Made by a program: the position numbers and the translations under genes
The notes under the pieces: model-generated
Told to the model about the DNA's origin: nothing
Databases searched by the model: none
Seen by the model: the letters and a program-made list of their open reading frames with translations, nothing else
Shown here: positions 1 through 64,000 of the stretch, one piece after another
Numbering within the stretch: the first letter of the stretch is position 1
How the letters are laid out: every line of letters starts with the position of its first letter
Assembly: GCA_021904315.1 (NCBI GenBank)
Contig: CM038923.1
Location: 372,001-436,000 of the forward strand
Length of the DNA: 64,000 nt
From: Sphagnum magellanicum
Lineage: Eukaryota > Streptophyta > Sphagnopsida > Sphagnales > Sphagnaceae
Reading direction: 5' to 3'

Positions 1-3000
1 CAGGAGATGCAGACTGAGCCATCCAAGACAGCAAGGCTTGGGTTTATTACAGGTCTGGTACCAAAATTGAAAGTCACTTCTTTTGAGCGTATTCTCTTTC
101 GTGCCACACGTGGTAACATGTTCCTCAAACAGGCACCCATTGAACAACCTGTTGATGACCCTGCAACTGGCGAGAAGGTCCTCTATTTCGCCCTCTCAGT
201 ATATGAAGAAATGGAAATACTATGAAATATTATACTACTTCGTATAGGAGGAGTGTTTACCCTTTTTTCTTGGGTTGGTAGTTTTGTCTGAATCCTTCCT
301 GTACTCTGTTATGTGTTTGGGTTTTCATCTGGTTTGGTCTTTTTGTTCCAGTATTTGTCTTTTTGGTGAATGAAGTGGGCATTTCTCTGCAGGTTGAGAA
401 GACATTCTTCATTTTATTGTTTGCTGGAGACAGAGCACGCACAAAGATCATGAAGATTTGTGAAGCTTTTGGTGCTAATCTCTATCCATTTCCTGAGGAA
501 CCAAACAAACAGCGGCAGACGAAGGTGGAAGTATGTAAATTTTTTTTCTTCTTCTTCTCTGCTAGTTTCATGACCATAATTGTTATTTTGTTGACATGCT
601 AATCCTTTGTGACCAAGGATCCATGTACATCTTCTGTTTTCCTCAGACAAATTATTTTGAACTGTGTCAATTTGGTTGACACTGTTGGGTCATTGAGTGT
701 TGTTGGTCATGAAAAAAGGCATTACTATGTCCTGTAATTTAGAGCATTGGTGAGAATATATAGGTGGAGGCACGATTGGCCGAGCTTCGAACTACACTAG
801 ATGCGGGCATCCATCACCGTGACACTGTTCTCAACTCCATTGGTTACAATCTGGAGAAATGGACTGACAAGGTACAAGGCTCAAGAATCCCATGGTGTTT
901 TTTGAAGGAGAAGTCACTACCAAGCAGAGTCAGACATCGGTGGTAACTTTTTCTGAATGGGGTGTGTCTTTTGGGGGCCTCTGGAAAAAGCCTTGAGTTT
1001 TTGCTTTTTGTTCACTGCTGCAGGTTAGGAGAGAGAAGGCTGTGTATCACACATTGAACATGTTGAGTATAGATGTGACACGGAAATGCTTTGTGGGTGA
1101 AGGATGGTGCCCTGTTGCCTCCAAACCCAAGGTGCCATTTTTATTACCCAAGTGACTACTGATTTCAATGACCACATTCCAGGGATGATGGGGGGAAGCA
1201 TCGGGTGAGATAGATTTTGTGGCCAAAGGATTGTCAATTGATTTAAAGGCTTATCTTTTGAAATTGGAGTTCATGGGTGATGTGAGCAGATACAGGATGC
1301 ATTGCAGCGAGCAGCAAATGATAGCAATTCACAAGTGAACACAATTTTCCAAGTGCTGCACACAAAAGAGTCACCTCCAACATATCATATTACCAACAAG
1401 TTTACCAGTGCATTTCAAGAAATTGTTGATGCCTATGGGTATGTCTATCATGCTTCTATGGTTGCAGTTTCTATCTTTTTCTCTCCCTAGATTTCTGTGT
1501 GGGCAATTCATTTCAGATGGGACTTGGGTGGTTTCTGAATAAGAGATACCCATTTTTTTTCTGCCCAATAATAAGAATTTCTCAACACTCATATTTTTTG
1601 ATTTGGCAGTTTTTGTTTTGGATCAAATGCTTGATTGGCATCTCCTCCTCTTTGGCATTTCCTCCTTTATTTGCAGTAAGAGTTTCAAAGATATACTCAA
1701 CAAAATGTTACAATTTCATTTCAACTCTGACTGTTCTTGGATTGTGCATGTCCAGGGTTGCCCGCTACCAGGAGGTCAATCCAGCATTATTCACTATCGT
1801 TACATTCCCATTTCTCTTTGCGGTCATGTTTGGGGACTGGGGCCATGGGATTGCACTGCTTCTTGGGGCTTTGTATCTTATCATCAATGAGGAGAAGTTT
1901 AAGAGTCAGGTTTGTGCTTTTTACTCGGTTAACATTTTTGCAAGATTTTTCTATTAGAAAAGAAAATGTTAGAATAGTACTGTATTTGTATTTTGGACTA
2001 ATGCAATAGTTAGGAAAGTGATTTCATAATGTTAAATCTTCTATCATTGGTAGCTCACAATTGGGAAGTCATAGCCCTATTCTAACTGTGCCACCTGGTG
2101 ACATAGTCAGGTCTTAGGAATGCTGCAATGGGTAGTTCTTTTTAGGCTTTAGGGTTCTTTTTTGTATTGATTTGTGATGGTCTCTTAATCACAGAAATTG
2201 GGTGACATCATGGACATGGCATTTGGAGGCAGATATGTCATTCTGTTGATGGCCCTCTTCTCAATATATACGGGTTTTGTCTACAATGAGTTCTTCTCAG
2301 TACCCTTGCCCCTATTTGGGGAGTCTTCTTACAGGTGCCCTGACCCACAGTATGGCATTGCAAACTGCCCGTAAGTGACATGTCTCTCTGCGTGTTCATC
2401 CCATCCATTCACTTTTATGTTTTGATCATGGATATGGAGGTCTAGATTTTACTAATAGATATGTGCTTGTTTTTGAAAATATACTGAATAGTAACAGAAT
2501 TTTTCAAGATGCGCTTTTCTTTTCAGCGTCAGAATTGACACTGAATAGAACTCCAGTTGTTTTTACATAATAAATTAGGAGGGGGGAGTGGGTGATTGTT
2601 ACAGAATGGCATCAACTTCAGGGCTGATGAAATGGAGAGACACACCATATCCATTTGGGGTGGACCCAATATGGCATGGGTCACGCTCGGAATTGCCGTT
2701 CCTGAACTCTATGAAGATGAAGATGTCCATTTTGCTGGGAATTGCCCAAATGAATTTGGGTATTGTACTGAGCTATTTCAATGCCCAATTCTTTCGTAGC
2801 AGCCTTGATATTTGGTGCGCCCATTTTCATCCCTATTGCCCCTGTGTTCAAAGCATGATCCACAGTTGTTCTTGAGTGAGGTTCCAGAATGTTGAGTGTC
2901 AAAGTTCATGCTTGTACATGCTTGTACATGTTCAGAAAAATGGAACTGTAATTAAAGGACTGGAAGGTCTTGAGATGAGCTTTTGTGTTTTCTTGAACTG

Positions 3001-5191
3001 TGGGCCCCTCAGGATTGATGTTTATGTCAAAAGTCCTCAATTGGGCTGGAAGAGTTCTTGGTTACTTAGTCTGGTACTTAGTTGTGGTCTTTGTCAAACA
3101 TGTGTGTATCAGGTATCAGTTTGTTCCACAGCTGCTGTTCTTGAACTGCTTATTTGGCTACCTCTCATTCCTCATTGTGCTGAAATGGTGCCAAGGGAGC
3201 AAGCCAGACCTTTACCACATTATGATTTACATGTTTTTGAGTCCCACGGAGGATCTTGGGGAAAATAAACTCTTTGAGGGCCAAACTTATGTTCAGGTGT
3301 GGCACCATCCACCAGTCTTTGATAAAATTGCTTTCTTGTTTCATTCAATGCCAGCTTCTAACCATACTTGTGAATTGGCAATGGAGTTTCTGAATGCTAA
3401 GTCTCTAGCTTAAACCTGCATGCAGAGTTCTATATATGCTTGCTACTTATTTAAGAGAAGTTAATGGCTATGGGAACCTTTTGGGGTGTTTTTGGCAGAT
3501 TGTGCTCTTAATAACATCATTGATTGCAGTCCCCTGGATGCTTCTTCCAAAGCCATTGGCACTGCGAAGTCAATACCTCCAGGTGAAATCACATCCCATT
3601 TGTTTTCAAGCTTTATCTTTTGTCAATACATGTGTCTGAAGCGTAATGCACAGTTCTGATGTTTCAGGATTCACTTTCATGATGTAAACTAAATGCCAAG
3701 CTGATATGTGTCTTGTTCAAGTCAGGTCCAGGTTAGTTGTGAAGCTCTCTTACAGCTTGTGTATTTGTTTTTGAGGAATTGTAGAAACTGCAAGGACGGA
3801 CATACGGAATATTGAGTGGTGTAGACAACAATGATGTGGAGGATGATGGGGACCAGCATGAGGAAGAAGAGTTTGAGTTCAGTGAAGTTCTAGTGCACCA
3901 AATGATCCACACCATTGAGTTTGTGTTGGGTGCTGTCTCTAACACTGCCTCTTATTTGCGCTTGTGGGCTCTCAGGTAAAAAGCTTCTCCTTTTACCTTT
4001 TAGCACCCCACCATGGATCATGCTTCCAACCACATGTGTGATTGTTGAATTTATTTTTTGCTCAATCTGAGTCTAGTTCTTGTTCTCAGTGGCATTGGTC
4101 ATTTTGCTTGGTGTAATGGTTTGTGTGCATGGACAGTCATCTTCTATCATGTATAATGGTTGATGCTATTTTTTGTTTCCAATATTCCAAGGCTTTTAAG
4201 TTGCAAATGAAGAGGCTATTTTTTCTAACTTGGACAATACTTGTTGTCTGACTTCAGTTTGGCGCATGCACAACTGTCAGCTGTATTTTATGACAGAGTC
4301 CTTTTATTTGCATGGGAGTAAGTACTCTGACCCTTTGCTGAATCACTGCAAGTTTTTTTTTTTTTTTCCTTATATTATATTGTTGTATGTGTTATATTGT
4401 ATTATTTCCTTTTATTGGTTTAGTGATAGTGAAGATGTGAGCAGGTCTAAAAAACCTGAGAAATTAGATAATGATTTTTTTATCAGGCTCCAGACCAGTG
4501 TTGGGGTGGGTATTAGAAATTGCACCAAACCCATGCTGGTTATCAGGGTGGTTCTCAGGGCTCATAACCATAGTTCTCACAACAATCAAAGAAATGGTTC
4601 TGATATGTAACCACAGTTAAAAAAATTAGGGAATCAATTTTTCACCTACAAAACTGCCAGTTGTTTCTTGAAAGCTGTCAGTTTTTACCAGTTTTTTCAT
4701 GAAAACCATCAGTTTTTTGAGGGTTTTGAAATTCTGAAAACTGGCAGTTCTGATTTTCTCTTTCCAAGAAACTGGAACTGATGGTTATCAACAAAATCAA
4801 ATAGCCACCCAATACTGTTCCAGAGATATCATAATATCTTGATTTTTTGAGCTCTAGTAAGAGCGGAGGTAGATGTGGAGCTCTAGTAAACCTCATCTAC
4901 TTTGTATAAATGTGTTTTGAAAATGGGTTTTGTTGACTGGTTTTTTGTCATTGATATTTCTGTTGTTGCTTTTCTTTTCACAGGTATTCAAATCCGATAA
5001 TCAAGCTTATTGGGTTTGTGGTCTTCACATTTGTGACAATCGGAGTGCTTTTAATCATGGAGACACTCAGTGCATTTTTGCATGCATTACGTCTTCATTG
5101 GGTTGAGTTTCAGAATAAGTTCTACCATGGAGATGGGTATAAGTTCCATCCATTTTCATTTGAGACACTTGCTGAGGAAGATGACATCTAG
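1..5191 (+). CDS. VHA-a: V-type H+-ATPase subunit a (VHA-a), C-terminal 648 residues, 13 exons
   Basis: Membrane subunit a of the vacuolar proton pump; it forms the proton half-channels of the V0 sector. I read exons 1-177, 393-530, 764-871, 1024-1131, 1290-1438, 1756-1909, 2195-2370, 2605-2814, 3113-3296, 3499-3582, 3785-3975, 4258-4317 and 4984-5191. They sum to 1947 nt, exactly in frame, ending in TAG. The N-terminal exons lie off the left edge (plant proteins have about 820 residues). Family blocks are plain: [98 protein letters not shown] and ALRLHWVEF. The Arg of YLRLW corresponds to the Arg known to be essential for proton transport in yeast Vph1. Oddities: exon 1 uses a weak donor (gtcctc), and the exon 8/9 junction codon reads Trp (DIWYQF) where plant homologues have Arg. 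Exon ends were set by homology and GT/AG; a few could shift by one codon. Confidence 0.95.
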
Positions 5192-5420
5192 ATACCACCC
5201 ATTTTGCATTGTGTGCTAACTCTTTATATTGCAATGGAAAAAAAAAAACACCTTGTAACTAGCAATTGTTTTTTCCACACACTTAGGTATATGCTCTCTG
5301 GAATGTCCAACAGGGGACAGACATTTCCCAATTAGGTTAGCTTTGTGCTGTTTTTTTTTTGTCCTTTTTCTTTTGGGGAAGGTAGTTTGGTGTGAATAAA
5401 AATATTGGTTGGCCAAAATT
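5192..5420 (+). promoter_or_regulatory. Probable 3' UTR and poly(A) signal of VHA-a
   Basis: The stretch after the stop codon is T-rich and holds a canonical AATAAA at 5395-5400, about 205 bases past the stop. It is the most likely polyadenylation signal for the V-ATPase gene; the cleavage site itself cannot be placed from sequence alone. Confidence 0.45.
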
Positions 5421-6424
5421 TTGGCTATGCTTATTCTGCCCATTACAACTTGAGTGTGGTATGTTATGACCTAATCTCTTGGAGGGTATTTGTAAGGAAT
5501 AGTGTTCATAATTGTTCAGTACCCCAAAGTACCCCATTAACGACAAAATTTACAAAAAAAGCGGTTGATCTGCACCTGCCAATGCTTGAGGTTTCATTAG
5601 CCTTCTTGTCGGAGGAGGTGAAGATTTCTGTGTTGAGCTTTGCTACCTGGCTTAATTATCCAGGTCTCAATCTCCCCAATCCCTCTATCTTTTGACTTTG
5701 AGATGTTACTCTCCATCTTCATGCATCAAATTTAAATCTGTTTTACAAGCTTTATTTTGACTGTCTTTTTCTTCTCAAAACCAGTGAATATCATACCAGA
5801 GGCTTGATTCTACTGCAGCTGATTTTAAGGTTCATCTCAACTTCTGCTTCCACACAATAGTTGCCTGATGTTGGTTGACAGTCATGTGATGATGTGTTAG
5901 GCATTATAATTTCTTCATAAGCACATTCTTGCAGATTATAGAGCTGAAAAGTACGGAAAAGCATTCTTGTGCTTGAAGGAATCACACATAAAATTGACCA
6001 CAGTCATGTAATGATGCGATAGGCATTAGAATTTCTTCATAAACACAATTTTTGGCTTTTGGGATTTAAGCTCCTCTGCAGCTGCCAGTATCATTGAAGC
6101 CCACTAGTGATTGAAGGTCTTTGCCTTCCAGGAGGTGAGTGAGAAGTACCTATTGCCAATCATGCTAAACAAAGAACTTGGTGGATATAATGCACTCACT
6201 TTCGTGCACATCATGTTTTACCAGAATACTGCAATGAGCCGATATGGCAGGGATGGGTTCCAGTTAAAACAATTACTAGGTTGTGATTCTTTGAGGCAAA
6301 GTGCAAACTCATTGAATTACTTTCAGTTAACCAAGGGATCCTTATTTTCTTGGTGTCTTCTATACAAGATCTTGTCTACTGGTCTCCTCAATGTCTAAAG
6401 ATAAAGTTACAGTTTTGAACCCAG
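5421..6424. other. Intergenic stretch with two unassigned exon-like pieces
   Basis: I recognise no gene here. Two short stretches read like exons on the plus strand. About 5552-5662 encodes a peptide including KKAVDLHLPMLEVSLAFL and ends at a possible donor (ccag|gtctc). About 6131-6240 follows a possible acceptor (ttccag) and encodes EVSEKYLLPIMLNKELGG. Neither matches a family I know. They could be fragments of a lost gene or chance. Confidence 0.25.
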
Positions 6425-6833
6425 CTCCTCAATCAAGCTGGCTTCACTGAAGGTTTATTCTGTTTTTACTACTACTCCTTGTATCATGATTGCACCCTAA
6501 AACAAGAACAACCTATCACATTATTGTGTGATAATCAGAGTAGTATAAAACTAGGGAATAATCCAGTCTTTCATTCAAAGTCCAAGCACATAGACATTTA
6601 GCACCACTTTATTAGAGAAAAATAGAAGATGGATCCATCAATGCTGAATACCTTCCTACATCTCCACAACTAGTTGACATATGCATTAAACCTCTAGGTA
6701 GAACAAGATTTGAAACTCTTAGATCAGCTATTGGTGTAATATGAATAGATGACCTATCTAGGGAATAGGAGATATTCTCTGTCACAAAACATCACAGGCT
6801 AAATCCCTGGAGTATGTTAGGAGTGAGAGAGGG
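6425..6833 (+). pseudogene. Ty1/Copia RNase H end of a retrotransposon polyprotein, decayed
   Basis: Plus-strand translation gives the C-terminal RNase H region of a Copia polyprotein in two frames: LLCDNQSSIKLGNNPVFHSK then SKHIDI from about 6505, and after a frame change EYLPTSPQLVDICIKPLGR then TRFETLRSAIGVI to about 6743. CDNQS, NPVFHS.SKHI and PLGR are hallmarks of this part of the protein. Stops and at least one frameshift are present and no upstream reverse transcriptase or integrase remains, so this is a 5'-truncated relic. It is followed by a purine tract (gagtgagagaggg, 6821-6833) that would prime plus-strand synthesis, and then by the 3' LTR. Confidence 0.85.
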
Positions 6834-7101
6834 TGTTGACATAAAACACTCCTAACATTAGATATTAAATTAAGTGTTACATAGGAATTGTTAGACTTAC
6901 CAGTGCTATCTAGCACTTTCAGGTAGTTCACTCCTATGTTATCCTGAATCAGGATCATGGTGTGGCATGTGTTTCACCATATATATGTTGTAGATCAAGA
7001 ATAGATTAGGTGTAGATTAGATATAGACTAGCTAGATTATTCTTCTATATATATAGGTTTTCTTTCCAATGTATGTATCTTTTATTTCTATGAATCCAAC
7101 A
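6834..7101 (+). mobile_element. 3' LTR of the Copia relic
   Basis: The LTR starts with TGTTG directly after the polypurine tract and ends with CAACA, a perfect 5-bp inverted repeat of the standard TG...CA kind. It has a TATA-like run (tctatatatatagg) near 7044-7058. The right edge could instead be 7103. The length of about 268 bp is normal for a Copia LTR. No matching 5' LTR lies in the window. Confidence 0.6.
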
Positions 7102-7515
7102 CATTGCATGTAGCAGATGTGTGTTAGAAATAGTGAGATGTGAAACACGTGTGTGATGGGACAATACACAAGTGTTGTGGTCATGTGACATGGACCATAT
7201 TATTATCTTCATTAGAATGACAATTTGATGAAATTGCATCAGGGAATGCACCCATGTTTTGTTGTACTTTAATTTTAGCCCATCATCGAACATTAGCCAA
7301 TCATCGAACATTTTGGCAAATCTTTTTCAATTCTTTTTTCCATTTTGAGTGATTTAAAATGTTATAACAGCGCCTTCTTGAGCTTTACAAATCATCTTAT
7401 AACTTTACGAGAAACAGAATAATATTTAAGGATCTTTCAAAAGGTTCGACAATAAGCTACGTGAACTGTTCTATTGAGAATAAATTTTTGTAGAAACAAT
7501 TGAAATGATCTTTTT
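7102..7515. other. AT-rich stretch, nothing recognised
   Basis: Short ORFs only on both strands, with no recognisable domain. It lies between the Copia LTR and the left edge of CVNH duplication block A. Confidence 0.5.
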
Positions 7516-8453
7516 TTAAAAAACATGTGATTATCTGATCTTGCAGACATATATCTACATAGTTTTATCCTTCTTGTCCTTGTTTCAGGAAATGTCTACG
7601 CCTCTCACATCGTGGAGACATTGAGACAGTAGACTTCAAAATACAAGAAAGCTTTTTGAGGAAGGTTGGTACAAGCCATTTGTGTACCTTTTGATTTCTG
7701 AAAGGACAGAAAATGTGCATTTCAAGTCATGGCTGTCAGTGAACATGTTCCAGTCAAGTTTGAAGGCAGACAATCCGATCAGGCCAAGAATGGAGTCTTT
7801 TTAAGGACTTGATTAAGGGTTGTACTACACATGTTGATTATGGGTCCTACTTCCCAGGTTCCAAGCTTTCCAGATTTCATTTACATTTAGACCTTTCAAC
7901 AGTCACTCTGTATCCAAGCAGATCCACACCAAATACTTGACTAACTCCAAATACATGGAGCAATTCACGACAAATTTCTGTGTCTCATCATTCCACTGCT
8001 GCTCCCCCCATCCCCGCTCCCCAAGGTCATCTGAAAGGACCGCCACACTCAGAAATTGACTCTGAGAAAAAAATGGCCAGCTGATCACCCCCAGAGCTCC
8101 AACTTAGTCATACAAAAGCATACGAAATGAGGAAACATATGAACTTATAAATTCCGGTTGCAATAGAAATTATGGAATGCAAATTTATGTTATATACTGC
8201 ACAGCTGGCTCTAATTTGTTCAGAAACAACGTTCCACAACAGCAATCTACAGCCGCTATGTACGAATGCGCAAGTATACTGATGCACGTTAATGACACAC
8301 CGGCACCCATGCCCGCATCATACTACTGGCTATATTATTTTCCTCCTCGAACTAGGGAACAAACAAGACTAGAAAAGTTCCCCTGATCAACGACTGACGA
8401 CCAACTTCCTGCTTGTCACCGACTGCAACATCTTCGTCGGGCAGCAAGCAATT

Positions 8454-9456
8454 TTAACAACTGTGCCACGCCAGAACCCCGTTGTCGTTGGAGACGTTAT
8501 TATTTATGTCGTAAGACGTGCGAACAACATTGCCGTCCTCCTGTGCGCAATTAGCATAAATGTAGAACGGCGATCCAAATAGGCCAAATCCTTCTGGCGT
8601 ACACGTCGCAATGTAGTCGCCTCCCTCCACCAAGTTCCCGTTGTCATTGCTTAGAAAGGGATTGAGATCTAAACTTGACTGGGCGAAAACTCCGGCGTCG
8701 TTTGCGCAGTTGGCGGATACGACGCTTCCCGTGACTGAGAATGGTTCTTGGCAAGATGCTGTGAAACCGCCACACTGGTGATGAATGCCACATCAACATA
8801 CCCATCCCACGAATTAGTAGTCATGATCTGTATCTTCGTCCGGCGGAAACTAATGGAGCTGTGTTACATGCATATTCAAGAAACAAACAATACGAAGACG
8901 ATGCACATTTCATGAGGCATGTTCATTCGGGCACCACATGCAGTCTATGGCTACGTACTGGGCCGGAACTAGCTCGTCCAAATAGATCGAGCTCGATGCA
9001 TTCAAGTGTCGAACAAGACGTCCCTAGTACAGCACTATGTTACACATGACACTTGTCAAATCCACCCGCAATTGGTATATATCCAGAATCCAGTGCACTC
9101 CAAGAGATGAAGAGAACTGGAGATCATGAACATGGCCGATGAAGAATCACATTTCTCAAGCATTAGGCCGCAACGGAAGGAACGGTTATAAGCAGGAGCT
9201 GTGCAACAGTGATAATCAAGAGCATTGGAGAATAACGACGTCATGGAACAAGCGCAAATCAGGCATCCAAAGCGTACCAAAAGGAATTATATTTAGATAT
9301 GGCCATCTAGCTAGCTCATTAACTATGAACACAGGTATCAATTTCCGACTGTTGTTGCTGGCTGGCACTCACCGATGCTTCAGCTCCGTTGAGTAATGCC
9401 GACATGCAGAGAAGCCCTGCAGCCACAGCTAGAAGCGCCATCTTCTGCGAAGCCAT
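8454..9456 (-). CDS. Secreted cyanovirin-N homology (CVNH) lectin, copy A, intact
   Basis: Two exons, 9456-9373 and 8774-8454 (TAA), with a 598-bp phase-0 intron (GTGAGT...CACCAG), encode 134 residues. Exon 1 (28 codons) is a signal peptide, MASQKMALLAVAAGLLCMSA and on to GAEAS. Exon 2 encodes the whole lectin domain as two internal repeats of about 50 residues. Each has the CVNH pattern: Cys..(14-17)..A-N-C, then S-x-D-[LI]-N and SNDNG-x-L, with residues such as SSLDLNPFLSNDNGNLVEG and TSYDINNNVSNDNGVLAWH. CVNH proteins bind high-mannose glycans; whether this one does is not known. Cys pairs match the two usual disulfides, and two more Cys sit at the domain's first and last residues. The start is fixed by identity with copies B and C and by the TATA box upstream. 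Confidence 0.9.
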
Positions 9457-9587
9457 GATGATCTTATGAACACTGAAATTGAGCGGCTGAGTATGGTGGG
9501 CTGCGGATGGTATTGAAAGAAAGCTGGAGGAGTAGATGAGTTGGGAATGCTTGAGATGAATGATACTCGCAGCTCGATCCCATCTGC

Positions 9588-9594
9588 TTATATA
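9588..9594 (-). promoter_or_regulatory. TATA box of CVNH copy A
   Basis: TATATAA on the minus strand, 132 bases before the ATG, inside the segment ggtacctatataagcagatg that is shared with copies B and C. Confidence 0.7.
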
Positions 9595-10224
9595 GGTACC
9601 AGAGCTCAATCCCCTCTTACCCCTGGACGACTAGCTGGCAGAGTGTGACGGCGGACTATACACGCGTGCAGGCGGACTTCGCGTCAACTCTACGAGGGTG
9701 TGTGGGTGGGGGAAAAAGTGGGTTACATTATTAACTTTGACAATACTATGCTGAGAAAATATAGGGTGCAAGACTACTATGGTCCCCCCCAATTTGCACG
9801 GAGTTGAAAAGAAGTTTAAAGATGATAAAGGCTTGAGAAACTGCATCTAGAGTTGAAAGCAACGCAATTAAATCACGATGTCATTAAAAATAAATTAAAG
9901 ATAGGAAAAGGCCCACAAGTTTACTTCTTTTTCCCACTTCAAAGTGCCGTTTGGGATGTCAAAATACTTTATTTTGCCTGACAGTTTCAAAAGGCTGCCA
10001 AGTTTGAGTTTTCGCCACAGTTTCACTAGTTCCAAAACTGTCAGAGTTTCAAAATGTATAGAAACCAAGAATAGGCAGTATGTCTTCATTGACTGGCAGT
10101 GATGTATTGGAAGAGCCGAATGGTCTTTATGTACTGCGGCTGTGTGTTGACATCATTTGCTGGTATTCCCAAAAGTTTGAAAACAATTTGTCCATACGCA
10201 TCATCACGATCGTCATTCTGTCCA

Positions 10225-10990
10225 GTCATAACGATGGGGCCTGTTCCAGAACGTAACTACTATTCCCCACTGTGGATCCATTCACCACACTACAATGTTT
10301 CCCACCGTTGTTTCACATTCCAAGTGGAACCGGCAGACGCACAACTGGAACCAGCAGATGACCACTGTGCAACTTAAGAAGAAACCAAAAATGGTACCTG
10401 ACTATAATAAATAGTTTTGGTGCCCGTTTCCGGCACTTTGTCAAGCTTTTTCACAGTGGGACAGGTGGCCATCTGCTGGTTCCAATTTTGGTCTGGTTGA
10501 ATTCACTTGTAATCTGTGAATGCAAGATGGAGAGCACACTCGACCTGTGAGTCAAAGCTGAGGGAAACCGGTTTGGAACCGGCGCTGGTAGAACCTGTTA
10601 CCACCTAATTGAAGGCAGCCCGCCCTATGGGGTCCACCATGGTTGTGTAGGCAGTGGAAGGGACATGTTCCATAATACATTGAGCGTAGCTGGGCCTCAT
10701 TTAACAATTTTTTTGCAAGAGGAGGCTCCTTCACCTCACGCCTAAAACTACAATCTTTAATTGGCTTGTTCGACACCAAGAGGGTAAATAGCAGGGCCCT
10801 TTGCGTAGGGTAAGTATTGAAAATGGGGCAATTTGGAGCATGACCATGAGGGTACAAGGGGAAGCCGAGCAGGGGACTCAAATTCCAAATTCCTATAACC
10901 GCCTCCTCTGAGATCCTTACAAAGTTTAAAGATCTGCTAGAGTTATAAATGTCTGTGATTTTGTTTGAGAACGAGAGGACCTTATTTTGG
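10225..10990 (-). repeat. Dispersed repeat R1, copy A (uninterrupted)
   Basis: Read on the minus strand this matches 60.64-61.75 kb and the two halves 36.94-37.05 plus 44.05-44.40 kb. Shared words include 'cttcaattaggtggtaacag', 'ccagcagatggccacctgtc' and 'acattgtagtgtggtgaat'. The site 'gacaaagtgccggaaac' (about 10430-10446) is the empty target site of the 7-kb transposon found in the third copy. A peptide shared with the 61-kb copy (NEAQL.SMYYGT) is readable, but I cannot assign it to a family. Confidence 0.75.
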
Positions 10991-11746
10991 GAATGCCCTC
11001 ACTTTGTGACCAAGTATCTTCCGCAAAATAAGGAAGGCCTTTTAACCATTTAGATACAACCAAGGAACTTTATTACTTAATGCAAGTTCAACCAGTTTGC
11101 TGGTCTCCAACTGCTGCTTAGGGCTATGCGTATAATATTGCACACAGATGTGAATGTAAGGGACCTTTCAATCTTGTTCACCAAGCTCAAGGAACTTAGG
11201 GTTTAGAGAGCTCAAGATTAGTGCAGTGTGCCATTCAATGCGCACCACTGAGAAAGGTGTGTGTTTGTTTACGAGAGGCACTGTGGTGACTTTAGGTTTA
11301 GCATCATGAAAGATTGTCACACCATTTGCTCCAAACAAATTAGTTTGTTGGCACTCCAACAAAAACATGTCCATTTCACTGTACTTGAATTTGGTTAATG
11401 TGATTGTACAGGTCAGCGTGGCAACTCATATAGCATGAACAAGCCTTTTATTATGATTTGTAATGCTTATTACATCTTTAAAGCTTTTTATAATGTAATT
11501 TTTGTAACACCTTCGGAAAGAAGCAAATGAGAAGAATTAAATGACATATTTAGAAGTGATTTTGAGATCTCATTATTTATTTATTCTTAAACAAGAGTCT
11601 ACATCCAGAGGCCCAACTTTTTTTTGCAATTCTTAAATTTTAAATTATATATTGAGGTTTCTAAAATATTTTTTATAATAAACACATTGAGCAGAAAGTA
11701 CATAACACTAACACATTTGATTTGCATGCCCTACTAAGAAGGGAAC
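10991..11746. other. Intergenic stretch, nothing recognised
   Basis: Mostly AT-rich single-copy-like sequence with short ORFs only. No domain, repeat or RNA gene could be supported. It ends at a transposon terminus at 11747. Confidence 0.4.
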
Positions 11747-11782
11747 GGCTTGAGTCAGCCAGCACCCACCAGTGCACCATCC
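11747..11782 (+). mobile_element. Left terminal inverted repeat of an older relative of the 37-kb transposon
   Basis: Begins GGCTTGAGTCAGCCAGCACC and continues CACCAGTGCACC, lining up without gaps with the left end of the complete element at 37044 (GGCTGGAGTGAATTAGCACC, CACCAATGCACC). Downstream order is also the same: pyrimidine-rich stretch, short tandem repeats, acidic low-complexity region and C2H2-type ORF. No right end with a matching target duplication was found. Confidence 0.6.
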
Positions 11783-12059
11783 AAAAAATCCCATTCTGAG
11801 ATTTCATGGATGGGATTAAACTGTCCCAAAGGGGTCAGTTTACTTGGTCAACAGATTTATTTTCTTTTCCTCCTTTTTTTCCTAGCTAGATATTTTTCCC
11901 TAGCTCAGTTTTTTTTTTCCTGGCAACAGTTTTATTATCATTTTTATTTTTGGCCCACCCCTGACCCCAAGTTTTTTGTGGGAAGCTCCTACCTACCCTC
12001 CAAACCTAAACCCACCTTCCTCCCTCATCCTGCTGGCCCCCTCCCCACCCATCTCCTTT

Positions 12060-13110
12060 TGCACTCACTTCCGTTGCTAGACCTTTAGGAGTGCTACTTG
12101 TTGTCAAGAGCTTCAACATGGTGGCAGCTGGAGCGCGAAAGCAAGAGGAGCTAGGTATTTTAGGAGTGCTGCTCGTCATTAGGAGCTTCAACATGGTGGC
12201 AACAAGAACACAAAAGCAATAGGAGCTAAAGTGGGAGCTTGAAGGTAAGCTCCCTTCTCCTCCTCCTCTCTTTTTCTTTTTTTGTCTTTGTTGCAAAGAA
12301 GATGACAATGGCATCATCATCCTTCTCTTTTCTTGCATTGCAGGTGCAAAAAATGATGACGAACAGCTATCATTTTTTTGTGGTCTTACTGTGCACATCA
12401 CAACAACTTTGGGTTGTAGGCGAGAAAAAATGACAACAAGCAACATAGTTGTTTGTCGTCGTTCTGCTATGGGTTGCAGGTATTTTTGCAAGTGTGAGAG
12501 AATGACAACGAGCAACTGCACTACTTGTCGTCATCCAATTTTTTAAATTTTTTTATAGTTGTGAATGAAAATGATGAGCACAGCCTCATCATCCTTTCCA
12601 AGCTCTGAGGCAAGCATAATTAACAACGATGAACAACAATGCTATTCATCGTTGATCTAATTCTTTTCCAAAAGAAAGAACAATAATGAACAATCGCATT
12701 GTTCATATTCATCCTTTTTTTTTGTTTTTTTTGTAGCTATGAAGGATGATGGCACTCGTCATCCTCTTGAAACTCTAAGGCAAATACAAGTAATGATGAC
12801 AAGTAGCACTGTTGTTCGTTGTTGTAGTTCTTTTGAAGAGAAAAAACAACGACGAGTAGGTGCACTGCTCGTCATCATTTTTTATTTTTATTTTTGCAGC
12901 TATGAAGGAGGACAACAAGCTATGCTCGTCATCCTTTTCAAGTTCAAAAACTTACATAGGTAATAATGACGAGCAACGCACCTGCTCATCGTCATTTTAA
13001 TTTTTTTCCAAAAGAAAGAATGATGAAGAGCAACCATGCTGCTCATCATCATCTTTTTTTTTTTTTTTTCTTGCAATTGTGGAGCAAGACGACAAGTGCA
13101 ACTCGTTGTC
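12060..13110 (+). repeat. Degenerate tandem repeats in the 5' part of the older transposon
   Basis: At 12085-12230 a unit of about 75 bp with 'aggagcttcaacatggtgg' appears twice or more. From 12270 to 13110 units of about 90-110 bp recur, each carrying a short inverted pair such as 'gacgagcaac' ... 'gctcatcgtcat' followed by a T-run and 'tgcagctatgaagga'. The long ORFs here (for example 12006-12521 on the minus strand) are by-products of repetition. The equivalent position in the 37-kb element carries an unrelated minisatellite (37434-37870). Confidence 0.6.
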
Positions 13111-13346
13111 TTTTTCAAGTTCTAGGGCAGGGCGCCCAATAACAATGATGAGCAATGTTGCTATTCAATATTGTTCTAGTTGTTTCCAAGGTAAGAAACA
13201 TGGGCACTCATCTCATGTTGAACAACAAGCGTTTATTGTTATCAATTTTTTTTCACTTGCTTCCTACAAGCTCCTAATGGTCCTTTGCTTTGCATCTGCA
13301 CAATTGGTGAAAGAGTGGAAGATGAACTAGGAATTAAAATAATGTT

Positions 13347-15112
13347 ATGTTGTTTGTGTTTTTGTTAAATGCAAACTTGGAGGAAAGCAATGAATGTTGG
13401 AATAATCAACAAGTTTTAGCAGATGTTGTAGATGGCATGGGAAATGTCATGAATGACAAACATTTAGAGGCTACGGTGATGAGACAACAAATGAGTGTTG
13501 AGAATGTGGTTCCATTGGTTGCAAGTGAGATTGTTGAAGAGGAAGAAGTGTAAGTGAGTGAAGATGTTGGGGAAACATCTAAAGGAAATGTTGATCAAGT
13601 TGAGATGGATTTGGAAAGAACTATCTTAATGATAGAGGACTAAGAAAATGTAGTTCTTGCTGTTCCATTTTTGGAGCAAGAAAATGCAAATGAAGATGTT
13701 GAACCCCATGCACATATTGATGGAGGTGACATAGCCATTGAACTTCACTTATTATAATTATTACCCCACCCATCGTCTCAAGTGGAAAGGATGGATGGGG
13801 TTTTTTTTGTCAAATTTGTGATTACAATACTTTTTTCAATTATGGTCCTTAAACCTTTACATGCCCCACCTTCCTTCTCCATGTGAGGTGGGTGGGGCAT
13901 TTTTTTTGGTTTAAGTTTATAGGAAATACCTTTAGGTTTTGTAGGTGATATTTTTATTTTTAGGGTTTTTTTTCATTTTATGCAAATTTCAATACTAAAG
14001 TTTAACAATACCCTCATCTTGTGTTTTTGTTCTTTTATCTCTTTGTGTAATACCCTCATCTAGTGTTTTACTTTTTCTTTTTTTGTGCCATACCCTAATC
14101 TTGTGTTATAATATTTTCTCTATATATGCAATACTTTCATTGTTTTGAGGATAATCTTCATGCAGAATATTAAATTTCACATTAGGTTTTTTGTTTTTTG
14201 TTTTTTTTAAATTTTGGATGTGGTTGCGCCCCCCCGCCCCCCTTCGATTGCCATAGAAAGTGTCCATTGGGCAAAGGATGGGCCCAAATTTTCTTATAGG
14301 GTTGATGGGTGTGATGCATCCTATATGGCCAAATATAATTTGGTGCAACATTTGTGGGTGCATCACAATGTTACCATGGATTTGGGCAAGCCCAAACACC
14401 CATTTATTTTGGAGCAAGGCCCAAGGGTTCAAGATCATGCGGCAATGAATGCATTGGTCTTGATCAACCTTTTGGCCCGGTTTTGTCACAATGAGCAAAA
14501 GGCTATTGCTAGGGCCAAGAGGCATGCATTCCTGAAATGGGATAAGCTCTAAGTTGATTTGCAATACACACTTGAATTGCCTAAGCCTGCACTTGTGATG
14601 CTAACTTCTAGCCACATTCTTTAACCTTTTGGCATGACTACATGGGGTGTGGGGGCCATGCCTTTCAATGTGCAGGCTAAGCTAGAGTGCGATGAGGACC
14701 TTGCACTTGTGATTTGAATGACTCAAGCCGGGTTTGCAAAGGCATTCAAGGGCAGTTGGATGGAGCACGATTAGAAGTCTACATTAAATAAAATAGTGTA
14801 GCATAAAAAGATTAGCCTCCTTACACAATACCATGATTTAGAAATGATTCATGGTTAGTAAGTTTCCAACAATGCCATATTGAATTTTATTTGAATTCTA
14901 GGTTTTTGAATTCATATGCAATATTTATTGTATTGTGTTGTTTGTTTTAGGGTTCAAGGCACCACCAAGGAGGTGTTTGTGACTGATGTTATGGATGTAG
15001 CACTAGCCAATTGCGAGATTTTTACCCAATAACATGCCGATGATGCAGAGGTTTCATCAATGCAGTATAGGAGGGCCAATGGGATCCCATCCCCCTTCGG
15101 TAATGATACAAA
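13347..15112 (+). pseudogene. C2H2-type transposon ORF, older copy, broken
   Basis: The acidic N-terminal part (13347-13640, stops present) is followed by a zinc-finger exon from about 14214. That exon aligns with the ORF at 38518-39187 through HWAKDGPKFSYRVDGC, MAKYNLVQHLWVHH, DHAAMNALVL, ARAKRHAFLKWDKL, TTWGVGAMPFN and CDEDLALVI; the next exon (14951 on) begins VQGTTKEVFVTDV. Damage: the first zinc-ligand Cys has become Tyr, several in-frame stops follow 14551, and the donor after MIHG has lost its GT (tagtaag). Both copies share the downstream intron position, so this was a spliced gene in the ancestor. Function is unknown; the finger suggests DNA binding. Confidence 0.65.
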
Positions 15113-15249
15113 TAGCCCATAATTTATCCTAGTTTTGATTAGGGTGTTGTTTTGGTCTTTAGGATTTAGGGTAAAAATTTATCTTTGAAGCAACCACATA
15201 TTTATTGGTATGACATGTTCCCCATTTGTGGGATAGTTCTTGGTTTGCA

Positions 15250-16250
15250 TGCATTATACATCATGGTTCTATAATAGAAACTTCACTTGTTACATGATGG
15301 TATTAGCACTTTGTGTAACAATATGCATAGCTTAAGTTCTTCATTTGATTCACAAGTAGTGCATTTTTTTTTTTAGTCCAATAAAAGTTGCCAAATACTG
15401 TTGTTTCATAATTGCTAATCTAATCATGTGTAATTTTGGATTCCAGTAGTTTTTTTGAACACTTGGTTCACAAGTAGCATGATGGCAAAAACTAGTTGTA
15501 CTCTAGTAGTTGGAAGTATATTGCAGTGATCAAGCCTACTGTGAGAGAGGTTATAACAATGTCTTACAAGTAGGTCAAGTCCCTTAGAGTCTCACAATTG
15601 CTATTTTAATATCTACATTAGGATTCAAATAGTTCAACACTTGTTTGGGGGTCTTTGTACTTGATGGTATGACATTACTTGTGCACTTGTAATTATAGTA
15701 GATGATTCTATAATGAAGTAGGTAATTAGACCCTCTCCTTGTTTGTTACTTGCCACTTGCACTACATATACATGTTCAAGTGGTCCAAGTGGCCAACCAC
15801 ATTGTAGGACATTGAATTGCATTTCTAGTTGTGAATCAAGTATTGCACTAGTTCAAGTAGATCAAATTACTTGAATCTACTTCTTTTTACTTGTAAACCC
15901 TTGAAATCCTTATTTTTTGCTGTTACTTGTGCATACTTGTTAAATTGTTCAAATACTTGTTTACTTGAACTTGTACTTTGCAAGTACTTATCTAATATGT
16001 CCAAGTGTCTAACCACATTACAAGATATTTTTTCTACATACTTTGAACTACAAGTAGCAAGGTAATTCAAAGTAACAAGTAGCAGTACTTTAATGTACAA
16101 TGAATATGCAATAGATTAAAATGGCAAGTGATGACTTGAACATACTTGTTAACTTGTAGGTCATAGAATTTTTTACTTGTGGTTTTACTTTATACTTGTG
16201 CACATGTACTTGTTAAATATTTTTTAAATTAACACTTGTTTGAAGAAGTA
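15250..16250 (+). repeat. Block densely strewn with the word ACTTGT
   Basis: The hexamer ACTTGT and near forms (TACTTGTT, CAAGTAG) occur dozens of times at irregular spacing, sometimes back to back as inverted pairs (cttgaacttgtactttgcaagtac near 15965). There is no fixed period, so this is not an ordinary satellite. The same word occurs in the opposite orientation at 19.5-20.1 kb. Confidence 0.5.
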
Positions 16251-17580
16251 AAATTTAATAAAGTTTCCTTAGACATGTACAATTAGATCAAATAACAACT
16301 TTGAAGGATAACTATATGAATTGTACAAAATTGGTATGAGATCATTAGTTCAACCAAAGTTTAATGTTCATTTATTATTTTATTTTTTTATAGTAGGGCC
16401 CATTGATGGTGTCAAATAGGACGACATTGTGACTGAAGTCCCAAACATTTTGGTTGAGGTGGGTTGCAAGGAGCAAGCACAAATTAAATGCCAATTGCAT
16501 TACAAAGGAACCATAACCTACAATTGAAGTTTCTGCAACTAATTTTATCAAGATAGTTAAGTTGTTGACAAGAATGAGCCCAACACACTCAACATGGTGC
16601 CTCCTATCCTAGAAAGTGGACTACAAGAGTGTTAGGCCTTGAAAGGAACAATAGAGCATGACTCATTCCATAACTTCAAACTTGAATTAAAAATTTGGAA
16701 AAATATATAGTGTAATTAAAATAATTATTTTACTGATTTTAATTTCATGAATTGTTGTATAATAATATTATCTTAAATTTTTTTGTGATTAATCAAATAT
16801 TTTATAGTAATTTTATAGTAATTATGAAAATTAATGTTATGTTTAACAAATTATTGTATTTATAATTAATAATTACCAAGAGAAAAAAATTGCTTGACCT
16901 ATAATAATTTTTACAACAATAAATGTTATTATACATTAAGTAATGTAATTAATTGAATAATAATTTTTAAAAAATTCATGTAAGAATTTACTTTCTAATA
17001 ACAATTGTTAATTCATTATTTATAATTCTAAAATAAATATTTAAAATATTTAATTTCAAATTATAGTCATTAAATTAGTTTCAGATTAATTATATTATAT
17101 ATAATTCGATCAGATTTTTTAAAATAATAAAATATTTTTTTAAAAATTATTATTTATGAGTTATGTATTAATAACTTATGAATAACTAGATAGCTAATTT
17201 GTTAAATATTAAGAAGGTACTACTTATTTAAGTAATTAATAATGAATACTAAATATTTATAGCGTATAGTTTATAATTTAAATATATGTAAATTTCATCA
17301 TTATTAAGTAAATGATTATCTAATTATCTAGTACTTGAATTATTTTAAAATCTAAAAACTAAGAAAGTAAGGCATGAAGAAAGTTTTGGAATTACAACTT
17401 AGTTTGTAAGGAAGTTGTAACTTCAAAACTTACCCCATATTGTTTGTTCTTCATTCCTATTTTGAACATTATATAAACAAAGGGGGTGTGCATATCCAAT
17501 TTCACACTAAAAAATTTGTGCACATGGGATGAACTAATCAAAGGGTTTAACGCAAAACAAAAAAACAAATAATGCATAAT
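16251..17580. other. Very AT-rich stretch without recognisable genes
   Basis: From about 16690 to 17350 the sequence is almost only A and T, with no coding potential. 16380-16660 resembles spent coding sequence on the plus strand but has many stops and no recognisable motif. Confidence 0.5.
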
Positions 17581-17586
17581 TCTAAA

Positions 17587-17815
17587 GTACTTACTTCCCC
17601 AACCTACTTATCTATCTAGCTAAGTAGGTACCTAGTTTGACCTACCCATCTAGGTCGACCTATGTACCTACCTACCTACCTACCTAAGTACCTACCTATA
17701 TGAGTAGGTATTTAACTTAGGAAAGTAGAACTTACCTACTTACTTTTTTTCCTAAGTAGGTAGGTACGTAAGGATTGTAAGCACCTATTTATGTACCTAT
17801 CGAGGTACCTACTAA
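17587..17815. repeat. CTAC/GTAG tetranucleotide repeat arranged as an inverted pair
   Basis: The left part is (CTAC)n-like (tacctacctacctacctaag) and the right part carries the complementary form (cctaagtaggtaggtacgta). The DNA could fold into a hairpin of imperfect CTAC/GTAG arms. A related GTAG-rich array lies at 43.47-43.86 kb inside the complete transposon. Confidence 0.7.
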
Positions 17816-17829
17816 CCTTTTTTTTTTAA

Positions 17830-18215
17830 ATGCCACATGGCATATTTACATTGGGCCACATGTCATAATATAATATCATCCAAGTATTTGAATTGAATGT
17901 CTTAGATTATTTCAAAATAATAATAATAATATTTTAAATAATCATATATTAAAACATGTGGCAGCACATGATTTGCCTTCAATTGTGACCAAAATAGTTT
18001 CATCTTAGTCGCATGTGACAATAGTATACAATGGAGTCAAAGGATGAAATGTATTTGTTGACTTTTTATTTCATACAATACCTTTTGTCATTTGCAACTA
18101 ATTTATCACATGCGACTTATTTTAGGCAACTAAAAGGATTTTAGTTACAAAATGTTTATTGTGACTAAAATTTAGTCGCAAAAAGTAGTTGAAAATACAT
18201 GTTTTTCTTTTAGTG
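17830..18215. mobile_element. Right end of a CACTA-like element inserted in a transposase pseudogene
   Basis: The sequence ends ...TTTTTCTTTTAGTG at 18215, the mirror of the CACTAAAAGAAAAA terminus typical of CACTA/EnSpm elements. It is preceded by subterminal inverted words (gactaaaatttagtcgc at 18162-18178; agtcgcatgtgac near 18008). It interrupts the transposase reading frame exactly after GARAI. I could not find a left end with the matching 3-bp duplication; the CACTA at 17505 has a different flank. Confidence 0.4.
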
Positions 18216-18455
18216 AATAGCTCTAGCTCCTTCATGAACACCCTTCCCACAGCTTGACCCAAAGTAGAACCACACCATGTGACATCCATGGGGTAAAACA
18301 TCACTCCACGTTTTTGCTTGGTACCTAAACATACCAAAAACTAAGAATTAGGGTTTAGAAAATGTTACAAAATAAAACCATGATATTTGATAACCCATAA
18401 AGAAAGTAGAGTACCTAGAAACATGATAACACTTTACATGATTTGAATTGGGTTA

Positions 18456-18625
18456 CGCACCCATCAAACCAAACAAGGTGTCCATTTGGGCAAATATCTC
18501 TAGAAGTCAATTGTGCCCAATGTAATTCAAAACAATGTTGCACACCCATTATACCAAACAAGATGTTCATTTGGGCAAATACCTCTAGAGGTCAATTGTG
18601 CCCAATGTAATTCAAAATAGTGTTG
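18456..18625 (-). repeat. 85-bp tandem duplication inside the transposase pseudogene
   Basis: Two units share 'catttgggcaaat', 'gtcaattgtgcccaatgtaa' and 'accaaacaag'; corresponding bases lie at 18481 and 18566, so the period is 85. Because 85 is not a multiple of three, the duplication breaks the frame and yields the block ELHWAQLTSR...CPN twice. Confidence 0.85.
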
Positions 18626-19479
18626 GACAAAGAGCATATCATGCTCATTGTCATCATACATGTAATAATGATATTTAATCCAGCTTCTTTTGGGTAGATG
18701 TGGGATTGGCCAAGTATGTGGGATTCCAAAATTGTTATTTAAAAAGAATGCCAATGCATTTCTTGGACTTCAAATTATAGTCTTGGAATGAATAGTTCTC
18801 TGCAAAATCCATAGCTAATAAAATAGATGCAGGTGAAAATGTGTCTAAACGGACATTATATTGTTCCTCTTGGAATTTGGACACATAATTGTGCATCACA
18901 AAAAATTTCAACTTTGGCCTCAAATAATCCAAGAACTCTCTTGTTATTGTCTCTTTATACTGTAACCGTAAGTTTTGTTGGGATTTCTAGCCCACGTTTT
19001 ACCCTGAATAACCAACTCATAACACTTCCACTGCATATAGTGAGCAAAATGTTTGTTCTCTTCAGTAGGGCATGTCTAGAGCATATCTACACCACAATTT
19101 AGGCACTCACCTTTTGGACAACACGTATTATGCCATACAAAATCCTCCATTGAACATAAGCTTGAAGTCCACATGTTAGTGAGTCCGGAGAATTATATTC
19201 ATTCAACAATGTAGTGCCATGGAGTCTCAGAGTAGTAGATATCATGGTTGCAATTACACATTCTACCATGAATTCCTTTTGAGGTTGTTTGCATAGTGTT
19301 GATTCCACCATTTCTATATGATACTTGCATGCGCATGTGGTGCACATAGTAGGGCTTTAGCTTTTCAAAAGCTTGAAGCCCAACCTTACACTTTACATGA
19401 ACTTTCATGAACCATGTGTAGAAGTCTAGTTGCAAAATGCCAAGTTCCAAAATAAATGTAGCTTTAATGGAACTTATAA

Positions 19480-20110
19480 AACAATTGACATCTAAACCCT
19501 ACAAGTATACATTAGTGGCAAAATCAAATATTAACAAGTAATGCATTATACTAGACAACTAGAACAAGTAGAATAAAACTTTAAACAAGTAGGCAAATAA
19601 CCCTACAAGCAAAAACAAGTAAATAATTTGAAAGTAGTGAATAGACCACATTCATGCCAAGTAGCCACTAAAACTAGCAATAGTTACTCAAGTAGGCAAC
19701 TAACTCCATAACCTACAACAAGTACATATAGTCCTTAACCAAGTAGGTAATAACTCCCAACCTAGATAATAAGTAAACAAACATGCATGTAAATAGACAA
19801 CAATCCATCTCCAAAGTACCCAATTTAAACCAAAACTTGGTTTCAAGTAGGCAAGTAACTTCACAACTTCAACAAGTACATAGCCATGCATGGTAGAGAT
19901 AAACCCTTTACTAAAGTACCCCTTCCAAGCCAATAGTTGGTGAAGTAGGCAAGTAACTCCAAGATTTGTCGCAAGTACATAATCATGCATCCATCCAAGT
20001 AAAAACACTAAATAATGAAATAACAAATTAATAATGAAGTAGGCAAGTATTAACTCCTTACTAGATCCTAACCCACAATAAGACTACAATCATGCATAAG
20101 TGGAAAAAAA
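19480..20110 (-). repeat. Block strewn with ACAAGTA/AAGTAGGCAAGTA words
   Basis: The words 'caagtag', 'acaagta' and 'agtaggcaagtaactcc' recur irregularly (about every 20-60 bases). This is the reverse complement of the ACTTGT word of 15.25-16.25 kb. It interrupts the transposase pseudogene between its N-terminal and central blocks, so it may be an inserted or expanded intron segment. Confidence 0.45.
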
Positions 20111-21010
20111 TAAGGAAACAAAACACCAAGATCAAAAAAATTCAAAAGTAGTAAATTTGAACACAAGCACAACAACAAAAGAAAATTTCCTATTTTAAAC
20201 TTCCTCAGAAGATGAAACTGGGAATCACAACTACTACATAAACTTACCTACATGAATAGAAATGGCAACCAAAATTACAAACTAATCATTGTACTTGTAT
20301 GTTTAGAATCAAGCAGCACAAAGTTTTAACAAATGTACCTGAGATTCTTGCAAGTAATGTGTTGGGTGTTGTTCAAACACCTTGGCACTCATGTGCCTTC
20401 ACTCCACATCCTTTTGTATCGATGACACTATTGTATTTATTTCCCACCATTTAAAAACCTCTTGATGATCTCCTTCACTTATCATGTCACAACGACATTT
20501 CTTGGGTAATTTGCCCCCACAAATTTTCTCATGTTTCATCAACATGCACATGACGTTCCAATGCTTTTCAAATCATGTACCTTGAGGCACCAATGGCATT
20601 GGCAATATGAATTTGACTTGTGTTTTGGGCATTTCACACCATTACTATTATTAGTACATTTTTATATTGGGAATTTTGACCCTACCTTGCAGATGTTTAA
20701 TGTAGCATATGCCTCTCCCATGCTTTTAAACCTTGTAATGCTTTCTTTAACCCCTTGCTAAATCTAATGTGTTTGGGCAAAAATGCCCTCACAATTTTAT
20801 GTTCCATAATTCTTTGCACAATGTTTCTTTTATTTTCATCATTGAACTTTCGTAAAGTAATATCCAAGTTTGCCACAAATTTGTTGGTAGTTGCTCCACA
20901 TTTTCTCCATTTAGGGAAGCCACTGTCATAACTTTTCTTTGTTGCATCATGTCCAATATCATCAGCTACTAATTTTGACCGTTGTTATTCTCTTAAAACC
21001 CTTTGGTATT

Positions 21011-22881
21011 CTCATTTTTTTTGTAACCTATGATTTTCAAAGTAGAGCAATAGGTTAGAATAAATCAAAGAAGACATAAATTATGCCTTCTCAAAAGGTT
21101 AATAAAGATTCATATAGAGAAAAGAGGTACTCTATAAATACAAGCTACTTATATCTTCTACAACATTGTTGAACATTTGATAACATGTAACATGGATTTA
21201 GAAGTGGTTTTTAAATCAATAAAGGAGAAGATAATTTGTAACTATGTGTAATTAGATTTGAAATCTTGACAAGTTGGAGATTTTTCATACTTTATATCTT
21301 TTGGCATTTTATGGAGCTTTTGCCATGAGACAAAAAGATCATGGAGCTTCAAGTTCACCCTATGATATCATCCCACAAGGAAACAACCATTTTATGGAGA
21401 GCATATTTCTTGTTAACTTAGGGTGTAATTTTGACATTAAATCAACCAAGCCAAAGTAGTAATGGTTAAAAGGAAACTAAAGAGTGGACAAAGTAGCGAT
21501 ATGTAGAAAGTTATTACACTCCTTAACTAGGATATGATCACTCCTTTATTAGCTTGTTTCTTAGTAGGGAGACTACATCAAGTCTTGTGGAAGGCCAAAT
21601 TCCCATTCAATAATCCCAAACAATGAAATGAAGTGAGAAATTATATGTAACGAACACCAAACCTGTTTTGGATGGCATCTTCTTGTGCTTGTTTTACTAT
21701 TGCAATTTCGTTTTTGTGAACAATAGATGACTTATTGCACTTAGCCCTATTATTGCCTATTTGCAATAATTATGAACACATTAAAATTGGTACTTGTGAA
21801 ACCTTGAGAATCCACCAATCATTTTCTTGTAGCAAAAAAATCCAAGAAATAAAGCTTTGAAAAATGTTGTGTACATGAGTAGAAAAACTTCTCTCCACTT
21901 GTTTACAAAAAATGAACAAATGTTGCTTACTCAATTGAAAAAAACAATAAGGATTCAAGAGTACTTTGCAAACCTTAATATTTTACAAGATTTTTCCCAA
22001 GAATGTGTAATTGAAGGAACTCAAGGTCACAATGTGGATACAAAGGTTGTGGAGGAGAGTCCATGAAACTTTGCATTTGAAGGAACTCAAAGTACTGGTA
22101 TGAAAATTATCCAAGCTTCACTAATGTGCAATATGTTGAAGTACCTTGGGTGGATGATGCAAACTATAACAATCAATTTAATTGTGTTATTGATGTTCAA
22201 CAATGTCTCCCATAGTCAAGTAACAAGGCCTCACCTTGGAAGGTGTTTTTTCACTCTAATAGCATGTAGAATCCACAAACATAATTATAATTTGATAAAC
22301 AAATATCAGTCCCCAACATTTTCAAAATTTTGACTAATCGTTCCAAGTCTGTTCATGAATCATGAGTAGCTTTGCTCCACCTAACACCAAGCAAGCTTCT
22401 CACGGTAGTAAACTTAGCCCTTGGTTGGAAACTATGTCTAAATCCAATTGTAAATGGAGCCCTAATTTCTCTTCCAACTCTAAGATGAAAGGTGAGGTTT
22501 CTTTGTTTTTAAATGAACTCGTCTTGGAAGGCTTAAAACTATTCTTCACACATAATTAACATCATTGTCCCCAAAAGTATCCTTAAACCTAAAATTGCAA
22601 AACATAGTTCTCAAAGTAGTAAAACCACCTTGTGTTCTAGTAACCGATCATGACTTAATAGCAAAGCAAGCCCTTTAATTTTGTCATCTAATGCACATAC
22701 TAGAGACCAAATAGTGTTAACATAACAATTTGAACAAAATTGATGTTCATTTTTCATATTCACAAATTTAGAGCACAACAATAGTGGGTAGTTCACCTGT
22801 GTGTCTTTTTTGAATTCATTAATGTAACAATAGTTGAAATGCATACAAAGGAAACAAATGCCCCTTCTCAAATTGATTAAC
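21011..22881. other. AT-rich stretch, nothing recognised
   Basis: Only short ORFs (60-106 codons) without recognisable motifs on either strand. I see no repeat boundary until the 5-bp duplication flanking the solo LTR at 22882. Confidence 0.4.
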
Positions 22882-22886
22882 CAACA

Positions 22887-23707
22887 TGTCGCAACCTCAC
22901 TTTGGCCAAGTGTGGGGGTGAAGCCCAACACTTGGAAAAGTTGGAGGTTGGGAGTCTTCCGGGACTCCCGAATGTTTAGAGCTCGACAGCAAGGCTCAAA
23001 ACACCTCGGATTGAGGAGTTCTTTGTGTCATTGGAAAGGTCTTGAAACGTAGATATCGAAAATGGCCTCGCATTGACAATTCGGACATCTGCAGCCTAAG
23101 TTATGGGCAAAAGAAAGGCCGGGAGTCAAACTGGCAGTTTGACTCCCGACCACTAAAAGTCGGGAATCGACCTCTTCCCGACATCTCCTTGAAGAGTGCG
23201 ACACGGCGTTGGAAAGCTCTCGACGAGAGCTACAACATTGATTTAGGACTTGTCCCGATCCGAGCTCGGGGCGAGGAGCTATGGCCGTTCAAAGTTCCGA
23301 GAGTCCAGCCGGGACACTTTCGAGACTCCATTTCGGGAGTCCCAACAAAATGTGCCATTCGGATGTAGCCTCCGCGACCAGCCGCAGAGAATATTATATG
23401 GGGGAAGGTGGTGGCTTCCCCCGAGTCCGGGCCGTGGTGAGTCTTGTGTGTCCAAGTGCCCGTGGCAAGTCCCAACACCCAAGGGTGTCCCGAATGCTAA
23501 ACTAACCCGTTTTGGTTGATTTTTGGATGCAGATTCACACGAGCTAAGCTAGTCCCTCTTCCTAGTCTAATCCCTGGGCTCCCAACTCGACCCTCTACCC
23601 CTTTTTAGAGTTGGAAGCCGGGAGCATGTTATCAAGTCTCAACTTTCCGCAACTTGACTTTGTGAAACCCTCAAGTGGGTTTCACCCCGTGACTTGGGAG
23701 CGCGTCA
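22887..23707 (+). mobile_element. Solo LTR, copy 1 (821 bp, target duplication CAACA)
   Basis: Starts TGTCGCAACCTCACTTTGGC and ends TTGGGAGCGCGTCA. It is flanked by the perfect duplication CAACA at 22882-22886 and 23708-23712. The second copy at 30865-31683 matches it along its whole length in the opposite orientation and has its own duplication. Much more GC-rich than its surroundings. ORFs inside it (up to 108 codons) have no protein-like motif. With only one LTR and no internal region, it is best explained by LTR-LTR recombination of an LTR retrotransposon. Confidence 0.9.
23120..23148. repeat. Perfect 29-bp palindrome in the solo LTR
   Basis: The arms CGGGAGTCAAACTG and CAGTTTGACTCCCG are separated by a single G. 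The words GGGAGTC and GACTCCC recur at least six further times in this LTR. The second LTR keeps a worn version near 31424-31453. Confidence 0.9.
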
Positions 23708-23712
23708 CAACA

Positions 23713-26160
23713 TATCCTTCACAACCTTTGAAATTTAAGGCATAATCTAAATCAACCCTATTCAAATTTCATGTACAAGGAAATAAAATCAAGAATACAA
23801 TGTGAATATAAATGTTGGTAACCTAAGACTATAATATCATACTAGACATTTAAAAACAAAAGTGCTGCAATTGAGAGACATATATAAAGAACCCCTTTGT
23901 TTTCATCTCAAACCTTAGAACTTTACTCCATGAAGCTTAATTTAGTGGGGATTAACACCCAAAGTAGAATGGATCAAAACAAAATTGTCAATGTAAACAA
24001 GACCTCAAATGCTTAAGGTTTTTTCCTCTCCCTGGTCATGTCAATTGCAACATTTAAATAGAACCTTGCCTTGCAAGTTGTTGTCTCTTGACACCAAACT
24101 GCTCTTTAATGCATTACCTTGCTTGCTTTCCATGATGTTAATATGCTCATGCCTTAATCAACCACTAAAATTTTGCATCATATTTCATGAGTTCATAGTG
24201 AGCTTTGTGGCAAAATTAAAACAGTCCTACAATGACTAACATATTCAAAGGCATAAGTATCCCTAACCCTATGTGCCCAAATTACAATAGAAAATTTGTG
24301 TGTACACTTTTTTCAACTCAGTAGTTGATGGTCAAATCACTTATAAACAATATAGGCTTTAGACCTTTGACTGACTAGTCCATTTCAAACAAATAAGGAC
24401 ACATGTCAACATAACAAGTTACTTGTTGCACTATTCTACTTTGTGTACTTGTGACAATGAAGCCTTACATAAAATATGAAATTCTAGAAGTAGATTTTTT
24501 AATTTATAAGCACCTATAGGCTTCCTTTAAGAGTTCAGATCAATTTTCCCCTTTTCATTTGAACTCCAAAAAGTACCCCAAAAGTACCCACAAAATTAGG
24601 TCATTTTTACACATGTTTGTGGATGAATTTAATAATGAAATAAACCTCAATGGACTTGAAAACTTGCATTAAAATATCTAACACATCAATATTGAAATGC
24701 ACCCAAAAAGAAAATCTACTTGCAAAAGAATTTCAAGTACTTTGAAGTACTTTTTGGTCTATTTTTAAACAATCCACAAATGTGAAGGTTTGATTCATAA
24801 CCTTGCAAGTACTTTGAAAAAACATGATTACATCAATTCATATTTGCAAATCAATGTTAACAGTAGTTAAGAAAGGATAACCAAAATGTTTTTTTAATTG
24901 TTTGCATTTAATCATCTACTTGTTACATGTTTTATTCAAAAACCCCAAGTTTTACATTGCAACACTCACTTTTTGTGTCTACTTTATCATGCTTTCACCC
25001 TACATAGCCCAAACAAAACCTAAAAGCAATGCAATACCAATACCCTCATGAAGGTATTCGGGAAAGACAATGGATTGAATTAATTTGGTCCAAGTTATAA
25101 GGGGTATTGCTTACATCACAAACTTGCTCCTTCTTTGTATGAGTGCTTTTACAACACCTTAACAATATGTTCAACGTTCAATGTTGATACAATCATTGAT
25201 ATGATGTTAAAGTGACATTGTAACAACATGTCCTGAAATGGCATTGATATAGTACTAAAACATTTAACATCTTATCAATATTAAATCAATGAAAAAAATA
25301 TGACCAACATTGGCACAACATACATTAATAAGTCATCAAATTGATGACTGTATGTTGAAGATTCAATGCTAATATGGTCATTGATACAATATGTTGATGG
25401 CACTATAACAATATGTATTGAGTTAGCATTGGGATTGTTTTGACATAATTTACATTTTTTCAACACACATTCAAAGAATAAGATCTTGTCAATGCTGAGA
25501 CAACACAAATCGATTAGCTATTGAATTGATGTTGTTACAACCTTCATAAAGGTGCAATTTCAATGTTGTTGCATATCATATAAAATCAACACATTAAAAA
25601 TGTTAAAACAATGGTACTCATTGTCACAACATTAATACAATCCAATGAAATGCTGCAATATCAAATGGGTAAATAACGAACATTGATTCAATATAAATCA
25701 AATCTTGCATTCGATAAATGTTAAAACAACTAATAGCATTGTTTTGACATTGATTCATAGCAAATCAATACAACATTGCATTTATATTGTTCCATATAAA
25801 TTATATAAAATATACAAACATTATGTATAGGTAAAGTGAAAAAAAACTCCAAGTCTTGCACTTTACAAGCTAGTCTTATTTTACAAACTATTTTCCTTGA
25901 AATGATTCACATTGATCACATGAGTTGGAAGGTCAGGCCTAGTCTTAAGATCGATTCTTCGGATTTCTAAAATTTTTGGGTTCCAGTCATTTTCCCGTCA
26001 CCAGTTAAACAGAATAGCAGCTCGCCCTACCGGGCTCATCACATTCCTAGGTGGAATGGGCTTTGTTCCATGGTATCCGTCATTCAGTGGCATAAACTCG
26101 GGCAGTATGTGCTTTTTTAGTACCTATTCCACTGCGGGCTGGGGCAGTATTGAAGGCAGA
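23713..26160. other. AT-rich spacer with recurring 'caacattg/caatgttg' words
   Basis: No gene recognised. From 25140 to 25800 the words caatgttg, cattgata and aacatt recur irregularly. A similar texture (acaacattg, caatacaa) appears at 31.7-32.1 kb, just outside the other solo LTR. Copies of 'caataccctcatg' and 'ggggtattgctt' near 25030-25095 belong to the word family that is common at 32-44 kb. Confidence 0.35.
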
Positions 26161-26189
26161 ATTTAAGTTTTATAAGCGGGCAGTGCACG

Positions 26190-27061
26190 CAGAGCGAGAG
26201 AAAGAGTGAGAGAGAGAGAGAGAAACGGGCGTTGTTGTCTTGTGTCTCTCGCACTTCCTTCTTCCGCCATTGCCGCTATTGTCAGCGATTTCAATACTTC
26301 CAAGGACATTGTGTTGCGGGTTAAGCTGCATGCAAGCTCTTCCAGTGCTCTGAACAACAAACGGCTGACGGGATTTGAACATTTTGGCGAAAATGTGGTA
26401 AGACCTTAAAGATTCTTCTTCTTCTTCTGATCTTCGTCATCTTTTTCTTCTGATGCATGCGTGGAAGCCTAAAGTAATAAAGCTGGAGCTCTTTCTGTCT
26501 GATATGTAGGCAGAAGTAGTTATATCCGAAATCTGTGTGAGAGAGAGGGGGGAATGAATGCGAGAATGTAGGATTTTCACTCAAGAAACAGAGCTCTCAA
26601 GCTGTTGTAGCTGAAGCTCTAATACTATTCTAGAGCCAACTGCAAATCAGGCAGGGCATGCCGTTGTAAGTGACGACAAACGAGAGCGGCACAATGAACG
26701 ACCTTCTAGTGGTATGTATGTTGCTAACCCTGTCCTGGTATCACGATTTTTCCTTTCTGTAAAAGAGTCGCTCATAATGGATTGCGTGCTTGCGATGCAT
26801 CAGATTCCTGCCTCCAACTGCCTCCAAGGAACTGATTGCAGAGTGTTTTTTTTTTCCTCTTCTTGAAACTCGCAATCCTCCTGTGTTGTAGTTTTAAGCA
26901 AGATTTTTTTTTCTCGTCTGAAACAGGACCTTATCCGAACAAGCAAGTGCTTGTCGGACTTCTGCTGCAACGTTGTGACCAGATCCTTCACCGTAGAGAT
27001 GCTTAAGGAAACTCTGCGACCTACTGAAACAGAGCTATTATGCTATTTCACGGTGCTTTAG
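26190..27061 (+). pseudogene. Exon-like fragments of an unidentified gene
   Basis: A GA-rich run (26190-26226), of the kind common in plant 5' leaders, precedes an open frame that includes DFNTSKDIVLRVKLHASSSS and GFEHFGENV and ends at a good donor (gtaaga at 26398). A second stretch, 26929-27061, follows an acceptor (aaacag) and reads DLIRTSKCLSDFCCN...LKETLRPTE to a stop. I recognise no family. They may be 5' exons of the same locus as the next two features or an independent fragment. Coding status is not proven. Confidence 0.3.
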
Positions 27062-27689
27062 AGGAGCAAATCGGCAATCTAGAGGAAATGCGAGTTTTCG
27101 ATTAGCGGGATGCTTGCTTGTTTGCTTGTCTACTGCTTAAATTGTGCACATCTTCTTCAGAACTTGAACTAGTGTCAATAGCTCAGGCCATATCAACTAC
27201 CAAAACTCTATGATCTTCTTGTCTCGTCTGCAAAATAGGTTGAAACAAAAGCTTCAGCTGCTCAGAAAAGCAAGCTCTACCAGAACTAGTATTGTTTTCA
27301 CTGTTCACCATTGAATGCAGGAGAAACAGTGGAACCTTCTGATCCAAGCAAGCTTGTATGATGTGGTATGCTTTCCAGTGCAACTACAAAAACTGCATTG
27401 CATTAGGGCCATAACAAATCAACCAACTTGATTGATTTCCTGTGCAACTAGAAAATGCAATATAGAGTTCCAACAGATGTGGTAACAGTGGCATTAATGT
27501 ATACCTTAGGTCTTACATGCAGCTGCTTGCCTGTACAGAAATGAAGCTTACCCTCATCACAAGCTTGTTCGCAGCTTGGGTGATCACTACACATGATTTT
27601 CATTACTGATGTCTTTTAAGTGCTAGCCAACATTGTGATGCAGTCCTCTTGTTGCTTCCAGAAACTTAATAGAAACTCAGAGGATGCAC

Positions 27690-28640
27690 ATGTTCTATAA
27701 TGCAGTTTACCCAAAATGTTGGGCAGAAGATATAACCTATACTTTATCTACACCCACCCACTGTCAGGAGTTGCTGAAGTTTGTAAGGAGTCATGGCAGG
27801 TTGAAATTTCAACACATTGAACACATGGACAGTGTGGAATGTGGTGTAGTAAGTGTTGGAAATGTAAAAAGTTTTAATGTGGTATTTGTCTATGAACTAG
27901 AGAAAAACTTTGCTAGCAAAATTTGATTGTAGGTTATGTGTAGTTTGAGGAGTGAATGATTTTGAATCACAATCATCGAGGTGTAGAACTGTTTATGATT
28001 GTTAACATGAGATCACAAAAATAATGAACATAATTGGATGCTTATAGGATTTGTTTGTGCAAGTAGTTGTGTGGTAGGCACCAAAGTTTTGCAAAGAACA
28101 TTTGAAATAGCGGTGAGATTTTAAAACCAAGATGCTCATGAGTTTTATATCTTGATAATGCAGCAGAAGTCATTCAATGTGTAGGTCTTCCAAAGATTGT
28201 TGCGTTTACTCCTGCTTGCAGGCACTTAGGCTGTCTCACCAGGTACACTATGACATATGAAGTTCATCTCCTTCTCATTCCATCAAATCTTAAAAGGCTT
28301 GTCCTATTTCCATTCTATGCAATTAGTCACTCAATGGGGATGAAGAGTGTTTTAGTTTCTGGTGACTAAATCACAATTGGTAGCCTACAGTTTGAAAAAG
28401 ACTAATGAAGAGGGTTTGTGAATTATAGGTTTCGTGGGGAGAAGACAGTGGATGCTTTGGTGGAATGGGCGGCAACAGCCCTTCTCAAGTTGCCTCGCAT
28501 CTTATACTATGGTGATAAAGGCTTGGTAACCCACAATACCCACTATCTGAGCAGTAGTTTTGTGGTTGAAGTTCTGCAAGGTTGCCTCTGTTGCCTCTGT
28601 CTTGAATTTGCAACAGCCCACTTTATACTTGTGTGAAGTT
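27690..28640 (+). pseudogene. ERdj3A/TMS1-like (J-domain/thioredoxin-fold) gene fragment
   Basis: The best block joins 28170-28242 (VGLPKIVAFTPACRHLGCLT) to an exon from 28429 (RFRGEKTVDALVEWAATALL, KLPRILYYGDKGLV) across a clean GT...AG intron (caccag|gtacac ... ttatag|gtttcg). This is the pattern of the thioredoxin-like C-terminal part of plant ERdj3A/TMS1-type ER co-chaperones: (V/L)P.(I/V)VAF.P.C, CL.R(Y/F).G...VDA...W.AT..L.LPRI.YY. Upstream, 27755-27870 could give the preceding exon (SHG...VECGVVSVGN). No J domain, signal peptide or continuation after LVTHN was found and later frames are closed, so I call it a fragment. The family call rests on memory of the pattern. Confidence 0.45.
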
Positions 28641-30227
28641 TTGATTAGTCAAGTTTTTGGATCTTCAGTTCAGAGAATGCACACAACAATTGATTGCAGA
28701 GTGCTTCTGGAAGGGAATCATGGCCTTGCCATCGTGAACCCAAATCATGAATCCGAGCTAATTACTTGATCATTTGTTGGGTGAAATACATGCAGATGAC
28801 AGATGTCATCCAGAAAACAGGTCTTCACTTAATTTTTCTTTGCCTGCACTGTTGGTGATGACATACATGATGTCGATGAATATTATTGCTTCCATGCTTT
28901 GTTGGAAATTACATCGAGCAGAACTGTGTTTACAATGGTAGGAATTCAGTGTTCAACATTAAGCTTCTAGGACAACAAACAAAAAAACGAAATTAGATCA
29001 AAGAATGCTTTCTAGGACTTCGCATATTTTCTTGTGTGGAAACTTAGCAAAACTGGCTTGTGCTTTTTCTTCTTCACCTTGAACCAAATTTGCAAGTGGT
29101 TGTTTGTTTATACTCGAAGCTGCTGCACACAAATTAGGAACTTTGAAGACAATTCCTTCACTGTAGTAGACTCTGTTGTTGAAAGATTGTCTATCCAGTG
29201 TCGATAAATAGTTCCTAGTACAATATTACGTAGGATCTGGATCTGGATTTGACCATTGCACTGCTGAAAGAAAGTCTCCTTTCAGAAGTTCGGATTCCGG
29301 AATAACCCCAAGCCCTTGCGTGGCAATAGAATTTTTTCTCACGTCGTTCTTTTGTATATAGTCGAACATTTGCACTTCCTCTATTATTAGAATTGTGTAC
29401 AGGAAGTTGTTGCTCATGAAGTAGGTGTGCAACTCTGGTATAATGTGGGGTCCCTTCACTTGTGAAAATCATGAGAGATTGCTGCTGCGTATGGCATGGT
29501 ATCGTGACGCTTGTAACCCCTAATCTTGCTTTCCAGGAGTCAGCCACTCCTGAGTTTCTGTGTCCAATCCATTTCATGCACCCTCCAAAGTACTAGGGTT
29601 TCAAATTTTGACAATAGTTGTTTTTGCAGTTGCAACAAAATGAGGTCAAGGTTGAGATCATGTCTCCTGACATACCTATTTGTGCTCCTTTCATGAGAAT
29701 CTGTAAATTGTTGGTCTGTGAATGATCAGTCCTTGCATCTCATTGGGAGCTGCTGTTATAACCTTTTTCTCTTTTTCACGCACCTTTTAATCTGCCTTCT
29801 GTGGCTTGCAGCAATTGAGAGCAAGTCTTTCAGCCAAAGCAAATATTGAAAGGACCACTGGCAGATGATGGTGGGCAAGGATTTTGCTTTACAATGAAAA
29901 ACTGCAGCTTCAAGCAGTACTCAGGCCACATCCAGTAACACCCCATGGGATGACATTCAGGGAGTTGATGGCACATGCACACATCTTCAAGCATTCATAG
30001 ATCTACTACGGACAATTGATGTTACAATGCAGATGGTGCTGAGTGCTGCTACTTGTTAGTCATACTAGTTGGAAAATAGTATGCAGAGCAGAGATAGCTA
30101 GTTCATTTCCATTGATTTCACCTCCTTGATCCTGGGCCCTGACAAATATATAACATGATTTTTGCACTCTGTCAACTTTTAGTGGGAAGAGCAAAACCTT
30201 GGACTCACTTGTGCCCCTTGTAGAGGA
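28641..30227. other. Spacer between gene fragments
   Basis: Nothing certain. A possible exon at about 29935-30057 on the plus strand reads NTPWDDIQGVDGTCTHLQAF and LLRTIDVTMQMVLSAAT. The 120-codon minus-strand ORF at 29215-29577 shows no motif. Confidence 0.25.
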
Positions 30228-30713
30228 ATGGTAGAAATTGAAATGGTGTTAAAGGTCAGGGAGGTGGGTGAGAGTCTTGATACTCTGTTCAAGCACGAGG
30301 ATTGCCAAGACAGGGAAGCAGTGCTTATTCGAGCAAGCTTTTCCAACGTAGGAGAGAGTTTGGTTGGTGGCTTGACCCTGGGATCCAAGCGAGCAGCTGT
30401 TTGTGCAGAACCTTCAAACACCTCCTGTCCTTCAGCAACATTTATGTTGTCTACTTATCCTTCAAAGGCCACAGTTGCAAGCTCACATGCAAGCTCTGTG
30501 TCTTCACAGCCCATTCCCATTGTCCTGCAAGAGAAACACAATCCATATGTTACAGACAAAGGACATTTGGTCATATGGCTAGATGCCATGAAAGCTCAGT
30601 CTCCTCCCCAGTTCCACTCTCTTCATGGAGATACTCCTGAATCATATGACATGGAAGCAGCAGAATATGCAGCTTGGCTTGTAAGCAACAAGAACTTCAA
30701 AACCCTCAAGTGA
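30228..30713 (+). pseudogene. Trehalose-6-phosphate phosphatase-like N-terminal fragment
   Basis: Open frame of 161 codons ending TGA. Its last third, YVTDKGHLVIWLDAMKAQSP followed by PESYDMEAAEYAAWLVSNKN, has the organisation of the region just before the catalytic domain of plant trehalose-phosphate phosphatases (W.D.M.A.SP ... Y..W...HPSAL..F). The enzyme would remove phosphate from trehalose-6-phosphate, but the frame stops at FKTLK, before the DXDGT motif, and no catalytic exon follows: a solo LTR begins 150 bp downstream. The first half (LFKHEDCQDREAVLIRASFS) is not recognisable to me. Either an exon whose partners were lost or a captured fragment. Confidence 0.45.
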
Positions 30714-30864
30714 AGATTTGGATGGTAGATAGGGAATTGCAATGGTTGGGCTTCTATTGTACATTTATTCCTTCATAATTGCTAGCCACACTCTCATGGA
30801 GTCTTTCATCTGGTTTTTGAGTCTGCTTCTTGAGTCCTTGTTGACATAAGTGTCATTGTGGATA

Positions 30865-31683
30865 TGATGCGCTCCCAAGTCATGGGGTGAAACCCACTTG
30901 AGGGTTTCACAAAGTCAAGTTGTGGAAAGTTGAACTTGGTAGCACGCTCCCGGCTTCCAACTCTAGAAGGGGGTGGAGGGTCGAGTTGGGAGCCCCGGGA
31001 GTAAATAGGAAGAGGAACTAGCTTAGCTCGTGTGAATCTGCATCCAAAAACCAACCAAATCGGGTTAGTTTAGCATTCGGGACACCCTTTGGTGTTGGGA
31101 CTTGCCACGGGCACTTGGACACACAAGACTCACCACGGCCCGGACTCGGGGGAAGCCACCACCTTCCCCCATATAGTATTCTCTGCGGCTGGTCGCGGAG
31201 GCTACATACGAATGGCACAAATTCCCGGGACTCCCGAAATGGAGTCCCGAAATTGTCCCGGCGGGACTCCCAGAACTTTGAACCGCCATAACTCCCAACT
31301 GCAGAGTTGGATCGCAACGAGGTCTGAACCAAAGTTGTAGCCCTCGTTGAGATCTTTTCAACGCCATGTCGCACACTCAAATCGGACGTGGGGAAGAGGT
31401 CGATTCCCGACTTTTAGTGGTCGGGAGTCAAACTGCCAATTTTACTCCCGGCCCTTCTTTTGCCCATAACTTGGGCTGCAGATGTCCAAATTGCCAATGC
31501 GAGGGCATTTTCGATATCTACGTTTCAAGACCTTTCCAATGACACTAAGAACAGTGCAATGCGAGGTGTTTTGCCCCTTGCTGTCGAGCTCTGAACATTC
31601 GGGAGTCCCGGAAGACTCCCAACCTCCAACTTTTCCAAGTGTTGGGCTTCACCCCCACACTTGGCCAAAGTGGGGTTGTGACA
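30865..31683 (-). mobile_element. Solo LTR, copy 2 (819 bp, inverted, target duplication GGATA)
   Basis: On the minus strand it starts TGTCACAACCCCACTTTGGC and ends TTGGGAGCGCATCA, the same termini as the LTR at 22887. The duplication GGATA flanks it at 30860-30864 and 31684-31688. Sequence is collinear with copy 1 throughout. It lies just past the phosphatase-like fragment; ORFs inside are not genes. Confidence 0.9.
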
Positions 31684-31688
31684 GGATA

Positions 31689-32160
31689 CCTTCCAACTAA
31701 GATATGGAAGAATGCTGATTGAAAAGTAACATAAACAACAAGAATACAACATTGAGTCAATATTGAATATCTAGTTTGTAGCTATGTTGTTGCAACATTG
31801 CATCCCCTATGTTCAACAATGCACATGCAATGCAAGTACAATGTTGAAAAAATATGAGTACAACATAAATACAAAATATAGACAACATGAATACAATATA
31901 GAATCAATACAATAATAGAGTTTAGAACCATATTGTAACAACATTGTATCATTTATAACTAAAAATGCATATCCAATACAATCATAATACTAATGCAATA
32001 TCATTACAATATGAACATAATGTGAATACAACATGGCAAACAACATAAATACAATGCAAATATGATGCTACATGAATTATCATTAAAACAATACCAAAAT
32101 TAAATCAATATAATCTGAATTGTTTCAATGCCTATTTTACACGAACAAAGCACTAAACCT
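31689..32160. other. Low-complexity 'acaacattg/aatacaa' spacer
   Basis: Recurring words acaacattg, caatacaa and aatatgaata without a fixed period. No coding potential. Confidence 0.4.
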
Positions 32161-33245
32161 TGGACATCTTGTAAAAGTATTGTGAAAACACTTAAATAGC
32201 ACTAATACAAAGGGGTCCCCATTTTGTGATGTATGCCCAAAATTACTCAATGCCATGCAATAACCCTATTAGGGTATATTATAAAACCTTTGGGTTCCAT
32301 AACATATTTAAAGAGTTTTACAAGGGTATTACATAGCCCTAACAAACCCTAGAAGGAATGTAATACCTTCCTAAGGATATTTTTTAAACAATATGGATTG
32401 TTTTATTTTAGTCCAAACTACTAGAGGGGTATTGCTTTTGCCCATGGATACTCAATGGGTGTGCAATACTTCTCTTAAGGTATATAAAAAATCTTTTGGG
32501 TTCCATCACATATTTATCTTGGAGGGGTATTGCTTAAACCTACAAGGAAAACAATACCATGTTTGGGGTAATCTTTAAACAACATGGGTTCAATTATTTT
32601 GGTTTGAATTATCAAAGGGGTATTGCTCATGCCCAGAAGTTTTCAATTCACATGCATTACCCCTCTTTGGATATCCCATAAAACCTTTTGGCTCCATAAC
32701 AAATCTTTTGGAATTTGGAAAGGTATTGCATAGTCCTAGGAAAACCTAGAAGGAAAGTAATACCCACATCATTTTGTAATAATATCGTAAACCATGAAAC
32801 AAAAGAATTTTTTTTAACATACTTATTCCATGCTCACTATATCATACCAAACATATTGATTCAAATAAATGAAGGTATTGCAAAGTTCTTCACATTAATA
32901 GTAAATGTCACTTGAACAAAGTTATGTAGTTTAAATGCAATACTTGCATCATTTTAAGATATTTGCATTCACCATGAAACTTGGAGATGTATTATGTAGC
33001 CCTACTAGAACTTAGATGAATACAATACTTGCACCATATTGTGACAATATTTTAAATCATGATACAAATGAAGGTATTGTCAAATTGCTCACATTGATGG
33101 TAAAAGGTAATGAAACTATCATTAAAATGAGGGTATTGCAATTACACTTCAAAACTTTGTTGAACTCGACCTTATACCATCAATGTGACAAATATTGCAA
33201 TACTTTCATTTACATGTACCAACAATTCACATTGGTCCAATAAAC
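32160..33245 (+). repeat. Left arm of a large inverted repeat, built of ~200-bp tandem units
   Basis: Units beginning near 32290, 32500 and 32690 share 'ttccataacatattt', 'ggggtattgc' and 'aaacctagaaggaa', spaced about 190-205 bp. Read on the other strand these words are those of 35.85-36.2 kb ('ccttctaggttttggtaggg', 'gatatgttatggagccc'), so the two regions are arms of an inverted repeat. Confidence 0.65.
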
Positions 33246-35500
33246 AATTCTTACCATTTATGAGTTTGAAAATGTCTTTCAACTATATTTAATGTTTAAT
33301 TAAAAAATTTAACATAAAATAATCATTAAGATATTATATGTATAAAAATGAAATAATAATAATAAATCCACAAATTAATTAATTAAGTTTTTTTTGGATA
33401 TATTGTAAAATAAAATTTACATAGAAATAAGATAATACATTGACTAAGTACATGATATTATGGTACTTATATTTCAACATTCAATGAAAACCTTGATTGA
33501 AAGAAGTCAAGGTTCTTATTGAAGGATTTTTTTTATGTTATAGGGAAAAAAAGAAAAAAAACCAAGGATGATTTTGTTGATGCTAGGGTTGATGAAAGAT
33601 GCCTATGGCTTACCTTAAAATATTGATAAATGATACAATGCATTATTATGTTGTAAGAAATTCCAATTACATTTTGGAGGCAACATAACTCAACAATGTG
33701 GGAAGTCCTAATTTGCAAGGAAGAGTCAGTGGGGGAGCATTTGGTGTTTATTCTTATGAAAATGATTACTTTGATGCTCATATCTTTGATGAATTTAGTT
33801 TTGAAAAGGCAATCCCTAGAGGTTATCAAGTTAGAGATTGAAGCAACAACTTGATTATATTCAATTAAGGTAGGATGATGACATCATTGAATTAAGAGTG
33901 TTTGAAAAGCAAAAACCACTTGGAGTTGGGATGCATGAAAATGGAACTTGGGCACATCCTAATGTCCAAAATGATCATAGTACTAATCTTTGATCATCAC
34001 AAACAAGTTTAGCCACATGAGGTAACATATAAATCAGCGACATGAAGGACATGATTTCTACTAGCCATTTGACCAACTACTTAATGCTTAGGTCTTCTCC
34101 TAGAAAACCTACTATATTTTTTTATTAAAGTGTCGATTTGATAATCTGGGTGGTGAACATTTTAAGATAGTTCCATTCACAAAAGAATCATTGTTGTGTT
34201 CAACGAAAGTTGCAAGGTTCAACATCATCATGCTTGATGTAGTAGTTTCTTTGGTGGATTCAATCTATACAAGGAATTCCACAATTGAGTTTTGTTCAGC
34301 TTCTCAAGGTGTTGAGAACATTGCATAACAACTTGGCCTTCACAAAGTTTTCAAATCCACACAAACTTTGGCATGGCTTCCAAGAGTTTATGAACATTCT
34401 CATACCCAACTATTTGAAGGTTTCTACAAAGCTTCCAAGAGCAAACCCTCCTTTGTGAACAAACAACAATTCGAGCATTAATTCCTTGTAGTCAATTATC
34501 ATTTTTAGAACACTATGGAAGTTAATTATATTGTTGTTGTTGCAATGATAGTGGTGTGGTGGGAGATGGAGAACGCACCTTTTCCACCCTATGATTTACT
34601 AAAGCATTCCCATGCTCTTTTAAAACACCATCTGGTTTTCCGCCACAAAAAAAATTTGGGCTTGTTTAGTGTGCAAACACCTATCCAAGTGCTTACATAT
34701 GGGTGCTTGGAAGGATTATTTGAAGTTGTTTATACTATTGTCACCAAATTAGGCATCTGTTTATAACATTGTTACATTTCATCATCATCTAGTTAAAAAA
34801 CACTCCACCTTGAATATCTTGTTAATTTGATGGGTAAAGAATCTTCAATAGGTTGGAGAATAGGCAATTTCGTTTTTCATGTTTGCTTGCTAGTTAGAAA
34901 AAAATGATAATTATGTGTTTATTATGCAACTAATGTGGGACATTACTTCATGTGGAGGAGCCAGAGGTTACATCTAGTACATATTATAAATCTTCATTGC
35001 TAATATTTTGTTACAAAATTCCAAAACCTCAGATTAGAAATAACAACTTACATAATTTATATATTGGTTTCATGGTGCACTATTTTCATTTTGAAAATTT
35101 TCGATTATACTTGAAGAATTTGACTCACAACTCACAACAACCTTTGATGTAGGGGGTGCATGAAAATGGAGACAAAACTGTGATCGAAAAATTATTTCGG
35201 GTTTAACTTTTTGTAAGTTAATAGTATTTTAGTTTATAATCATCATAAATATAAGGATTTAAATAATGGATCTTGGGGAAAATCATGTTACATCCATTAC
35301 AATATGATTATATACCATAGCCTAATTGATGAGCTTAGTTGCTATTTTAAGAGCATTTGGAGCACAAATTCTAAACAACCACAATTGGAAAAATGTACAC
35401 CATTGAAAAAATATCAAACATGAATTTTTGATTTTCACAAATTCTGAATTCTAAAATTAATTAATAAATTTTACATTAAACCCTAAACCCTTGTACCATC
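33246..35500. other. Central part between the inverted arms, with decayed coding-like sequence
   Basis: Plus-strand pieces read like old exons: GGAFGVYSYENDYFDAHIFD (33730-33790), RFDNLGGEHFKIVPFTKESL (34134-34200), LLKHSHALLKHHLVFRHKKN (34593-34652). Frame changes and stops separate them, and I recognise no family. If the inverted arms bound a mobile element, these would be its internal gene. Confidence 0.3.
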
Positions 35501-36235
35501 AATGTGACCAATTTTGCATTATGTTCATTTTTATATATGTTAAATCATATTGTAAAGTGAATAAATAATTTTGAAAACATGAACTTCATGATATATTGGC
35601 AGGGAATCAAAAATTTAAAAAATATTCGTATTTTTCATGGTGAATGTAAATATCCCATGATGATGTAAATATTACATTTAAATTCCATAACTTTGTTCAA
35701 ATGACGTTTTACCATTAATGTGAAGAACTTTGTAATGCCTTCATTTACTTAAATCAATATGTAGGGCATGTTATATTGAACATGGAATAAATATTTTTAA
35801 AAATATCTTTTTGTTTCATGGTTTAAGATATTATCGTAATATGGTGCAAATATTGTTTTCCTTCTAGGTTTTGGTATGGCTATGCATTACCCCTCCAAGT
35901 TTGAAAGATATGTTATGGAGCCTAATGTATTTTTGGGATAAGTTATAAGGGGTATTGCAAGTGTAGCCCATTTAGGGTATTGCATCCCTTCTAGGTTTTG
36001 GTAGGGCTATGCAATACTCCAAGTTTCAAAAGATATGTTATGGAGCCCAATGTATTTTTGGGATAAATTATAAGGGGTATTATAGGTGTAGCCCATTCAA
36101 GGCATTGCATCCCTTCTAAGTTTTGGTAGGGCTATGCAATACCCTTCAAATTGTTGAAAGATATGATATGGAGCCCAAACTATTTTAGGGGTGCGAAGAA
36201 TGGGATATTGCACATTTATTGAGTATTTTACTTTG
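35501..36235 (-). repeat. Right arm of the large inverted repeat, ~120-bp tandem units
   Basis: Three units share 'aggttttggtagggctatgc', 'gatatgttatggagcc' and 'aaggggtatt', with starts near 35866, 35990 and 36112. They are the reverse complement of the left arm's words. The segment 35600-35860 also mirrors 32880-33110 ('ttgcaccatattgtgacaat' against 'atcgtaatatggtgcaaat'). Confidence 0.65.
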
Positions 36236-36419
36236 TGAACCTAAGTACAACATGCATTAAATTTGTCTAAATTGAACTAGAGCTCCATGATGCTTTGATT
36301 ATCCACTTGGTTTGCAATACCCCCATGGAAAACACTCTCTAAATAGAACTAACAATACCATTATAGGGGGGGTGTTAAATACGTTAATCGTCCCCTTATT
36401 TATTTTGTTTGAATGAATA

Positions 36420-36937
36420 AGAGCAAGCTCCATGCAATACCTTCAATTTATTATTTCCTCATTATTGTTGACCATTGGGGGTCTATTGCAGTGGTGACCA
36501 AGGTAGGTGTAACCATGTGGGTGGGGTTTGGTACTTAAAGTGTTGGTAGGTAGGTCCATGGTAGATGAGAGTAGCACATTTAAATTTATAGGTGAGTAGG
36601 TAGATGGGGAAGAGTCTACTTTTAATTCAAATATATGGGTGAGTAGGTTGGTGGGGGACAGGTGGGTGGGTGGGAAAAGTTTCAAAAGCAAAAAGAAAAA
36701 AAGAAACCGGGTGCAGGGTGGGGAGAAAATACAGTTCCAAAAAAAAAACAAAGATCGGGGAAAAAGGAACTGGAAAGGGGGCAGGGAGAAAATAAAGTTG
36801 CAAAAAAAAATTGATCAAGGCTGAGAAAGGGCAAACAAAAATAGTCAACCTGGGATGGCACAAGGATAGAAAAGAGAATCCTATCAGTGCACCATCCATC
36901 CACGTTGGTGCACTGGTGGTGCTGGTTCACTCTGGCC
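36420..36937 (+). mobile_element. Right end of a transposon related to the 37-kb element
   Basis: Ends ggtgctggttcactctggcc at 36937, the same terminus as the right end of the complete element (tgttaattcactctggcc at 44045), preceded by 'gttggtgcactggtgg'. R1 sequence starts at the next base (gtgttctcc). Upstream lie GTAGG-rich sequence and A-rich purine stretches, as in the complete element. Its left end, which should be preceded by R1 ending in gtgttctcc, was not found. Confidence 0.55.
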
Positions 36938-37043
36938 GTGTTCTCCATCATGCATTCACAAATTACAAGTGAATTCGACCACACCAAAAGTGAAACCAGC
37001 AGATGGCCACCTGTCCCACTGTGAAAATGCTTAACAAAGTGCC
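36938..37043 (+). repeat. Dispersed repeat R1, copy B, left part
   Basis: Matches the middle of R1 in copies A and D ('ttctccatcatgcattcaca', 'agatggccacctgtcccact'). It continues at 44055 after the 7-kb insertion; the last nine bases, CAAAGTGCC, are the target duplication. Confidence 0.8.
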
Positions 37044-37433
37044 GGCTGGAGTGAATTAGCACCCACCAATGCACCAGTTGCGGATGAGCCCGTTGAGGCC
37101 GTTTTTTGGATGGACGAAAATCCCATCCTCCTTGCCCGATTTTTTTTTTTTTTTCCACCTCTTCTCTACCCCAAAATTTTCCCCCGTCCTACCTACCACC
37201 TACTTCCCCCCATCCTACCTACCACCTACCTCCCCCCTCCTACCTACCACCTACCAACCCCACCCCCCCTCACTCCATCGCCAGAGCTCCAGAGACCTCG
37301 GGCGGCTGTGGAGCGGGAGCTGGAGCTGTGGCTGTGGAGCTAGAGCGGCTGGAGCTGGAACGGAGTTGTTGGAGTTGGAGCGGAGTTACTGGAGTTGGAG
37401 CGGGACCCATGCGCACACGAAAAGGTAAGAAGT

Positions 37434-37870
37434 CTTCTTCTTTTTCTTGCTTGCTTGCTTGCTTGCTGCAACGCAGCAAGCTCTGGAGCTAGGCTTCGGA
37501 GCTTACATTGCTTTCTTGCAACGCAGCAAGCTCCGGAGCCAAGCTCCGGAGCTTGCGTTGCTTTGCTGCAACGCAGTAAGCTTCGGAGCCAGGCTCCGGA
37601 GCTTGCGTTGCTTTCTTTGTTGCAACGCAGCAAGTTTCGGAGCCAGGCTCCGGAGCTTGCGTTGCGTTGCTTTGCTACAACGCAACAAGCTCCGAAGCCT
37701 GGCTCCGGAGCTTGCTTGCTTGCTGCGGCTTGCTTGCTGCAGCAACGCAGCCTTGCTTGCTGTTGCAACGCAGCAAGCTCCGGAGCGTGAGAGCTTGCTG
37801 CTGCAACACAGCAAACTCTGGAGCTTGTTGCAACTAAACTCTGCAACGCAGCAAGCTCTGGAGCGTCTCT
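37434..37870. repeat. GC-rich palindromic minisatellite
   Basis: Units of about 50-57 bp start near 37468, 37518, 37568, 37622, 37679, 37742 and 37841. Each has 'gcaacgcagcaagctc' and most contain the palindrome AGCTCCGGAGC once or twice (gctccggagccaggctccgg). All six frames are open for long distances, which explains the long repetitive ORFs here. Confidence 0.85.
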
Positions 37871-37993
37871 TGCAGTAGAAGAAAAAGAAGAACCCTGAAC
37901 CTTTTGCCCCATCCTCTATATTTTTTATTTTGCTTTGGTTTAGCTGATTAGAATTAACATTTAACAATAACTAGTGGTCTTTTGTTTAGGGTT

Positions 37994-38380
37994 GGAGGTT
38001 GGAATGGGTAAGAGAAGAAGACTCAGGAAAAGCGGTGGTGGTGAGCTGGAGGTCAATATGCAAGATGTTGCATCAGATGAGGCGATTCTTCCAAGTGTTG
38101 CTGTGGCAGGTGTGATGATTCTTTTACCATATGTTGCTGGAGGAGATGAGGGAGTTGTTGAGTCACATGTTGCTGCATCTGATGCAACAATTATTTAGCA
38201 AAATGTTACATCAGATGAAGCAAATAATGAACAAGATGTTGCATCAGATGAGGAAATGGGTGAGCAAAATGGTGCTCTATCACAATTGAAATATAAAGAT
38301 AGCATTAGTATAGATTGTTTTAGAATTTGTGGACATCAGATTAAATACAAATTAAGAAAATTGTACAAGTTTTTTTAGGT
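37994..38380 (+). pseudogene. Acidic low-complexity N-terminal part of the transposon ORF
   Basis: Frame starts MGKRRRLRKSGGGELEVNMQ and continues with variants of DVASDEA. One TAG (about 38196) interrupts it before QNVTSDEANNEQDVASDEE. The older element has a comparable acidic stretch at 13347-13640. Joining to the finger exon at 38518 is inferred from that parallel. Confidence 0.35.
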
Positions 38381-38517
38381 TTAATTATATCCGCACCTTC
38401 CATCATTTGTTGGAAGGTGCGGGATTTTTTTTGTCAAATTTTTTTTATGCAATACCTGAAAACAATGATTTGTAATATCTACATTTTGTTTTTTGATCTT
38501 TTTTTTTTTTGCCTTAG

Positions 38518-39430
38518 GTCCGGAAGTTGAATCTGATAAGGCAGCTCTGCCACTTGCACTTTTTTGCCCACCAAATTTGGCTCGGAAGGACAAGGAATGG
38601 ACGCATGTTGGGTCCAAATGGAGGTGCAAAGTTGGTAATTGCACTACTGCATATTGTGCAAAATGGCTGTTGACGAAACACTTGAAGGAGGTGCATGGGT
38701 TGGTGGCTGAAAAGTCCAAACCTGGGAGGCCTTCAACTGCTGCAGGAGGTCCTCGACATTATGACCATGCCAAAATGAATGCTCGCATCTTGGGAAATGC
38801 GATGGCTATGCAGAGGTGGAACGATCAAAAGGTGGCTTGTCGCGCTCGTGCCAAAGCACAACGCGAATGGGAAAACCTGGTAGCTGTTGCAAAACAGTGT
38901 CCACCATTCCCAAAACCAGGTTTGGTGAAATTAGCTTCAGAGAAACTTTTGAAAGTGTTGGGGCTTACTGCTTGGGGTGTGGGCAGTGTGCCTCGAGATG
39001 CAACATCGCGAATGGAGAAAGATGAAGATTTACAAGGGATTATTCGATCCACTCGTTGCGCATATGCACGGCAACTCAAGACGGCATGGGATGCCAAATA
39101 TTGGGATCGAGAGTCCAATAAAACAAGTCGGAGAAAACAGTTGGCAGCTGTTTTGGATTTTCATGAATCTAGAATGATTCATGGAAGGTAAGAAACAATC
39201 ATAAGCAATGTTTATTGTTTTTTTATTGCATTTCATCCAAGGTGTGTTAGGGTTTAACTTGGTGGTTTTTGGGTGTTTATAGGGTTCAGGGCCAAACATA
39301 GGAAGAGTTTGTGGCAACTGCAGTTCAAGTGGAAATGCAACGTCGGCATTTATACACTGTTCGTCATGCAACAAAGGCTGCAAATGCAGCTGCTACGTAT
39401 CGAGCTAAACACGGGATCGTAGATTGCTAG
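38518..39430 (+). pseudogene. C2H2-type zinc-finger protein of the 7-kb transposon, one nonsense codon
   Basis: Exon 38518-39187 (after a T-rich tract ending ttag) is joined to exon 39293-39430 by a GT...AG intron; the last residues across the junction are MIHGR|VQG. The finger is C-X4-C-X12-H-X4-H (CKVGNC...KHLKEVH). Then come an Ala/Arg-rich helix (ACRARAKAQREWENL), TAWGVGSVP, TRCAYARQLKTAWDAKYWD and a C-terminus ending YRAKHGIVDC. An in-frame TAG at 39309-39311 lies where the older copy has a Lys codon (VQGTTKE). Apart from that stop the two exons are open, so decay is recent or the stop is polymorphic. The family is unknown to me; DNA binding, perhaps to its own ends, is only a guess. Confidence 0.6.
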
Positions 39431-39772
39431 ACACTGATATGGGTTAGGGTTTAGGGTTATACAGTTAGTTAGGTTTTATAGCCCTTTTACTTTTTGGACT
39501 ACCCAATTTTGAACTACCCAATATAATAGCATCTTCTATTCACACTTGTTTTATGGTATATGGTTAAGCATATGTCTTCTTTGTCATAATTTTTTTAGTA
39601 CTTGAGATGTAAGAATCAAACCAAAGATCAAAATGAACATTGTGCAATACTTACATCTAATATAATAGCACTCACATCACTTGAAGAGTTTCAAAACAAT
39701 ATACACATTTTAAACATATAAAATACCTACATCATTTTCTATTATAAATCTCATAAGGAGATTTTCAAATAT

Positions 39773-40190
39773 GCAATACCCACATATACGTCCTAAAATA
39801 GTCATAGGCATATTACATTCAGTGCAATACCCGCATCTAAGTCCCATAATAGTCGTTGTAATTTTTGGCATCCCTTGCAATACCCGCATCCAAGTCCCAT
39901 AATAGCTGCTGGTATTTTTGGCATCTCTTGCAATACCCGCATATGGGCCACCCATAGTTGTTGACATTCGTCATTCGTTGCAATACCCGCATATGGGTCC
40001 ATGGTTTTCGTTGGGTTTTATAACATTTCTTGCAATACCCGCATATAGTTTCCATAATATCCACTAGTTTTTTTTGTGTCTCTTGCAATACCCGCATATA
40101 GTTTCCATAATAGTCACTGGTTTTTTTTGTGTCTCTTGCAATACCCGCATATAGGTCCCATAATAGTTGCTGGTTTTTTTCATTCTTTGC
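39773..40190. repeat. 53-bp tandem array, about eight units
   Basis: 'gcaatacccgcat' starts at 39824, 39877, 39930, 39980, 40032, 40085 and 40138, with a worn copy at 39773. Each is followed by 'gtcccataatagt.g.tg' or a close form. Minus-strand ORFs here repeat the same peptide and are not genes. Confidence 0.9.
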
Positions 40191-40320
40191 AAAACTTACA
40201 TTTTGTCATAAAATTAATTTAGAATAATAATTAATTTAGGTATATAAAAAGACATATTTTGGGTATCCATAGCACTTATTTGTTATTTTGAAATGACATT
40301 ACATGTGAGTTTTGCATTCA

Positions 40321-41081
40321 GGGTTTAGGGTTTAGGGTTTAGGGTTACGTTTTCACATAAGGTTTGCTTCTTACCTTTGTGTGATAACTCCAACCTAATT
40401 TTCCTAATCTCTTTGAAGAAAATATATAATAAGATTGTATTAGATCCCATATGTTTAAACCCAAAAAATTTCCCCCTAATTGAATATAAAATATTTTTGA
40501 TAGTACATGAATTATCAACAAATTTTGACATATAATTAAATAATTAATAGACCATTATTTCAGATAATTTAAATGATTAATTATCAAGAATTACATAATC
40601 ATTTATTTATTTGGAATAATTAACTATTCAGTTGGCTTAACTTCATTTATTTGGATAATAAAAAGTTGGATCTAAAAATTAGATTAACATTATTTGATTG
40701 ATTAACTTTAATATATTTTTATTTTAATAAGTGATTAAAATCACTATTTAAGATAACTATTCCATGTTATAGATTGCATGTTCAGCTTTTTCATGAAAAA
40801 TTCATACACCAAAATAAGTTTGATCACAATTGCCATTATACTATTTGTTCCACAAACAATACAATTTTTTTTCAAATTTATGAAACAAAATAAGAATCAT
40901 GGGTTTAGGGTTTAGGGTTTTAGGGTTTTTTAGGTTTAGGGTTTAGGGTTTAGGGTTTAAGGTTTTAGGGTTTTTTAGGTTTAGGGTTTAGGGTTTAGGG
41001 TTTTAGGGTTTTTTAGGTTTAGGGTTTAGGGTTTAGGGTTTTTTAGGTTTAGGGTTTAGGGTAAACCCTAAACCCTAAACT
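40321..41081. repeat. Interstitial TTTAGGG telomere-like repeats inside the transposon
   Basis: Perfect TTTAGGG runs lie at 40321-40346 and 40901-41081. The second is interspersed with TTTTAGGG and TTTTTTAGG variants in a repeating pattern. It ends at 41060 with a switch of strand, AGGGTAAACCCTAAACCCTA, a head-to-head junction. Between the two runs is AT-rich sequence that recurs 1.4 kb further on. Confidence 0.9.
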
Positions 41082-41149
41082 CCTAATCAACAACCCCAGC
41101 CTCACACCTTTGTTAACATATTATTTTGAAATTAATTAATTATTTTAGA

Positions 41150-43685
41150 ATGACCCAAAATGTAGATATCACATTTAGGGTAGGATCTTCATTTAAAGAA
41201 GTTTAAACCCCACAACCGTATTTTTATAGTGGCCCAAAATGCAGGTATTGCATGTAGGGTAGGATCTTCACTTAAAGAGGGCTTAAACCCCCCATGCGTA
41301 CTTTCGAGGTGACCCAAAATGCAGGTATTGCATTTAGGGTTCAGTTTATATCATTATTTATATATTAAGTGTTATGAATAACAATATATTTGGACCAATA
41401 TTTAAACCAATATTATACATCATGAAAAATAAAGTTTACATAAGGACTTTTGTTATATATGTATAAAATATAAAATATTTTTGACCCACTATATGAATAT
41501 ATTAACCAAGAAAGTTTTTACTATATATCAAAGAAATAAAAATAAAAATTTTAATTAAACATAGGATTAATATATGAGAGAGATCATTTTTATTATTATG
41601 TGAAATAGAAAAGAAGAAAGTAAATAATTACTTGCTTTGAATTTTTTTAAAACATAATTTAAAATCTTGTTAAATTAAAGACTTTATAGTTATGTTTTTA
41701 GTATGAATATACAACTTTAAAAGGGGAAAAAAAATATGAACATCTTTGAAAAATATTTAAGCTTGAACTTTTTATTTTTTGATCTTGACAAACTCCGTGT
41801 TACATTTAGGGTTGGGTTTTCATATAAGGTTTGTTTTTTACCTTTGTGCGATAAATATTTATGATAATTAATGAATTATCACAAAATTTGTCATATAATT
41901 AAATAATTAATAGACCATTATTTCAGATAATTTAGATGATTAATTATCAAGAATCATATAATCATTTATTTATTTAAAATAATTAACTAATCATTTGGCT
42001 TAAATTTATTTACTTGAAAATAAAAAGTTGGATTTAATCAGATTAATTAATTTGATATTTGATTGATTAACTTTAGTATATTTTTGTTTTAATAAGTTAT
42101 TAAAATCACTATTTAAGATAATTATTCCATGTTATAGATTGCAAGTTCAACTTTTTCATGAAAAATTTTTACACCAAAATAAGCTTGATCACAATTGTCA
42201 TTGTATTATTTGTTCCACAAACAATAGAACCTATTTTTAAATTCATGAAAAAAAATAAGAATCATGGATTCCTAATCAACAACCCCAACCTCCATACACA
42301 CTTTTGTTAACATATGATTTTGAAATTAACTAATTATTTTAGAGTGACCCAAAATGCAGGTATTGCATTTAGGGTAGGATCTTCATATAAAAAACCCTAA
42401 ACCCACATGCATACTTTCAGAGTGACCCTAAATGCAGGTATTGCATTTAGGGTGGGATCTTCATATAAAGAACCCTAAACCCCACATGCGTACTTTTGAA
42501 GTGACCCTAAATGCAGGTATTGCATTTAGGGTGGGATCTTCATATAAAGAAACCCTAAACCCCACATGCGTACTTTCGGAGTGACCCTAAATGCAGGTAT
42601 TGCATTTAGGGTAAGATCTTCGTATAAAGAAAGCTTAAACCCTACATGCGTCCTTTCGGAGTGACCCAAAGTGCAGGTATTGCATTTAGGGTTGGGTTAT
42701 TTCAAAGTGACTTTGCATATGCATATTGTGTTTAGGGCTAGGTCTTCACTTAAAGGTATCCAAACCATTTAGATGGGTTTTTTTGAAACGTGGGTATTAC
42801 ATTTAGGTTTGTTTTTTCATTTCAACTTGAAATACCCAAACTTATACTTACCTTTACCAACTAGAATTTTGGGGTTTCGATGCAATACTTACATCCGTAC
42901 TTACTTTTACCAACTGGAATTTTGGGGCATAATTTCAATACTTGCACTTGTACTTACTTTTACCAAACCCTAACAAAAAAAAATCTTAGTGATATATGCC
43001 CTAAACCTAAAAAATTATACAAGCTATACAAATCATATAATGCAAAATAAACTAATTTAAAAGAACATAGGAAAAAATTTAAAAACCAAAATTCAAAGGT
43101 TTTAAACTATAAATATTTATTAAGTGAAAGAAAATACGTTAATTTTTAAAAATAATCAAATAAATTTCATATAAAACCAAAAGAAAAGATATGTGTTTTA
43201 TCTTTGTGTGATCCTTCCAACCTAATTTTTCCACTCTTTTTGAAGAAGATATAAAATGCAATTGTATTACTTCACATATGTGTAAACCCTAAAATTTTCC
43301 CCCCAAATTTAACCTACTCTAGATTAATTACTATACATTTGTGAAAAACTTATTAATTAATTTGTGTCTCAACCCTAAACCTAAAAATTTCCCCCCAAAT
43401 TTAGCTTACTTTAAATTAATTACTATACATTTATGAAAAACTTATCAATTAATTTATGTGTCTCAACCCTAAACCTAATGGTTAAGTTAGTAGGGTATGT
43501 AATTAATAGAGTAGCTAGGTAAGTAGGGTAGGTGGTTAGTACAATAGCTTGGTTAGCGGTGTGACCCAAAATGCAAGTATTGCATTTAGGGTATGATCTT
43601 CGTATAAAGATGTTTAAACCTCACATGCGTATTTTCGAAATGGCCCAAAATGCAGGTATTGCATTTAGAGTAAGGTTTTTAGGGT
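41150..43685. repeat. 80-bp telomere-word satellite in three blocks within a ~1.4-kb higher-order repeat
   Basis: Units start 'gtgaccc.aaatgcaggtat' and continue tgcatttagggt, gatcttc, aaccctaaaccccacatgcg; block 2 has starts at about 42343, 42422, 42501, 42581 and 42661. Blocks are at 41150-41345, 42342-42705 and 43560-43685. The sequence before each block also repeats: 'acctttgtgtgata' at about 40373, 41840 and 43200, and 'taattaaataattaatagac' at 40533 and 41896, giving a large period of about 1.4 kb. Confidence 0.8.
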
Positions 43686-43860
43686 AAGGTATGTAATTAA
43701 TAGGGTAGCTAGGTTAGTAGGGTAGGTGGTGAGTACAGTAGCTAGGTTAGTAGGGTAGGTGATGAGTACAGTAGCTAGGTTAATAGGGTAGGTGGTAAGT
43801 ATAGTAGCTAGGTTAGTAGGGTAGGTGGTGAGTGCAGTAGCTAGGTAGAAAAGTGAACAG
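43470..43860. repeat. GTAGG-rich minisatellite near the right end of the transposon
   Basis: A unit of about 35-45 bp, 'gtagctaggttagtagggta' plus ggtgg(t/a)gagta, appears about seven times, split by one 80-bp-satellite block. The older, related terminus at 36.42-36.66 kb has similar GTAGG-rich sequence at the same place. Confidence 0.75.
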
Positions 43861-44054
43861 GGTAGCTATGTGTGAGGTCAGGTCCAGGGAAAAACGAGCA
43901 GAACCAAAAAAAAAAAGTACAATGGTCAACAGCAAAAAGAAATGGACTGTCATGAACCCCATCCGGCGCCAAATGAAAAAACGCAACCCATCCAGTGGAC
44001 AGAACGGCCAACTGGTGCATTGGTGGCTGTTAATTCACTCTGGCCCAAAGTGCC

Positions 44055-44412
44055 GGAACTGTGACAGGAAAGCTGTTTACTTTTTAGTCAGGGACTATTT
44101 TTGGTTTCTTCTTGAGTGTGGCAGTGGTCATCAACTGCTGGTTCCAATCGTGACAGGAAAGCTGTTTACTTTTTAGTCAGGGACTATTTTTGGTTTCTTC
44201 TTGAGTGTGGCAGTGGTCATCAACTGGTTGCAGTTGTGTAAGCGTTAGGTCCACTTGGGATGTGAACCACAGTGGGCTACATTGTACTGTGGTGAATCAC
44301 AGTGGGGAACATCGGTTATCACATCACGCGGCAGAATGGCATTTAAGGCACATTGTGAGAATTGTACGTTTTGCAAGTTCTATTGCAGAAGTTGACACAT
44401 GATCCCACCGTA
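44055..44412 (+). repeat. Dispersed repeat R1, copy B, right part, with an 89-bp tandem duplication
   Basis: Continues R1 after the insertion ('ccacagtgggctacattgta', 'cattgtgagaattgtacgtt', 'agttgacacatgatcccacc'). The segment starting gtgacaggaaagctg is present twice, at 44061 and 44150, a period of 89 that the other R1 copies lack. Confidence 0.8.
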
Positions 44413-44414
44413 AA

Positions 44415-44611
44415 CTTTGATATTTAGACAATAGGTCTTTGTTTAAGTAAACTGTGGCCACAGGCTTACCGCTAACTACAAGGGTAGTTCACCGTCCTCA
44501 CAGAGCACATCCATGGAGGAGACGTGGTCCAGTTAGGATTTGAACTCCCAAACGCTAGCTTCGCAGCCAAAGCCTCAGCCACCAGGGTACGTAGCTGCCG
44601 CACTGCTCCAA
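44415..44611 (-). mobile_element. tRNA-derived SINE-like element, copy 1
   Basis: Read on the minus strand it starts near gcggcagctacgtaccctgg, has an A-box-like TGGCTGAGG and a B-box GTTCAAATC, then a non-tRNA tail ending cctattgtctaaatatca. Block A has no counterpart at this place, so it inserted after the duplication. Copies 2 and 3 lie near CVNH copy C. Not a functional tRNA: no cloverleaf with paired acceptor arms is visible. Confidence 0.6.
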
Positions 44612-45279
44612 TGTCCGTGCTGAATTTTCACATTTGTATATTTCACAAATGACGACAATGATGATAAGTCTGGACAAACTGTTTTCAAACTTCTGAGAAC
44701 TCCACCAAATGATGTCAACAACCAGACGCAGTAGATAAAACACCATTCGGCTCATCCAATACATCACTGCCAGTCAATGAGTCTGAACATGCCTATTCTT
44801 GGTTTCTATCCATTTTGAGTCTCTGGAAGTTTTGGAACTAGTGAAATTGTGGCAAACAAATAAAAACTGAGATCCTCGGGTATGATTCAACTGAAAATTC
44901 ACAGCCTTTTGAAACTGTCAGGCAAAATAAAGTATTCTCAGGTGGCAAGCTGCAATTTGGAGTGGGCAACAGAAGTAAAATCGTGGGCCTCTTCCTATCT
45001 TTTAGTGATATCATAATTTAATTGCGTTCCTTTCAACTCTCAATGCAGTTTCGCAAGCCTTATTCATTTAAAAAGTTCTTTTCAACTCCGTGCAAATTGG
45101 GGGGACCACAGTAGTCTTGCGCCCTTGATTTTCTCAGCATAGTATTGTCAAAGTTAATAATGTAACCCACTTTTTCCCCACGCACACACCTTCGTGGAGT
45201 TGACGCGAAGTCCGCCTGCACTCCGTCACACTCTACCAGCTAGTCGTCCAGGGGTAAGAGGCGATTGAGCTCTGGTACC

Positions 45280-45286
45280 TATATAA
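45280..45286 (+). promoter_or_regulatory. TATA box of CVNH copy B
   Basis: TATATAA, 133 bases upstream of the ATG, in a segment conserved in all three copies (ggtacctatataagcagatg). Confidence 0.7.
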
Positions 45287-45418
45287 GCAGATGGGATCGA
45301 GCTGGGAGTACCATTCATCCCAAGCATTCCCAACTCATCTACTCCTCCAGCTTTCTTTCAATACCATCAGCAGCCGACCATACTCAGCCGATCAAATTTC
45401 AGTCTTGATCAAATCATC

Positions 45419-46402
45419 ATGGTTTCGCAGAAGACGGCGCTTCTAGCTGTGGCTTCAGGGCTTCTCTGCATGTCGGCATTACTCAACGGAGCTGAAGCAT
45501 CGGTGAGTGCCGGCCACCAACAACAGTTGGAAATTTATACCAGTTTTCATAGTTAATGAGCTAGCTAGATGACCGTATCTAAATGTAATTCCTTCTGGTA
45601 CGCTTTGGATGCCTGATTTGCGCTTGTTCCATGATGTCGTGATTCTCCAATGCTCTTGATTATCACTGTTCCACAGCTCCTGCTTATAACCGCTCCTTCC
45701 ATTACGGCCTAATGCTTGAGAAATGTGATTCCTCATCGGCCATGTTCATGATCTCCAGTTCTCTTCATCTCTTGGAGTGCACTGGATTCTGGACATATAC
45801 CAATTGCGGGTGGATTTGATAAGTGTCAAGTGTAATATAGTGCTGTACAGGGGACGCCTTGTTGGACGCTTGAATGCATCCAGCTCGATCTATGTGGACG
45901 AGCTGGTTCCCGCCCAGTACGTAGCCATAGACTGCATGTGGTGCCCGAATGAGCATGCCTCATGAAATATCCATCGTCTTCGTATTGTTTGTTTCTTGAA
46001 TATAACGCAGCTCCACTAGTTTCCGCCGGACGAAGATACTAATTCGTGGGATGGGTATGTTGATGTGGCATTCATCACCAGTGTGGCGGTTTCACAGCAT
46101 CTTGCCAAGAACCATTCTCAGTCACGGGAAGCGTCGTGTCCGCCAACTGCGCAAACGACGCCGGAGATTTCGCCTCCTCAAGTTTAGATCTTAATCCCTT
46201 TCTAAGCAACGACAACGGGAACTTGGTGGAGGGAAGCGACTACATTGCGACGTGTACGCCAGAAGGATTTGGCCTATTTGGATCGCCGTTCTACATTTAT
46301 GCTAATTGCGCACAGGAGGACGGCAATGTTGTAAGCGCGTCTTACGACATAAATAACAATGTCTCCAACGACAACGGGGTTCTGGCCTGGCACAGTTGTT
46401 AA
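45419..46402 (+). CDS. Secreted cyanovirin-N homology (CVNH) lectin, copy B, intact
   Basis: Exons 45419-45502 and 46082-46402 (TAA) with a 579-bp phase-0 intron (GTGAGT...CACCAG) encode 134 residues. The signal peptide MVSQKTALLAVASGLLCMSA plus LLNGAEAS is exactly exon 1. The mature domain is exon 2 and starts CGGFTASCQEP. It has two CVNH repeats: ASC...SANC...SSLDLNPFLSNDNG and ATC...YANC...ASYDINNNVSNDNG, ending LAWHSC. It is predicted to be exported; the fold is a glycan-binding one in characterised members, but the sugar here is unknown. It differs from copy A at only a few positions (for example GDFASS against GVFAQS, VVSAS against VVRTS), all compatible with the fold. The upstream promoter is nearly the same as in A, but a SINE and a 7-kb transposon now lie above it. 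Confidence 0.9.
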
Positions 46403-47579
46403 AATTGCTTGCTGCCCGACGAAGAGATTGCAGTCCGTGGCAAGTAGGAAGCTGCTCGTGCATCGTTGATCACGGGACCTTTTCTAGTCTTGTTTGTTCC
46501 CCAGTTCGAGGAGGAAAATAATATAGCCAGTAGTATGATGCGGGCATGCATGCCGGTGTGTCATTAACTTGCATTAGTATACTTGCGCATTCGTACATAG
46601 CGGCTGTAGATTGCTGTTCTAGAACGTTCTTTCTGAACAAATTAGAGCCAGCTGTGCAGTATATAATATAAATTTGCTTTTCATAATTTCTATTGCAACC
46701 GGAATTTATAAATGCATATGTTTCTCATTTCGTATGCCTTTATATGACTAAGTAGTGATCAGCTCGCCATTTTTTTCTCAGAGTCGATTCATGAGTGTGG
46801 CGGTCCTTTCAGATGACCTTGGGGGCCGGGGATTGGGCGAGCAGCAGTAGAAGGGTACCAGACAGAGAAATTTGTTCTGGCCTGCTACATGCATTTGGAG
46901 TTAGTCAAGTATTTGGTGTGGATCTGCTTCGATAGAGTGACTGTTGGATGCTCTAAATGTAAATGAAATCTGGAAAGCTTGGAACCTGGGAAGTACGGCG
47001 CTTAATTAACATGTGTAGTACAACCCTTAATCAACTCCTTTAAAATACTTCATTGTTGGCCAGGTGGGATTGTCTCCCGTCAAACTTGACTGGAACATGT
47101 ACACTGACAGCCATGACTTCAAATGCACATTTTCTCTCCTTTCATTCCGACAACTAGGAGGACAATTTTCTGCAATATGCAGTGGGACAAATAAAAGCTT
47201 CAATATTGCTTTGGCCCACTAGACCTACAATATGCTTTCAGCTTTAGCTTCGGGTTCAGAAGAATCTGCTAGTGTACGAAATACACGCAAGGGGTAGGCA
47301 GAGACAAAATCTAGTGAATGATGAACCAATATCTGCTGAGAGTTGCAGGAACCCATGATCCAGGACCTCAGAAATCAAAAGGTACACAAACGGCTTGTAC
47401 GAACCTTCCTCAAAAAGCTTTGTTCTATTTTGAAGTTTCGTTTCTCAATGTCTCCATGATGTAAGAAGCATAGAAATTCCTGAAACAAGGACAAGAAGGA
47501 TAGAACTACGTAGATATATGTTCACAAGATCAGATATTTATGTGTTTAAAAAGAAAAAGATACTTCCAAGGACCAAAGG

Positions 47580-48157
47580 GTAATGTTAACCAGATGTCAT
47601 TTACATATGAGATTTTTATAAGTTTTATCATATTTGACACTTATGAGTGCTAAACCATTACCTCCTCCATACTTTTATAAGTATTAAACTTGTATTTCTG
47701 TAGACATTACCTGGTTACACCTTTGTAAGCATTAAAGTAGTACTTTTGTCAAGGTTATCTGGCTACATTCAGACTTTATAAATATTAATTTTGCTTACAT
47801 ACATTGTACAAGTGGCAAGCATTTGTTTATATTTCAAATTCCATATCAAGTTATAACTCCCCAAAAGGCCAAGATATATCAACGTCATTAGAACCCCCCC
47901 CAACCCCCCCCCCCAAAAATAATCCTTACTAAATATTATGTCTCCAATAAAAAAACTCATAACAGAATTGTTTAATAGATAAAGAGTCTTTGACTCATCC
48001 GATAAAGGGGGCGAAACTTCACTCCTCCAATTTTCAACCTTACTAAATATTATATATGTCTCCAATAAAAAACCTCATAACAGAACAGTTTACTAGATAA
48101 AGAGTATTTGACTCATCCAATAAAGAGGGCGAAACTGCACTGCTCCAATTTGGAACT
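47580..48157. repeat. Two small tandem duplications beside block B
   Basis: At 47620-47790 a unit of about 53 bp with 'ttataagtattaa' and 'ttacctggttacac'-like words recurs about three times. At 47925-48036 and 48039-48157 a unit of about 115 bp ('ccttactaaatattat', 'gtctccaataaaaaa', 'tttgactcatcc.ataaag') is present twice. Confidence 0.75.
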
Positions 48158-48159
48158 TT

Positions 48160-48490
48160 GGAGTTAATTCAAGGAACCGAAAATCACGACTGAGGCCATG
48201 TATTGGCATCATTAGGTGGAATTCTCAAAACTTTGAAAACAAAATTTCACTACTCATCATCGTGATCGTGATTTGTCAATACTAGTATCACAATTCAGCA
48301 CTGACTCTGGAGCAGCGAGTTACCCTCATGTATGAGGGTTTAGGTGCGAAGTTGGCTGTTGGGAGTTGAAATACCAACTGGATCCGTTCTCCTCATGTGC
48401 TCTTTGAGGACAGTGAGCTACCCTGGTGCTTAGGGGTAAACCCGTGGCCAGAGTTACCAAAACAAAAACCTATTGTCAAAATATCACCAT
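48160..48490 (+). repeat. Direct repeat flanking block C, left copy, with SINE-like copy 2
   Basis: Matches 51.77-52.08 kb in the same orientation ('gtggaattctc', 'aatactagtatc', 'gtgagctaccctgg'). Its second half (about 48308-48488) is the SINE-like element, here on the plus strand, with a worn B box (gttgaaatacc) and tail cctattgtcaaaatatca. Confidence 0.7.
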
Positions 48491-48775
48491 GGTACTAGAA
48501 TCCTACATCAACAGATAATTTGGAGTAAGACCATGTGTCGACTTCTTTAATAGAACTTGCAACAGGTACATCCCTTTGACATTAGTTCAAAGAGGGATTT
48601 CTAAGAGGGCTAATTAAGAGCTTTCCCACATTGCGTGCACAAGGAGTTGTACGAAAACTCCTTGTGAAGCTAAAGCCCAAAGCATATAATGTAGGTGTCG
48701 TGGGCCAAAGGAATTCTGAAGACTGGATATTGCACAAAGTACCCTCATAGGAATCAGAATGAAAGGAGAGTTCTA
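48491..48775. other. Spacer, nothing recognised
   Basis: Short stretch between the direct repeat and the left edge of block C; no ORF with a recognisable motif. Confidence 0.4.
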
Positions 48776-49541
48776 AGATGTGCATTTGGATTCACGGATG
48801 TCAGTGTACATGTTCCAGTGTTTAAGGCAGCATATCCGACCAGGCCAAGAATGAAGTATTTTTGAGTTGATTAACGGCTGTAGTCCACATATTAATTAAG
48901 GGTCCTACTTCTTCCCAGGATCCAAGCTTTACAGATTTCATTTACATTTAACCCTTCGAACAGTCAACAGATCCACTGTACCAAATGCTTGACTAACTCC
49001 AAATGCATGTAGCAATACAGAACAAATTTCTCTGCCTAACGGCTACCATTCCAATGCTGCTCCCCCCATCCCCGCCCCCCCCCCCCCACCAAGGTCATCT
49101 CAAGGGATCGCCACACTTATAAATTGACTCTGAGAAAAAAAATCAGTTGATCAGTCTCAGAGCTTGAATTAAAGTCGCTCATACAAAGCCATGTACAATA
49201 TGAGGAAACACATGTATCTACAAATTCCATTTGGTATAGAAATCATGGAGTGCAAATCTATTACATATTGCAAACTTTGGGTCAAGGCCAGCCAGCTGGC
49301 TGTAATTTATTGAGAAAGAACGTTCCACACCTGCAATCTACAGCCGCTCTGTAGGAATGCACGAGTATACTAATGCATGTTAATAACCCACCGGCATGCA
49401 TACCCGCATTCTACTACCGGTTATATTATTTTCCTCCTGGAAGGGAACAAATATGACTAGAAAAGGTCTCCTGATCAACGACTGACGACCAACTTCCTGC
49501 TTGCCACCGACTGCAACAACCTCGTCGGGCAGCAAGCAATC

Positions 49542-51437
49542 CTAACAACTGTGCCAGGCCAGAACCCCGTTGTCGTTGGAAACGTTGTTATTTATGTCGT
49601 AAGACGTGCGAACAACATTGCCATTCTCCTGTGCGCAATTAGCGTAAATGTAGAACGGCGATCCAAATAGGCCAAATCCTTCTGGCGTACACTTCGCAAT
49701 GTAGTCGCTTCCGTCCACCAAGTTTCCGTTATCGTTGCTTAGAAAGGGATTGAGATCTAAACTTGAGGAGGCGAAATCTCCGTTGTCGTTTGCAGTTGGC
49801 GGATAGGACGCTTCCCGTGACTAAGAATGGTGCTTGGCAAGATGCTGTGAAACTGCCACACTGGTAATGAATGCCACATCAACAGACACATCCCACGAAT
49901 TAGTAGTCATAATCTTTATATTCGTCCGGCGGAAACTAGTGGAAATGTGGTACATGCATCAAAGAATCAAGCGATACGCAGACGATGCATATTTTGGAGC
50001 ATATTCATTTCATGTTTCCAACAACACATACAGTGTAGCTATCGCTACGTATTAGGCGGGAACTAGCTCGTCCAAATAGATCGAGCTGGATACATTCGAT
50101 TGTGTGCAAAAGGAGAACTGGAGATCATACAAAGACGATACGTATTTCATGAGGGATGTTCATGAGGGCACCATATGCAGTCTATGGCTACGTACTGGGT
50201 GGAAAGTCCATAGTTCCATGGACAGGTTTAAATCGAAGGTTTAAAAACGGTTTAAAACGGTCTAAATCGGTTTTTAAAAAGTTAAAAAATCGAAAGTTAA
50301 AAAAGCCTGCAAGTATAACGATGTTTTTATTCATTTAGGTCAAAGTACACATAAGTTCGAATTTTTCACGTACTTGAATTTCTCCAGACCTAGGGGCTTG
50401 TTGTGACAACGATCCAACATCACCAAATCGTGGTCGAACGCGTCGTAGGTTGTCTTTGAGATTCTGAAGTACTGATAAATATTTTGCGCTTTGGAATCAA
50501 TTGGAGATTAATTAAATTTTGAAAAAAATAAAAATACTTTACCAAGATGTAAACTACCATCGACGTTGCTGCCAGGTTGCAGCAGAGCCAAACGGAACTT
50601 TTTGCTAGATTTTTTTTCGCTTCAACTCCAGTTCGATGAGTTGTCAGTGAAGTGGGGATCACTGCTTAGATTTCCCCTGCCCCCCTTCATCAACGTTTCT
50701 GTCGGATCCCACCCAACAGCTTCTTCTTGCCGTCACGTTTTTTCACGGTACAACATTCTCTCCAAGTTCCGAGCAACTGTCGCCGACAGATCACTAGACG
50801 ATGATGGAAGGCTGAAGCGATTCGGTGGTCCTAAACGAAACCGGGATTTTCAGAACTTATCCAATTTTTTCCGTAAATAAATCGGAAAGAACCGATTCGG
50901 CCGATTTTCGGTTTTTTGTTTTTAAAACCGCGGTTTATTGGAACTGGAAACTGGCGCGTCCAAATCGAGTTGGATGCATTCAAGTGTCCAACAAGACGCC
51001 CCCAGTACAGCACGTACTACACATGACACTTGTCGAATCCACCCGCAATTGATATATATATCAAGAATCCAGTGCACTACAAGAGATGAAGAGAACTGGA
51101 GATCATGAACATGGCCGATGAAGAATCACGTTTCTCAAGGTTTAGGCGGTAACGGAAGGAACCGTTATAAGCAGGAGCTGCGGAACAGTGATAGAATCAA
51201 GAGCATTGGACAATCACGACTTCGTGGAACGAGCGCAAATCAGACATCCAAGGCGTACTAGAAGGAATTATATTTAGACATGGCCATCTAGCTAGCTCAT
51301 TAACTATGAACACTGGTATCAATTTCCAACTGTTGTTGCTGGCTGGCACCCACCGATGTTTCAGCTCCGTTGAGTAATGCCGACATGCAGAGAAGCCCTG
51401 CAGCCACAGCTAGAAGCGGCATCTTCTGCGAAGCCAT
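49542..51437 (-). pseudogene. CVNH lectin copy C, frameshifted pseudogene
   Basis: Exon 1 (51437-51354) encodes an intact signal peptide, MASQKMPLLAVAAGLLCMSA plus LLNGAETS. Exon 2 (49860-49542) is 319 nt instead of 321: two bases are missing where A and B read AACTGCGCAAACGAC and C reads AACTGCAAACGAC (near 49795). The frame then shifts and reaches a TAA about 20 codons on, removing the second CVNH repeat. The original stop codon is TAG here, not TAA. The intron is 1493 bp, against about 590 in A and B, because of a large insertion. The TATA box region is retained (ctgcttatataggtacc, 51565-51581), so transcription is possible. A base-calling error could fake a 2-bp loss, but the other substitutions suggest real decay. 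Confidence 0.85.
50205..50945. mobile_element. Insertion of about 740 bp in the intron of CVNH copy C
   Basis: Copies A and B read continuously 'tacgtactgggc.ggaactagctcgtcc' here; C is interrupted between 'tacgtactggg' and 'ggcgcgtcc'. The insert starts with aggtttaaatcgaaggttta and ends cggttttttgtttttaaaac. Both ends are rich in AAACCG/CGGTTT words and begin with AGTTCCA when read inward, which suggests a short non-autonomous DNA element. 'TGGAAA' on both sides may be a worn target duplication. Confidence 0.5.
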
Positions 51438-51764
51438 GATGATTTGATCAAGACTGAAATTGATCGGCTGAGTATGGTGGGCTGCTGATGGTATTGAAAG
51501 AAAGCTGGAGGAGTAGATGAGTTGGGAATGCTTGAGATGAATGGTACTGCTAGCTCTATCCCATCTGCTTATATAGGTACCAGAGCTAGATCGCCTCTTA
51601 CCCCTGGACTTGGAGCCGTGTGACGGAAGACGGTACATGCATACTGCATACCTTCCGCGGAATTTGCATGGAGTCCCCTAAGTTAGGCTCTGTGTGTGGA
51701 GAAAGTAGGCTACTTTATTAACGTTAACAATACTATGCCAAGAAAACTACTGTGGTCCCCCCAA

Positions 51765-52085
51765 TTCGCAAGAAGTTGAAAGGAACCCAAAATCACGATG
51801 TCCAGTGGGGCCGTGTGTAGACTGCTGACATCATGTGGTGGAATTCTCCAAAGTTTGAAAAACATTTGTCTATACTAGTTATCATCAGTCAATACTACTA
51901 TCGCAATTCTGTACCTGCTACGGATCAGTGAGCTACACCTAGTGGCTGAGGGTTTGACTGCTAATCTGGCGGTTGGGAATTCAAATCCCTACTGGACCAC
52001 TTTTCCTCAATGTGCTCTGTGCGGACAGTGAACTACCCTGGTTGTTAGGGGTAAACATCTGGCCAGAGTTACCAGGTAGGTAGGT
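51765..52085 (+). repeat. Direct repeat flanking block C, right copy, with SINE-like copy 3
   Basis: Collinear with 48160-48490. The SINE-like part (about 51918-52075) keeps a recognisable A box (agtggctgaggg) and B box region (ggaattcaaatccc). Confidence 0.7.
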
Positions 52086-53290
52086 AAAAGCTATGTGCAT
52101 GGTAGTTAGTAGGTGATATTTTCAAGTGCAGTCACAATTCAGCGAGCCAAAAGAGGTGTTGGACCACAAAGAAAAGCAGTCAAATTTTTATTATTATTTA
52201 TATTTTATTATTTAAAATCATCGAACTCATGGCAAGTTGTCGTATTTTCATTTATATGAATGTCAAAAAATTCAAACTACGAATTCATTTGATAAAATTT
52301 AAAGTTAAATTTTTGATTTAAAAACCTTTGAAAATGAACACCTATGACGTCAAAGGGAGTTAATTTTGTAAATGACTATCAAAAAGATCATGAATACAAT
52401 AAAAATATTTTGAAGAAAAAAAAAGAAGAGAATATTAAAAACCTATTAACCACATTCAAAAAACATTCATGTTCTAAAATATGTGAAATTTTAAATTTTT
52501 AAAAATTCAAAAAACTTTTCAAAATTGATATAAAATTTAAATATTTGAAATTTTTTTACCACATATAAATGAGGTATAATTTAGATGGTGTTAAGAAAAG
52601 TTAAAGCTTATTATTAAAAGAAACATAAAAATGTAGAAAATGAATGTTTGGTTATAATTTGAAAGTGTTGTCATTTAAAAAAATAGAACACTAAATTTGT
52701 AAACAATTAACACACTTTCAAATTTTAACACCCATGCACATTGCACACCACAAACAAAAACTAGAACCTTTAAGTATCACAAAACCAAAACCTAAGTATC
52801 GCAACATCACAAAATGGTAATCATTGAAACTCATCAATTGGCAATGTAATTTTGCATCATTAATACCTTGAACTTCCCACCACTATCAAATATTATTGTG
52901 GTAAATGAAAACTCAAATGAAAGACACATACCAAGTACTTTTCCATTGAAACCCTTAAACTAAAACTCATGAATTCTAAAATTTGAAGATCTTTTTATTC
53001 CATTTGATCTAGCCCCATAAAAGGAATAAATTGTGCCATACATGTGCAAGTCAAATGGAAAGGGGGTAGGGGAATGAAGAAGTATTAAACACCTTAGTCT
53101 CAATGGTGTAGGAATCTAGCAATTCAATACTCTTGTAAACATGCATGTAATCTTACAAAATGCAAGGTAGGGTTGTCACCTTGTCCATCACGATCTGATG
53201 GACATATTTGGATGCAAACGTAACCCTACATCCCATAGTATAAGGTCAATCTAGGTCCAGATGAAGTTGAGCTACCCAAAAAGTAATTAG
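52086..53290. other. AT-rich stretch, nothing recognised
   Basis: Begins with a short GTAGG run (accaggtaggtaggt) and continues as AT-rich sequence without convincing ORFs. Confidence 0.4.
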
Positions 53291-53995
53291 GGGCGATCAA
53301 AAATAATATCATTAGGTTGTCATAAATCATGTGGCAACCAAAAGGATAAATTTGGTCACCAACTTTTAGTCACCATAGTCAATGACCAAAACTTTTCAGT
53401 TGCCCACTTTCAATCACCACAATCGACAACTAAATTTTTCCAATTTGCCCAAGAATGCAAGCAATTCAAAAAAATTTGGGAACTACCTAAAAAGAATTTA
53501 ATTGTATGACCAAATGTGGGCATTAATCCAATGATTGAAAAAAAGTTTGGTTGTTACCTAAATTTCTTCGGGTGTTGCTTCACAAATTTAGTTGCCAACA
53601 TAAACGATTGAAGAAAATTCAATCGCCATTTTCAATTGCCATAATTGGCAATTGAAAGTGACAAAAAATTGATGACCAAATTTTTCAAGCAGTGCCCGAA
53701 ATTTTTTGGGGAGTGACCAAATTTTTTTCAATCATTGGATCAATGCCCATTCTTAATTGAATGACAAAATGGGCAATTCTCAAGAAATTTCGAGTGCCCG
53801 AGATGTTTTTCAAGCAAACTGAAAATATTCAAACATTGATTAGGGCGACTAAAAGTGGGTAACTAAAAACTTTCAATTGCCAACTTTATGGTGACTGAAA
53901 GTTAGTGATCAAAAATGTTTGGTCGTCAATCCTATGGCAACTGAATTCGTTTTTGGTCTCCAATCATGTGGTGACAAAAGCTATTTTTGATTGCC
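53291..53995. mobile_element. Foldback/MITE-like element with inverted ends
   Basis: The left end GGGCGATCAAAAATAATATC followed by 'catgtggcaaccaaaa' mirrors the right end, whose reverse complement reads GGCAATCAAAAATAGCTTTT then 'caccacatgattgg'. Inside, words such as 'ggcaactga', 'gaccaaatttttc' and 'caattgcca' recur in both orientations. There is no coding capacity. I could not identify a target duplication. Confidence 0.5.
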
Positions 53996-56900
53996 ATGCA
54001 TAATGGGGGCAACCCGAGTGTAATGAAAACTTTCCCTATGTCAATCCTAATAGACATGATGGACACATCAAAACAAATGCCAATGTGACGTCTTATGCAA
54101 AATGGCCGCATAATGTCTGTTTTGACAACCCCGATGCAAGGGAATAAATGGAATTTTCAATTATTATCCTACACTTTCTCAAATTGTTCAACATATTAAA
54201 AGATGGTCCAGATGGTCATGTGCTTTGTAGATCCCTTTCAAAAAATCTACTTCTTCACGAAATGAAAATTTCCAAAATAAATATGCAAATTTGGAACACA
54301 AAAACAAGGTGCAAAATGAGGGTACTTTGCTAAACAAAGACAAGAAAATGAGAGTCCTTACCATGATAGATATGAAGTGGAATCACATTAGTGAGTGAAA
54401 ATTAATATTTCCCAAGCTCTCATGTATATAATGGAAAAATAATCAATATGTTTGCATTCATAAAAATTTGAAAGATTTACAAGTTACAACTAAATTCCCA
54501 AATTTTCAATTGTCCCCCAATGAACAATGATCAAATTTATAAATAATAATTTCATTTCAAACATAAAAAGATTTTGCAAAAGACTTGTAGGTATTTATTC
54601 TAAATTGAATTCAACTATACTGCCACATTATATCAATCTATTTGATAATTCTTTAATGGATGTCATGTCCCAAACATACATGTGCCAAGAGGCATTCCTC
54701 TCTGAGCAATAATAAATTTTCATGACACCAAGTTAATAACATTAGCTCCAAAAAATTTATGTTGCCTACATATTTTGTCTTGCAAAAAACAATTCCATGT
54801 TTTTTGGAATTAAATATGTACAAAAGGAAAATATCACGATGATAGGTGTATGCATAACATAATGGTTCATACAAGTTTAATACAAGGCTAGAAAAATGAT
54901 CTAATGGAGAAGCTCAATCATGGTGATCTATATAAGAAAAAAAAAACAAGTTCAAATTATGTCATAATGAAGTGTTTCTAGACAAAGAAAAAAGTTCAAC
55001 AAATTACTTCATGTGTTTGTTTAAACGTTGAAAAGGAATTTGAATGAAAATGTTATTATGATCATCCTAGATAGTTAGCAGATTCATGAAGATCAAATTT
55101 GACAATACTTGAAACTAGTCTTACAAATCCCAACTTGTGTTAATGGTTGAAACTTTGTAGCATCATGCCATTCACTAACCCACTTGCATTATAAGGTTTT
55201 GTTGTTATGAAATATATAAAATGTTGGTTGCTTTGATATTGCCACTATTGGCTACTTTGATATTGCACCACATGACCAAAAACAAACAATTAGGGTTAGT
55301 GTTCACGACTTGACCCAATGCTCATGTCAAGCTCTAATGTATCAAATATTAGCTAGGGTTTTCATGCCCTTGGATGAGCTATAATGTAATTTGTGATGAA
55401 CTCATGTTTAAAATCTAATGTAACAAACAAATTTTCATGTTGTAACTCATCTTGGGTTTGGAAACACAAGTAGTTGCAATTGCAACCAAAAGACATGATT
55501 GCAATTAGAAAACCTTAACTACCTTTACAACTAGTTGATGGACTTACTAGAAAATAGCCTAGATTCAAAATAGCCTCCCAAGCTTAAGAGGCCTATCTTG
55601 CTACAACATTGTGAATTCCCAATTAATGAAATGTCAATCAACATTTGAGAACATGTGGTAGCTCCCAAATGAGCATAAGCATGGTAAAATAGATAACTAA
55701 ATCTCCTTGGCAATCTACTTGACAAGTAAAAAGAAAATGATAACAAAATCCATCATAAACCATTTGTATGTGGAATATTTTTACTTAAATAATCAAAGAC
55801 AAGATAGTTGCTCACTATTGTGCATTAACTTTCAAACTCCACATTGTAAAAGTAGGTTGAAAATAGATTTTTAAAAATACAAGTAGATTTTGCAATCTAC
55901 TTTCCATCTACTTTTACACTATGGACTTTTGTGAAGTATGTGGTAACAAATAAAAAGGTTTTAACAAATAAAAAGTAAATTAATTTTTTTATGGGGACCT
56001 TAATATATGATTATGTTTATATTCTTACTTAATATCGATATATGTCTCACTGAAATAGATGTGTTAAGGATTCCCAAATCACAAATTTACTATCCAATAT
56101 ATGGGGATATTTTTTGCCTACTTTTAGAATTTATTTATTCTTGATCTTTTATAAGTAGATTCTTACGAATGTAATAGTGGGCACCAAGGGTATTCTATTA
56201 TACTTTCATCCATTTCCATGTTATTTTATTGCATTTATATGCATGACATAGGATAAGAATGGAGACAGTTATTTTTTTGGTATACTTTATCATTGAAACT
56301 CTATGAAAATAAAAGTATACAAGGTCCGACCATGTTATTAGTAGCCACACGTGCCCCCTTAAAGCATTTTTTAATTATTAAAATACTTTTAAAATCTTTT
56401 AAATATGTCTTTCGAAAAAAACATTAATTCTTTTTTTAATCTTAATATTATTATGTTCAGGTTTATATTAAAAATATCCCAAAATATTTCATTAAAAAAT
56501 ATTTTCAAATTGTGCTTTTAGTGTCAAAATTATTTTCAAATTGTTTTTATGCAGCTTTTAAATAGTACAAGAGGTTAAAAGCCCTTATACATGTTTTTCA
56601 CTCATTAAATTGATTCCAAATTTTTATGATATGTAAATAATGTATTCCCAATAACATTTTATATATATTTATTTATTTATTTATTTATTTATAATCAAAA
56701 GTTCAAAAAATTAAGCAATGGTTACAACTACTTTTGGTACATGTTAGTATGATTGCACCCTTAAAAAAAACAATGTCTTCAAAACATCATTTTCATTTTT
56801 TAATCATTAACTTAACAAAAATGATTTTTTGGAAACACTTTTTTTTTGTATATTTTGCCCAAATGTATTATGTTTTTCTTTTCACTTTTGTCCAACATGT

Positions 56901-59900
56901 TCTTTTTTTACTTGCTACTTCACACGTTCATCTCATTGAACAAAATGTGAAACAAGGCAACAAAATTTGCCATGGAACCACTCCCCATTACTATGTACTA
57001 GAATTTTTTCCAAGCAATGTCGTAAAGATGCATGTTTTGCAATAACTCAAATCAATCCTTCCATGGCACAAATTTTAATATATGGGGCCAAATGATTTTT
57101 AAAATCATGTCATTAAACAAATTTCCTAAATATTGGACACCCCATTCCAAGCTATTACACATTCCTTAATTTCAATTGAACAAACCATGGTTCCTTCTTG
57201 CATTAAGCATGTTAAATAGTTTTATACCCATGAGCCATAGTCTGTTCAAAGGAGTTCTACTTATGTAAACATATGCACAACATAACAAAACATTAACTCA
57301 TGACTAGGTACCTAACTGTAGATCTTGCACAACAAATAGTTCTGGTTCAATGAATTGCATTACAGATCACATTGATAGATCTAGGCATAAATCAACTAAT
57401 AGACAAGAGGCAAATTTTCTTCATATTTTGAACAATGAGATAAACCATTGAAACATAATCATTTCATAAAGTTTAGTAAAATAAAATAAAATGGAAGGCC
57501 AACCTATAATATCTTTGGTAAGTACTACATTGCTCCAACAAGACATATATGAACACATAATGTGTTGCAACTTGTTGTTAATAGCATACTCTAAAGTAGA
57601 TCAAGTTGTAACACACAAGTTGTAGCACACTTGTTGCCAACCTCCTCGAGAACTCTAAGAAGAATAATCTTTAATTACATGCCAATCAAGTGCAACATCT
57701 TGTCACCAACTTCTTTAAACACTCTACCCATCTACAATAACTATATGCTAATCATGTAATGCAAATAATTAATGCTACAATTTATCACCAGCCTCCTCGA
57801 GAACTTTGAGAAGAAGATCCTTCAGTTACATGCCAATTAGGTAGTGCAATTTCAACCAGTTCTAAATTTGACATTGTTTTCCATTACATACACGATCTAT
57901 TTGATCAATCTGGTGTTGTAGATTGAATTGCAAAAATGCAACACATAACAAACAAGAATTTTGATGATAAAAATTGAAACCAAGAGATCTAGACTATAAA
58001 CACAATGGAGAGGTTTAAATATCATCCTAAAGGTCAATCCTTCATTGGTTTATAAACTAATATGCATTCATGTGTCACATTTACCAATGAATTATTACCA
58101 TTGTGTAATTTATTACAACAATACAAAAATTAATGCCATCCTCTTCTTTTTAGAGGTTTTTTTGATTGAATGGTCTAGATCACAAGAATCTAATTAAATT
58201 GGTGTACACTAATACATTTTACCCTAAACCAATACATTTTGAACCATTTATGTAATTTCATAGGCATTTTTTTTTCTTTTTAGTTATCATTAAAAAATAA
58301 CATAATTTGAATATTTGAAGCAAAACCTCCAACACAATTATTCTTACCTTTCAAATGAGAGTTATATTTCAATCTTTTTAATTTTCACACCTACAATCAT
58401 TTGATTAAAAAACTTCATTTAAAGGGTTTTTGTAAAATCATATGAATGGCACTTGTCATTTAGAATTGAAATGGTATAATCATCCCATATACAATGTGTT
58501 ATGCCAAATTTCATAAAGATTTACAATCATTTAATTCATTTTTGGAGTATATTGGTACAAGTACAATTTTCTCACTAATATACTACTGAATCATTTAATG
58601 TCAATTGATAAATGTGATTTTTGTTTTCTCAATCCTATTCTTTGGGTTTTGAACTACCTTATTCAAGTTAATTTATAAGAAATCCTTTCAATATTGACTT
58701 GGTGGAAGCCCAAAAACACATTATTTTGAAAAGTTATATTTGTGACAACAACCTTTGGACACCATGGTGTGCTTTCACCCAAGTTGCAAAACCAAAGTAT
58801 GAAGACAAGATGTGATATGAAACAAAACAAGAAAAACCATATGAAAAGAAAAACTTTGTATGCATGAAAGAATTAATAAATTTACTTTTTGTAACATATT
58901 TGAGCACCTAATCTTCTTTTCATTTCATGGTTGCTTAAGTTACCTTCTTTTGTTCTTCTCAAGCCCCCTTTTTTACTTGACTTTTGCGTTCAAATATTCC
59001 TTTAGATTCTTCTTATGAACATTATGAAGTCCATTGACTTTTGGAGATAGATGTGTTTTCTAATTTAAGAAGTTAAATAATGGATTGATACTTTTATATA
59101 CCCCACATGGTACACTTGATACACCACCTGTTTTCATGTGGTTTTTTTGTCTTGGCTAATTTGTGGATAGTATGGACCTCACATTACAAATCCCCAAAGT
59201 GAATCTTCCTCACATGCTTTTTAATTTTCGTCAATTATGTTGGCATTCCTTTATCACATATTAAAAGCCTTCAAAATGCAAGATTCCAAATCATCTTGAA
59301 TTTTTGGAACTTCCATAATGTAATGTTTTAGAAATTCAAATTTCACATTTTTCAATCCATCATTTTCAAATCCTCCAGGGGAAATCCAATCTTCAAGACC
59401 TTGGCTTCATTTATGGACCTCTAGAATGAAGGCCATGTAATCAAATCAATGGGTGCAATAGTATTTACTATTTGAGAACACACAATAGAAACAACAATTA
59501 TATTAGATTCTTATGAAAGTTTTGATGACACAAACAACAAGAACATGTTTTGTTATCTCTTGTAAGCCCAATTAACTCTATTTGGTAATTTTCAAAAAAT
59601 AGTCACATGTATGTTCCATGGAGTATAGCAAAAAAACAACAAAACCAAAAAACAAAAAGGTATAAGGGAAAAAAAAAAACCCCCCAACAAAAAAGGGGTA
59701 TTAAAGAAAAGAAACTGCAAAACCAAAAGACAAATGAAATATTTTTTTAAAAACAACAAACCCAAAAGACAAAGAAATATAAGTAAAAGAGAGTAAAAAA
59801 ATAATCAAATGTACATACCAATTGTTTTCAGAAAGTTAAATTATTTGTGCTTTCGCTCAAGTTAATGTTTTGGCACACTATTGCAAACTTGTGCTTAAAA

Positions 59901-60235
59901 CTACCAAATCTAGTGTCCTCACATGCTTTGCTTGTATTTCTTTCCTTAACCCAAAAGCAAACAAAACATCAAAAACCCAACACAACAAAACAAGGAATCA
60001 AATAACCAATAACACATGGATATATTATATGAGTTGTATATGATATGACAAAAACATTCAAAAGACAAAAGAATACATAAGAATAAAAACAGCAGGCTTC
60101 AGTAAAGGTTTATTCTGTTTGTTGAGGAAGAGTGTTTGTTATTGTTTTTTTTTCTCTTTCTGGTCAATTCCAAAATTTAATGTGGTTGTTTGTATGGGTG
60201 TTGCCATTTCCAAAAATGAAAAGTTCCCCACCTTT
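53996..60235. other. 6-kb AT-rich desert with small repeats only
   Basis: No gene supported on either strand. Small items: a TTTA run at 56664-56695; a direct repeat 'cctcctcgagaact..aagaag' with 'tacatgccaat' at about 57640 and 57793; A/C-rich low complexity at 59620-59770; and a copy of 'aaaggtttattctgttt' at about 60104 that also occurs at about 6445. ORFs here (up to 103 codons) are low-complexity and lack motifs. Confidence 0.5.
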
Positions 60236-60239
60236 GTGA

Positions 60240-60600
60240 GGAACTTTTTGTATAGGAGAAAGGCCTGAATACATGCCTTTTCATGATTTTAGATCTGTCC
60301 CCCAGGGTGGTAGGCCGAAGTAACAGGTTGAAAATCACGGAAGGGCCTGTACTCAGGTCCTTTTCCTAAATAAAGCAGAGCTGGGATTTTTTCACTTATT
60401 AGAAATAGTGACAGGCTGGCTGGTATCTTCTACTTGTCAGAAGATCCCAGTATAGCCTAGCTGGTACCTTCCAATGCGGAAGATCCAGTTTACTCAAAAC
60501 ATGTTTCTTCAGGCAAGTAAGGGAGTTGAAAACACTAAGGAAAAATCCAGGCAGTGCTTTTAAGTTTTCTGAAACTTTTCAACCTGCCAGGTACCACAGA
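60240..60600 (+). repeat. Dispersed repeat R2, copy 1
   Basis: Shares long words with 61.35-61.63 kb in direct orientation: 'agggcctgtactcaggtcct', 'gtaagggagttgaaaa', 'aaaaatccaggcagtgcttt'. It contains one extra internal piece (60431-60465). The two copies bracket an R1 copy, giving the appearance of terminal direct repeats. Confidence 0.75.
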
Positions 60601-60639
60601 CCCAAATATAAAAAATAAAAATAATATGAAATAAAGGCA

Positions 60640-61350
60640 TTCCTAAATTAATGTCCTCTCCTTCTTAAGCAAAATTACAGTCGTTTAAATTTCTGCCAGA
60701 TCTTAACGCTGGGTAAGGACCTTGGATGGGGGTGGTTTTAGGAATTTGCATCCCATCTTGGATCCTAGGCCTTGTGCCAGCCCCATTCTCAATCCTTACC
60801 CTAGACAAAAGGCCCTACTATCTAACCTCTTGATGTTGAGCAAGCAAATTAAAGATTGTGCTTTTGTGCATTAGTGACAGAGCCTCCTCTTCATGGAAAA
60901 ATGTTCAATGAGGCCCAACTATGCTCTATGTATTATGGAACAGGTCCATTCTACTCCCTTGAGGAACATGGTGGATCTGGTAGGGTGAGCTGCCTTCAAT
61001 TAGGTGGTAACAGGTTACTACCAGGGCCTGTTCCAAACCCAGTTTCCCCCACCTTTGACTCACATGTCAAGTGTGTTCTCCATCATGCATTCACATTACA
61101 AATGAATCTGACCACACCAAATGTGGAACCAGTAGATGGCTGCCTGTCCCACTGGGGAAAAGCTTCACAAAACGCCAGCAACACACACCAAAACTGTTTA
61201 CTAATAGTTAGTTACTATTTTCAGTTTCTGATTAGGTGGGATAGTGGCCTTCTGCCGACTCCACTTGTGGCCCTACTACTTCCACTTGGGATGCAAATCA
61301 ACTGTGGGGAACATTGTAGTGTGGTGAATCCACAGTGGGGAACATTGGTA
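60640..61350 (+). repeat. Dispersed repeat R1, copy D
   Basis: Collinear with R1 copy A and the split copy B. The transposon target site is empty here too, though worn (ttcacaaaacgccagcaaca). The 174-codon ORF at 60856-61380 lies wholly within this repeat. Its part NEAQLCSMYYGT...SCLQLGGN is also readable in copy A, but the frames diverge after about 40 residues. Confidence 0.75.
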
Positions 61351-61635
61351 GGAGAATATATGTATAGGAAAAGGGCTTGAATACAGGCCCTTCCTGTGAT
61401 TTGAAATCTATGCTCGAAGCCAGTAGGCCGAGGGAACAGGTCAAAAATCATGAAGGGCCTGTACTCAGGTCCTTTTCCTGCATAAAGTGGAGCTAAGATT
61501 TTCTCGCTTTTTAAAAATAATGACAGGCCGGCTGATACCTTCCATTGCACAATATCCGTTTGTTGAGAACAGGTTTCTTCAAACAGGTAAGGGAGTTGAA
61601 AATACAAAAGAAAAATCCAGGCAGTGCTTTACTTT
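61351..61635 (+). repeat. Dispersed repeat R2, copy 2, inserted in R1
   Basis: R1 copies A and B are continuous where this segment sits (A reads gttctggaacaggcccc directly). So R2 inserted into R1 as a unit of about 285 bp between 'gggaacattggt' and 'ttctggaacaggctcc'; R1 then resumes to about 61745. Confidence 0.65.
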
Positions 61636-61745
61636 CTGGAACAGGCTCCCGCATTATCACTGGATAGAATGGCATCTAATGCACATTGTGAGAATTGTAC
61701 CTTTTGCAAGTTCTATTAAAGAGGTTGACAAATGATCCCACCCTA

Positions 61746-63360
61746 AACGAGCTGCTATGGCCTTCAGCCAATGCTAGTGGGCTCACTTTCATTTTGGTGT
61801 TGGATTAGGCAGTAGGTGTGATTTTTTACCATGTTTTGGACAAGGGTTATAACATTAATATACTAATAAATATTAGAGGTTGTTGAATAGGCTTGTGTGC
61901 AAGTATGCTTCAAAAAAGTGTTGGCCTATGAAATTATTGATTTGGTGATCAAACCTTTGGAAAAACTTATGTTAAGTGAAGTAAAAGGAAATCATAGAAA
62001 GGACTAATATTTTCAATGTTCAGTAGGATAAGGTTTCAGTTTTTTTTTGGGTTTGTTGATTAGTGTGATTGTGGATATGATGGCGTGAATATTCTGAAAT
62101 GTCTCATCAAATTTTTTTATTTCCCTCCCCAAATGTATTTGTTAAAAGCAAATTCTGAAAATTTGAAGATTTGTGAAAATAATATAATTGATGTTGACCT
62201 GGTAGTACAATAGGTCTTACAAACAAAGTTGTTGGGAATCCCTACATGTGGAGCGTGAAGTCTTTTTCTTTCTGAACTATAGCCTCAACAGCTGCCATCT
62301 TTGCATCCAACAGTGCTTCTGACATCTTTTAGCGATGTAAAAGATGGCAAAAAAATGGTGAACACTTGAAGCAGCATCAGATTGTGTGGAGATTTGTAGT
62401 GTGTTTTGGGTTGACATGGCAAAGGGTATCATGGCATGATAATGGCATAATAGGAATGCATCTCAAATAATGACATTTTAGGGTTTGATTCATATTTGCA
62501 GTTTTGAAGTTGGGAGTTTTAGAAATAGGTATGCTTGCACAACTACATTCCTAGTTGTTGGATGGAAAGTTTTCGGTAGGGTTTGGTCTTGTGTACATCA
62601 AGTGACAAAAGGAATTTGAGCAAATAGAGAACGTTTTTGGCTTGGAATCATCCATTTCTTTGTTTCTCTTGTGTCTAGTGCAAGTGAATTAACTATCATG
62701 TATTTATATGATGTAGCCAAGACATTTGTGTTTTTTGTTGCATTGGTTTTTGCTATATGTGTCTTTCATATCTATGTGAAGAATTTTACCATTACACCAT
62801 ACTCTCCTTGTGCATCTAATAAAAATAAGTTGGGCATTTGTATGATGTATCTATCTTTTGTTGCATTGGTTTTTATTGTATGTATCTTGTGTTACATTGT
62901 GTTTTTGCTTTAACAAGTGATGTTGTGAGCATGCCACCCACAATCTTGTTTGTTATTCAAGTACTTGATATTGTTGTCATTGCAAAGGATGAGGAGGCTA
63001 GACCTTTGAATCTTAACATTACTAATAGGAAGGAAGCATAATTAGTTGTAATCATTAATAATTAACTATAAGCAATTTACTTCATGGGAAACATATCAAT
63101 AGTTTACCAAAGCATCAACACTTGATGGATGGTTCATCAAACTTTTCAATTTAAGGCTTAATCAATATCCCTTCCTAATATACACGTGCCTAATCTTATA
63201 AATGATAGGTCATCGGGTTCCTTTGAGGACTCTTTTGTTGTGGGCCTCCAAGTAGATGGCACACAATGTCCTCCAATGTCTGGGGCTAGCATGGATGATC
63301 CCATTCATATGCCAAACCTTCCCCTCGACATATGAAACTAATGACCTTATAAAAGGGAAT
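61746..63360. other. AT-rich stretch, nothing recognised
   Basis: Contains a duplicated T-rich peptide-like segment on the plus strand ('ttttgttgcattggttttt' at 62737 and 62857). The ORF at 62671-62913 is hydrophobic and repetitive, with no family resemblance. I do not call it a gene. Confidence 0.4.
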
Positions 63361-63380
63361 GAATTCAACCACGAAACAAA

Positions 63381-64000
63381 ATCTTGACAAGAAGTGAACA
63401 ACCTTCTTCTATGAAGCCAACAATCCATTCAATGTAGCTTACCATCCAACTTTCATTGATGCTATCAAGTCTACTTCTAATTGTCATTATATCATATAAT
63501 TTGATTATAACTATTAAAAAGTTCCAAAAAAGATTTGTTAAGACTTGTGACCGACAAGACTAAAAACTCAATCCACAAGTATGGGGCTGTTATTTGTTCG
63601 GATGAGTGGGACAACATTAATATTTGCCCTTTGTTAAACATCATACTTGTTTACCCAAACAGAAATTTGTTCTTAAAAACCATTGACACAATAAAAGATC
63701 TAAAGGATGCACAATACATATGCATTGCCTTGGTGGAATACATTAAAAATATGGGTGTGGACAATTTTCTCCAAATTTACATGGACAACGCTTCCAACAT
63801 GCGAAATACATCAAACATCTTAAGGGTTCGTTACCCAAGCTTATATTTTCAAGGTTGTGCAACACATTGTTTTGACCTCCTTTTGAATGATTAGAGGAAG
63901 GAACCATGGGTGAAATGTCTTGTGAGCCATGCGAAGACAATTGTTTCATTCGTTTGGACACATCACATGCCTCTTGCCATTTATTGTCTGTATGAGCCAA
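63381..64000 (+). pseudogene. hAT-type transposase fragment (DUF659 region), runs off the window
   Basis: Plus-strand reading in three pieces: NNPFNVAYHPTFIDAIKSTS (63420-63479), the core 63535-63894 with IYMDNASNMRNTSN and YPSLYFQGCATHCFDLLLND, then after a TAG, KEPWVKCLVSHAKTIVSFVW to the edge. The pattern PFNV..P.F..., a long spacer, then V.DNASN and C.AHC.DL.L is that of the DUF659 part of plant hAT transposases. The expected D of VTDNASN is M-D-N here and the N-terminal BED finger is not visible. The stop at 63892-63894 and the closed frame near 63510 show at least two breaks. Confidence 0.8.

Follow-up and report, generated by a model that had tools for sequence, protein, structure and literature searches.

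Why does a moss genome carry copies of one small lectin gene in opposite orientations, and what governs how alike such neighbours remain? The question is raised by a window of 64,000 nucleotides (the whole stretch of Sphagnum magellanicum DNA that was analysed), in which sequence comparison and a frame check place three two-exon lectin genes of the CVNH (cyanovirin) type, A on the minus, B on the plus and C on the minus strand.

8454..8774, minus strand: copy A exon 2, CVNH domain, 321 nt including the stop codon
9373..9456, minus strand: copy A exon 1, signal-peptide-like, 84 nt
45419..45502, plus strand: copy B exon 1, 84 nt
46082..46402, plus strand: copy B exon 2, CVNH domain, 321 nt including the stop codon
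49542..49860, minus strand: copy C exon 2, 319 nt, with a 2-nt deletion that disrupts the frame
49981..50126, no strand: insertion of 146 nt in the intron of C, absent from the other 18 aligned copies
50208..50948, no strand: insertion of 741 nt in the intron of C, absent from the other 18 aligned copies
51354..51437, minus strand: copy C exon 1, 84 nt

Copies A and B are open over 134 residues, with introns of 598 and 579 nt bordered by GT...AG; copy C, with an intron of 1493 nt and two adjacent bases absent from its lectin exon, is an unpaired, decayed copy. A TATA box, CTATATAAG, starts 139 (A), 140 (B) and 139 (C) nt upstream of the ATG. The preliminary description, which had proposed three plant CVNH genes in alternating, inverted order with these exon and intron lengths, a common TATA box, and two copies intact and one broken, is borne out in all of these respects. 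At the thresholds used, no tRNAs or Rfam families were found in the window.

Membership of the CVNH family is firm. The Pfam profile PF08881, with a curated cut-off of 24.5 bits, matches A at 54.7 bits (E-value 1.8e-14), B at 56.4 bits (5.6e-15) and part of C at 41.9 bits (1.9e-10), so that the profile search suggested earlier as a check gives significant scores. The two matched stretches correspond to the two sequence repeats of the cyanovirin fold; a structure model (pLDDT 94.1) has a repeated strand pattern, the 25 PDB entries closest to it are cyanovirins or their homologs, and its TM-score is 0.84-0.85 against the fern protein CrCVNH (PDB 2jzj) and cyanovirin-N (0.85 for cyanovirin-N). 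Four core cysteines, which we take to form the defining disulphides of CVNH lectins, are conserved in every one of the 12 aligned rows. The product of exon 1 is hydrophobic as judged by eye, and the lectin is most likely exported; it would most likely bind glycans of the mannose type in the apoplast or the cell wall, and it probably has a role in defence. The idea that plant CVNH genes are found chiefly in ferns is too narrow, since the domain is reported from bryophytes, lycophytes and ferns in the accessible text of PMC6362431.

A search of the whole genome (439 Mb) replaces the local cluster that had been described with 19 aligned copies of this gene type, 18 of them intact, spread over five contigs. 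Sixteen of the 19 form eight inverted pairs (A/B and seven others, P1 to P7), all of them divergent, minus then plus, with arms of 2.3 to 16.5 kb and spacers of about 2.5-34 kb that recur at other loci. P7 is the neighbour of A/B, about 30 kb past copy B. The architecture of the pair within the window is as follows.

6476..7499, no strand: flank left of A, homologous to the left flank X of P5, P2 and P3 (identity 84-87%)
7508..10221, no strand: left arm of the inverted pair A/B, from the arm alignment
10222..44644, no strand: A/B spacer, about 34 kb, parts of which also occur in the spacers of P1 and P2
44645..47561, no strand: right arm of the inverted pair A/B, from the arm alignment

Identity of the core arm within pairs P1 to P7 is 100, 100, 100, 99.6, 99.5, 97.0 and 97.2%, so that five of the eight pairs reach at least 99.5%, P6 and P7 lie at about 97% and A/B is lower (85-90%). 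Between the loci P2-P7 identity is 93.7-97.3%. The coding sequence does not differ at any of 405 positions within P1-P6, and differs at 3 in P7 and at 17 in A/B. Homology between the A and B arms, in three pieces with identities of 86.2, 89.9 and 84.7%, is far beyond chance; the youth that had been suggested is not supported for A/B, because its arms are more diverged than P2-P7 are among themselves (2.7-6.3%).

The best explanation of this pattern, to which we assign a probability of about 0.76, is gene conversion between the arms of inverted CVNH pairs that were multiplied as palindromes. An ancestral inverted pair would have been duplicated, together with its spacer and both flanks, to several places; non-reciprocal copying (gene conversion) between the two arms of one place would then remove differences between both lectin genes, and reciprocal exchange between them could flip the spacer. 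Because arms would recombine within each place, the genes of one pair would tend to remain identical and separate loci would drift apart. Flank X, spacer and flank Y are common to P2, P4, P5 and P6, from which it follows that the palindrome predates its duplication; the arrangement is seen in this form at these four loci and not at P1, P3, P7 or A/B. At P7 and at P3 flank X lies on both sides, and the history of these two loci is therefore more complex.

In a tree, both arms of a locus are sisters for P1-P6 (the support for P6, 91/98, lies under the starred level). The arms of P5-P7 are mosaics, in which identical runs alternate with about 4-6% divergence, and these runs are longer than expected from random placement (p <= 1e-4 for P7, 5e-4 for P6, 1e-4 for P5), as is that of P4 (3e-4); elsewhere in the P4 arms, divergence is only about 1%. 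For P1, P2 and P3 the same test gives p = 0.66, 0.04 and 0.09, with mismatches too few to show tracts. A sharp switch point lies next to the lectin exon of P7: upstream, P7R resembles B at 45 of 58 A/B sites; starting 66 nt ahead of the lectin exon, P7R resembles A at 102 of 112, in a count that leaves out about 300 nt of A without homology. The right gene of P7 thus has a promoter, exon 1 and intron of the B type and a lectin exon from A, as partial homogenisation would produce. The P4 spacer is inverted relative to those of P5 and P2, with the order of the flanks unchanged. The pair A/B carries no sign of conversion and would have retained, unhomogenised, two older types that are 85-90% alike.

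Arms might also be identical simply because they are new, each locus having arisen by its own recent inverted duplication. The P1-P3 arms, almost free of mismatches across 2.9-16.5 kb, could equally reflect such an event, and P1 itself may be one, since P1R matches P1L both in gene type and over part of one and the same side of the spacer. As an account of the family, however, recent duplication is improbable, because P2, P4, P5 and P6 have the same order of flank, arm, spacer, arm and flank, and the arms of P5-P7 are mosaics.

A somewhat better, though still unlikely, candidate is a large low-copy transposon with the lectin gene in its long terminal inverted repeats, the pairs being the ends of each copy and their dispersal the result of transposition. 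This would account for pairs scattered over five contigs in a constantly divergent order, and for spacer and proximal flanks that occur, as a low-copy unit, mainly at CVNH loci. Against it, homology between loci continues beyond the arms in either direction, as far as the compared stretches extend, without a common outer end being found, and arm length varies from 2.3 to 16.5 kb. A scan of 20 open frames, 10 from the window and 10 from pair loci, detected no transposase; it did detect the remnant of a reverse transcriptase in flank X and, outside the pair and close to the right end of the window, a DUF659 piece of hAT type. A high-copy mobile element was rejected, since spacer and proximal flanks match mainly CVNH loci; matches elsewhere are nested short repeats and a small number of pieces without a CVNH match (C9:2.615 Mb, C11:4.847 Mb). 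The match lists cover 40 scored candidates of 441, 1389 and 2655 and are therefore lower bounds.

PacBio CLR reads can contain fold-back chimeras. If the genome is that of S. divinum, PacBio CLR reads were used for its assembly (PMC9946827, accessible text), and fold-back reads or polishing could in principle have made or homogenised the arms. An artefact of this kind is very improbable, because the arms are parted by spacers of about 2.5-34 kb that recur at other loci, the mismatches are structured, and equal-scoring neighbours among dirigent and LHC genes are direct in orientation rather than inverted. Equal-scoring inverted neighbours are likewise absent among dirigents (17 matches), B-lectins (10) and CAP genes (5), and among the 23 of 48 LHC matches retained; palindromy in every gene family is ruled out by these results. 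Germins behave like the CVNH genes, with 31 inverted and 2 direct equal-scoring neighbours.

The birth and death proposed for these genes fits copy C, but the main process in the family appears to be concerted evolution inside inverted pairs. Neutral decay, raised earlier as a possible objection, receives a divided answer: dN/dS between A and B is 0.24 in the lectin exon, and pooled pN/pS over nine loci is 1.01, which means that purifying selection is not demonstrated for the CVNH family as a whole. Strong purifying selection across the family is thus unsupported, and there is no sign that such selection on the protein keeps the arms identical. Positive selection is hinted at by the P1 comparisons alone, with few synonymous changes, and we make no claim of it.

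More tentatively, palindromic pairs may be a general device of a haploid-dominant moss, by which genes for secreted wall or defence proteins (CVNH lectins, germins) are maintained, repaired and dispersed on ordinary chromosomes in the form of mirror-image pairs, while the loci drift into new lectin variants. Any benefit of pairing would, on this reading, lie in a second conversion template for each haploid nucleus, like that of Y-chromosome palindromes. For chromosomes that lack a partner, conversion between palindrome arms is discussed as a remedy, and in a mainly haploid plant the same problem applies to the entire genome; if several gene families reside in palindromes, mosses would make it possible to test in nature whether such structures protect genes or diversify them when a second allele is missing. 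A caution follows as well, that near-identical gene neighbours in a moss are not necessarily recent duplicates. Lectin biology gains a bryophyte family of cyanovirin-type genes, about 19 in number.

The words 'palindrom', 'cyanovirin' and 'lectin' (word start) are absent from the main text of the Sphagnum genome paper PMC9946827, supplements aside, and the literature joining Sphagnum with tandem duplication, gene conversion and genome assembly included, most subscription journals aside, no Sphagnum genome paper by title. Among CVNH homologs, fern CrCVNH for example has the domain, the fold and the four core cysteines in common with the moss proteins, which match the best structures from cyanovirin-N, the cytovirin type and ferns at 24-28% identity; unlike these comparators, the moss lectins have a separate 84-nt first exon, two extra terminal cysteines in the mature domain, and genes in inverted pairs. 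In another moss, Physcomitrella, near-identical neighbour genes are ascribed to gene conversion and concerted evolution of tandem genes is suggested (PMC3045890, accessible text); the CVNH pairs differ in their inverted order, mapped tracts and flipped spacer, and in the comparison of inverted with direct neighbours. Copying between neighbouring arms is best known from sex chromosomes, and a further likeness is to the palindromes of the mammalian Y and X and the willow W, which, in the accessible parts of PMC7023750 and PMC8981503, likewise have inverted gene-bearing arms, conversion tracts and an identity within loci that exceeds that between loci. Compared with these, the moss arms are smaller (2.3-16.5 kb), one palindrome exists in several dispersed copies on five contigs, and at least one further gene family, the germins, is arranged in this way in the same genome.

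For the three lectin gene copies in the window, A (-), B (+) and C (-), the preliminary description proposed a first exon of 84 nt, a lectin exon of 321 nt (319 nt in C) and introns of 579 and 598 bp; these lengths are borne out. The introns of all three copies have GT...AG borders, and the ATG is preceded by a TATA box at 139 (A), 140 (B) and 139 nt (C). In copy C two adjacent bases are missing from exon 2, and the intron carries two extra stretches, 741 and 146 nt long, absent from all other 18 aligned copies. Pfam scores for the cyanovirin-N-type (CVNH) family are 54.7 bits for A, 56.4 for B and 41.9 for part of C, and by sequence the relatives with solved structures are cyanovirin-N and homologs from a fern (2jzj) and from fungi. 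The structure of the copy A lectin exon is predicted with confidence (pLDDT 94.1, pTM 0.83; 12 sequences); 25 of 25 PDB matches of this model at E <= 0.001 are cyanovirins or their homologs, and all 12 aligned rows share the four core cysteines. The hydrophobic first exon suggests that the protein is secreted, and judging from the family its putative role is most likely that of an exported mannose-type lectin in defence. CVNH proteins have previously been published for bryophytes, lycophytes and ferns (PMC6362431).

Further features of the window are as follows.

1430-1957, left of copy A: V-type ATPase 116-kDa subunit exon (PF01496, E 1.4e-24)
14211-14552 (113 aa) and 38469-39191 (240 aa): open frames, alike by eye, with a possible zinc-finger motif; no Pfam match at E 0.1
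22887-23707 and 30865-31683, within the A-B spacer: further inverted repeat, ~0.8 kb, 90% identity
40320-40346: second short TTTAGGG-type run
40901-41079, A-B spacer: degenerate telomere-type repeat (TTTAGGG), ~160 nt, directly adjoining ~2.5 reverse-complement copies (head-to-head)
63511-63894: DUF659 piece (PF04937, E 2.1e-22), a domain we take to be typical of hAT-type transposases

A CVNH profile search of the genome (438,994,042 bases in 31 contigs) returned 23 matches, copy C not among them. The aligned set of the A/B/C type comprises 19 genes: 16 in inverted pairs, copy C, and those at C9:14.33 Mb and C12:1.60 Mb (C9 and the like denote contigs). The window itself occupies positions 372001-436000 of C17. 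In all eight inverted pairs, that is A/B and P1-P7, the left gene (suffix L) is on the minus strand and the right gene (suffix R) on the plus strand.

CVNH pairs (position; longest BLAST arm, identity) and distant CVNH genes
P1, C7:4.50 Mb; 2.9 kb, 100%
P2, C9:14.20 Mb; 5.5 kb, 99.7%
P3, C9:14.00 Mb; 16.5 kb, 99.9%
P4, C9:14.70 Mb; 3.1 kb, 99.5%
P5, C12:12.21 Mb; 2.8 kb, 99.0%
P6, C5:3.00 Mb; 6.1 kb, 97.3%
P7, C17:0.45 Mb; 4.2 kb, 94.9%
A/B, in the window; 2.3 kb, 89.9%
Distant gene, C1:0.10 Mb
Distant gene with a stop, C1:7.13 Mb
Distant gene, C5:0.32 Mb
Distant gene with stops, C7:19.68 Mb

Over the aligned core, identity within pairs is at least 99.5% in five of the eight, 97.0% in P6 and 97.2% in P7 (figures for A are lowered by ~300 non-homologous nt in its row), whereas loci P2-P7 diverge from one another by 2.7-6.3% and P1 from these by up to about 12%. 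Coding differences within pairs, per 405 nt, number 0 in P1-P6, 3 in P7 and 17 in A/B. In a tree, arms of the same locus are sisters in P1-P6 (support for P6 91/98), while A groups with P7L and B with P1. Such likeness could mean either that the pairs are young or that their arms are converted. The left flank (X), the spacer between the arms and the right flank (Y) are common to P2, P4, P5 and P6 (P4 has only ~340 nt of Y), which implies that the inverted pair predates the duplication of the locus; from the sequences we infer that within-pair identity reflects gene conversion rather than the youth of the pairs.

The arms have a mosaic make-up. Those of P7 differ at 193 of 4216 aligned positions, with a single mismatch over a 1.5-kb stretch containing the lectin exon; those of P6 differ at 133 of 6036, and runs of 566, 537 and 456 identical nt lie among windows of ~4-5% divergence. 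In P5, 2396 identical nt are flanked by two ends of ~4% divergence, and in P4 1753 identical nt adjoin an end of ~1%. Compared with mismatches placed at random along the arms, the longest identical run has p at most 1e-4 (P7, P5), 5e-4 (P6) and 3e-4 (P4); P1, P2 and P3, with 1, 2 and 11 mismatches (p 0.66, 0.04 and 0.09), are little informative, and the A/B arms contain no identical run above 121 nt (p 0.009, same test). The long run takes in the lectin exon in all four informative pairs (in P6 the second longest run), an arrangement for which we do not claim selection as the cause.

At sites differing between A and B, P7L is A-like both upstream (53/58) and downstream (102/112) of a point 66 nt ahead of the lectin exon. 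Since P7R is B-like upstream (45/58) and A-like from that same boundary (102/112), it is, as read from these sites, a B-type gene carrying A's lectin exon. The P4 spacer is inverted relative to P5 and P2 with flank order unchanged, the product that would be expected from crossing over between inverted arms. Flank X lies on both sides in P3 and P7, which points to a more complex history of these two loci.

The two-exon structure and reading frames are intact in 18 of the 19 aligned copies, which suggests that the proteins are used. The pN/pS of the lectin exon is 1.01 pooled over nine representatives, 0.24 for A-B alone, and up to 3.5, on few synonymous changes, in comparisons with P1; change in these proteins is possibly relaxed or diversifying.

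Orientation was also counted in six families for neighbouring matches no more than 50 kb apart on the same contig, agreement of profile scores (equal) serving as a proxy for sequence identity.

Neighbour orientation (equal, inverted:direct; unequal, inverted:direct)
CVNH, 23 matches; 7:0; 2:1
Germin/cupin, 117 of 137 (>90 bits); 31:2; 16:14
Dirigent, 17 matches; 0:1; 1:4
LHC, 23 of 48 (>100 bits); 0:1; 0:2
B-lectin, 10 matches; none; 2:1
CAP, 5 matches; none; 0:1

Summed, inverted to direct is 38:4 for equal and 21:23 for unequal neighbours (Fisher p 1.9e-5; 1.0e-4 without CVNH), p-values that are too small because neighbouring pairs are non-independent. The equal inverted excess comes from germins and CVNH alone, the other four families giving 0 inverted and 2 direct. 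The equal-scoring direct neighbours lie at G000:C4:24162061 and 24189008 (dirigent) and G000:C1:21946499 and 21956708 (LHC), G000 being the whole genome.

The one germin pair compared by sequence is inverted and 99.93% identical over 1469 nt. Among the best 40 of 57 candidate germin arm matches, 38 have 89-100% identity, and for 37 of those a further match lies on the opposite strand no more than 20 kb away. Full homogenisation of germins is disfavoured because some pairs differ in identity to the query; the two members at C6:1.65 Mb match it at 99 and 95%, over unequal lengths. Equal-scoring inverted germin/cupin pairs occur on C12, C5, C15, C19, C17, C6, C11, C25 and others. They include both convergent pairs, with frames of 261 residues, and divergent pairs, with frames of 152 residues, as though a separate palindrome had been the origin of each type.

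The literature searched yielded no account of gene palindromes in Sphagnum. Palindromes with conversion are described for mammalian sex chromosomes and for the willow W chromosome, the latter described by its authors as the first case from a sex chromosome of a plant (PMC7023750), and concerted evolution has previously been suggested for tandem genes of Physcomitrella (PMC3045890). Tandemly arrayed genes of vertebrates are mostly parallel (72-94%; PMC2547482), and the germin and CVNH genes described here are unlike them.
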